Made by a program: the position numbers and the translations under genes
The notes under the pieces: model-generated
Seen by the model: only the letters and a program-made list of their open reading frames with translations
Told to the model about the DNA's origin: nothing
Databases searched by the model: none
Part shown: piece by piece, positions 1 through 34,555 of the stretch
Layout: each line of letters starts with the position of its first letter
Position numbering within the stretch: the stretch's first letter is position 1
Assembly (NCBI GenBank): GCA_001914535.1
Contig: MNCR01000071.1
Coordinates: forward strand, 1-34,555
Reading direction: 5' to 3'
DNA: 34,555 bases
Origin: Candidatus Rokubacteria bacterium 13_2_20CM_69_15_1
GTDB taxonomy: Bacteria > Methylomirabilota > Methylomirabilia > Rokubacteriales > CSP1-6

Positions 1-54
1 CCTGCGGTTCCGATGGGGGCGCGTCCGCGCCCGGTGGTGACGTCCCCTACCGTC

Positions 55-290
55 CTACAGATCGCGTGGACCCACGATTGCGACGATCCGCCTGGCGGCC
101 CCGGCGGAGACGATCGTCGATCGTGAAGAATCGGCAGCGGAGAACTCGGGCAAGGGCGACGTATTCGGCGTCGTAGGTCTTCGCCCAACCCAGCTCTTCA
201 GCGACGCGCCACGCCTCTCGGCGGAGTCGACGCGGTGTGCGGGTGGCAATCGGCGCGCCAACTTTTCTCGTAAATGGGATCCGACCCTCT
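55..290 (-). pseudogene. Truncated and frameshifted PIN-domain (VapC-like) remnant
   Basis: Reading the minus strand from about 290 gives a peptide containing AWRVAEELGWAKTYDAEY, then VALARVLRCRFFTIDDRL. This is the C-terminal half of a VapC-type PIN nuclease, including the conserved Asp of TYDAEY and the late Asp of TIDDRL. The reading breaks at a G/C run near 95-105. The expected PIN C-terminus (ARRIVAIVGPRDL, then stop at 55-57) continues in another frame, so one base is missing or two are extra. The N-terminal half with the first catalytic acids is absent, because the MFS gene ends at 309 where it should lie. No antitoxin is visible. I infer a dead toxin fragment. A sequencing or assembly error could explain the frameshift but not the missing half. 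Confidence 0.6.
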
Positions 291-308
291 CGAACCGCGG
301 AAGTTAGG

Positions 309-1433
309 CTAGGCGCGCGCGGGCTCGGCGACGGAGGCGCGCAGGACCAGGCAGAGCGGGATCGTGACGAGCACGATGACGGCGACCGTGAGGAGCGTCG
401 CCGTCACTCCAACGGCGTCGCCGAGCACGCCGTAGAGCGTCGGCGCGGTCGCCGAGGCACCGACGGTGAGCGTGTAGTAGAGTCCGTAGGCGCGCGAGCG
501 GCGGTCTGCGGCCAACAGAACCGCGAGCGCCACGGGGAGCGGCGCCGCGACGACCGCGACGATGCCGAGCGTGGTCGCGCCCTCCGTCAGGACCACGGTG
601 CGGATCACGCCGACCCTCTCGGCCGCCAGGCCGCAGACGAACTTGCCCAGCGCCCCGCCCGCGAACACGAGCGCGAGCGCGGTGCCCACGCCCGCCACGG
701 TCGTGCCCTTGGCGATGAGCGCGAACGGCAGGAAGGTGAGCAGGCCCGTGCGGGTCGCGTTGTCGATCATTCCGATGGCGGTGAGCGCCTGGAAGCCCCG
801 CGCGTCGCGGATCCCCCAGCCGTTGCCCCAGCGCGCGGCGGCGCGCGCCGCCGCGTCCGGCGCGGCGCCGGCGGCCAGGCGCGTCAGGAGCAGCACGATC
901 GCCGCGGCGGCCGCGAGGCCCAGGAGGCCGTAGCCGGCCGCGGCCGCGCGCCAGCCCACGAGGGTCGTCGCGAGCGCGACGGCCGCGGGCACCACGACCT
1001 TGCCGACGTCGCCAGAGAAGTTGTACGTGCCGAGCGCCGCGCGGCGGGCACCCGTCTCGTACGCCTTGGAGACGAGCGAGGACGAGAGCGGGTGCTGGAC
1101 GCCCGAGCCGAGTCCCGCGATCAGGAGCAGTCCCAGCAGCGAGGCGAAGCCGCCGGCCCACGCGCCCGCGGCGACGAAGCCGCACGCCGTCACCGCCGTG
1201 CCCGTGGCGAGCAACCTCCGCTCGCCCCAGCGCTCGGCGAGGAGGCCCGCCGGAAGCTGGAACGCCGCCATCGCGCCCGAGTAGGCGGTACGGATCATTC
1301 CGACCTGCGTGAGACCCAACCGGAACTCCTGAGCCCAGAGCGGCAGCAGGACGTAGAGGATGTCGGAGAAGCCGTCGTGAACGAAGTGCGTGCCGGCGGC
1401 CGTCGCCAGAACCGCGCGCGCCCGGGTCTTCAC
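309..1433 (-). CDS. MFS transporter (12-TM, exporter-like)
   Basis: This 374-residue hydrophobic protein has the major facilitator pattern. An N-terminal segment (THFVHDGFSDILYVLLPLW) is followed by a charged cytoplasmic loop (AERWGERRLLATG, the usual loop 2-3 motif), with repeated Ala/Leu/Val-rich membrane helices to the C-terminus. THFVHDGFSD resembles the Fsr (fosmidomycin-resistance) branch, but the substrate cannot be told from sequence. I chose the GTG at 1433 over the ATG at 1481 because the latter would run into the divergent adenosyltransferase gene. The GTG lacks a Shine-Dalgarno sequence, and a TATTCT box lies exactly 7 nt upstream, which suggests a leaderless mRNA. It is divergent from the operon starting at 1465, separated by only 31 nt. 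Confidence 0.85.
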   Translation of the reverse strand: MKTRARAVLATAAGTHFVHDGFSDILYVLLPLWAQEFRLGLTQVGMIRTAYSGAMAAFQLPAGLLAERWGERRLLATGTAVTACGFVAAGAWAGGFASLLGLLLIAGLGSGVQHPLSSSLVSKAYETGARRAALGTYNFSGDVGKVVVPAAVALATTLVGWRAAAAGYGLLGLAAAAAIVLLLTRLAAGAAPDAAARAAARWGNGWGIRDARGFQALTAIGMIDNATRTGLLTFLPFALIAKGTTVAGVGTALALVFAGGALGKFVCGLAAERVGVIRTVVLTEGATTLGIVAVVAAPLPVALAVLLAADRRSRAYGLYYTLTVGASATAPTLYGVLGDAVGVTATLLTVAVIVLVTIPLCLVLRASVAEPARA

Positions 1434-1439
1434 GTCGAG

Positions 1440-1446
1440 TAGAATA
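1440..1446. promoter_or_regulatory. Overlapping divergent -10 boxes
   Basis: The plus strand reads TAGAAT at 1440-1445, placing a start site about 1452 for the adenosyltransferase mRNA, just ahead of its GGAGG at 1454-1458. The minus strand reads TATTCT over 1441-1446, 7 nt before the MFS GTG. No good -35 hexamer is seen on either side. The two boxes share five base pairs, so the two promoters could exclude each other. Motif reading only. Confidence 0.4.
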
Positions 1447-1464
1447 CCGCAGCGGAGGTCATCG

Positions 1465-2085
1465 ATGACGATCAGCATCACGCGCGTCTACACGCGTCTG
1501 GGCGACCGTGGCGAGACCGCGCTGGTCGGCGGCAAGCGCGTGCCCAAGGACTCGCCGCGCATCGTCGCCTACGGGACGATCGACGAGCTGAACGCGATCG
1601 TGGGCATCGTCCGCACGTTCAACGAGGAGCGTCTCGCCGAGGGCGAGCACCACCGCTGGCTCGACGAGGTTCTCCGGAAGATCCAGAACGAGCTATTCGA
1701 CCTTGGCAGCGAGCTGGCCACGCCGCGAGAGGCGGAGTACGAGGGGATGTTCAAGGTGGGCGAGGCGCAGGTCACGGCGCTCGAGCGCCTCATGGACCAC
1801 TGCCAGAAAGACCTCGAGCCGCTCAAGTCCTTCACGCTGCCCGGCGGCGGCCGGATCAACGCGTTCCTCCACCAGGCGCGCACCGTGTGCCGCCGCGCGG
1901 AGCGCGAGGTCCTGAGGCTCTCGCGCGTGGAGCCCCTCAACGAGTGGGTGCTGCGCTACGTCAACCGGCTGAGCGACGCGTTCTTCGTCCTCGGCCGCTG
2001 GGTCGGCAAGCACATGCGCGAGAAGGAGTACCTCTGGGAGCGCGGGCTCAGCGCGCACAGCCGCCCGCGAAAAAAGCGCGGGTGA
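1465..2085 (+). CDS. pduO: PduO-type ATP:cob(I)alamin adenosyltransferase
   Basis: This enzyme transfers the adenosyl group of ATP to cob(I)alamin to make coenzyme B12. The 206-residue product carries the PduO/MMAB signatures: YTRLGDRGETALVGG near residue 8 (ATP-binding N-terminus), RKIQNELFDLGSELATP in the middle, then FTLPGGG, ARTVCRRAERE and YVNRLSDAFFVLGRW, which build the trimer active site. Length fits the family. The ATG at 1465 has GGAGG 6 nt upstream; an in-frame ATG at 1390 would lie inside the divergent MFS gene. Its stop overlaps the GTG of the next gene (GTGA), so it leads the thiolase/DUF35/liv operon. No B12-dependent enzyme is visible in the window. Confidence 0.92.
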   Translation: MTISITRVYTRLGDRGETALVGGKRVPKDSPRIVAYGTIDELNAIVGIVRTFNEERLAEGEHHRWLDEVLRKIQNELFDLGSELATPREAEYEGMFKVGEAQVTALERLMDHCQKDLEPLKSFTLPGGGRINAFLHQARTVCRRAEREVLRLSRVEPLNEWVLRYVNRLSDAFFVLGRWVGKHMREKEYLWERGLSAHSRPRKKRG

Positions 2086-3227
2086 CGCGTGCGCCGCTGA
2101 TCGCGGGGGTGTACGAGTTCCCCGAGCGGAAGACCGCCAAGAGCGCGCTCGAGATCCAGGCGATCTCGGCTCGCGCCGCCCTCGCCGACGCCGGCCTCGC
2201 ACCGAAGGACGTCGACGGCTACTTCACCGTCGGGACCAACCCGGGCGTGGGGCCGCTCGCGACGGTGGATTACCTCAACCTCAACCCGAGGTACATCGAC
2301 GGGACGACCATCGGCGGGTCGTCGTTCGTCGCCCACGTGAACCACGCGGCAGCGGCGATCGCGGAGGGTCGGTGCCGCGTCGCGCTCATCACCTACGGCT
2401 CCACCTCGCGCTCGTCGGGGATCGCCGTCGGGACGCGCGAGCGGATCGCCGGCGAGTACGTGGACCAGTTCGAAGGGCTCTACGGGATCTCCACGGTCGG
2501 CCTCTACGCGCTCGTGGCCCAGCGTCACATGCACGTGTACGGGACGACCGGAGCGCAGCTCGCCGAGATCGCCGTGGCGTGCCGGCGCCACGCGGGACTC
2601 AACCCCGTGGCGCTCTACCGCGAGCCGATCACGATCGACGACGTGGTGCGATCGCCGATGATCTCCTCGCCGCTCCACCTGCTCGACTGCTGCGTGATCA
2701 CCGACGGTGGCGGCGCGGTCGTGGTGGTGCACCCGGACCTCGGGCGCGACCTCAGGAAGCCGCCCGTGCGACTCTTGGCGGGTGCGGAGGCGATCGCCCA
2801 CACCGCGGCGGGCCACCGCGACTATCTGGTCTCGGCGGCGGCGCAGACCGGGCCGCGCGCGCTCGCGGAAGCAGGCGTGAGCCACGACGACATCGACATG
2901 GCGATGATCTACGACTCGTTCACGATCACCGTGCTCGTGACGCTCGAGGATCTGGGCTTCTGCAAGAAAGGCGACGGGGGGCGGTTCGTCGAGGGCGGGC
3001 GGCTCGGGCTCGGCGGCGCGCTCCCCGTCAACACCGACGGCGGCGGCCTCTCGTCGAATCACCCGGGGATGCGCGGGATCTTCCTCGTCATCGAGGCGGT
3101 CAAGCAGCTCCGCGGTGAGTGCGGCGCCCGCCAGGTGCCGGACTGTCGGGTGGCCCTCGTGCACGGCACGGGCGGCACGCTCGGCACGCGCCACTCGTCC
3201 GCCACGCTCATTCTCGGGGCGACGTAG
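2082..3227 (+). CDS. Thiolase-fold protein without nucleophilic Cys (SCP-x/Ltp2-like)
   Basis: This 381-residue protein has the thiolase fold of the lipid-transfer/SCP-x branch: RAALADAGLAPKDVDGYF, CRVALITYGS, CCVITDGGGAVVVV, IYDSFTITVLVTLEDLGF, LPVNTDGGGLSSNHPG and VHGTGGTLGTRHSS. Where thiolases carry the acyl-accepting Cys it reads GGSSF (Ser80-Ser81), so classical thiolysis is unlikely. Family members of this kind pair with a DUF35 protein, and some act as retro-aldolases on acyl-CoA side chains (Ltp2 with ChsH2). The next gene is exactly such a DUF35 partner, 2 nt away. The start is the GTG overlapping the previous stop. The upstream in-frame extension lies inside the adenosyltransferase gene and is rejected. 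The substrate is unknown. Confidence 0.85.
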   Translation: MTRAPLIAGVYEFPERKTAKSALEIQAISARAALADAGLAPKDVDGYFTVGTNPGVGPLATVDYLNLNPRYIDGTTIGGSSFVAHVNHAAAAIAEGRCRVALITYGSTSRSSGIAVGTRERIAGEYVDQFEGLYGISTVGLYALVAQRHMHVYGTTGAQLAEIAVACRRHAGLNPVALYREPITIDDVVRSPMISSPLHLLDCCVITDGGGAVVVVHPDLGRDLRKPPVRLLAGAEAIAHTAAGHRDYLVSAAAQTGPRALAEAGVSHDDIDMAMIYDSFTITVLVTLEDLGFCKKGDGGRFVEGGRLGLGGALPVNTDGGGLSSNHPGMRGIFLVIEAVKQLRGECGARQVPDCRVALVHGTGGTLGTRHSSATLILGAT

Positions 3228-3229
3228 CC

Positions 3230-3637
3230 GTGGCCGAGTACACGAAGCCGCTCCCCGAGATCACCGCCGAGTCGCGGCCGTTCTGGGAGGGATGCAAGCG
3301 CCGACAGCTCCTCGTCCAGCGCTGCCGCGCGTGCGGCGCGCGCCAGCACTACCCGCGCGGCGTGTGCGCCGCCTGCTGGAGCGACGACCTCGAATGGCTG
3401 CCGAGCCCAGGGCGCGGGAGAGTCTACAGCTTCACGGTCACGCACCGCACGCAGGCGCGCGGCTTCAGAGACGAGCTGCCGTACGTCCTCGCCTGGGTCG
3501 AGCTCGACGAAGGCGTGCAGGTGTTGACCAACCTCGTCGGCTGCGATCCCGAGAAGGTCAGGATCGGGATGGAGGTGCGCGTCACCTTCGAGGATGTCAA
3601 CGCCGACGTCAGCATTCCGCGCTTCACACCCGCCTGA
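3230..3637 (+). CDS. DUF35 OB-fold, zinc-ribbon acyl-CoA-binding protein
   Basis: This 135-residue protein begins with a helical FWEGCKRRQLLVQRC segment, then a four-Cys rubredoxin-like zinc ribbon (CRACG ... CAACW, residues about 31-47). An OB-fold follows, with GRGRVYSFTVTHRT and LPYVLAWVELDEGVQVLTN. This is the standard DUF35 layout. Such proteins bind the CoA moiety and are obligate partners of Cys-less thiolase-like proteins, matching the gene just upstream. The GTG at 3230 follows the upstream stop by 2 nt. Its own stop shares one base with the livG ATG, so all three are translationally coupled. The function is inferred from the pairing. Confidence 0.88.
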   Translation: MAEYTKPLPEITAESRPFWEGCKRRQLLVQRCRACGARQHYPRGVCAACWSDDLEWLPSPGRGRVYSFTVTHRTQARGFRDELPYVLAWVELDEGVQVLTNLVGCDPEKVRIGMEVRVTFEDVNADVSIPRFTPA

Positions 3638-4422
3638 TGCCGATCCTGTCCGTTCGTGACCTCACCGTCCGTTTCGGCGGCATCATCGCGCTCGATTCCG
3701 TGTCGTTCGACGTGGACGAGGGTCAGATCGTCGGCCTGATCGGCCCGAACGGCGCGGGCAAGACGACGCTCTTCAACTGCCTGAGCCGGCTCTACACGCC
3801 GGCCCGGGGCGAGGTCCTCTTCGACGGCCGCGCCCTCCTGGAACGGCCGGCGCACCGGATCGCCGAGCTCGGCATCGGCCGCACCTTCCAGAACCTCGCG
3901 CTCTTTCCGACGCTGAGCGTGCTGCAGAACGTCATGGTCGGCGTTCACTGCCGGACGCGCAGCGACTTCCTCTCGAATGCTCTCCGCCTCGGCTGGGTCG
4001 CCCGGGAGGAGGCGGCGATCCGCGCGCGGGCGACGGAGATCCTCGCCTTCCTCGATCTCGAGGACGTCGCCCACCATCCGGCGGCCGGCCTGCCGTTCGG
4101 GACGCTCAAGCGCGTCGAGCTGGCCCGCGCGCTCGCGGCGAGCCCGCGGCTGCTCCTCGTCGACGAGCCGGCGAGTGGTCTGAACCACGAGGAGGTCGCC
4201 GCGCTGGCGAAGCTCCTCCGCGCGATCCGTGACGCGCGGCGCGTGACCGTGCTCCTCGTCGAGCACCACATGGGGCTCGTCATGCAGGTCTCGGACCGGG
4301 TCGTCGTGCTCGACTTCGGCCGCAAGATCGCCGAGGGGCCGCCCGTGGACGTCCAGCGGAACCCCGATGTCATCCGCGCGTACCTCGGCACCGCCGAGCG
4401 CGTCGGCGCGGAGACCCGGTGA
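3637..4422 (+). CDS. livG: Branched-chain-type ABC transporter ATPase LivG
   Basis: This 261-residue ATPase is one of the two nucleotide-binding subunits of a Liv-type importer. It has Walker A GPNGAGKTTLFN, Q-loop FQNLALF, Walker B with LLLVDEPASGLNHEE, and H-loop VLLVEHHMGLVM. The signature is LPFGTLKRVELARAL, departing from the usual LPYGxQRxLEIARAL at the middle positions (TLK), so the ABC signature is weak but in the LivG style. The start ATG overlaps the DUF35 stop. Members near aromatic genes often import aromatic acids rather than amino acids; that is inference here. Confidence 0.93.
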   Translation: MPILSVRDLTVRFGGIIALDSVSFDVDEGQIVGLIGPNGAGKTTLFNCLSRLYTPARGEVLFDGRALLERPAHRIAELGIGRTFQNLALFPTLSVLQNVMVGVHCRTRSDFLSNALRLGWVAREEAAIRARATEILAFLDLEDVAHHPAAGLPFGTLKRVELARALAASPRLLLVDEPASGLNHEEVAALAKLLRAIRDARRVTVLLVEHHMGLVMQVSDRVVVLDFGRKIAEGPPVDVQRNPDVIRAYLGTAERVGAETR

Positions 4423-5132
4423 TGGCGCTGCTCGAGGTCGAGGGCCTCGAGGCGCAGTACGGCTGGACGAAAGTCCTGCACGGGATCCGCTTCGAGGTGG
4501 AGGACGGCGGGATCACCACGATCCTCGGCGCCAACGGGGCCGGCAAGACGACGACGCTGCGCGCCGTGTGCGGCATGGTGCGGACGGCCGGCGAGATCCG
4601 CTTCGACGGTCGGCGCCTCGCCGGCCGGGCGACCGAGGACATCGTCCGGCTCGGCATCGCCCACGTGCCCGAGGGGCGCGGCACGTTCATGCAGCTCACC
4701 GTCGAGGAAAATCTGAGACTGGGCGCCTACGCGCGGCGGGAGAAGGGCGCGCTCGCCGGCGCCCTCACGCGCGTCTACGACTACTTCCCCGTGCTCGGCG
4801 AGCGGCGGCGCCAGATCGCGGGGAGCCTCTCCGGCGGCGAGCAGCAGATGCTCGCGGTCGGGCGCGCGCTCATGCTGCGGCCGCGCTTGCTGCTGCTGGA
4901 CGAGCCCTCGCTCGGGCTCGCGCCGCTCGTCGTCCGCGAGATCTTCCGCATCGTGCGCGCGATCAATCGGGAGGAGCGCGTGGGCGTCCTCCTCGTCGAG
5001 CAGAACGCGGCGACGGCGCTCGACCTCGCCGATCACGCGTACCTCCTCGAGACCGGCCGTGTCGTCATGTCGGGCCCGTCCGCCGACCTCCGGCGCGACG
5101 ACGCGATCCGGCGCGCGTATCTCGGATACTGA
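4422..5132 (+). CDS. livF: Branched-chain-type ABC transporter ATPase LivF
   Basis: This is the second ATPase of the importer, 236 residues. It has Walker A GANGAGKTTTLRAV, the LivF-typical HVPEGRGTFMQLTVEENLRL, a full signature LSGGEQQMLAVGRALM, Walker B LLLLDEPSLGLAP and H-loop VLLVEQNAATAL. The ATG at 4422 shares its A with the livG stop and has GGAG about 8 nt upstream. A GTG at 4419 would add only one residue. It works as a heterodimer with LivG on the membrane subunits LivH and LivM. Confidence 0.94.
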   Translation: MALLEVEGLEAQYGWTKVLHGIRFEVEDGGITTILGANGAGKTTTLRAVCGMVRTAGEIRFDGRRLAGRATEDIVRLGIAHVPEGRGTFMQLTVEENLRLGAYARREKGALAGALTRVYDYFPVLGERRRQIAGSLSGGEQQMLAVGRALMLRPRLLLLDEPSLGLAPLVVREIFRIVRAINREERVGVLLVEQNAATALDLADHAYLLETGRVVMSGPSADLRRDDAIRRAYLGY

Positions 5133-5136
5133 GGCG

Positions 5137-6018
5137 ATGGAGATCTTCCTCCAGCAGGTGGTGTCCGGGCTCGCGACCGGCGGTATCTACGGGAGCCTGG
5201 CGCTCGCGCTCGTGATGATCTACCAGGCGACCGACGTCGTGAACTACGCCCAGGGCGAAATGGCGATGTTCAGCACCTACCTCGCCTGGACGATGATCAA
5301 CGCCGGGCTTCCGTACTGGGCGGCGTTCGTCGCCACGCTGGCGATCGCCTTCGTCGGCGGGCTCGTGATCGAGCGCGTCGTGATCCGCCCGGTCGAGAAC
5401 GCGCCGATCCTCACGATCGTCATCGTGTGCATCGGCCTCCTCGTCATCCTGAACAGCCTCGCCGGCTGGATCTACTCGTACATCCAGAAGCCCTTTCCGA
5501 GCCCGTTCCCCGAGACGCCGATCGTCATCGGCACCGTGGTCTTCGGCGCCCACGACCTCGGCGCCATCGGCGTGACGCTCGTCGTGCTCGTCTTCCTCTA
5601 CGTGTTCTTCCGCTACACGATGCTCGGGCTCGCCATGCGGGCGGCGGCGCAGAACCCGTCGTCGAGCCGGCTCTGCGGGATCCGTGTGGGCTGGATGCTG
5701 GCGGTGGGCTGGGGGCTCGCCGCGCTCGTGGGCGCGGTCGCCGGGATGATGGTCGCGCCGATCGTCTTCCTCGACCCCAACATGATGGGCGGCATTCTGA
5801 TCTACGCCTTCGCCTCCGCGACGCTCGGTGGCTTCACGAGCCCGGGCGGCGCGGTGCTCGGCGGTCTCATCGTCGGCGTCGTCGAGAACCTCGTCGGAAC
5901 CTACGTGCGCTTCATCGGCACCGAGCTCAAGCTCACCGTCGCCCTCACCATGATCCTGGTCGTCCTCGTCGTCAAGCCGAGCGGCCTCTTCGGGCGGGCC
6001 GTGGTGCACCGCGTATGA
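5137..6018 (+). CDS. livH: Branched-chain-type ABC permease LivH
   Basis: This 293-residue integral membrane protein opens with FLQQVVSGLATGGIYGSLAL, followed by MIYQATDVVNYAQGEMAMF, the hallmark LivH segment. Several Val/Leu-rich helices follow, and GLAMRAAAQNPSSSRLCGI is the cytoplasmic loop contacting the ATPase. It ends VVLVVKPSGLFGR. The ATG at 5137 lies 4 nt after the livF stop; upstream in-frame starts fall inside livF. It forms the channel with LivM. Confidence 0.93.
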   Translation: MEIFLQQVVSGLATGGIYGSLALALVMIYQATDVVNYAQGEMAMFSTYLAWTMINAGLPYWAAFVATLAIAFVGGLVIERVVIRPVENAPILTIVIVCIGLLVILNSLAGWIYSYIQKPFPSPFPETPIVIGTVVFGAHDLGAIGVTLVVLVFLYVFFRYTMLGLAMRAAAQNPSSSRLCGIRVGWMLAVGWGLAALVGAVAGMMVAPIVFLDPNMMGGILIYAFASATLGGFTSPGGAVLGGLIVGVVENLVGTYVRFIGTELKLTVALTMILVVLVVKPSGLFGRAVVHRV

Positions 6019-6989
6019 CGGGGGCGCGGGCGTGGGAGCGCGCGCTCGTGGTCGCGGCGCTCGCCCTGGCCTGCGCGCTTCCGTTCGCGCTGAGCGGGTT
6101 CCGCGCGTTCCAGTTCACGCAGGTCGGGATCTACGCGATCGCGCTGCTCGGCCTCAACATCCTCACCGGCTACAACGGCCAGATCTCGCTCGGTCACGGC
6201 GCCTTCTACGCGATCGGCGCCTATACGACCGCGATCATGCTCGACAAGTGGAACGTGCCGTATGGGTTGACGATTCCCGTGGCCGGCCTCGTCTGTCTCG
6301 TCGCCGGGTTCCTCTTCGGGATCCCGGCGCTCCGGCTCGAGGGGCTCTATCTCGCGCTCGCGACCTTCGCGCTGGCCCTCGCCGTGCCGCAAATCCTCAA
6401 GTACTTCGAGCACTGGACGGGCGGCTCGCAGGGGATCGTGCTCTCGAGGCCCGAGGCGCCGGCCGGTCTGACGCTGACCCCGGACCAGTGGCTCTACTTC
6501 ATGACGCTCGGCGTGCTCGTCGTCTTATTCGTGCTCAGCGCGAATCTGCTGCGCGGCCGGACGGGGCGGGCGATCGTCGCGATCCGCGACAACCCGATCG
6601 CCGCCCAGGCGATGGGCGTCAACACCGCCCTTTACAAGTCGCTGACCTTCGGCGTGAGTGCCGCCTACACGGGCGTGGCGGGAGCGCTGAGCGCGGTCGC
6701 CGTCGCCTTCGTGGCGCCCGATACATTCAACGTGTTTCTGTCGATCACCCTCCTCGTGGGGATCGTCGTCGGCGGGCTCGCATCCATCTCGGGCGCGATC
6801 TTCGGCGCGCTCTTCATCCAGTTCGTGCCCAACTGGGCGCAGGACATTTCGAAGGCTGCGCCGTGGGCGATTTATGGCATCTTCTTGATCGTGTTCATGT
6901 ACACGATGCCGCGGGGCATCGCGGGGTCGCTGAAACTCGTGCTGAACCGGCTCGCCCGCGCTTCTGGCGGAGCCGGAGGGCCGGTGTGA
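6015..6989 (+). CDS. livM: Branched-chain-type ABC permease LivM
   Basis: This 324-residue membrane protein carries the LivM signatures LLGLNILTGYNGQISLGHGA, GAYTTAIML, PALRLEGLYLALATFALAL, and the cytoplasmic loop GRAIVAIRDNPIAAQAMGVN. It ends in MYTMPRGIAGSL. The start ATG overlaps the livH stop as ATGA. Length is normal for the family. Confidence 0.93.
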   Translation: MTGARAWERALVVAALALACALPFALSGFRAFQFTQVGIYAIALLGLNILTGYNGQISLGHGAFYAIGAYTTAIMLDKWNVPYGLTIPVAGLVCLVAGFLFGIPALRLEGLYLALATFALALAVPQILKYFEHWTGGSQGIVLSRPEAPAGLTLTPDQWLYFMTLGVLVVLFVLSANLLRGRTGRAIVAIRDNPIAAQAMGVNTALYKSLTFGVSAAYTGVAGALSAVAVAFVAPDTFNVFLSITLLVGIVVGGLASISGAIFGALFIQFVPNWAQDISKAAPWAIYGIFLIVFMYTMPRGIAGSLKLVLNRLARASGGAGGPV

Positions 6990-7027
6990 AGGTTCACGGG
7001 GTGCAGGCCAGGGGCAAGGAGGAGATC

Positions 7028-8242
7028 ATGACGCGCAGGCGCATCGTTACTCTCGCTCTCGTCGCGGCGCTCGGACTCGCCGTTCCGACTTCGCCGGTCT
7101 CGGCGGAGACACCCGGCGTCACGGGAACCGAGATCAGGATCGGTCACACCAACCCGTACAGCGGCAACGCATCGGCGTACGGCACGATCGGCAAGGTCAT
7201 CGCCGCCTACTTCACGAAGGTCAACGGCGAAGGCGGCATCAACGGCCGCAAGATCAACTTCATCACCTATGACGACGGCTACAGCCCGCCCAAGACGGTC
7301 GAGATGGTCCGCCGGCTCGTCGAACAGGACCAGGTCGCGTTCCTGTTTAACACCCTGGGCACGCCCACCAACAGCGCGATCCACAAGTACGTGAACGCGC
7401 AGAAGATCCCCCACCTCTTCGTCGCGACCGGCGCCACCAAGTGGGGTGATCCGCAGCACTTCCCGTGGACGATGGGCTGGCAGCCCAACTACCAGACCGA
7501 GGGGCACATCTACGCCCGGTACGTCCTGAAGAACGTTCCCAACGCCAGAATCGGGATCCTCTACCAGAACGACGATTACGGCAAAGACTACGTGAAAGGT
7601 TTCAAGGACGGGCTCGGCGACGCCGCCAAGAAGCTCATCGTGATGGAGCAGACCTACGAGACGTCCGATCCGACGATCGACTCGCAGATCGTCAACCTCA
7701 AGAACAGCGGCGCCAACGTCTTCTTCAACGTCACGATTCCGAAGTACGCCGCACAGGCGATCAAGAAGTCGGCCGAGATCGGCTGGAAGCCGCTCCACCT
7801 GCTCAACAACGTCTCGAACTCCGTCGGCGCCGTGCTGAAGCCGGCGGGCTTCCAGAACTCGAAGGACATCGTGTCGACCTTCTATCTCAAGGACCCGACC
7901 GATCCGACCTGGAAGGACGATCAAGGGTACAGGGACTGGCTCGCGTTTATGAAGAAGTACTATCCGGAGGGCGACCTCGCCGACCTCGGCAACGTGTTCG
8001 GGTACACCGCCGCCCAGGGACTGGTCCACGTCCTCAAGCAATGCGGCGACAACCTCTCGCGCGAAAACATCATGAAACAGGCGGCGAGCATCAAGAACCT
8101 CTCGCTGCCGATGCTGTTGCCCGGGATCAAGGTCAACACGAGCCCGACCGACTTCTACCCGATCGAGCAGGAGCAGCTCGCGAAGTTCGACGGCGAGCGG
8201 TGGGTGCTCTTCGGCGAGATCTACGACGCCGGCAAGAAGTAG
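7028..8242 (+). CDS. livK: Periplasmic substrate-binding protein of the Liv transporter
   Basis: This 404-residue protein has a clear Sec signal peptide: MTRRR, then a hydrophobic core, with a likely cut after VSA at residue 26. The mature protein starts with GVTGTEIRIGHTNPYSG, the usual Peripla_BP_6 opening, and continues with GGINGRKINFITYDDGYSPP, VEQDQVAFLFNTLGTPTN and ARIGILYQNDDYGKDYVKGF. This subgroup of type-I binding proteins is often found with aromatic or hydroxy-acid uptake genes; the ligand cannot be read from sequence. A strong AAGGAGG at 7016-7022 precedes the ATG. The 38-nt gap from livM and the strong ribosome site fit the need for excess binding protein. It converges with the regulator ending at 8253, with only 10 nt between and no visible hairpin terminator. 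Confidence 0.92.
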   Translation: MTRRRIVTLALVAALGLAVPTSPVSAETPGVTGTEIRIGHTNPYSGNASAYGTIGKVIAAYFTKVNGEGGINGRKINFITYDDGYSPPKTVEMVRRLVEQDQVAFLFNTLGTPTNSAIHKYVNAQKIPHLFVATGATKWGDPQHFPWTMGWQPNYQTEGHIYARYVLKNVPNARIGILYQNDDYGKDYVKGFKDGLGDAAKKLIVMEQTYETSDPTIDSQIVNLKNSGANVFFNVTIPKYAAQAIKKSAEIGWKPLHLLNNVSNSVGAVLKPAGFQNSKDIVSTFYLKDPTDPTWKDDQGYRDWLAFMKKYYPEGDLADLGNVFGYTAAQGLVHVLKQCGDNLSRENIMKQAASIKNLSLPMLLPGIKVNTSPTDFYPIEQEQLAKFDGERWVLFGEIYDAGKK

Positions 8243-8252
8243 CGCGCGGGGG

Positions 8253-9602
<1,350 letters not shown>

Positions 9603-9607
9603 GGCGG

Positions 9608-10432
9608 CTATCGGCGCCGGCGATCCTCGACCCGGGCGAGGAAGTCGAGGACGGTGCGGTTCCATGCGTCGGGCTGGTCGCGGTTGGCGAAGTGGCTCGC
9701 CGGGGTCAGGACCACCAGCTTCGAGCCGCGGATCTTCCGGTGCATGACCCGCATCGGCGCCAGCGACGGATCGCGGTCGCCCCCCACCAGGAGCACGGGC
9801 ATCCGGAGCTTCGGCAGCTCGTCGGTGATGTGATCCATCGCGAGCAGCGCGCGAAGCGAGTTCGCGTAACCGATCGGCGCGAGCCGTCGATACTCCTCGT
9901 AGAACTCCGCCTTCGCCCCGGGGTCGAGGGCGAGCCGCTCGGAGACGTTCGGATTCTCGGCCATCGCGAACTCCGCCATCGCGTCCATGCCCTGCGTCAG
10001 CGTGATCTCGATCGAGCGCGCGCGCATGACGACGTTCTGCCAGGAGAGCGGCAGCCCGCTCGCCGACGACGAGTTGGTGACGACCAGCGACCTCGCGCGG
10101 GCGGGGAACCTGAGCGCGAAGCGCGTCGCGATCCCGGCGCCGAGCGAGAGCCCGCCGACATGAGCCTGCCGGAGACCGAGGTGGTCGAGCACGGCCTTGA
10201 GATCGAGCGCCCAGCGCTGGAACGAGTACTTCGCGGGGTCCTCCGGGCTGTCCGAGCGCGCGTGGCCCCGTGGCTCCCAGAGGATCAGCCGGTGCCGGGC
10301 GGCGAGCCCGGGGACGTTGAGGTCCCACATCGTCGCGTTGCCGCCGATGCCGTAGGCGAGCACGAGCGGGGTGCCGCGGCCGTGCTCCTCGTAGTAGAGC
10401 CGGACCCGGTCGTCGGCCCTCAGATAGGGCAT
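9608..10432 (-). CDS. Alpha/beta-fold hydrolase
   Basis: This 274-residue protein has the alpha/beta hydrolase layout: LVLAYGIGGNATMW (oxyanion-hole strand), LILWEPRGHARSD, nucleophile elbow GGLSLGAG with Ser96, an acidic residue in LLVGGDRDPS, and the final His in TPASHFANRDQP. The triad is complete. It resembles the 3-oxoadipate enol-lactonase group, but the substrate is uncertain. It lies upstream of, and is probably cotranscribed with, the sigma54 regulator. Its ATG has no Shine-Dalgarno sequence, and a TAAGAT box lies exactly 7 nt upstream. It is divergent from the hcr/box operon, so the two may be co-regulated from 10433-10543. Confidence 0.88.
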   Translation of the reverse strand: MPYLRADDRVRLYYEEHGRGTPLVLAYGIGGNATMWDLNVPGLAARHRLILWEPRGHARSDSPEDPAKYSFQRWALDLKAVLDHLGLRQAHVGGLSLGAGIATRFALRFPARARSLVVTNSSSASGLPLSWQNVVMRARSIEITLTQGMDAMAEFAMAENPNVSERLALDPGAKAEFYEEYRRLAPIGYANSLRALLAMDHITDELPKLRMPVLLVGGDRDPSLAPMRVMHRKIRGSKLVVLTPASHFANRDQPDAWNRTVLDFLARVEDRRRR

Positions 10433-10439
10433 GGTCGAT

Positions 10440-10445
10440 ATCTTA
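10440..10445 (-). promoter_or_regulatory. -10 box for a probably leaderless hydrolase mRNA
   Basis: On the minus strand TAAGAT ends 7 nt before the ATG at 10432, placing the transcription start at the start codon itself. No ribosome-binding sequence lies in between and no clear -35 is seen. Same spacing as the MFS gene's TATTCT box. Confidence 0.4.
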
Positions 10446-10464
10446 GCCGAGGGCCTCTTCCCGC

Positions 10465-10494
10465 TTGACAGTCTGCGGCACGGTTCAGTATTTT
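10465..10494 (+). promoter_or_regulatory. Sigma70-type promoter of the hcr/box operon
   Basis: A perfect TTGACA at 10465-10470 is followed 18 bp later by TATTTT at 10489-10494, in an AT-rich patch that stands out from the surrounding GC-rich DNA. The predicted transcript begins near 10501, giving a leader of about 43 nt with AGGAG at 10534-10538 before the hcrC ATG. The -10 box lies inside an imperfect inverted repeat, GTTCA (10483-10487) and TGAAC (10495-10499). Confidence 0.6.
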
Positions 10495-10503
10495 TGAACT
10501 GCT

Positions 10504-10520
10504 GTTAATCCCTGATTAAC
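10504..10520. promoter_or_regulatory. Perfect palindrome, candidate operator of the hcr/box operon
   Basis: GTTAATC (10504-10510), a CCT spacer, and GATTAAC (10514-10520) form a perfect 7-bp inverted repeat starting about 3 nt past the predicted transcription start. That is a classic repressor position. A second inverted repeat (10483-10499) covers the -10 box. The likely local regulator is the XRE-cupin protein at 14641; that link is inference. Confidence 0.55.
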
Positions 10521-10543
10521 CCCTCCCTGGGGCAGGAGTGCTC

Positions 10544-11020
10544 ATGAAGGCCCGGCTCTCCCTGACCGTCAACGGCGAGACCCACGACATCCTCGTGCCC
10601 GTGCACAAGACGCTCCTCGAGGTGCTGCGGGAGGACCTGGGTCTCACGGGGACGAAGCACGGCTGCGAGCTCGGCGAGTGCGGCACCTGCACCGTCCTCG
10701 TGAACGGCGAACCCGTGCTCTCGTGCCTGGCGCTTCCCGCCGATCTCGCGGACGCGGAGATCACGACGGTGGAAGGCATGGCGGAGGGTGGGCGCCTCCA
10801 CCCGCTCCAGCAGGCGTTCGCGGAGCTCGGCGCCGCCCAGTGCGGCTACTGCACGCCGGGCATCCTCCTCACCGCTCAGGCGCTCCTCGCCGACCGGCCG
10901 AGCCCGACGCGCCAGGAGGTCAAGGAAGCCCTCGCGGGCAACCTCTGCCGCTGCACCGGCTACACGAAGATCCTCGACGCCGTCGAGTTGGCCGCGCTGC
11001 GCATGGGAGCTCCACGATGA
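10544..11020 (+). CDS. hcrC: 4-hydroxybenzoyl-CoA reductase, [2Fe-2S] subunit
   Basis: This 158-residue small subunit of a xanthine-oxidase-family enzyme passes electrons between the flavin subunit and the molybdenum site. The N-terminal ferredoxin domain binds one [2Fe-2S] through C41, C46, C49 (CELGECGTC) and C61. The C-terminal helical domain binds the second through C100, C103 (CGYC) and C135, C137 (CRC). The ATG at 10544 has AGGAG 5 nt upstream; a GTG at 10538 overlaps that ribosome site and is rejected. It overlaps hcrA by ATGA. The assignment to HcrC rather than CoxS or XdhC rests on the neighbouring hcrB. Confidence 0.88.
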   Translation: MKARLSLTVNGETHDILVPVHKTLLEVLREDLGLTGTKHGCELGECGTCTVLVNGEPVLSCLALPADLADAEITTVEGMAEGGRLHPLQQAFAELGAAQCGYCTPGILLTAQALLADRPSPTRQEVKEALAGNLCRCTGYTKILDAVELAALRMGAPR

Positions 11021-13551
11021 GCGTGGAATCGGGCGGTTCGAGCGCGGGCTCCGCCCGCGCCACCGACGGCGGGAGGTTCGGAAGGGGGGCAGAGCCCCCC
11101 TCCGAGGGCAAGCACGAGTTCGCGGTCATCGGCCGGCCCCTCCCGAAGATCGACGCCTGGGCGAAGGTGACCGGAGAGACCAGGTACGCCGACGACTTCT
11201 TCCTCCCGCGCATGGCGTACGGCAGGCTCCTGCGCTCTCCGCACGCCCACGCCCGAATCCGCTCCATCGACGCCACGCGGGCGCGCGCGCTGCCGGGCGT
11301 GTACGCGGTGATCACGGGGGCGGACCTGCCGCGCGTGAAGTTCGGCATCCTTCCCGTCTCGCAGGACGAGGAGGCGCTCTGCACCGAGAAGGTCCGCATG
11401 GTGGGCGACGCCGTGGCCGCGGTCGCCGCGGTGGACGAGGAGACGGCCGACCACGCCTGCCGGTTGATCGACGTGGAGTACGAGCCCTTGCGCGCGCTCA
11501 TGTCGATCGAGGAGTCGCTCGCGCATCCCGAGGTGCGCATCCACGAGTACGGCGACGGGCCCAACGTTCACAAGAACGTCGCCCTCCAGTTCGGCGACGT
11601 CGAGGCGGCGTTTGCGCGCGCGGACCTGGTCCGCGAGGACGTGTTCTTCTACGAGGGCAACACGCATCTCCCGATGGAGCAGCACGCGGCGGTGGCGTCC
11701 GCGGGCCCGGACGGCAAGCTCACGCTCTGGTCCTCGACCCAAACGCCGCACTACGTGCACCGGCTCCTCGCGAAAATCTTAGAGATGCCGGCGGCGCATA
11801 TCCGCGTCGTCGCCACGCCTGTGGGCGGCGGCTTCGGCGGCAAGCTCGACCCGTTCGCCCACGAGATCGCGGCGTGCCGCCTCTCGCAGCTCACCGGGCG
11901 CCCGGTGAAGATCGCGTGCACCCGCGAGGAAGTCTTCTACATCCACCGCGGGCGCCATCCGGTGCTCATGTGGATCAAGACCGGCTTCACGAAGCACGGC
12001 GAGATCACCGGCTGCCACCTCCGAACCTGGCTCGACGGCGGCGCGTATGGCTCCTACGGCGTGGCGTCGACCTTCTACACGGGCGTCATCAACCCCGTCA
12101 CGTACAAGATCCCCGTCTACAAGTTCGAGGGCGCGCGCGTCTTCACCAACAAGCCGCCCTGCGGCCCCAAGCGCGGCCACGGCACGCCGCAGCCGCGCTT
12201 CGCGCTCGAGTGCCAGATCGATAAGGCCGCCGAACAGCTCGGCCTCGACCCGGCCGAGATGCGCAAGCGCATCCTCGCCGAGCCCTTCACCAAGACGGCC
12301 AACCACCTCACGGTCACGACGATCGGGCTTGGCGAGTGCATCGACCGCGTGGTCGAGGCCTCGGGCTGGCGCGCTAAGTGGGGTGGCTGGCGATCTCAAT
12401 CGGAGGGGGCCTCGGCGGCCCCGTCCGACAACAGGCGCCGAGGGGTCGGGATCGCCTGCTCGGCCTACCTCACGGGTGCGGGCACCGCCGTCTACTGGAA
12501 CAGCATGCCTCACTCGGGCGTGATCGTGCGCGCCGACCGGAGCGGCGGCGTTGCGGTTCTCTGTGGGGCGACCGACATCGGCCAGGGCTCGGACTCGATC
12601 CTCGCGTACCTGCCGGCGGAGATCCTCGGGATCGACCCGAAGGACGTCCACGTCCACCCCGCCGACACGAGCCTCACGCCCGTGGACCTCGGCTCCTACT
12701 CCTCGCGCGTGACGCTCATGTGCGGCATGGCGGCGATCCAGGCCAGCCAGCGGCTCCGGGAGGTCGTCGCGCGGGCGGTCGCGCGGAAGCTCGAGGTGGA
12801 TCCCGGCGCGCTGGCGTTCCGCGAGCGCAAGGTGGGCGTCCCCGACGACTGGGAGAAGGCGGTGGACTTCGCCCAGGCGGTCGAGCTGGCGGAGGCGATG
12901 CACGGCGTGCTCGCGTTCGCGGGCTCGTACGCGCCGCCGAAGCGGGCGGGGAAGTACAAGGGAGGGGGCGTGGGTCCGTCGCCGTGCTATTCGTATTCGG
13001 CGTGTGTCGTGGAGCTGAGCGTCGACGAAGAAACGGGCGAGATCGAGCTGCACGACGTGTGGATCGGACACGATATTGGCCGCGCGCTGAATCCGCTGCT
13101 CGTCGAGGGGCAGGTCGAAGGCTCGGTGTACATGGGCATCGGCGAGGCCCTCATGGAGGGCCAGGTCTTCCGCAACGGCGTCCACAAGCAGCCGTCGCTC
13201 CTCGAGTACAAGAGCCCGACGACGCTCGAGACGCCGGAGATCCACACCTTCCTCGTCGAGACGGACGACCCGGAGGGGCCGTTCGGCGCGAAGGAGGCTG
13301 GGCAGGGGCCGCTCTTGCCCGTCATCCCTGCGATCGCCAACGCGGTCTACCACGCCGTGGGCGTGCGCTGCGACGAGGTCCCGATCACGCCCGAGATGAT
13401 CCTGAAAGGGCTCGAGCTCCGGCGCCGGGGTAAGGCCGCGCGCGTCGGGCCCGAACGGATCCCGCGCTTCACGTTCAAGGAGCCCGTGGTGGTCGAATCG
13501 GCGTTCGGCCAGCCCGCCGACGCCATCGCCGTGAGACCCTTCGCGCAATGA
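11017..13551 (+). CDS. hcrA: 4-hydroxybenzoyl-CoA reductase, molybdopterin subunit
   Basis: This 844-residue large subunit binds the molybdenum cofactor and carries the active site. Landmarks are GRPLPKIDAWAKVTGETRYA (conserved start, near residue 40), GGGFGGKLDPFAHEIA, RPVKIACTREEVF, GATDIGQGSDSILAYL and, near the C-terminus, GPFGAKEAGQGPLLPVIPAI. In that last motif most family members have the catalytic Glu (as in KxxGE); here it is Gln763. The protein is longer than typical HcrA, partly because two palindromic repeats are read through in frame: residues about 8-30 and 462-471 are low-complexity and repeat-encoded. The ATG at 11017 overlaps the hcrC stop. HcrA is preferred over a CO dehydrogenase because of the 4Fe-4S-bearing partner HcrB and the box genes downstream. 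Confidence 0.85.
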   Translation: MSVESGGSSAGSARATDGGRFGRGAEPPSEGKHEFAVIGRPLPKIDAWAKVTGETRYADDFFLPRMAYGRLLRSPHAHARIRSIDATRARALPGVYAVITGADLPRVKFGILPVSQDEEALCTEKVRMVGDAVAAVAAVDEETADHACRLIDVEYEPLRALMSIEESLAHPEVRIHEYGDGPNVHKNVALQFGDVEAAFARADLVREDVFFYEGNTHLPMEQHAAVASAGPDGKLTLWSSTQTPHYVHRLLAKILEMPAAHIRVVATPVGGGFGGKLDPFAHEIAACRLSQLTGRPVKIACTREEVFYIHRGRHPVLMWIKTGFTKHGEITGCHLRTWLDGGAYGSYGVASTFYTGVINPVTYKIPVYKFEGARVFTNKPPCGPKRGHGTPQPRFALECQIDKAAEQLGLDPAEMRKRILAEPFTKTANHLTVTTIGLGECIDRVVEASGWRAKWGGWRSQSEGASAAPSDNRRRGVGIACSAYLTGAGTAVYWNSMPHSGVIVRADRSGGVAVLCGATDIGQGSDSILAYLPAEILGIDPKDVHVHPADTSLTPVDLGSYSSRVTLMCGMAAIQASQRLREVVARAVARKLEVDPGALAFRERKVGVPDDWEKAVDFAQAVELAEAMHGVLAFAGSYAPPKRAGKYKGGGVGPSPCYSYSACVVELSVDEETGEIELHDVWIGHDIGRALNPLLVEGQVEGSVYMGIGEALMEGQVFRNGVHKQPSLLEYKSPTTLETPEIHTFLVETDDPEGPFGAKEAGQGPLLPVIPAIANAVYHAVGVRCDEVPITPEMILKGLELRRRGKAARVGPERIPRFTFKEPVVVESAFGQPADAIAVRPFAQ
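11038..11105 (-). repeat. Two-hairpin palindromic repeat inside hcrA (copy B, full)
   Basis: Hairpin 2 pairs 11042-11049 with 11053-11060 (GCGCGGGC/GCCCGCGC, TCC loop). Hairpin 1 pairs 11078-11090 with 11094-11105 (G-run against C-run, with a one-base bulge). It is the reverse-complement arrangement of the intergenic copy at 27789-27862: same two stems, same flanking TTCGA, similar spacer length. It is translated in frame as residues about 8-30 of HcrA, just before the conserved start of the domain. Confidence 0.75.
12400..12428 (+). repeat. Half palindromic repeat inside hcrA (copy C)
   Basis: TCGGAGGGGGCC at 12400-12411 pairs with 12417-12428 with one mismatch. The 29 bases match hairpin 1 of the intergenic copy at 27789-27817 at 27 positions. 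The second hairpin is missing. It is read in frame as residues 462-471, in a stretch where HcrA-like proteins need only a short turn. Confidence 0.7.
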
Positions 13552-13627
13552 GCATTGGCCGGACGCAACCACACGCACCTATGGCAGGCCACCCACCAAA
13601 GGTACCGGCCCCGCGGCTCCCGTTAAG

Positions 13628-14644
13628 ATGATCCGGCTTCCCGCGTTCACGTACCTGGCGCCGCGCACCCTTGACGACGCGGCGGCGGCGATGGCCTCCC
13701 ACGGCGCCGAGGCGATGCTCGTGGCGGGAGGCACCGACCTCTATCCCAACATGAAGCGGCGCCAGTTCGAGCCGACCGTGCTGGTCGGCCTCCGAGCGAT
13801 CCGGGACCTCCAGGGCGTTCGCGGTGGCGCGCGCGACGGGATCACGATCGGCGCCGGCACGACGCTTTCCGCCGTCGCCGCGCACCGCGAGATCATCGCG
13901 CACTACCCGGCGCTCGCGACCGCCGCCGGCCTCGTCTCGTCACCGCAGCTCCGCAACATGGGGACGCTCGGCGGCAACGTCTGCGTGGACACGCGCTGCA
14001 ACTACTACAACCAGTCTTACGAGTGGCGGAAAGCGGTCGGGTTCTGCATGAAGAAGGATGGCGCGATTTGTCTCGTCGCCCCCGGGAGCCCGCGCTGCTG
14101 GGCGGTGTCGTCGTCGGACACGGCGCCGGTCCTCTGGAGTCTCGGTGCCCGCGTGCGGCTCTCCTCGACCGCGGGCGAACGCACGATTCCCGTCGAGGCG
14201 CTCTACCGCGACGACGGCATCGAGTACCTGGCCAAGCAGCCCGGCGAGATCCTCACGGACGTCCTGCTGCCGGCCGCCGACGGCTGGCGCTCCGCCTACC
14301 TGAAGCTCCGTCGGCGCGGTTCCTTCGACTTCCCGGTGCTCGGCGTCGCCGTCGCCCTCCGGATGGACGGGCGCGTCGTCGGCGACGCCCGGATCGTCAT
14401 CGGCGCCGTCGCCTCGCAGCCACGCCCGGCGCCCGCCGCGGCCGCGGCGCTCGTCGGTGAGCGGCTGGGACGCGAGCTGATCACGCGCGTCGCCGACCTC
14501 GCCGCGGGGCCGGCGAAGCCCCTCGACAACACAGACTTCACGCACCCCTACCGGAAGAAGATGACGCGCGTCTTCGTCGCGCGCGCGCTCGCATCCCTGG
14601 CGGGGCTCGAGCCGGCCGGCCGGCCGGCCGAGGAGGTCGCGTGA
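13628..14644 (+). CDS. hcrB: 4-hydroxybenzoyl-CoA reductase, FAD and [4Fe-4S] subunit
   Basis: This 338-residue subunit has the FAD-binding fold of the family: AMLVAGGTDLYPNMKRRQ (residues 29-46), TIGAGTTLSAV and RNMGTLGGNVC. It has an inserted loop with C124, C140, C148 and C157. The spacing (16, 8, 9) is, as I recall it, that of the four [4Fe-4S] ligands in Thauera HcrB, a feature absent from ordinary xanthine-oxidase flavin subunits. This is the best evidence that the complex is a 4-hydroxybenzoyl-CoA reductase. C119 is an extra nearby Cys. A 76-nt gap with no recognisable feature separates it from hcrA, and the ATG has no strong ribosome site. The stop overlaps the GTG of the regulator; CCGG-repeated codons lie just upstream (about 14610-14629). 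Confidence 0.9.
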   Translation: MIRLPAFTYLAPRTLDDAAAAMASHGAEAMLVAGGTDLYPNMKRRQFEPTVLVGLRAIRDLQGVRGGARDGITIGAGTTLSAVAAHREIIAHYPALATAAGLVSSPQLRNMGTLGGNVCVDTRCNYYNQSYEWRKAVGFCMKKDGAICLVAPGSPRCWAVSSSDTAPVLWSLGARVRLSSTAGERTIPVEALYRDDGIEYLAKQPGEILTDVLLPAADGWRSAYLKLRRRGSFDFPVLGVAVALRMDGRVVGDARIVIGAVASQPRPAPAAAAALVGERLGRELITRVADLAAGPAKPLDNTDFTHPYRKKMTRVFVARALASLAGLEPAGRPAEEVA

Positions 14645-15189
14645 CCACGCTCGGCGCGCGCATCAAGGGTCTCCGCGCCGAGCGCGAGCTGCAGCAGCGC
14701 CAGCTCGCCGAGAAGGCGGAGCTCACGCCGAGTATGGTGTCGCAGATCGAGTCCGGGCGGCTCACGCCCTCGCTCCACACGCTCGGCCGGGTCGCCGCGG
14801 CGCTCGGTGTGCCGATCGGCGCGCTGTTCGACGCAGAGCCCTCCGGCTCGATCGTGGTGACCCGCAAGAAGGATTACCCGGTCGTCAGCTTCGACGGCTC
14901 GTCGGAGCACTGGGCCGTGCTGGGCGCCGGGCTTTTCCAGGGCAAGATCCGTGCGGTCGTCTCGACCCTCGGGCCCAAGGAGCGCGGGGTCACGACCGAG
15001 AAGGTCGTCATCAAGCCCGGTCAGATGAAACTCGTCTACGTGATCGACGGCAAGGTGGCTCTGCACTACAACGGCGACCGCCACCTGCTCGAGGCCGGCG
15101 ACAGCGCGCTGCTCGACGGCGGCACGCCGCACGGCTGGGAGAATCTCGGCACGAAGCGGGCCCAGGCGCTCTGGGTCATTCTCGGATAG
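14641..15189 (+). CDS. XRE-family HTH regulator with C-terminal cupin
   Basis: This 182-residue protein has an N-terminal Cro/C1 helix-turn-helix (residues about 5-60; LAEKAELTPSMVSQIESGRL is the recognition region) and a C-terminal cupin (about 105-180; IKPGQMKLVYVIDGKVALHY, then LDGGTPHGWEN). The cupin probably senses a small molecule or CoA ester. The GTG start has AGGAGG 4 nt upstream and overlaps the hcrB stop. Box clusters are usually controlled by BoxR, an XRE fused to a shikimate-kinase-like domain; this protein has a cupin instead. Its place in the operon suggests autoregulation through the palindromes at 10483-10520 (inference). Confidence 0.9.
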   Translation: MTTLGARIKGLRAERELQQRQLAEKAELTPSMVSQIESGRLTPSLHTLGRVAAALGVPIGALFDAEPSGSIVVTRKKDYPVVSFDGSSEHWAVLGAGLFQGKIRAVVSTLGPKERGVTTEKVVIKPGQMKLVYVIDGKVALHYNGDRHLLEAGDSALLDGGTPHGWENLGTKRAQALWVILG

Positions 15190-15213
15190 CCCGGTCGCCC
15201 GGGGGGACAGGAT

Positions 15214-16883
15214 ATGGCTGACAGCGCAACCGTTCGCGTCGACTTCCGGACCGACCCGTCGAGGTACAGGCACTGGAAGCTCGCCTTCGACGGGCCCGTC
15301 GCCACGCTCGCGATGGACGTGCAGGAGGACGGCGGGCTCCGGCCGGGCTACGAGCTCAAGCTCAACTCGTACGACCTGGGCGTGGACATCGAGCTCTACG
15401 ACGCGGTCCAGCGGCTTCGGTTCGAGCACCCCGAGGTCGGCGCGGTCGTGATCACCTCGGGCAAGGAGCGCGTCTTCTGCGCCGGCGCCAACATCCGGAT
15501 GCTCTCCCAGGCGGCGCACGGCTGGAAGGTGAACTTTTGCAAGTTCACCAACGAGACCCGCAACGCGATCGAGGAGGCGACGGCCGAGTCGCGCCAGACT
15601 TACCTCACGGCCGTCAACGGCTCGTGTGCGGGCGGCGGCTACGAGCTGGCGCTCGCGACCGAGTGGATCATCATGGCCGACGACGGCAACACCGCCGTCT
15701 CGCTGCCCGAGGTGCCGCTCCTCGCGGTTCTTCCCGGGACCGGCGGGCTCACGCGGCTCGTGGACAAGCGCCACGTACGCCGCGACCGCGCCGACTTCTT
15801 CTGCACCACCGAGGAAGGCGTCAAGGGCCAGCGCGCCGTCGAGTGGGGGCTGGTGGACGAAGTCGTGCCACGCTCGCGCCTCGCCGAGGTCGTCGCCCAG
15901 CGCGCGCGGGAGTTCGCGGCGCGCACCGGCCGGCCGGCGGGCGCGCGCGGGCTCCGGCTCACGCCGCTCGAGCGGACCATCGCGGGCGACGCGATCCGCT
16001 ACAGCCACGTTGCGTGCGCGATCGACCGGGCGCGCGGGATCGCCGAGATCACGCTGACCGCGCCCGCCGCGCCGCCCCCGGCCGACGCGCGGTCCGTTCA
16101 CGCGCAGGGGAGCGCCTTCTGGCCGTTGGTCCTCGCGCGCGAGCTCGATGACCTCGTCCTCCACCTCCGCACCAACGAGGACGAGGTCGGCCTCTGGGTG
16201 TTCAGGACCGCGGGGCAGTCCAACCTGGTCGAAGCCTACGACCGGCTCCTCGCCGGCCACCGGGACGACTGGCTCGTGCGGGAGATCCGTCTCTACTGGA
16301 AGCGCACGCTCAAGCGCCTCGACGTCACCTCGCGCTCGATGTTCGCGCTGATCGAGCCGGGCTCGTGCTTCGCCGGCTCGCTCCTCGAGCTCGCGCTCGC
16401 CGCGGATCGCGCGTACATGCTGGACGGAGCGCGGCCGGGGGAGCGCCGGCCGCCGGCGACCGTACGCCTGACCGAGATGAACTTCGGTGGCTATCCGATG
16501 CCGAACGGCCTGACGCGCCTCGCGAGCCGGTTCCTCCACGACCCGGGCCGGGTCGAGAAGCTTCGGACGCGCGTCGGCGAAGACCTGGACGCCGCGGCGG
16601 CCGCCGAGGCGGGCCTCGTGACCTTCACGCCCGACGACATCGACTGGGAGGACGAGGTGCGGCAGGCACTCGAGGCGCGCGCGGCCTTCTCGGCCGACGC
16701 GCTCACCGGCATGGAAGCCTCGCTCCGGTTCGGCGGTCCGGAAACGCTCGAGACTAAGATCTTCGGCCGGTTGGCGGCGTGGCAGAACTGGATCTTCCAG
16801 CGTCCAAACGCGGTCGGCCCGAAGGGCGCGCTCGTCGTGTACGGCACCGGCCAGCGAAGCGAGTTCGACCGGAGGAGAGCGTG

Positions 16884-16884
<1 letters not shown>
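15214..16884 (+). CDS. boxC: 2,3-epoxybenzoyl-CoA dihydrolase (benzoyl-CoA-dihydrodiol lyase) BoxC
   Basis: BoxC hydrolyses the ring of 2,3-epoxybenzoyl-CoA, releasing formate and a C6 semialdehyde-CoA. The 556-residue protein has the enlarged crotonase fold expected: LRPGYELKLNSYDLGVDIEL, the oxyanion region KERVFCAGANIRMLSQAAHG (residues about 86-105), YLTAVNGSCAGGGYELALAT, SLPEVPLLAVLPGTGGLTRL and, in the second half, LIEPGSCFAGSLLELALAAD. Length matches known BoxC (about 555). The ATG at 15214 follows a GGGGGGA ribosome site. The stop overlaps the boxB ATG, so the two are coupled. Confidence 0.95.
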
Positions 16885-18302
<1,418 letters not shown>

Positions 18303-18322
18303 GCGGGCCGAGGGAGGCTCTC

Positions 18323-18772
18323 ATGCCGAGGGTGATCACGCCGCGAGAGTTCGGAAAGCCGCTCGGGATGTACTCGCACGGGATGGCGGCCCCGGCCGGT
18401 GAGCTCGTCGTCGTCGCCGGCCAGGTCGGCGCCCGGCGGGCGAGCGAGCTGGCCGGCCCGGACGTCGAGTCGCAGACGAAGCAGGCCTTCGCGAACGTCC
18501 GCAGCGTCGTGGAGGCCGCCGGCTGCTCGATGAAGGACGTCATCCGCCTCCAGACCTTCCTCATCAGCGCGGACGACATCGAGGGCTTCATGAAGGCACG
18601 GCACGAGGTGTTCTCCACGTACTTTCCGGACGGGACGTACCCCCCGAACACGCTGCTGGTCGTCGGCCGGCTCGTTCGCCCCGAGCTCAGGGTCGAGATC
18701 GAGGCGATGGCCGTGCGTCCGCGCGCCGCCACGCGGCGCAAGCCGGCCCCCGGGCGAAAGGTGCGGCGCTAG
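18323..18772 (+). CDS. RidA/YjgF-family protein
   Basis: This 149-residue protein belongs to the RidA (enamine/imine deaminase) superfamily: LVVVAGQVGA, QTKQAFANVRSVVEAAGCSM, DVIRLQTFLISADDIEGFM, and the C-terminal NTLLVVGRLVRPELRVEIEA, which includes the usual active-site Arg region. A basic tail (residues about 132-149) follows. AGGGAGG lies 5 nt before the ATG. Relatives appear in several aromatic-degradation clusters, where they act on reactive enamine or enol intermediates. Which compound it handles here is unknown. Confidence 0.88.
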   Translation: MPRVITPREFGKPLGMYSHGMAAPAGELVVVAGQVGARRASELAGPDVESQTKQAFANVRSVVEAAGCSMKDVIRLQTFLISADDIEGFMKARHEVFSTYFPDGTYPPNTLLVVGRLVRPELRVEIEAMAVRPRAATRRKPAPGRKVRR

Positions 18773-18796
18773 CCTGAGCCACCGGGGGAGCCAGAC

Positions 18797-20347
18797 ATGA
18801 ACGCGTCGGACTTCTTGCCCGCGCAGTTCAACGCCGCCGCCTGGTTCGTCGACAAGAACGTCGCGGAGGGTCGGGGCGCCAAGCCGGCGTTCCTCTACGA
18901 GGACCGAACGCTCACGTACGCCGACGCGCACGAGCTCGTCAACCGCACCGGCAACGCGCTCCGCGAGCTCGGTGTCGAGATGGAGCACCGGGTCCTCATG
19001 CTCTGTCTCGACGCGCCGGAGTTCATCGGGACGTTCTGGGGCGCCATCAAGATCGGCGCCGTCCCGGTCCCGGTGAACACGCTGATGCGCACCACCGACT
19101 ACCGCTATTTCCTCGAGGACAGCCGCGCCCGGGTCGCCGTCGTCTCCGCGCCGCTGCTCGCCGAGGCGGCGCCGGCGCTGGTCGAGGCGAAGCACCTCAA
19201 ACACGTGCTGATCGCCGGCGGGAGCCACGGGCCATTCATGTCCTACGAGGACCGGATCGCCCGGGCGTCCGCGACGCTCGAGGCGGCGCCCACGTCGCGG
19301 GACGACGCCGCCTTCTGGCAGTACTCGTCCGGGTCCACCGGGTTCCCGAAGGGCGCGGTCCACCTGCACCACGACATGGCGGTCTGCTGCGAGACCTACG
19401 GCAAGCAGGTCCTCGGGATCCAGCCGACCGATCGGGTCTTCTCGGCGGCGAAGCTCTTCTTCGCGTACGGGCTCGGCAACGCCTGCTTCTTCCCGATGAG
19501 CGTGGGCGCGCAGAGCGTGCTCTACCCGCACCGGCCGACGCCGGAGTCCGTCTTCGAGATCATCGCCCGCTACCGCCCGACGCTCTTCTTCGGCGTGCCG
19601 ACGCTCTACGCCGGCATGCTCGCGGTCAAAGAAGCCGAAGCGCGGTTCGACACCGCGTCGTTGCGGCTCTGCGTGTCGGCGGGCGAGGCGTTGCCCGACG
19701 CGATCTACACGCGCTGGCGTGAGCGGTTCCGCGTCGAGATTATCGACGGCATCGGCACGACGGAGATCGGCCACATCTTCATCTCGAACCGTCCCGGCCT
19801 GGCGCGCCCCGGCTCCTCGGGGCTCCCGGTGCCGGGCTACGAGCTTGCCATCGTGGACGACGAGGGGCGCTCGGTCCCATCGGGCGAGATCGGCAACCTC
19901 CGCGTCAAGGGCGACTCCACGATGGCGTACTACTGGAACAAGCACGAGAAGACCAAGGCGACGCTCTTCGGCGCGTGGATCCAGACGGGCGACAAGTACT
20001 ACGCGGACGAGGACGGCTACTTCTGGTACTGCGGCCGCTCGGACGACATGCTCAAGGTCGGGGGGATCTGGGTCTCGCCGGTCGAGGTCGAGGCGACGCT
20101 CGTGCGCCATCCGGCCGTGCTCGAAGCGGCGGTGGTCGGCCAGGAGGACACCGACCGGCTCGTCAAGCCGAAGGCGGTCATCGTCCTCAAGGAGCCCTGG
20201 AAGGCGTCCGAGGAGCTCGCCAACGAGCTCAAGACCTTCGTGAAGGACAAGATCGCGCCCTACAAGTACCCACGCTGGATCGAGTTCGCCGGCGAGCTGC
20301 CGAAGACCGCGACGGGCAAGATCCAGCGCTTCAAGCTGCGCCGCTGA
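18797..20347 (+). CDS. Benzoate-CoA ligase family protein (BadA/BclA-like)
   Basis: This 516-residue AMP-forming ligase activates an aromatic acid to its CoA ester. It opens FLPAQFNAAAWFVDKNV, typical of benzoate-CoA ligases, and has the P-loop YSSGSTGFPKGAVHLHHDM, the adenylate motif IDGIGTTEIGHIFISN, YYWNKHEKTKAT, and the A10 lysine in LPKTATGKIQRFKLR. GGGGGAG precedes the ATG. It could act on benzoate, 4-hydroxybenzoate or both; the HcrCAB genes make a 4-hydroxybenzoate-tolerant enzyme attractive, but that is not visible in sequence. Confidence 0.92.
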   Translation: MNASDFLPAQFNAAAWFVDKNVAEGRGAKPAFLYEDRTLTYADAHELVNRTGNALRELGVEMEHRVLMLCLDAPEFIGTFWGAIKIGAVPVPVNTLMRTTDYRYFLEDSRARVAVVSAPLLAEAAPALVEAKHLKHVLIAGGSHGPFMSYEDRIARASATLEAAPTSRDDAAFWQYSSGSTGFPKGAVHLHHDMAVCCETYGKQVLGIQPTDRVFSAAKLFFAYGLGNACFFPMSVGAQSVLYPHRPTPESVFEIIARYRPTLFFGVPTLYAGMLAVKEAEARFDTASLRLCVSAGEALPDAIYTRWRERFRVEIIDGIGTTEIGHIFISNRPGLARPGSSGLPVPGYELAIVDDEGRSVPSGEIGNLRVKGDSTMAYYWNKHEKTKATLFGAWIQTGDKYYADEDGYFWYCGRSDDMLKVGGIWVSPVEVEATLVRHPAVLEAAVVGQEDTDRLVKPKAVIVLKEPWKASEELANELKTFVKDKIAPYKYPRWIEFAGELPKTATGKIQRFKLRR

Positions 20348-20364
20348 AGCGCGGAGCCGCGACC

Positions 20365-21642
20365 GTGTTCGATCGCGCGCTGGAGACGCTGCCGCCCGAT
20401 CACCTGCACCTGCATCAGTGGCACCGCGTCCGGGCCATGGCGCGCGAGCTGCTCGCCTCCAATCCGTTCGTCGGCGCGAAGTGGCGCGCCGCCGGCGTCC
20501 GCGCGGTGGACGACCTCTCGGGCTGGGACGACTTCCGCCGGCTGCCCTTCACGCGCAAGGTCGAGCTCGTCGAGGACCAGGCGGCGCACCCGCCCTTCGG
20601 CACTAACCTCACGTACCCGCTCGAGCGATACGTGCGGGTCCACCAGACTTCCGGCACGAGCGGGCAGCCGATCCGCTGGCTCGAGACACCGGAGTCGTGG
20701 GAATGGTGGGCGCGGTGTTGGGCGTTCGTCCTGCGCGGGGCGGGCGTCGAGCCGGCGGACCGCGTCTTCTTCCCGTTTTCGTTCGGCCTCTTCATCGGCT
20801 TCTGGGCGGGCTTCGAGGGCGCGCGCGCCCTCGGCGCGCTCGCGATCCCGGGCGGCGGGCAGGACTCGGCGACGCGGCTCGGATGGATGCAGGCGCTCGG
20901 CGCGACCGCGCTCGTGTGCACGCCCTCGTATGCGCTCCATCTGATCGAGGTGGCCCGCGAGCGTGGCCAGGATCCGTCCAAGGGCTCTGTGAGGATCACC
21001 GTCCACGCCGGCGAGCCGGGCGCCTCCATTCCCGCGGTGCGCGCACGCATCGAGGCGGGGTGGGGTTGCCGCGCCTACGATCATGCGGGCATGACCGAGG
21101 TCGGCGCCTACGCGTACGAATGCGCCGAGCAGGCGGGGCTCCACGTGAACGAGAGCGAGTTCGTCGCCGAGGTGATCGACCCGACGACCGGCGCGCCCGC
21201 GCGCGACGGCGAGCTCGTCCTCACGAACCTCGGGCGCGTCGGCTCGCCCGTCATCCGGTACCGCACGGGCGACCGCGTGCGCCTCGCCGCTCCACCGTGC
21301 GCATGCGGACGGACGTTCGTCCGCCTGGAGGGGGGCATTCTCGGCCGGTTCGACGACATGCTCATCGTCCGCGGCGTCAACGTCTTCCCCGCGGCGATCG
21401 AGGGCGTCGTGCGCCGCTTCCCGACGGTCGACGAGTTTCAGATCGAGGTGTTCCGCCACGGCGAGCTCGACGAGGTTCGCCTGCTGATCGAGCTCGAAGA
21501 CGCCGCCGGCGCGCGCCCGGTCCAGGAGGCGCTCCGCGAAGCACTCGGCATCCGCCTCGAGGTCGCCGCCGTGCCGCCGAAGAGCCTCCCGCGCCACGAG
21601 CTCAAGGCGCGCCGCGTCGTGCGGCGAACGCCGGGCGCGTGA
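20365..21642 (+). CDS. Phenylacetate-CoA ligase-type (PaaK-family) ligase
   Basis: This 425-residue enzyme belongs to the shorter PaaK branch of AMP-forming ligases: PFTRKVELVEDQAAHPPFG, P-loop HQTSGTSGQPIRW, YDHAGMTEVGAYAYEC, SPVIRYRTGDRV, a four-Cys-like CACG loop, and RFDDMLIVRGVNVFP at the hinge. The start is the GTG at 20365, 17 nt after the preceding stop, with only a weak GGAG upstream. As a second ligase in the operon it may take a different substrate (phenylacetate or a hydroxylated benzoate). It is the last gene of the run that begins at 10544. Confidence 0.88.
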   Translation: MFDRALETLPPDHLHLHQWHRVRAMARELLASNPFVGAKWRAAGVRAVDDLSGWDDFRRLPFTRKVELVEDQAAHPPFGTNLTYPLERYVRVHQTSGTSGQPIRWLETPESWEWWARCWAFVLRGAGVEPADRVFFPFSFGLFIGFWAGFEGARALGALAIPGGGQDSATRLGWMQALGATALVCTPSYALHLIEVARERGQDPSKGSVRITVHAGEPGASIPAVRARIEAGWGCRAYDHAGMTEVGAYAYECAEQAGLHVNESEFVAEVIDPTTGAPARDGELVLTNLGRVGSPVIRYRTGDRVRLAAPPCACGRTFVRLEGGILGRFDDMLIVRGVNVFPAAIEGVVRRFPTVDEFQIEVFRHGELDEVRLLIELEDAAGARPVQEALREALGIRLEVAAVPPKSLPRHELKARRVVRRTPGA

Positions 21643-21737
21643 GCATCGAGGCGGGCTTCGTTCGGGCGCCTCCAACGGCCGAATCCGGAATTTCCGGCCG
21701 GCCGCAGGAAGACGACTCGATCTCTCGCTCGATCGGC

Positions 21738-21743
21738 TATCAT
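21738..21743 (+). promoter_or_regulatory. Candidate -10 box for the cyclase gene
   Basis: TATCAT lies in the 172-nt stretch after the PaaK-type ligase, 5 nt before an in-frame GTG at 21749 and 71 nt before the ATG at 21815. If it is used, either a leaderless GTG start or a longer leader results. No convincing -35 is present. Confidence 0.3.
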
Positions 21744-21814
21744 TTCAAGTGACGGGCAGGGGTCGGCCCGGCTGGTTGCCGTCGCCGGGGGCGTCCCTTG
21801 TAGGGTCACGCGAG

Positions 21815-23899
21815 ATGGAACCAGATCGCAAGGAAGCCAAGAAGACGCACGCTCCCGAGATTGCCTCAGGGGTGTCGTTCGGCTCGACCGTCACCCTCCT
21901 CTTCAGCGACATTCGCGGCTTCACGGACTACACCGACCAGTACGGTGACGCGGCCGCGTACCAGGTCCTCCAGGAGCACAACGCCATCGTCCGCAAGCAG
22001 ATCGAGGCGTTCGGCGGCCAGGTCGTCAAGACCCAGGGCGACAGCTTCATGGTCGCCTTCACGACCGCGCGCGGCGCGATCCTGTGCGCGGTCGCGATCC
22101 AGCACGCCCTGGGCGCGGCGAACCGGAACCAGTCGGGGACCCGCATCGCCATCGGCATTGGCATCAACACCGGCGAGCCGATCCAGGAAGGCGGCGACTT
22201 CTTCGGCGGCATGGTGAACCTGGCCGCCCGGATCTGCGCGGCGGCGGGCCCGGGCGAGATCTTCATCGCGGAGACCACGCGGTACGTCGCGGGCCGGATC
22301 GAGTCGGTCGAATTCGTCGATCGGGGGCTCCACGAGCTCAAGGGCTTCCAGGAGCCTCAGCGGGTGATCGAGGTGCGATGGCAGTCGTCCGGGGCCGAGC
22401 CCTCCGGCGCGAAGGAGGCCGAGATCGCGGCCGTGATGCAGAATGCGATCGACGTGCTGAACCGCGTGCTCGGTGTCGCGCACGCGGACGATCCGGTGTT
22501 CCGGCCGCTCGTCGAGTGCCAGGCCAAGGCCAGCGACCTGCGGCTGACCCTCTCCCGCTCCGCGTCCGATCGCCAGAGCCAGAGCGTGCAGCGGATCCAG
22601 GAGGCGATCCGCCCGTTCGAGGACTTCGTCACGCTCCTCGTCGAGCGGGACACCCTCGAGGAGCAGCGCTCGGCGCAGATCGAGACCCGCGTCGCCCGCT
22701 CGTTCGGCTGGCCGCTGGTGACCGCCGCGGCGCGTGGGCGGCTGTCCTTCGCCGGCGCGCCAGCGCCCACACCAGCGCCCGCGCCTGCGGCCCCACCGCC
22801 GCCAGCGCCGAGGCCAGCGCCCAGGCCGGCGCCGGCGCCCGCGGCCACACCGACGTCAGCACCCGCGCCGCCGCCAGTGCCCGCGGCGCCGCCAGCGCCG
22901 ACGAGGGCGCCCGCGCCGAAGGCGGCGGAGGTTCCCACCGGGTTTGCCGCTCCCCGCACGTCGGCGGTCGAGGCGCCCGCGGTGAGAATCGACCCGCGCG
23001 GCGCGGGCGTGCGCTGGTGGGCCCCCGCGTGCGAAGCCTGGAGCGAGTGGAAGTCGTCGGGCATCGCGTGGGCCTACGCCCTGCGCCTCGTCGTCGCCGA
23101 GTACCCCCACCTGCTCGCCGTGCCCATCCGAGAGAGTGCCGCGCACGCAGAGCGGCTGGCCGCCGGCTACTTTCTCCTCCTCGAGCACGTCGAGAACCGG
23201 TCGCCGGGGTTCGTGCAGGCCGCTGTCGCGCGCGCGCTCGGCCAGGGCCGGGGCGCCGGCGAACCGGAGGTGCTCGGGCGAGAGCTCTACGAGCTGCTCG
23301 TCACCGATGGCCGGCTGCGCGAGACCTATGCGGCGTTCGTGAGCGACGTCATGGGCACCGCCATCCCCAACCCGGGTCTCTGGGCCGACGTTGGTATCGT
23401 CGAGCAGGAGAACGCGACCGAGGTCATCACACACCGGGGCCGCGTCGTCGGTGAGACCCAGGAGCAGACCGAGCGCGTGACCGCGCAGACAGAGCGCACG
23501 ACCGATCACCGATTCGCGGTGGCATTGGCGCCGCTCACCGCGCGGTTTTTCTACATCAAGCCGGGTGATCTGAAGACACCGCGTGACGTCGACATCAAGG
23601 TGACGAAGGACGGCCAGCCGTCGGACCACGCCTGGCACGTGACGCTGAAGACGAGCCTCGTCGTCCGCTCGGAGCCGAAGCGCCTCGGACCCAAGGGCGT
23701 TGTCGTCAAGGGGCTGGGCCGAGAGTTCGCCGGCGTCTGGATCGGGGTCTTCAACGCCGATCCGGCGAACCCGGCGAGCTACGAGGTCGTGATGGCCGTG
23801 CGGCCGCCCGGACCGACAGGACCGACAGGGCCGCCGGGACCGATAGGACCGACGCCGCGCAAAGCGTCGCCGTTCGCGCCGCCCGGGCGCCGGCACTAG
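21815..23899 (+). CDS. Class III adenylate cyclase with proline-rich linker and collagen-like tail
   Basis: The protein has 694 residues. The N-terminal cyclase homology domain (about 22-195) has metal-binding D32 (FSDIRGFTDYT) and D76 (KTQGDSFMV), the adenine-selecting pair K72 and D128, and transition-state N135 and R139 (MVNLAARI), so activity with ATP is predicted. A region rich in Gln/Arg/Glu follows, then a Pro-Ala linker (about 310-385) and an unrecognised domain of about 300 residues (starting VRWWAPACEAWSEWK; includes TEVITHRGRVVGETQEQTE). The tail carries GPTGPTGPPGPIGPTP, collagen-like Gly-X-Y triplets. No membrane segment is seen. The start is uncertain: the ATG at 21815 has a weak ribosome site, and a GTG at 21749 would add 22 residues. 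The unknown half may be the sensor or target-binding part. Confidence 0.85.
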   Translation: MEPDRKEAKKTHAPEIASGVSFGSTVTLLFSDIRGFTDYTDQYGDAAAYQVLQEHNAIVRKQIEAFGGQVVKTQGDSFMVAFTTARGAILCAVAIQHALGAANRNQSGTRIAIGIGINTGEPIQEGGDFFGGMVNLAARICAAAGPGEIFIAETTRYVAGRIESVEFVDRGLHELKGFQEPQRVIEVRWQSSGAEPSGAKEAEIAAVMQNAIDVLNRVLGVAHADDPVFRPLVECQAKASDLRLTLSRSASDRQSQSVQRIQEAIRPFEDFVTLLVERDTLEEQRSAQIETRVARSFGWPLVTAAARGRLSFAGAPAPTPAPAPAAPPPPAPRPAPRPAPAPAATPTSAPAPPPVPAAPPAPTRAPAPKAAEVPTGFAAPRTSAVEAPAVRIDPRGAGVRWWAPACEAWSEWKSSGIAWAYALRLVVAEYPHLLAVPIRESAAHAERLAAGYFLLLEHVENRSPGFVQAAVARALGQGRGAGEPEVLGRELYELLVTDGRLRETYAAFVSDVMGTAIPNPGLWADVGIVEQENATEVITHRGRVVGETQEQTERVTAQTERTTDHRFAVALAPLTARFFYIKPGDLKTPRDVDIKVTKDGQPSDHAWHVTLKTSLVVRSEPKRLGPKGVVVKGLGREFAGVWIGVFNADPANPASYEVVMAVRPPGPTGPTGPPGPIGPTPRKASPFAPPGRRH

Positions 23900-24010
23900 C
23901 GGGTCCGCGCACGACGGGGATTTGGCGGAGCGTCGCGACGTGATTTCTCGGCCGTAGGACGTTCCGCTCCGACGACCGCCGCACGCCGTGAGATCGTCGA
24001 GCTCCCCACC

Positions 24011-24628
24011 ATGACCCACGAACCGACCCGCGAACCCTTCGACACGCTCGCGTCGGCGGCCCCCCCGGACCGGCCGCGCCGTGAGCGGGGACGCGGTTCC
24101 ATCCCATGGATCGTCGGCGCGGCTGCGGTGGCCGGCGTCGCCGCCGCGTTCTCGGGCGCCTTCGTCGCCGGACACTACGAGGCGCGGCTCGGGCAGATGG
24201 CCCGCGAGCTCGTGGCGACGCGCCAGCGCCTGCAGCGCGAGGTCGCCGCGTTGAACGACCAGCTCGCCCTCTACCGGAGCGCTGCGGACCTGCTGCGTGA
24301 CCCGGCGACCCGGGTCGTGACCCTCCGGGGTCTGGGCCCGAGCCCCGGAGCGTTGGGGCGGGTGATCTGGCACCGGTCTGCGGGCGGCCAGCTGTTCGTC
24401 GCGAAGCTGCCGCCGCCGCCGCCGGGCAAGGCGTATGAGTTGTGGACGATCGGCCAGGGTCCGCCGCGGCCCGCGGGCGTCTTCCGGGTGGACGCCGAAG
24501 GGCGGGCGACTCAGCGCGTGGAGCCGGTGGCGGGCGGCGAGCGCGTGAAGGGCTTCACCGTCACGCTCGAGCCGGAGCGTGGCGTGCCGGCGCCGACCGG
24601 GCCGATGGTCCTCGCGTCGGCCCGGTAG
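24011..24628 (+). CDS. RskA-like membrane protein (anti-sigma-K C-terminal domain)
   Basis: This 205-residue protein has a short charged N-terminus, one membrane helix (residues about 31-53, IPWIVGAAAVAGVAAAFSGA), a coiled coil (RQRLQREVAALNDQLALY), then a periplasmic domain with GQLFVAKLPPPPPGKAYELW, PAGVFRVDAEG and KGFTVTLEPERGVPAPTGPM. These are the marks of the anti-sigma-K factor RskA C-terminus. The cytosolic zinc-finger anti-sigma domain normally present is missing, and no sigma factor gene lies nearby, so it may not be a true anti-sigma factor. The ATG lacks a strong ribosome site; the 111-nt stretch upstream shows nothing recognisable. Confidence 0.8.
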   Translation: MTHEPTREPFDTLASAAPPDRPRRERGRGSIPWIVGAAAVAGVAAAFSGAFVAGHYEARLGQMARELVATRQRLQREVAALNDQLALYRSAADLLRDPATRVVTLRGLGPSPGALGRVIWHRSAGGQLFVAKLPPPPPGKAYELWTIGQGPPRPAGVFRVDAEGRATQRVEPVAGGERVKGFTVTLEPERGVPAPTGPMVLASAR

Positions 24629-24644
24629 CCGCGGTGCCTTGGAG

Positions 24645-24650
24645 TATACT
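24645..24650 (+). promoter_or_regulatory. Candidate -10 box for the DinB-like gene
   Basis: TATACT, one mismatch from consensus, lies 39 nt before the ATG at 24690 with AAGGAGT in between at 24676-24682. The -35 region is GC-rich and unconvincing. Confidence 0.35.
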
Positions 24651-24689
24651 GCGAGCGAAGTCGATCACTCACGCCGAAGGAGTCCCTCG

Positions 24690-25235
24690 ATGAGTCTTCC
24701 GAAGCCCGTGGAGACGTTGTGGAATGAGCTCCAGGCCGTGCGCGTCGACGTCCTCAGAGAAGCGGAGGGGCTCACGCAGCGCCAGGCGGACTGGAAGCCG
24801 AGCGCGACGGACTGGTCGGTCGGCGAGATCGTCGACCACTTGACGATCGCCGAGATCGCGACGGGCAAGCTCACCACCAAGCTCACGAAAGAGGCCGCGG
24901 CGGCGGGGACGCTCGCGCAGTGGCCGGCCGACCTCACGGCGTTCGCCACGCTTCCGCCCGATCCGCCGGGGCCGGCGGAGGCGCCGGAGGTGGTGCGGCC
25001 GTCGCACGGCAAGACGATCGGCGAGCTGATCGCGACCATGAGGGCCACCCGCGAGCGGAGCCGGCAGTCCATCGAGAAGCTCGCGACGCTCGATCCGCGC
25101 AAGCTCCGCTTCAAGCACTTCCGGCTCGGCGATCTCGACCTCGCCCAGTGGTGGCAGCTCCAGATCCGGCACGACCGGATCCATCTCGCCCAGGTTCGCG
25201 ACGTCCGGCGCGCGCCGGGGTTCCCCAAGGCCTGA
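24690..25235 (+). CDS. DinB-like (DinB_2) metal-binding protein
   Basis: This 181-residue all-helical protein belongs to the DinB/YfiT family: WNELQAVRVDVLREAEGLTQ, then DWSVGEIVDHLTIAE with His50, and a late RHDRIHLAQV providing two more His. The three His form the usual nickel or zinc site. Some relatives are thiol transferases or stress proteins, but no function can be assigned. AAGGAGT precedes the ATG. A 33-nt gap leads to ttuB. Confidence 0.85.
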   Translation: MSLPKPVETLWNELQAVRVDVLREAEGLTQRQADWKPSATDWSVGEIVDHLTIAEIATGKLTTKLTKEAAAAGTLAQWPADLTAFATLPPDPPGPAEAPEVVRPSHGKTIGELIATMRATRERSRQSIEKLATLDPRKLRFKHFRLGDLDLAQWWQLQIRHDRIHLAQVRDVRRAPGFPKA

Positions 25236-25268
25236 GGGGAGGGCGCGGCTCGGCGCGTGACGAGTCCC

Positions 25269-25469
25269 ATGAAGGTCATCTTGCGGAACCCCCGGCGCGA
25301 GATCGAGGTGGCGGGCGGGCGCCGCGTGAAGGACGTGCTGCGCGAGCTTCATATCCTGCCCGAGACCGTCCTCGTGATCCGTGGTGACGAGCTGATCACG
25401 GCCGACCAGGTGGTGCGCGACGGCGACACGATCGAGCTGCGACCGGTCATGTCGGGAGGGGCGCGATGA
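25269..25469 (+). CDS. ttuB: Ubiquitin-like sulfur carrier TtuB (ThiS/MoaD family)
   Basis: This 66-residue beta-grasp protein (MKVILRNPRREIEV, then LPETVLVIRGDELITAD and DGDTIELRPVMSGG) carries sulfur as a C-terminal thiocarboxylate for tRNA 2-thiolation. The chain ends SGGAR rather than the bare GG that must be adenylated, so two residues may need removal. I chose the ATG at 25269 because the beta strand begins there; a GTG at 25257 would add four residues. The stop overlaps the ttuA ATG, a tight coupling that supports the role. Confidence 0.82.
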   Translation: MKVILRNPRREIEVAGGRRVKDVLRELHILPETVLVIRGDELITADQVVRDGDTIELRPVMSGGAR

Positions 25470-26368
25470 AGTGCCGGAAGTGCGGTGGGACGGCGGTGCT
25501 CGAGCTGCGCCGCCACAATGCCGCGTTCTGCGCCCCGGACTTCCTCGACTTCTTCCGGAACCAGGTCCGTGAGGCGGTCCGGAAGTACCGCATGCTCGAC
25601 AAGGATGAGCACGTGCTCGTGGCCGTGTCCGGCGGCAAGGACTCGCTCGCGCTCTGGGACGTCCTGCTCGACGAGGGCTACCGGACGACGGGACTCTACC
25701 TCGACCTCGGCATCTTCGACTACTCGGTGGAGTCCAGGCGGAAGTGCGAGGCGTTCGCCGCGGGCCGCGGCGTTCCGCTGATCGTGGCCTCCGTGGCCGA
25801 GGAGGTCGGGGGGCCCGTCCCCGTCATCAAGGAGGTCACGCGACGGCCCCCGTGCTCGGGCTGCGGCCTCTCCAAGCGGTATCTCATGAATCGCGTCGCG
25901 CTCGACCGCGGCATCGGCGTCGTCGCGACCGGCCACAACCTCGACGACGAGGCGGCGACGCTGTTCGGCTCGATCGCCCACTGGCAGACCGACGCGCTCG
26001 CGCGCCAGTCGCCCGCGCTGCCGTCCACGCACGCCAAGCTGGTTCGGCGCGTAAAGCCGCTCTACCGCCTCTCCGAGCTCGAGACGTCCGCGTACGCCTT
26101 CTTGAGAAGGATCGACTACATCGTGGAGGAGTGCCCGTTCGCCAAGGGCGCCACCTCGATCGCGCACAAGGAGATCCTGAACCGGATGGAGGACGCCTCG
26201 CCGGGCGCGAAGCACAATTTCTTGTTCGGCTTCCTGGAAAAAGCCCGCGCGGCGTTCGAGCGCACCGAGGCGGTCGAGCTCCGCGAGTGCGCACGCTGCG
26301 GTCAGGTCACCACCGGGACGATCTGCGCCTTCTGCAAGCTCGCGGACCAGGTCAAGCGGACGCTGTAG
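25466..26368 (+). CDS. ttuA: tRNA-5-methyluridine54 2-sulfurtransferase TtuA
   Basis: This 300-residue protein is an N-type PP-loop enzyme that thiolates tRNA, probably U54, taking sulfur from TtuB. It has an N-terminal zinc finger (CRKC, then H/C at 17-22), the PP-loop SGGKDS at 55-60, iron-sulfur Cys C130, C133 (PPCSGCGLSKRYLMN) and C223 (EECPFA), and a C-terminal zinc finger with C275, C278, C287 and C290. These positions match the Thermus enzyme as I recall it. In known organisms this modification raises tRNA heat stability; its presence hints at, but does not prove, a thermotolerant ancestry. Confidence 0.92.
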   Translation: MKCRKCGGTAVLELRRHNAAFCAPDFLDFFRNQVREAVRKYRMLDKDEHVLVAVSGGKDSLALWDVLLDEGYRTTGLYLDLGIFDYSVESRRKCEAFAAGRGVPLIVASVAEEVGGPVPVIKEVTRRPPCSGCGLSKRYLMNRVALDRGIGVVATGHNLDDEAATLFGSIAHWQTDALARQSPALPSTHAKLVRRVKPLYRLSELETSAYAFLRRIDYIVEECPFAKGATSIAHKEILNRMEDASPGAKHNFLFGFLEKARAAFERTEAVELRECARCGQVTTGTICAFCKLADQVKRTL

Positions 26369-26423
26369 CGGGCGGAGCCAGGCCGGCTCATTCCGAGGGT
26401 GGCCGGAGCGAGGGACCCGCCGG

Positions 26424-26569
26424 CTCCGGACGCCCGCTCCGAGCGTATCTCGAGCTCGCGGCCGCGATGGCGATCGTCGGCAGCTCGGTCGTCGTTGGCA
26501 AGCTGGTCGTCGTTAGGCGGGGCGTGCGTGATCGGCGGCATCGCTTTGCTCGCGTGGGAGCGGGCTTGA
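26424..26569 (+). pseudogene. Remnants of an EamA/DMT-family transporter
   Basis: In the 268 nt between ttuA and the thiolase start, one frame reads RAYLELAAAMAIVGSSVVVG followed by KLVVV (ATG at 26467), which looks like the first membrane helix of an EamA transporter. A different frame then reads GACVIGGIALLAWERA and stops at 26567-26569, which looks like the last helix and tail. About 250 middle residues are missing, so I infer a gene collapsed by deletion plus frameshift. Just upstream, 26403-26409 and 26423-26429 (CCGGAGC/GCTCCGG) form a 7-bp stem, without a T run. Confidence 0.42.
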
Positions 26570-26590
26570 GCGGCCGCGGGGGTCCTCATG

Positions 26591-26596
26591 TAGAAT
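26591..26596 (+). promoter_or_regulatory. Candidate -10 box for the thiolase gene
   Basis: TAGAAT, identical to the box before the adenosyltransferase gene, ends 40 nt before the ATG at 26637. No -35 is evident. The in-frame ATG at 26595 overlaps this box and is therefore not favoured as start. Confidence 0.35.
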
Positions 26597-26636
26597 GAAT
26601 CACGGTTCAGTCAACGTCACGACCCGGGGGGCCGCC

Positions 26637-27782
26637 ATGCGAGACGCTGTCATTGTTGGAGCCGTGCGAACCGCCGTCGGAAGGAAGAACGGCAAGCTTT
26701 CACCCGTCCGCCCCGACGATCTCGCCGCGCACGTGCTCCGGGAGCTCGTCCGCCGCGTCGGCGTCGACGCCTCCGAGGTCGAGGACGTCATCCTCGGGTG
26801 CGTGGACCAGCTCGGCGAGCAGGGGTTCAACATCGCGCGCAACGCCGCGCTGATCGCGGGCTTCCCGGTGGACGTGTGCGGTACGACGCTCGACCGCATG
26901 TGCGGCTCGGGGCAGCAGGCGGCCAACTTCGCCGCGATGGGCGTGATGGCGGGCCAGTACGATGTGGTCATCGCGGGCGGCGTCGAGCACATGACCCGCG
27001 TTCCGATGGGCTCGAACGCCGTGGGCCCCGGCGAAGGGCCGCTCTCACCGCAGCTCCAGGAGCGCTACAACATCGTGCCTCAGGGGATCTCCGCGGAGCT
27101 GATCGCCGAGACGTGGGGGCTCAAGCGTGAAGCGCTCGACGAGTTCGCGGCGCAGAGCCACGAGAAAGCCGGGCGCGCGATCGCCGAGGGGCGGTTCAAG
27201 CGGGAGATCGTGCCGGTAACGCTCCCCGACGGCTCCGTCTTCGACACCGACGAAGGCGTCCGCGTGCCCGTGAACCGCGAGAAGATGGCGGCCCTGACGC
27301 CCTCCTTCAAGCCCGACGGCGTGGTGACGGCCGCCAACGCGTCGCAGATCTCCGACGGCGCCGCGGCGCTGATGCTCATGTCATCCGAGCGCGCGAACGC
27401 GCTCGGTATCCGGCCCCGCGCGCGCGTGGTCGCGACGGCCCTGGCAGGCGTGGACCCGACGATGATGCTGACGGGCCCGATCCCGGCGACCCAGCGTGTG
27501 CTGAAGAAGGCCGCGCTCGGGCTGGACGACGTCGACCTCTACGAGATCAACGAGGCGTTCGCCTCGGTCGTGCTCGCGTGGGAGCGGGAGCTCCACCCGG
27601 ACATGAGCCGCGTGAACGTCAACGGCGGTGCGATCGCGCTCGGCCACCCGCTCGGCTGTTCGGGCGCCAAGCTCATGACGACGCTGCTCCACGAGCTCGA
27701 GCGCACGAGTACGCGCTACGGGCTCCAGACGATGTGCATCGGCTTCGGCCAGGGGATCGCCACCGTCATCGAGCGGCTCTAA
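26637..27782 (+). CDS. Acetyl-CoA acyltransferase (thiolase)
   Basis: This 381-residue catalytic thiolase has nucleophile C89 in LDRMCGSGQQAANFAAMGV, the NEAF motif in LYEINEAFASVVLAW, GGAIALGHPLGCSGAKLM with the active His, and C-terminal Cys in TMCIGFGQG. It cleaves 3-oxoacyl-CoA or runs in reverse. In this setting it could cleave 3-oxoadipyl-CoA, the end of the Box route, but it sits apart from the operon and no chain-length marker is visible. The ATG at 26637 is chosen because conserved sequence (RDAVIVGAVRTAVGR) begins there; an ATG at 26595 would add 14 residues unlike the family. Confidence 0.93.
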   Translation: MRDAVIVGAVRTAVGRKNGKLSPVRPDDLAAHVLRELVRRVGVDASEVEDVILGCVDQLGEQGFNIARNAALIAGFPVDVCGTTLDRMCGSGQQAANFAAMGVMAGQYDVVIAGGVEHMTRVPMGSNAVGPGEGPLSPQLQERYNIVPQGISAELIAETWGLKREALDEFAAQSHEKAGRAIAEGRFKREIVPVTLPDGSVFDTDEGVRVPVNREKMAALTPSFKPDGVVTAANASQISDGAAALMLMSSERANALGIRPRARVVATALAGVDPTMMLTGPIPATQRVLKKAALGLDDVDLYEINEAFASVVLAWERELHPDMSRVNVNGGAIALGHPLGCSGAKLMTTLLHELERTSTRYGLQTMCIGFGQGIATVIERL

Positions 27783-27788
27783 GTACAT

Positions 27789-27862
27789 TCGGAGGGGGCC
27801 TCGACGGCCCCCTCCGAGGCCTCCCCCAGGACGGGATTGCGCGGGCGAAGCCCGCGCTCGAA
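27789..27862 (+). repeat. Two-hairpin palindromic repeat (copy A, intergenic)
   Basis: Hairpin 1 is a perfect 12-bp stem, TCGGAGGGGGCC (27789-27800) with GGCCCCCTCCGA (27806-27817), loop of 5. After a 21-nt spacer, hairpin 2 is a perfect 8-bp stem, GCGCGGGC (27839-27846) with GCCCGCGC (27850-27857), GAA loop, then TCGAA. It begins 6 nt after the thiolase stop and may also end transcription, though no T run follows. Copies B and C lie inside hcrA. Confidence 0.8.
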
Positions 27863-28152
27863 CTGTGGTCACTCCCCAGCGCGTCTAGGGACGGTCTCGC
27901 GTCGGCGCACTTATCCACGTATCCACAACTGTCCACAATCTGAAAATCGCACGCTCTGATGCCAGCCCGCCTGCGTCGCCGCGGTCGCGCACGCTGAAGA
28001 CGCGGCCACGTACCGCGGCCACTGCGTGCGAGACCGTGAAACGCCCTCGCTGGCGCTCCGAGACCACGCGGCGCCGCATTTCGTGCGGTGATCGGCGCTG
28101 TTGATCTCGTGGAGAGCGAGCCTGTACCTTCTGGGACCTGAGAGGAGCCCCG
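27863..28152 (+). other. Non-coding stretch with a cluster of DnaA-box-like sites
   Basis: No convincing gene lies here. At 27911-27938 three motifs follow in tandem: TTATCCACG (27911-27919), GTATCCACA (27919-27927) and CTGTCCACA (27929-27937), each one or two changes from the DnaA box TTATCCACA. They sit in a locally AT-richer patch. No dnaA, dnaN, parAB or gidA gene is near, so a chromosomal origin is unlikely. GAGAGGAG at 28140-28147 serves the receiver gene at 28153. Confidence 0.45.
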
Positions 28153-28551
28153 ATGACCGACACGCGAGTGCCTCGCATCCTGGTGGTCGACGACGAAGAG
28201 CGCGTCCGCAGTCTCCTGTGCGATCTGCTGACGGCCTGGGGCTGTGAGCCTGTGGAGGCGTCGAGCAGCGACAAGGCCCTTGCGCTCTTCGAGCAGGGCG
28301 ACTACGACCTCGTGCTCACGGACTTCCTGATGTCGGGCCGGAGCGGTCTCGAGCTCGTCCGAGACGTCCGGAGCCGGGACGCTGCGATCGGCGTGATCAT
28401 GTTCACCGCGTCGAGCGTGGATCTCGACGCGGACAGCCAGCAACTCGAGTTCACGCTGCTGCGGAAGCCTGTCCAGCTCGACGGGCTCAAGAGCGCCGTC
28501 GGTCACGCGCTCAAAGGTCGCCCGCGCGGCGCCTCCCTCGCGTTTCTTTGA
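28153..28551 (+). CDS. Single-domain response regulator (receiver only)
   Basis: This 132-residue protein is a CheY-like receiver: ILVVDDEERVRSLLCDLL (acid pocket), YDLVLTDFLMSGRSGLEL with the phospho-acceptor Asp, VIMFTASS, and a Lys-Pro pair in LLRKPVQLDGLK. No output domain follows. It converges with the three-kinase operon, 17 nt from the end of the hybrid kinase, and is a natural candidate for a diffusible phosphate carrier of that system (inference). GAGAGGAG precedes the ATG. Confidence 0.9.
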   Translation: MTDTRVPRILVVDDEERVRSLLCDLLTAWGCEPVEASSSDKALALFEQGDYDLVLTDFLMSGRSGLELVRDVRSRDAAIGVIMFTASSVDLDADSQQLEFTLLRKPVQLDGLKSAVGHALKGRPRGASLAFL

Positions 28552-28568
28552 TCGCCTGAGGATCTGTC

Positions 28569-30875
28569 CTAGGCCAGCGCGTCCTGGATCGCGGCGTCGA
28601 GGTCGCCGGGACGGATCGGCTTGAAGAGACACCGGTGGACCTTGAGGCTGTCGAGACGGCCCTGGTCCTCCTCGCGCAGCCCCCAGCCGGTGATGAACAG
28701 GACCGCCACGTTCGGGTCCACCGCGCGGAGCCGCTCGGCAAACTCCCAGCCGTTCATGCCGGCCATGCCGAGGTTCGTCAGTACCGTGTCGAAGCGGCCG
28801 GGCGCATAGGCGGCGAGGGCGGCGGCGCCGCTCGGGGCCGTGGTCACGGTGTGGCCTGTGCTCCGGAGCAACTCGGCAAGCGTCGTGAGGACTTTCGGCT
28901 CGTCGTCGACGACCAGCACGCGCGCCTGCCGCCGGACCGTGACAGCCGCCGGCGGCGGGGTCGGCTTCGCCTGCGCGCGCCCGGCGGGGAACGTCAGCGT
29001 GAAGATCGCGCCGTGGCTGGGCTGGCTCTCGACGCGGATTTCGCCGCCGTGCCGCCGCACGATCGAGTACGCCATCGACAGCCCGAGCCCCGAGCCCGCC
29101 TCGCCCTTGGTCGAGAAGAACGGCTCGAAGACGCGCTGGCGCACGGCCTCGGACATCCCGACGCCGGTGTCGCCGACGGTGATCGTCACGGGGCCGCCGC
29201 GCTCCTGGCGCGTGGCGATCATGAGCGTGCCGCCGTCGGGCATCGCGTCGAGCGCGTTGAGGATCAGGTTCGTCATCGTCTCGGTGAGCGCGGCGGGCCG
29301 GCCGTGGATCGGCTCCACCGTCCCCAGCTCGAGCCGGAGGGCGAGCGGCCGGCTATCGTGAGCGATCTTCTCCTCCCACCGGGGCCGGGTGATCGCCACC
29401 GCGTCCTGGACGATCTGGTTGACATCGACCGCGACGAACTGCTCCTCGGGCCGGAGGCGCGCGAACGTCTGGATGCGCCGAACCGTCTCGGAGCCGTCGA
29501 GCGCCGCCGACTCCACGACATTGAGCGAGCGGTTCATGAACTCGGCGTCCCTGGGGTTTTGCTTCATGAGCTGCGCGTAGCCGAGGATCGCCTGGAGTAG
29601 GTTGTTGAAGTCGTGCGCGATTCCCCCGGCGAGCTGTCCGAGGGCCGTCAGCTTCTCGGACTGGTGGAGCTGTTTCTCGACCTCGCGCTGCACGGTGATG
29701 TCCCGGACGATCGCGATGACACCTTCGAGCTCGCCCAGCCGCCCGTGCAGTGCGGAAAGCGTGACGGCGAGCGCCGTGGGCCGCGCCCCCCCTTTGGGCG
29801 GAGACGTCTCGAACTGATGCATGGCCTGCCCCGTGGCGAGCCGCCGCTTGGCGTCGGCGTACTCGCTGGCGGGCAGGACGTCCGTGATGGACCGGCCGAG
29901 GGCCTCCATCGACGCGAGCCGGAAGATCCGCTCGGCCGCGGGGTTCCAGCCGTCGATGTGATCGTCGGCCCTGATCGAGATGATCGCGTCACCCGCCGAG
30001 GCGATGAGCTTCTCGAGCGACCGCTTGGTGTCGGCGATCTCACCGTACAGGCGGGAGTTGCGTAACGCGATCGCCAGGTATTCGGAGAGCATCTCGAGGA
30101 GCTCGCGCTCCAGCGGGTCGATCGGGCGCCCGGAGGCGCGGTTGTCCACGACGAGCGCCCCGAGCGGCCCCTGCGCGTCACGGATCGTGCACACGATCAC
30201 CTGCGGGTCCTCGCCCGCCTCCCACGCCGACGTGTCCGCCGTGACCGTGACGCGGTCGTAGCCGAGCGCCGCCTGGAGCTGCGCCGAGACGCCCGCGGTC
30301 AGCTCGCCCGGATCGAGCTCGCCGACGATGGTCCGGGAGATCTCGCGCAGGATCGAGAGCTGGGTGACCCGGAGGGACTGCTCGGCGGCCTCGCGCCGGG
30401 CGGTCTCCTCGAGCTGGCGCGTCTTGGTCGCGAGCTGCCGCATTTCCTCCACGAGCCGTGTCACCTCGCTCCGGGCGCCGAGCTCCGTATGGCGCCGGAG
30501 CAGCGCGCGGCGGACGACGTCTTCCAGATCCTGGCGCGCGAAGGGCTTGATCAGGTACTCGAAGGCGCCGTGGGTGAGCGCGTGCTTGACGGTCTCGAGC
30601 GACGCGTAGGCGGTGATCATGATGACTTCGATGGTGGGATCGACGTTCTTGACGCGACGGAGGAGCTCGAGCCCGTCGATCTCCGGCATCTTGATGTCCA
30701 TGATCACGACGTCGGGCCGGAACCACTCGACCGCCTCGAGCGCGGCACGGCCGTTTTCCGCCGTCTGGATGTGGTACGCGGGCTTGAGGAGCATCCGGAG
30801 CGACTCTCGCGGGCCGAGCTCGTCGTCGACGACCAGGACGCGCGGGAGCGTGGTGGGCGGGGCGGCGGTGCTCAT
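28569..30875 (-). CDS. Hybrid histidine kinase, REC-GAF-PAS-HisKA-HATPase-REC
   Basis: This 768-residue soluble kinase has an N-terminal receiver (residues 12-128; D60 in VVIMDIKMP, K110), a coiled coil (about 135-175), a GAF domain (175-275), a PAS domain (285-395), HisKA with H421 in LAGGIAHDFNNLLQAI, a complete HATPase (N-box NLILNALDAM, DTGVGM, FEPFFSTK, GSGLGLSMAY), and a C-terminal receiver (about 655-768). In that last receiver the phospho-acceptor site reads VLTNLGMAG, so the Asp is replaced by N701 and phosphorylation there is unlikely. The start overlaps the preceding gene's stop (ATGA). It is the last gene of the three-kinase operon. Confidence 0.93.
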   Translation of the reverse strand: MSTAAPPTTLPRVLVVDDELGPRESLRMLLKPAYHIQTAENGRAALEAVEWFRPDVVIMDIKMPEIDGLELLRRVKNVDPTIEVIMITAYASLETVKHALTHGAFEYLIKPFARQDLEDVVRRALLRRHTELGARSEVTRLVEEMRQLATKTRQLEETARREAAEQSLRVTQLSILREISRTIVGELDPGELTAGVSAQLQAALGYDRVTVTADTSAWEAGEDPQVIVCTIRDAQGPLGALVVDNRASGRPIDPLERELLEMLSEYLAIALRNSRLYGEIADTKRSLEKLIASAGDAIISIRADDHIDGWNPAAERIFRLASMEALGRSITDVLPASEYADAKRRLATGQAMHQFETSPPKGGARPTALAVTLSALHGRLGELEGVIAIVRDITVQREVEKQLHQSEKLTALGQLAGGIAHDFNNLLQAILGYAQLMKQNPRDAEFMNRSLNVVESAALDGSETVRRIQTFARLRPEEQFVAVDVNQIVQDAVAITRPRWEEKIAHDSRPLALRLELGTVEPIHGRPAALTETMTNLILNALDAMPDGGTLMIATRQERGGPVTITVGDTGVGMSEAVRQRVFEPFFSTKGEAGSGLGLSMAYSIVRRHGGEIRVESQPSHGAIFTLTFPAGRAQAKPTPPPAAVTVRRQARVLVVDDEPKVLTTLAELLRSTGHTVTTAPSGAAALAAYAPGRFDTVLTNLGMAGMNGWEFAERLRAVDPNVAVLFITGWGLREEDQGRLDSLKVHRCLFKPIRPGDLDAAIQDALA

Positions 30876-32827
30876 CCGGCGGCCACCGGCAGCGACACCA
30901 CGAATGCAAGCTCGTTGCGGGCCTGGCGGACGCGGAGGTCGCCCCCGAGGGCTTCGACGAGCCGCTGGCTCACGGCGGGCCCCACGTCGATCAGGCTCTC
31001 CTGGACCATCTGCACCGGGTCGAAGAGGCGGTGCAGCTTGTCGGGCGCCACGGTGGCCGTCCGGGAGCCGATGAAGATCTGGACGTTGTCGCTCACACCC
31101 TTCTCGGTGTGCCGGCCGACCGAGACGGACACGCGGGCGTGCTCGGCGGGCGAGTTGTGCGTGAGGTACCAGACGAGGTACGACAGCGCCTTCCGGAGCT
31201 GCGGCACGTCCACCTTGACGCTAAGCGGCGCCGGATCGCGCGTGACCTCCAGCTGGAGCGGCTTGCCCAGCCCGTCGTCGGCGCCTTCGATCGTCGAAAC
31301 GACGTCGTCCACGATGGTGTGCACATCCACCGTGGTGAAGTTTAACTCACCCTCCGTCACAAGCGCCGCCAGTTTCTCGAAGACCTCCACCAGCCGCCGG
31401 ACGTCCCGCCGGACCACCGAGGAGAAGTGCTTGCGGAAGTCGGGATCGTCATAGCGCTCGCCGATCAGCTCGATGAAGGTGTTGATCGATACGAGCGGGT
31501 TCTTGATCTCGTCGGCGATCCGGGCGACGACGCGTGTCAGGAGCTGCGTCTGCTCCGCCTGGCGCCGCTGCGTCGCGAGCTCCTTCTGCGCCGTCAGGTC
31601 CTCGAAGACGAGGACGGCACCGAGCGGGAGCGCGTCGGCGCCGCGGACGGGGTAGGTCGAGACCTCGAGCCATAGCCCGCGCAGGGCGAGCTGCATGTCG
31701 GCCCGCATGACGGCGCGGCCCGAGCGGAGCGTGTCGTAGAGCATGTCGCCGAGCGGCGACGGCAGTACGCGCAGGTCCTCGCCCACGACGCCCTGCGCGC
31801 GAAGGTCGAGGATCTCCGCGGCCCGCCGGTTCATGGTCCCGACCCGTTGGTCGCGCCCGATCGTGATGACGCCGCTCGACATGTGCTCGAGGATCCGCTC
31901 GCTGAACTCCTTCTCGCGCGTGAGCTGATTGTGCAGCGCGATGTCGCGGATGGCCGTGGCGAGGTGAGTGGCCAGATCGAAGAGGGTCTCGGTTTCGCGG
32001 CGGCCGTAGGTCGACCCGACCACCGGCTGGCCGACCACCAGGATCGCCACGAGCTCGCCGTGTGCCAGGAGGGGGACCGCGAGCACGCTCTGGAGCAACT
32101 TGAGTTCGCGCACGATCTCGGGATCGGTCAGCTCGTGCACCCGGGCGGGTCGCCCCTGCGCGGCCAGCCAGCGCGCGAGTCCGGCGGTGGCGGGCAGGCG
32201 CACCGACTCGACGATCTGAGGCGCGAGCCCCCGGTGGGCGGCGATCCGGTAGTCTCGTCCATCGGCTTCGGGCAGGAGGAGTGCCGTGCGCGTCGGGCGG
32301 ACGAGCTCGCCGATGGCGTCGAGGAACATCTCGAGCACGCGTGGTAGGTGGAAGCCTGCGGCGAAGGCCCGGGTGAACTCCTTCAGCACACGGCCGAACG
32401 CGGCGCCGTCCCAGGGCTCGTCGGCGCGCGCGGCCGGCGCCTCCGTCGGCGTCGCGACGCTCGAGCGCAGCGCGGTGAGCTCGCGGACGAGCCGCAGCTT
32501 CTCCTCCGTGCGGTGGAGCACGTCCCGGAGGTCCGGCGCACCGAAGCCCGCGGGCAGTCGGAAGTCGACCGCCTCGCCCTCGTCGCCGGCCCCGCCGATG
32601 GCGACGGTGAGCGCCGAGGGCTGGATCTCCTTCACGCGGGCGGCGAACGCCTCGAGACCCCGCGGCAGGCCGACGCAGTCGCGCAGGATTACGTCGATGT
32701 CGATGAGCCGCAGGATCTTCACCGCCTCGGCGTCGCTCTGCGCGATGAAGGCAGAGTAGTCGTCGAGGGTGCCGAGCAGGCGTGTGCGGAGGGCCTCGTC
32801 GTGTGTGAGGACCAGGACGGTGTTCAC
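30872..32827 (-). CDS. Pseudo-histidine kinase (REC-like, GAF, PAS, degenerate kinase core)
   Basis: This 651-residue protein has a receiver-like N-terminus (1-115) with an acceptor-like D50 but no conserved Lys, a GAF domain (140-300), a PAS domain (305-415), and a dimerisation region where the H-box reads RIADEIKNPLVSI. The phospho-acceptor His is D439, while the upstream gene has IAHEIKNPLVAI. The ATPase-like part keeps length but not motifs: the N-box reads LSYLVWYLTHNS, no DxGxG is present, and the G2 box is replaced by DVGPAVSQ. Both catalysis and phospho-acceptance look lost, so a scaffolding or allosteric role is inferred. The GTG at 32827 overlaps the upstream stop (GTGA); in-frame extensions beyond it lie inside that gene. 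Confidence 0.88.
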   Translation of the reverse strand: MNTVLVLTHDEALRTRLLGTLDDYSAFIAQSDAEAVKILRLIDIDVILRDCVGLPRGLEAFAARVKEIQPSALTVAIGGAGDEGEAVDFRLPAGFGAPDLRDVLHRTEEKLRLVRELTALRSSVATPTEAPAARADEPWDGAAFGRVLKEFTRAFAAGFHLPRVLEMFLDAIGELVRPTRTALLLPEADGRDYRIAAHRGLAPQIVESVRLPATAGLARWLAAQGRPARVHELTDPEIVRELKLLQSVLAVPLLAHGELVAILVVGQPVVGSTYGRRETETLFDLATHLATAIRDIALHNQLTREKEFSERILEHMSSGVITIGRDQRVGTMNRRAAEILDLRAQGVVGEDLRVLPSPLGDMLYDTLRSGRAVMRADMQLALRGLWLEVSTYPVRGADALPLGAVLVFEDLTAQKELATQRRQAEQTQLLTRVVARIADEIKNPLVSINTFIELIGERYDDPDFRKHFSSVVRRDVRRLVEVFEKLAALVTEGELNFTTVDVHTIVDDVVSTIEGADDGLGKPLQLEVTRDPAPLSVKVDVPQLRKALSYLVWYLTHNSPAEHARVSVSVGRHTEKGVSDNVQIFIGSRTATVAPDKLHRLFDPVQMVQESLIDVGPAVSQRLVEALGGDLRVRQARNELAFVVSLPVAAG

Positions 32828-34555
32828 GCGGACACTGGCGCGGACGCCCCGACGGCGAGGGGAAACTCGATGGTGAAGACGGCGCCGCCCGCCGGCGCGT
32901 TCGCGACCTTGAGCTTGGCGTCGTGGGTCTGCGCGATCGCCGCGCAGATCGCAAGCCCAAGACCCGAGCCGCGCTGCTTGGTCGAGAAGAACGGCTCGAA
33001 GACGCGGTCGAGCAGCCCGGCCGGCACACCGGGCCCCGTGTCGCGGATGGCCACGATCGCGTGTGTCGCGGTCGCCTCCAGCTCGGCCCGGAGCGTGCCG
33101 CCCGGCGGTGTCGCCTCGTGAGCATTCAGCAAGAGATTCAGCAAGAGCTGCCCGAGCTCGGCGTGATCGCCGCGGATCACGCACGGTGTGGTGGGCGTCG
33201 CCACGGTCACGCCGATGTTCTTGTCCTCGAAGGCGGCCCGCATCGTCTCCACCGCCTCGGCGACCGGGAGCCGTAGATCGAGCGGCTGGCGGGGCCGATC
33301 GCTCGGCCGCGAGAGCGTGCGCAGGCGCTCGAGCAGCCGCTCCATGCGCTGGATCTCCCGCGCCGTGATCCGGCCGAACTCCTCGATGAAGCGCTCGTCG
33401 CTGTGGCGGCGCGGCAGGAGCTGCGCGAAGGTCTTGATCGCGACCAACGGGTTCTTGATCTCGTGTGCGATGCCCGAGGCGAGCATCTCGAAGTATGCGA
33501 GCCGCTCGGCGCGCCGCCGCCCCTTCTCCAGCTCCTTCAAAGATGTCAGGTCGCTGAACACCGCGACAGCGCCGAGCACCGTGCCGGCCGGATCGAGCAG
33601 GGGCGACGTCGTGCAGATGATCGGCCGCGTCGCGGTGCCGTCCGAGAGCTCGACTTCGGGCTGGGTGAGGGCCCGACCTTCGGCGACGCTGGTCGCGAGC
33701 GCGTCACGGAGGCACGACGGCAGCATGGTGGCCGGCTGGCCCGGGGTGTCCTCGGCGCGGAGCCCGGTGAGCTGTGCCGCGGCGCGGTTGAAGAGCGCGA
33801 TCTGGCCCCCGGCGTCGATCGCGACGACCCCGCTCTCGATCGTGGCCACGATGCTGTTGATGTACTCGTTCGCCAGGACGACCTGGGCGAAGAGTTGCGC
33901 GTTCTTGACCGCTACGCCCGCCTGGTTGGCCAGCGTCATCAACAGGTCGAGGTCCTGGGGGTAGAAGGGGTCGCCCGAGAGCTTGGGACCAAGCACGATT
34001 GCACCGATCACCGTGTCCTCCGAAGTCAGCGGGAGGACGAGTGCCCAGTTGAGCCGTGTGAGCTCGTCGTGGAGCCGTCGCTGCTCGGCCGTTGGATTGT
34101 CGCGCATCACCTCCTCGGTGAGGAGGAGGTCTCTCGTGCTGTCGAGTGCCGCAACGGCCCCGCCAGGCGCCTCGTCCGGCGCCTCGAAGGGCCCCTGCAT
34201 GGGCCGCGTGTCCCGGGCCGCCCGCCGGAACCCGCGCCGGTCACGCAGGTAGATCGCCACCCCCTCGGATCGGGTGGACGTGGCGACCGTATCGGTCAGG
34301 AAGGGCAGGAGCCTCTTGAGGTCGAGGACCCGCGTGAGCGCACGGCTCGCCTCGCGCACGGTGCGTTGATAGTTCGCGTGCGTGCGGTAGACGTAGCGGT
34401 CCAGGAGCCGGCCCGTGACGTCGCGGACGAACGGGATCAGCAGACTGACGGCGGCGATCGCGGCGAGCACCGCGACGAGCTCCGGGGTCTCGAGGTGAAG
34501 CGAGAGCCGCGGCCACGCGAAGGTGATGAAGACGCCGACCGGCAGCAGCGAGACC
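32824..34555 (-). CDS. Membrane-linked histidine kinase, 5' end beyond window
   Basis: The reading frame is open to the window edge, so the start lies outside. The visible part begins with hydrophobic segments (SLLPVGVFITFAW; LVAVLAAIAAVSLLIPFV), then LLDRYVYRTHANYQRTVREA, a GAF domain, a PAS domain (ANEYINSIVATIESGVVAID), HisKA with IAHEIKNPLVAIKTFAQLL, and a complete HATPase (LLLNLLLNAHEA, DTGPGV, FEPFFSTK, GSGLGLAI). It resembles PrsK-like kinases with an N-terminal multi-helix membrane domain. It is the first gene seen of the three-kinase operon and has all catalytic motifs. Confidence 0.92.
   Translation of the reverse strand, partial: VSLLPVGVFITFAWPRLSLHLETPELVAVLAAIAAVSLLIPFVRDVTGRLLDRYVYRTHANYQRTVREASRALTRVLDLKRLLPFLTDTVATSTRSEGVAIYLRDRRGFRRAARDTRPMQGPFEAPDEAPGGAVAALDSTRDLLLTEEVMRDNPTAEQRRLHDELTRLNWALVLPLTSEDTVIGAIVLGPKLSGDPFYPQDLDLLMTLANQAGVAVKNAQLFAQVVLANEYINSIVATIESGVVAIDAGGQIALFNRAAAQLTGLRAEDTPGQPATMLPSCLRDALATSVAEGRALTQPEVELSDGTATRPIICTTSPLLDPAGTVLGAVAVFSDLTSLKELEKGRRRAERLAYFEMLASGIAHEIKNPLVAIKTFAQLLPRRHSDERFIEEFGRITAREIQRMERLLERLRTLSRPSDRPRQPLDLRLPVAEAVETMRAAFEDKNIGVTVATPTTPCVIRGDHAELGQLLLNLLLNAHEATPPGGTLRAELEATATHAIVAIRDTGPGVPAGLLDRVFEPFFSTKQRGSGLGLAICAAIAQTHDAKLKVANAPAGGAVFTIEFPLAVGASAPVSA

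What the first reader, a model, noticed from the sequence alone, without database searches (positions are those of the whole stretch)
11038..27862. Mobile palindromic repeat family inserted in frame in hcrA
The same two-hairpin element is found after the thiolase gene (27789-27862, stems 12 and 8 bp, perfect), inverted inside the 5' end of hcrA (11038-11105), and as a single hairpin in the middle of hcrA (12400-12428, 27 of 29 bases matching). Both hcrA copies keep the reading frame and add low-complexity residues. Protein-embedded palindromes of this kind are known in Rickettsia but uncommon; REP-type elements normally avoid genes.
Basis: partly seen in the sequence, partly recalled or inferred. 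Interest (0 to 1): 0.7.

Follow-up and report, generated by a model that had tools for sequence, protein, structure and literature searches.

The report
Rokubacterial mobile hairpin element inside hcrA
A short two-hairpin DNA element that has spread through the genomes of Rokubacteria, usually landing beside the ends of genes, has here also landed inside an enzyme gene without breaking its reading frame, and copies elsewhere carry duplicated target DNA that shows they moved by insertion.

Summary
27789-27862 is a two-hairpin element (stems 12 and 8 bp), 11037-11105 an inverted full copy in frame near the 5' end of hcrA, 12400-12428 its first hairpin alone in mid-hcrA. It is one family: 57 model matches in this genome, hairpin 2 in 39 of 39 genomes of the order searched (up to 284 matches) and one lone hit among 21 other genomes of the class. 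Copies move: flanking direct repeats score 9 or more in 17 of 198 against 1.35 expected, from 8 nt up to 42/42, 38/38 and 47/56, and the longest cover gene ends. hcrA orthologues show empty, sense, inverted and decayed versions at the same sites. By an approximate gene call only 5 of 237 copies lie inside genes (a lower bound); most lie beside gene ends, typically 4-5 nt after a stop. RAYT, reverse transcriptase and IS481 genes do not track copy number; the mobiliser is unknown. Closest known: Yersinia YPAL/RU-2 (variable duplications, 3-26 bp), Rickettsia RPE (in frame), REPs (after stops). It is a new variant of a known kind; the hcrA copies are probably tolerated passengers.

The parts
27783..27788 (+). 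6 nt between the thiolase TAA stop (27780-27782) and hairpin 1
   Evidence: read; the commonest distance from stop to hairpin 1 in the family is 4-5 nt
27789..27817 (+). hairpin 1, 12-bp perfect stem, 5-nt loop
27818..27838 (+). linker (CCTCCCCCAGGA type)
   Evidence: consensus of alignment A1
27839..27862 (+). hairpin 2, 8-bp perfect stem, 3-nt loop, plus TCGAA
   Evidence: pairing kept at the variable stem position in 265 of 271 copies
27863..27883 (+). degenerate tail (family form CGGCGGTTACTCCGACGCG), followed by TCTAGG, which resembles TCTAAG at the left junction (possible decayed target duplication, 5 of 6)
   Evidence: by eye; weak
11037..11105 (-). full inverted copy, in frame near the 5' end of hcrA
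   Evidence: orthologues in G033 and G024 have it, G001-G003 lack the full element
12400..12428 (+). hairpin 1 alone, in frame in mid-hcrA (about residues 461-471)
11017..13551 (+). host gene: hcrA-like molybdopterin subunit of 4-hydroxybenzoyl-CoA reductase type
   Evidence: TIGR03194 808.6 bits, below cut-off; PDB 1rm6_A E 4.2e-175
26595..27782 (+). thiolase gene upstream of the intergenic copy
   Evidence: TIGR01930 462.3 bits, over its cut-off

Best explanation
This is a non-autonomous, MITE/REP-like mobile element of about 75-100 bp belonging to the Rokubacteria. It inserts as one unit (hairpin 1, C-rich linker, hairpin 2, short tail) at staggered breaks and so duplicates target DNA of variable length, from about 8 nt (often with TAG or CTAG) to about 56 nt. 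Its neighbourhood (gene ends, meeting points of two genes, TAG or TAA stops) comes from target choice plus survival: an insertion survives where it misses the reading frames or where the duplication rebuilds the gene end. Most 69-76-nt copies are open in all six frames, so an insertion of a multiple of 3 into a dispensable loop or N-terminal tail can be read through; that is the case at both hcrA sites. Once in place it decays by loss of hairpins. Shown here: the family, its spread, direct repeats, variable occupancy of orthologous sites, stem covariation, open frame. Inferred: the breakage mechanism, the enzyme, and that the hcrA inserts are neutral.
For: Hairpin 2 in 39 of 39 genomes of the order searched, against 1 lone hit in 21 other genomes of the class. 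Flanking direct repeats: score 9 or more in 17 of 198 copies against mean 1.35, max 5 in 100 shuffled pairings; 7 or more in 41 against mean 9.29, max 20. Long ones: L088 42/42, L192 38/38, L206 24/24, L128 43/50, L137 47/56. Of the 10 copies scoring 11 or more I translated 8: in 6 the repeat holds a stop, in L192 an inferred start, in L150 the first codons of a gene. Sites occupied in one genome and not in another: L193/L157, L198/L177, L144/L207. hcrA mid site: full sense in G001, full inverted in G024 and G015, hairpin 1 in G000 and G002, remnants in G006, G007, G016. The two-hairpin unit is kept: 211 of 221 hairpin-1 hits have hairpin 2 beside them. Hairpin 2 variable pair: C-G 134, G-C 131, other 6, of 271. 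All six frames open in 126 of 142 copies. The mid site falls in the stretch where the homologous nicotinate dehydrogenase is split into two chains (3hrd_A ends at query 446, 3hrd_B begins at 497).
Against: A direct repeat scoring 8 or more was found in only 24 of 198 copies (3.47 expected, max 12 in a shuffle). None of the three window copies has a convincing one: the thiolase copy has 5 of 6, and at the hcrA sites I could define none. No autonomous relative or mobilising enzyme was found. Duplications of 8 to 56 nt do not suit an ordinary DDE transposase, so one mechanism may not explain all, and a fixed-register test on 62 copies with the common tail gave no excess. At the hcrA N-terminal site G001, G003 and G013 may hold remnants, so gain and loss are not resolved. 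Gene context rests on a codon-usage heuristic trained on window genes; it did not call the window's own N-terminal hcrA copy as inside a gene, so 5 of 237 is a lower bound.
Confidence: 0.78

Rival explanations
1. The hairpins are kept by selection as 3'-end RNA elements (terminator, mRNA stabiliser or ribosome-stalling hairpin), and their position after stops is their function rather than a result of insertion.
For: A stop codon in the inferred coding frame lies within 40 nt in 103 of 148 copies against 459 of 2960 random positions; the distance peaks at 4-5 nt (62 of 107). Stem covariation. REPs fewer than 16 nt after a stop lower translation in E. coli (passages in PMC12306157). Single-sided gene ends favour the sense orientation 108 to 61 (my sum over the classes).
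Against: G019 shows no sense bias (16 against 24, same sum). No T-run follows either hairpin in the window copy. Copies occur inside genes, at gene starts and in both orientations at one hcrA site. Direct repeats and empty sites show insertion. Use after insertion remains possible.
Confidence: 0.3
2. It is an ordinary REP moved by a RAYT (Y1) transposase.
For: Size, palindromes, copy number, intergenic position after stops. One copy-rich genome, G033, has a split Y1 match.
Against: PF01797 is found in 7 of 39 genomes of the order, none in G000-G003 nor in the copy-rich G015, G017, G019 and G025. GTAG in 7 and CGTC in 13 of 198 just 5' of hairpin 1. No hairpin 2 in any of the 30 Y1 loci fetched. 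RAYT/IS200-type movement is not known to give target duplications (recalled).
Confidence: 0.05
3. A MITE of a CTAG-targeting DDE element such as IS481: fixed short duplication, with the long repeats being secondary.
For: CTAG within 12 nt left of hairpin 1 in 51 of 159 copies against 4 of 2940 background 20-mers. TAG or CTAG in 9 of the 24 repeats scoring 8 or more. IS481-type matches at E up to 0.001 in 52 of 60 genomes, G000 and G019 included. IS481 targets NCTAGN (recalled, not checked in a call).
Against: IS481 passes its curated cut-off in 7 of 60 genomes, not in G000 or G019, and weaker matches are also common outside the order. No hairpin 2 in the 12 IS481 loci fetched; one bare hairpin-1 arm match in L358. 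Much of the CTAG excess follows from TAG stops. The fixed-register test gave 63 against 60.65. Repeats of 24-56 nt do not fit.
Confidence: 0.25
4. Both hcrA inserts are old and simply inherited; what looks like renewed insertion at the mid site is recombination at the symmetrical hairpin 1.
For: The N-terminal insert is shared by G000, G033 and G024. Hairpin 1 is palindromic and sits at the same place in the sense and the inverted versions.
Against: Mid-site versions differ in hairpin-1 subtype as well as orientation. Same-genus G003 shows no mid insert.
Confidence: 0.35

Closest known systems
YPAL / RU-2 of Yersinia
   Same: Palindromic, internal inverted repeats, not A+T-rich, intergenic; target duplications of variable length (3-26 bp), filled and empty sites, in-frame fusions (PMC2229807, section 11 read)
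   Different: 168 bp; here about 75-100 bp with two separate hairpins, repeats up to 56 nt, and position at gene ends. Sequences were not compared.
Rickettsia palindromic elements (RPE)
   Same: Palindromic, inserted in frame in metabolic genes (passages in PMC10969869; PMC2229807)
   Different: RPEs are often in genes (11 of 12 homologues in one report cited in PMC10969869) and encode a peptide; here 5 of 237 copies are called inside genes. Target duplication of RPE is marked '?' in the table of PMC2229807.
REP elements (GTAG- or CGTC-tagged, RAYT-associated)
   Same: Short palindromes, mostly downstream of genes, some inside genes (abstract of PMC3733652); some close to stops (passages in PMC12306157)
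   Different: No consistent tag, no tracking RAYT, two unlike hairpins in fixed order, target duplications
Bacterial MITEs such as RUP, NEMIS and ERIC
   Same: Small, non-autonomous, target duplication
   Different: Most of those are A+T-rich with terminal inverted repeats and TA ends (passages in PMC2229807); this one is G+C-rich with variable duplications

Membership tests
REP (RAYT type) | GTAG or CGTC tag beside the palindrome | tested here: not met
   GTAG 7 and CGTC 13 of 198 just 5' of hairpin 1; CGTC 2 of 198 5' of hairpin 2; CGTC 6 of 198 on the other strand 3' of hairpin 2
REP (RAYT type) | RAYT gene in the genome, flanked by the repeats | tested here: not met
   PF01797 in 7 of 39 genomes of the order, 0 in G000-G003; no hairpin 2 in 30 Y1 loci
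REP in the wide sense (dispersed intergenic palindrome) | many copies, mostly extragenic | tested here: met
   57 model matches in own genome; 5 of 237 called inside genes, a lower bound
MITE (bacterial, non-autonomous) | target-site duplication | tested here: met
   17 of 198 at score 9 or more against 1.35 expected; met for the family, not for the window copies
MITE (bacterial, non-autonomous) | terminal inverted repeats shared with an autonomous IS | tested here: inconclusive
   Only TCGGAG / CTCCGA near the two ends by eye; no partner IS found
YPAL/RU-2 | variable-length target duplications | tested here: met
   8 to 56 nt
YPAL/RU-2 | sequence homology to the 168-bp unit | not tested
   no Yersinia copy was fetched
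RPE | in-frame insertion in coding genes as a common habit | tested here: not met
   5 of 237 called inside genes; hcrA is an exception
intrinsic terminator | G+C-rich hairpin followed by a T-run | tested here: not met
   sequence after 27817 and after 27862 read directly; window copy only

The most novel reading that the evidence does not exclude
A Rokubacterial element that inserts with strongly variable target duplications (8 to 56 nt), as SINE-like target-primed insertion would give, although no reverse transcriptase was found in some of its copy-rich genomes (G019, G025): a new way of moving for a bacterial palindrome, with duplications that rebuild the gene end it lands in.
Probability: 0.15. 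Interest if true: 0.78.

Novelty: new variant of a known kind. Interest (0 to 1): 0.5.

Why it matters
It is a widespread repeat of a bacterial order seen here through metagenome-assembled genomes (all 80 titles shown are MAGs), and it carries the marks of insertion clearly enough to study how REP/MITE-like DNA moves without an evident RAYT. hcrA gives a natural series (empty, sense, inverted, decayed) of an element entering and leaving an enzyme gene, which makes the old question of how palindromes enter proteins testable by comparison.

Tried and rejected
RAYT/Y1, reverse transcriptase PF00078 (15 of 39 order genomes, one of them below the cut-off; none in G000-G003, G019 or G025, but present in the copy-rich G015, G017 and G033) and IS481 as mobilisers: none tracks copy number, and no hairpin 2 lies in the loci fetched (30 Y1, 4 RT, 12 IS481 loci; one bare hairpin-1 arm match in L358).

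5' truncation as a sign of target-primed reverse transcription: a few candidate copies (L009, L028), not enough. The first hairpin-1-only count was spoiled by reading each palindrome on both strands and was redone.

A fixed-register test of the flanking match in the 62 copies with the common tail gave no excess overall (63 against 60.65); CTAG on both sides may inflate the control. This is a result against a simple fixed 8-bp duplication. With 3 mismatches allowed the hairpin-2 pattern gave 53 matches in the own genome but the reversed control gave 6; with 1 mismatch 47 and 0.

Viral contigs: 0 exact matches. Rfam: 0 matches in the window at gathering thresholds. Literature: one search (Rokubacteria + palindromic) listed 6 papers and one search (three of Rokubacteria/repeat/transposable element/MITE) listed 8 of 2,237; by title none treats such a Rokubacteria repeat. 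Of these only PMC10969869 was opened (passages). Absence from print is claimed only for these searches.

Full report
OBSERVATION. The three places exist as described, with one base's correction (11037-11105). Hairpin 1 (12 bp) and hairpin 2 (8 bp) are perfect in the thiolase copy. Matches within the window are far above chance (0.00 in 100 shuffles). A covariance model built from 71 copies, the two full window copies among them, finds these two by construction, the mid-hcrA hairpin at 23.3 bits (E 0.0048), and otherwise only opposite-strand readings or rows with E of about 1 and above. The reading frame is open through both hcrA copies.

THE FAMILY. In the window's own genome (2.8 Mb, 76% complete) hairpin 2 matches 47 times at up to one mismatch, with 0 for the reversed control, and the full model 57 times at E up to 0.01, with 150 of 6068 candidates scored. 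Among 60 genomes every one of the 39 of the order has it (1 to 284 matches); of 21 in other families of the class one has a single match, without hairpin 1. I take that one as a probable mis-bin.

ANATOMY. The unit is a few nt, hairpin 1, a CCTCCCCCAGGA-type linker, hairpin 2, TCGAA and a tail. Hairpin 1 has several subtypes, and the tail looks lineage-specific: CGGCGGTTACTCCGACGCG in the window's genus, GGGCATTACTCCGACACG in G019 (by eye). Of 221 hairpin-1 hits with enough flank, 211 have hairpin 2 beside them; the mid-hcrA copy is one of the 10 without, several of which show a degenerate second hairpin by eye. In hairpin 2 the variable pair is C-G in 134, G-C in 131 and otherwise in 6 of 271 copies, although the search pattern allowed mixed pairs at no extra cost.

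WHERE IT SITS. By codon-usage of 237 copies lie inside genes, against 48.7% of 1185 random positions. The heuristic was trained on window genes and asks for the same frame on both sides; it missed the window's own N-terminal hcrA copy, so 5 is a lower bound. A stop codon in the inferred coding frame lies within 40 nt upstream of hairpin 1 in 103 of 148 copies against 459 of 2960 random positions. In the larger set 107 of 198 have one within 14 nt, and 62 of these are 4-5 nt away; their stops are TAG 63, TAA 25, TGA 19, whereas 50-58% of 843 background genes end in TGA. The background loci themselves contain elements.

INSERTION. The left and right flanks of one copy share direct repeats far more than shuffled pairings do: score 9 or more in 17 of 198 against a mean of 1.35 and a maximum of 5 in 100 shuffles (by design the left repeat had to end within 10 nt of hairpin 1 and the right one to start within 45 nt of hairpin 2). 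The repeats range from 8 nt (CCGGTAGC, TCACGAGT, CGGCTAGC) to 12/12, 16/16, 24/24, 38/38 and 42/42, and to 43/50 and 47/56 in older-looking pairs. In 17 of the 24 cases scoring 8 or more the left repeat ends 3-5 nt before hairpin 1; the distance on the right runs from 2 to 42. I translated 8 of the 10 cases scoring 11 or more (L052 and L149 were left out). In L088, L206, L128, L137 and L226 the repeat holds the stop of the right-hand gene, in L205 the stop of the left gene and the start of the right one, in L192 an inferred start, and in L150 the first codons of the right-hand gene. So survival of such insertions plausibly depends on the duplication. Occupied and empty orthologous sites were also seen directly. 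Against a simple picture: in the 62 copies with the common tail a fixed-register test showed no overall excess, and the window's own copies show at best a decayed duplication.

HCRA. One search aligned 32 rows from 30 genomes (the window and, it seems, G024 appear twice); one search read the DNA of 21 loci at the N-terminal site and 22 at the mid site. The N-terminal insert is full in G000, G033 and G024, reduced to hairpin 1 in G015, a short remnant in G013 and possibly in G001 and G003, and not recognisable in G002 and the others. The mid site holds a full sense copy in G001, full inverted copies in G024 and G015, hairpin 1 in G000 and (long form) G002, a degenerate form in G006, remnants in G016 and G007, and nothing recognisable by eye in G003 and the rest. 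At the mid site the length differences reported are multiples of 3; at the N-terminal site most but not all are, since the comparison runs past the start codon. Of 142 copies of 69-76 nt, 126 are open in all six frames, so length is the main limit on reading through. The mid site lies in a variable stretch; in nicotinate dehydrogenase the homologous chain is physically split there (3hrd_A to query 446, 3hrd_B from 497). I therefore read the hcrA inserts as tolerated passengers. That they are neutral is inference.

MECHANISM AND AGENT. The best account is a non-autonomous element inserted at staggered breaks. The enzyme is unknown. Y1 transposases (7 of 39 order genomes), reverse transcriptases (15 of 39) and IS481 (over cut-off in 7 of 60, matches at E up to 0.001 in 52 of 60) do not track copy number; G033 has a split Y1 match, and G015, G017 and G033 have reverse transcriptase matches, while G019 and G025 have neither Y1 nor reverse transcriptase. 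No hairpin 2 lies in the fetched loci of these genes. Incomplete genomes, the small number of loci and extinct partners limit these negatives.

KNOWN RELATIVES. Variable duplications of 3-26 bp are reported for Yersinia YPAL/RU-2 (PMC2229807, section 11 read; passages). In-frame palindromes are known from Rickettsia (PMC10969869, passages). REPs close to stops and inside genes are known (PMC12306157, passages; PMC3733652, abstract; PMC2817692, passages). The Rokubacteria family shares traits with each but fails the tag and RAYT tests of REPs and the genic habit of RPEs. I call it a new variant of a known kind.

Noticed in passing
window 10538-20347: Cluster for aromatic acid breakdown: hcrC-, hcrA- and hcrB-like genes, BoxC (TIGR03222, 924.2 bits, over cut-off) and a benzoate-CoA ligase family protein (TIGR02262, over cut-off).
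   Followed up: partly
L287, L288, L306, L313, L324 (G019): A longer related element with an extra block (GGTTCGAGCCGAGGGG... or GGTTCGAGCGTGGCGGG...) before hairpin 2; in L314 and L317 a short element sits inside such a block.
   Followed up: partly
L038, L054, L217: Extra hairpin-2 units or arms repeated in tandem at the 3' side of the element.
   Followed up: no
L141 versus L194: Orthologous copies that differ by presence of hairpin 1, showing loss or gain of one module at a site.
   Followed up: no
L124 (QHVJ01000554.1): Contig titled Acidobacteria carries a full element and matches a Rokubacteria locus; probable mis-binned contig.
   Followed up: partly
window 21749-23899: Predicted adenylate-cyclase-like ORF (label by eye, no search) with long Ala-Pro repeats and a collagen-like GPTGPTGPPGPIGP end.
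   Followed up: no

Follow-up and report, generated by a model that had tools for sequence, protein, structure and literature searches.

What can a histidine kinase still contribute to signaling once its phospho-accepting histidine and its ATP site are both gone? This question is raised by the window, a contig of 34,555 nucleotides from a member of the Rokubacteria, whose minus strand carries three co-directional sensor genes, K1, PK and HY. The host is a soil bacterium. An earlier note on this DNA had read the locus as a three-gene unit with a convergent lone receiver, in which PK, a dead kinase between canonical neighbors, forms part of a multi-kinase network. Sequence comparison supports the core of that reading, since PK appears as a conserved and selected operon member across almost all of the order and never without HY; several of the surrounding claims change.

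Organization of the operon

K1 (32824..34554, minus strand) is assigned by Pfam as a 7TM-type sensor histidine kinase with the order GAF-PAS-HisKA-HATPase, and it lacks its 5' end because the contig stops at 34555. Its HisKA and HATPase_c domains score 44.1 and 84.1 bits, its active-site residues are intact, and its full-length relatives measure 810-830 aa and carry HisKA_7TM. PK (30872..32827, minus strand) is a pseudo-histidine kinase of 651 aa with the order pseudo-receiver-GAF-PAS-DHp-CA, and HY (28569..30875, minus strand) is a protein of 768 aa with the order receiver-GAF-like-PAS-HisKA-HATPase-pseudo-receiver. As the earlier note had stated, K1 and PK overlap by 4 nt (GTGA, 32827..32824), as do PK and HY (ATGA, 30875..30872), and these overlaps recur in 30 of 31 and 31 of 34 junctions examined, respectively. 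The order K1-PK-HY is strict among the orthologous loci and not unique to this genome, yet the unit is longer than the three genes first described: upstream of K1, relatives carry one further 7TM kinase (K0) and sometimes a ketoacyl synthase (KS), giving KS-K0-K1-PK-HY. Because K1 is cut by the contig end and relatives have these extra upstream genes, we regard the operon as comprising four to five genes. K0 was not found in the window's own genome, a 76% complete bin, and probably sits in a gap of that bin.

The active-site residues of the HY kinase core are intact by Pfam and key-residue inspection, as are D17, D18, D60, T88 and K110 of its N-terminal receiver (30513..30839, minus strand). 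Its C-terminal receiver, however, departs from the description of both flanking kinases as canonical. Specifically, codon 701 (28773..28775, minus strand) encodes Asn in place of the phospho-Asp in every orthologue in which the domain is intact, while Thr, Lys and mostly the acid pair are retained, so that HY lacks the C-terminal phospho-Asp of a phosphorelay hybrid kinase. The convergent lone receiver (28153..28551, plus strand; 132 aa; Pfam Response_reg, 64.2 bits) is present and looks canonical, but beyond the window's genome only five close relatives carry it alongside the operon; we therefore treat it as accessory and reject it as a core part.

Degeneration and ancestry of PK

Pfam identifies GAF, PAS and HisKA domains in PK, the last with 27.9 bits against a cut-off of 26.9, whereas HATPase_c reaches 22.4 bits, below its cut-off of 26.4, compared with 88 bits for both neighbors. 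At the H-box, codon 439 (31511..31513, minus strand) encodes Asp instead of the phospho-accepting His. The ATP-site motifs are likewise replaced: codon 554 (31166..31168, minus strand) encodes Tyr for the N-box Asn (Tyr in 35/36 sequences, Phe in 1/36), the G1 region (31049..31066, minus strand) reads SRTATV for DxGxG, and the G2 region (30980..30994, minus strand) reads LIDVG for GxGLG. PK thus lacks the His and HATPase_c motifs of an active HisKA kinase and, by sequence, fits the definition of a pseudo-histidine kinase as a homologue without at least one catalytic function. These losses, together with the retained GAF and PAS domains, agree with what had been noted before. The receiver-like region holds up in part: residues 1-112 (32492..32827, minus strand) are predicted to adopt a receiver-like fold with the catalytic residues missing, but a Pfam search of the N-terminus returned no receiver match. 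Searches against known structures and folds matched solely histidine kinases and related sensor proteins.

The degenerate state of PK is fixed. Asp439 is found in 39/39 non-identical Rokubacteria orthologues, and the ATP motifs are lost across the group; since a published survey puts the share of HisKA domains that lack the His at 0.9% (PMC12632262), chance does not account for this residue. Asp439 and E440-S447 are invariant in the aligned orthologues. A PK match is present in 49/60 genomes of the order, PK and HY co-occur throughout it, and where HY stands without PK it sits at or near a contig end. Across five same-genus pairs, dN/dS is 0.12-0.18 for whole PK and 0.00-0.07 for its DHp alone, compared with 0.22-0.28 for HY and 0.13-0.29 for K1. 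PK is under strong purifying selection, which is strongest in the pseudo-DHp domain. A reading of PK as an ordinary paralogue that is decaying or neutral, or as an artefact of assembly, might be suggested by its missing catalytic residues and by the fragmented metagenome bin that is its host genome; given the purifying selection, Asp in 39 orthologues, 49 of 60 genomes and a strict gene order, we regard this as extremely improbable, and dN/dS and presence across the order rule it out for the PK module.

In Hydrogenedentota and Verrucomicrobiota, related loci show the order KS-HK1-HK2-RR, in which HK1 is a 7TM kinase and RR an NtrC-type regulator. PK has the HK2 domain layout, and its gene is flanked by a 7TM kinase gene immediately upstream and a receiver-headed gene downstream. 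In the tree, PK groups with HK2 to the exclusion of every 7TM kinase from these operons, with support of 99/97, a value obtained after GAF-PAS and Hydrogenedentota sequences had been added to a first tree of DHp-CA alone, in which PK grouped with HK2 at just 83/59. The 7TM kinases are the sister group of this PK/HK2 clade, and the DHp sequences of the two are alike; because PK groups with HK2 and not with the 7TM kinases, a recent origin of PK by duplication of K1 is rejected. This sequence evidence makes PK the Rokubacteria version of HK2, which is the second sensor kinase encoded in a conserved operon. No NtrC-type regulator is adjacent in Rokubacteria, where HY occupies that place, and no orthologous NtrC regulator stands out in Rokubacteria genomes, in which paralogues are many and scores flat. 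A literature search found no account of a KS-kinase-HK2 operon, most subscription journals lying outside its scope.

Among 98 HK2/PK sequences, the His position is occupied by Asp in 36/36 from Rokubacteria, Gln in 29/29 from Hydrogenedentota and His in 33/33 from Verrucomicrobiota, whereas Glu+1, Asn+4 and Pro+5 are invariant in all 98; a further count for Hydrogenedentota gives Gln in 30/30. The ATP motifs are kept in both the Gln and the His form and lost in Rokubacteria PK, and in each of the three clades the DHp is more conserved than any other domain. Hydrogenedentota is, by these residues, a second branch without His in which ATP motifs are retained. Orthologues with intact His and ATP motifs, which had been named as evidence against the dead-kinase reading, do exist outside the order, in Verrucomicrobiota; PK is consequently a derived family member that lost catalysis and not an ordinary kinase. 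Two groupings of the three clades are both accepted by the AU test (p 0.508 and 0.477), and these are compatible with either single or repeated loss of His. On the other hand, Arg436 (H-3) occurs without exception in the two His-less clades but in neither the His-bearing HK2 clade nor the 7TM kinases, which hints at shared ancestry or convergence of the His-less clades.

Candidate roles of PK

We favor, with modest confidence, a role for PK as a non-catalytic sensor subunit whose DHp face would dock onto active kinases or receivers encoded in the operon, a reading to which both sequence and analogy with known pseudokinases point. In this mechanism, HK2 would have lost its phospho-acceptor His and ATP site in the ancestor of the order, and the receiver-headed hybrid HY would have come to occupy the place of the NtrC regulator. 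PK itself would transfer no phosphate; signals would be sensed by its GAF, PAS and pseudo-receiver domains, and its DHp would dock onto, or form a mixed dimer with, the active 7TM kinases K0/K1 and/or the HY N-terminal receiver, shifting the kinase/phosphatase balance of these partners. K0/K1 would phosphorylate the HY N-terminal receiver and so switch HY. With a C-terminal receiver unable to take up phosphate, HY may in turn hand it in trans to a regulator whose gene lies elsewhere. The intact kinases of K0, K1 and HY and the intact HY N-terminal receiver are consistent with such a scheme, and PK may integrate or gate signals. A broader reading, tentative and in our judgment somewhat improbable, is that this multi-phylum operon had one kinase progressively stripped of catalysis (His kept; Gln with an ATP site; Asp with the ATP site lost), joined in Rokubacteria by two dead receivers (the PK N-terminus and HY Asn701), so that dead DHp and receivers would signal by docking alone amid otherwise active kinases.

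The invariance of N443 counts against docking, since the matching residue in HisKA domains serves phosphatase activity only. It leads to the main rival, rather improbable in our view, in which PK is a dedicated phosphatase: its formerly bifunctional HisKA domain would have shed the kinase half but kept the H+4 Asn, and PK would remove phosphate from the N-terminal receiver of HY or from a regulator encoded elsewhere. N443 is conserved in 98/98 HK2/PK; in CrdS the corresponding Asn is required only for phosphatase activity, and a His-to-Ala mutant of CrdS still dephosphorylates its regulator, with a half-life of 2.6 min versus 53.5 min without the CrdS mutant (PMC3510030). However, E440, which CrdS needs only for kinase activity, is equally invariant in PK, though no kinase activity is expected there. 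The ATP site often supports phosphatase activity, and Rokubacteria PK has lost it. Additionally, phosphatase activity is absent from DivL, the analogue studied in most detail (PMC4211667), and a survey of His-less HisKA domains gave no sign of phosphatase activity as a general role (PMC12632262).

Alternatively, the dead PK DHp might pair with live K0 or K1 in a mixed dimer, the PK sensors gating the live subunit and HY forming a separate downstream step. The conserved 4-nt overlaps couple PK translation to K1, and the sister relationship and DHp likeness of PK/HK2 and 7TM kinases fit such pairing, but the coupling of PK to HY is equally strong, and dimer exchange between kinases whole phyla apart would have to be assumed. 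His-less Hydrogenedentota HK2, with its ATP motifs, would suit phosphorylation of a partner His in trans; in Rokubacteria this is unlikely because the motifs are lost. We consider the mixed dimer on its own quite unlikely.

Comparison with known systems

The favored docking role resembles that of DivL in the DivL-CckA-DivK system of Caulobacter cell-fate control, a pseudokinase with a replaced H-box residue (Tyr for His) and a weak ATP site that works with a hybrid kinase and a lone receiver; DivL is neither kinase nor phosphatase and binds DivK~P via its receiver-docking face (PMC4211667). In PK, unlike DivL, the residue is Asp and not Tyr, the ATP site is fully degenerate, and GAF and pseudo-receiver domains are present; the relatives found are HK2 of Hydrogenedentota and Verrucomicrobiota. 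The present genes, moreover, lie in one operon and in other phyla, the HY C-terminal receiver is dead, and HY scores 223.8 and 201.4 bits against the cut-off of 1000 of the NCBIfam CckA equivalog, so that by this model it is not CckA. In group A Streptococcus, RocA is likewise a sensor-kinase homologue without catalysis, acting through the active sensor kinase CovS of CovRS (PMC7028121). RocA, however, spans the membrane and meets CovS there, whereas the PK N-terminus is receiver-like instead of forming membrane helices, and the PK gene stands among several sensor genes.

The PEP-CTERM/exosortase-linked PrsK/PrsR pair, a kinase with an NtrC-type regulator, shares the general HK1 and RR layout, but against the PrsK model TIGR02916 (cut-off 300) PK scores 45.4 bits and K1 98.6 bits, a lower bound because the window's K1 is truncated; K1 is not PrsK. 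The PrsK/PrsR system is not known to include a ketoacyl synthase or a second kinase. As for HY, its C-terminus recalls, by sequence, the hybrid kinases ShkA and CikA, whose receiver domains are not phosphorylated and inhibit autophosphorylation (PMC12632262). In HY, unlike these, the Asp is changed to Asn, with Thr and Lys, and mostly the acid pair, kept. HY illustrates that canonical annotation of a hybrid kinase can go with a dead output receiver.

His-less histidine kinases are rare, and most of what is known about them comes from isolated examples, DivL and RocA among them. In the present case, a single family that holds the same place in the operon includes active, His-less with ATP motifs, and fully degenerate forms, each fixed in its own lineage, and the HK2 series provides natural material on what a histidine kinase does after phosphorylation is lost.

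Layout and spread of the operon

The operon occupies the minus strand of the window, whose closest named relatives are Candidatus Rokuibacteriota. It encodes a 7TM-type sensor histidine kinase (K1, 34554..32824, minus strand, truncated at its 5' end where the contig stops), a pseudo-histidine kinase (PK, 32827..30872, minus strand, GTG start, 651 aa) and a receiver-headed hybrid kinase (HY, 30875..28569, minus strand, 768 aa). As the earlier note had observed, these genes overlap by 4 nt, with GTGA at the K1/PK joint and ATGA at the PK/HY joint, and the overlap is kept in relatives at 30 of 31 and 31 of 34 junctions, respectively. The lone receiver that it had also described (28153..28551, 132 aa, convergent to the operon) is present, but apart from the window's genome only five relatives have it next to the operon. 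Near the operon, 21749-24628 encodes a 716-aa protein with an adenylate/guanylate cyclase domain and an anti-sigma protein of RskA type. The stretch 1887-21642, with thiolase, branched-chain amino acid transporter, molybdopterin/FAD dehydrogenase subunits and AMP-binding ligases, is an ordinary region for acyl-CoA or aromatic degradation.

PK relatives were collected from 60 genomes and a scan of species genomes. A PK match at E 1e-60 or better occurs in 49 of the 60 genomes of the order; orthologues, including truncated ones, mostly score >500 bits and other kinases <=235 bits, and no genome of the phylum's other families contains a PK orthologue. HY is present in 51/59 genomes, and where it lacks a full PK it sits at or near a contig end; PK and HY therefore appear to travel together. 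The order K1-PK-HY recurs beyond this genome, yet the proposed three-gene unit proves too short, since complete loci in relatives read KS-K0-K1-PK-HY or K0-K1-PK-HY (KS, a FabF-like ketoacyl synthase; K0, an extra 7TM kinase), and the loci of the two outer families have just one 7TM kinase. K0 and K1 are HisKA_7TM kinases of 810-830 aa that have PAS, in most cases GAF, and the intact His. The bin of the window itself, which is metagenome-derived, 2.8 Mb in size and 76% complete, yielded no K0.

Residue losses and selection in PK and HY

The PK H-box reads RIADEIKNPL, with Asp439 at the His position. This substitution, first noticed in the single sequence, is conserved in 39/39 non-identical orthologues covering the position, and E440 to S447 are invariant across the alignment. 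Loss of the N, G1 and G2 motifs likewise holds over 36 sequences, except that the last glycine, alone among the G2 glycines, is retained; the N-box Asn is replaced by Tyr (35) or Phe (1), and every G1 motif residue is replaced. Pfam matched GAF, PAS and HisKA in PK, with no receiver match and no HATPase_c above cut-off. The predicted structure (mean pLDDT 79.7, parts of DHp low) retains a receiver-like fold together with those of GAF, PAS, DHp and CA. A fold search with PK returned histidine kinases, among them WalK and ZraS.

In five same-genus comparisons, dN/dS is 0.12-0.18 for PK, 0.22-0.28 for HY and 0.13-0.29 for K1; inside PK it is lowest in the DHp (0.00-0.07) and highest in the pseudo-receiver (0.19-0.32). 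This pattern fits a protein kept for its DHp surface and GAF/PAS sensors, and does not fit a decaying gene.

The flanking kinases had been called canonical, which fits the intact kinase core and N-terminal receiver of HY but not its C-terminal receiver, where Asn701 takes the phospho-Asp position in all orthologues whose domain is intact. The His421 phosphate therefore cannot reach HY's own C-terminal receiver. The HY reading frame is disrupted in or before this receiver in two genomes (L022/L072 of G035, L104 of G025), and HY of G038 has no C-terminal receiver.

Homologous operons in other phyla

Distant matches in Verrucomicrobiota, Kiritimatiellae and Hydrogenedentota revealed a homologous operon encoding KS, a 7TM kinase (HK1), a second kinase with the domain layout of PK (HK2) and an NtrC-type regulator. 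The HK2/PK profile matches 37/68 Hydrogenedentota genomes, a few being HK1 only or fragments, and 40/289 genomes of the Verrucomicrobiota group. In a GAF-PAS-DHp-CA tree, PK and HK2 form one clade and all 7TM kinases the other (99/97). The phospho-acceptor position is Asp in Rokubacteria PK (36/36), Gln in Hydrogenedentota HK2 (29/29 aligned, 30/30 inspected) and His in Verrucomicrobiota HK2 (33/33), while Glu+1, Asn+4 and Pro+5 are invariant in 98/98 HK2/PK. The His clade and the Gln clade retain the ATP motifs, which the Asp clade has lost; the H-to-D change with ATP motif loss is fixed in Rokubacteria, but Verrucomicrobiota HK2 keep both His and ATP motifs. His may have been lost once or twice, the tree allowing more than one branching order of the three clades. 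Both His-less clades carry Arg at H-3 (PK codon 436, 31520-31522; 36/36 Rokubacteria, 29/29 Hydrogenedentota), a position that is Ser, Ala or Gly in His-bearing HK2; Arg is absent there and from 7TM kinases.

The operon KS (L175-L184, L142, L023, L097, L074) retains the catalytic Cys. In place of the second catalytic His (KSxxGH), Hydrogenedentota have Gln and Verrucomicrobiota Asn; three Rokubacteria keep the His and G038 has Gln. KS may also be non-canonical. In Hydrogenedentota (L175-L184), KS usually comes after a conserved 530-600 aa gene, B12/radical-SAM-type by eye, and the regulator is often followed by a PfkB-like gene; the Rokubacteria operon, too, has a PfkB-like gene (c8) upstream. 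In Verrucomicrobiota/Kiritimatiellae (L029, L032, L142, L143), the region upstream of KS holds a gene that resembles, by eye, one for a FadL-type outer-membrane protein, and a REC-HisKA gene with a receiver similar to the N-terminal one of HY. The signals may be of fatty-acid type.

Possible action of PK

The position, homology, conservation and residue losses of PK are established at the sequence level; we infer that it would be unable to autophosphorylate. Most economically, PK would be a sensory, non-catalytic regulator whose DHp docks onto the operon's active kinases or receivers. DivL, which docks with DivK~P (PMC4211667), is a model for such docking, and RocA, which exerts its effect through CovS (PMC7028121), for action via a partner kinase. 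PK may, less probably, be a phosphatase: its invariant Asn443 corresponds to an Asn of CrdS required for phosphatase activity only, and in the CrdS His-to-Ala mutant the regulator is still dephosphorylated (PMC3510030). However, Glu440 is invariant too, although its CrdS counterpart is required for kinase activity only (PMC3510030), which argues against phosphatase activity as the only cause of the conservation. In agreement with the earlier note, the Rokubacteria operon encodes no DNA-binding output; HY occupies the place of the other phyla's NtrC regulator, of which no orthologue stands out elsewhere in Rokubacteria genomes.

Pseudo-histidine kinases and pseudo-receivers are already known classes. 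Within open-licence literature and these analyses, what is new is the operon itself and its presence in three phyla, a single family in which one residue has three fixed states, and a dead kinase paired with a hybrid kinase whose output receiver is dead.
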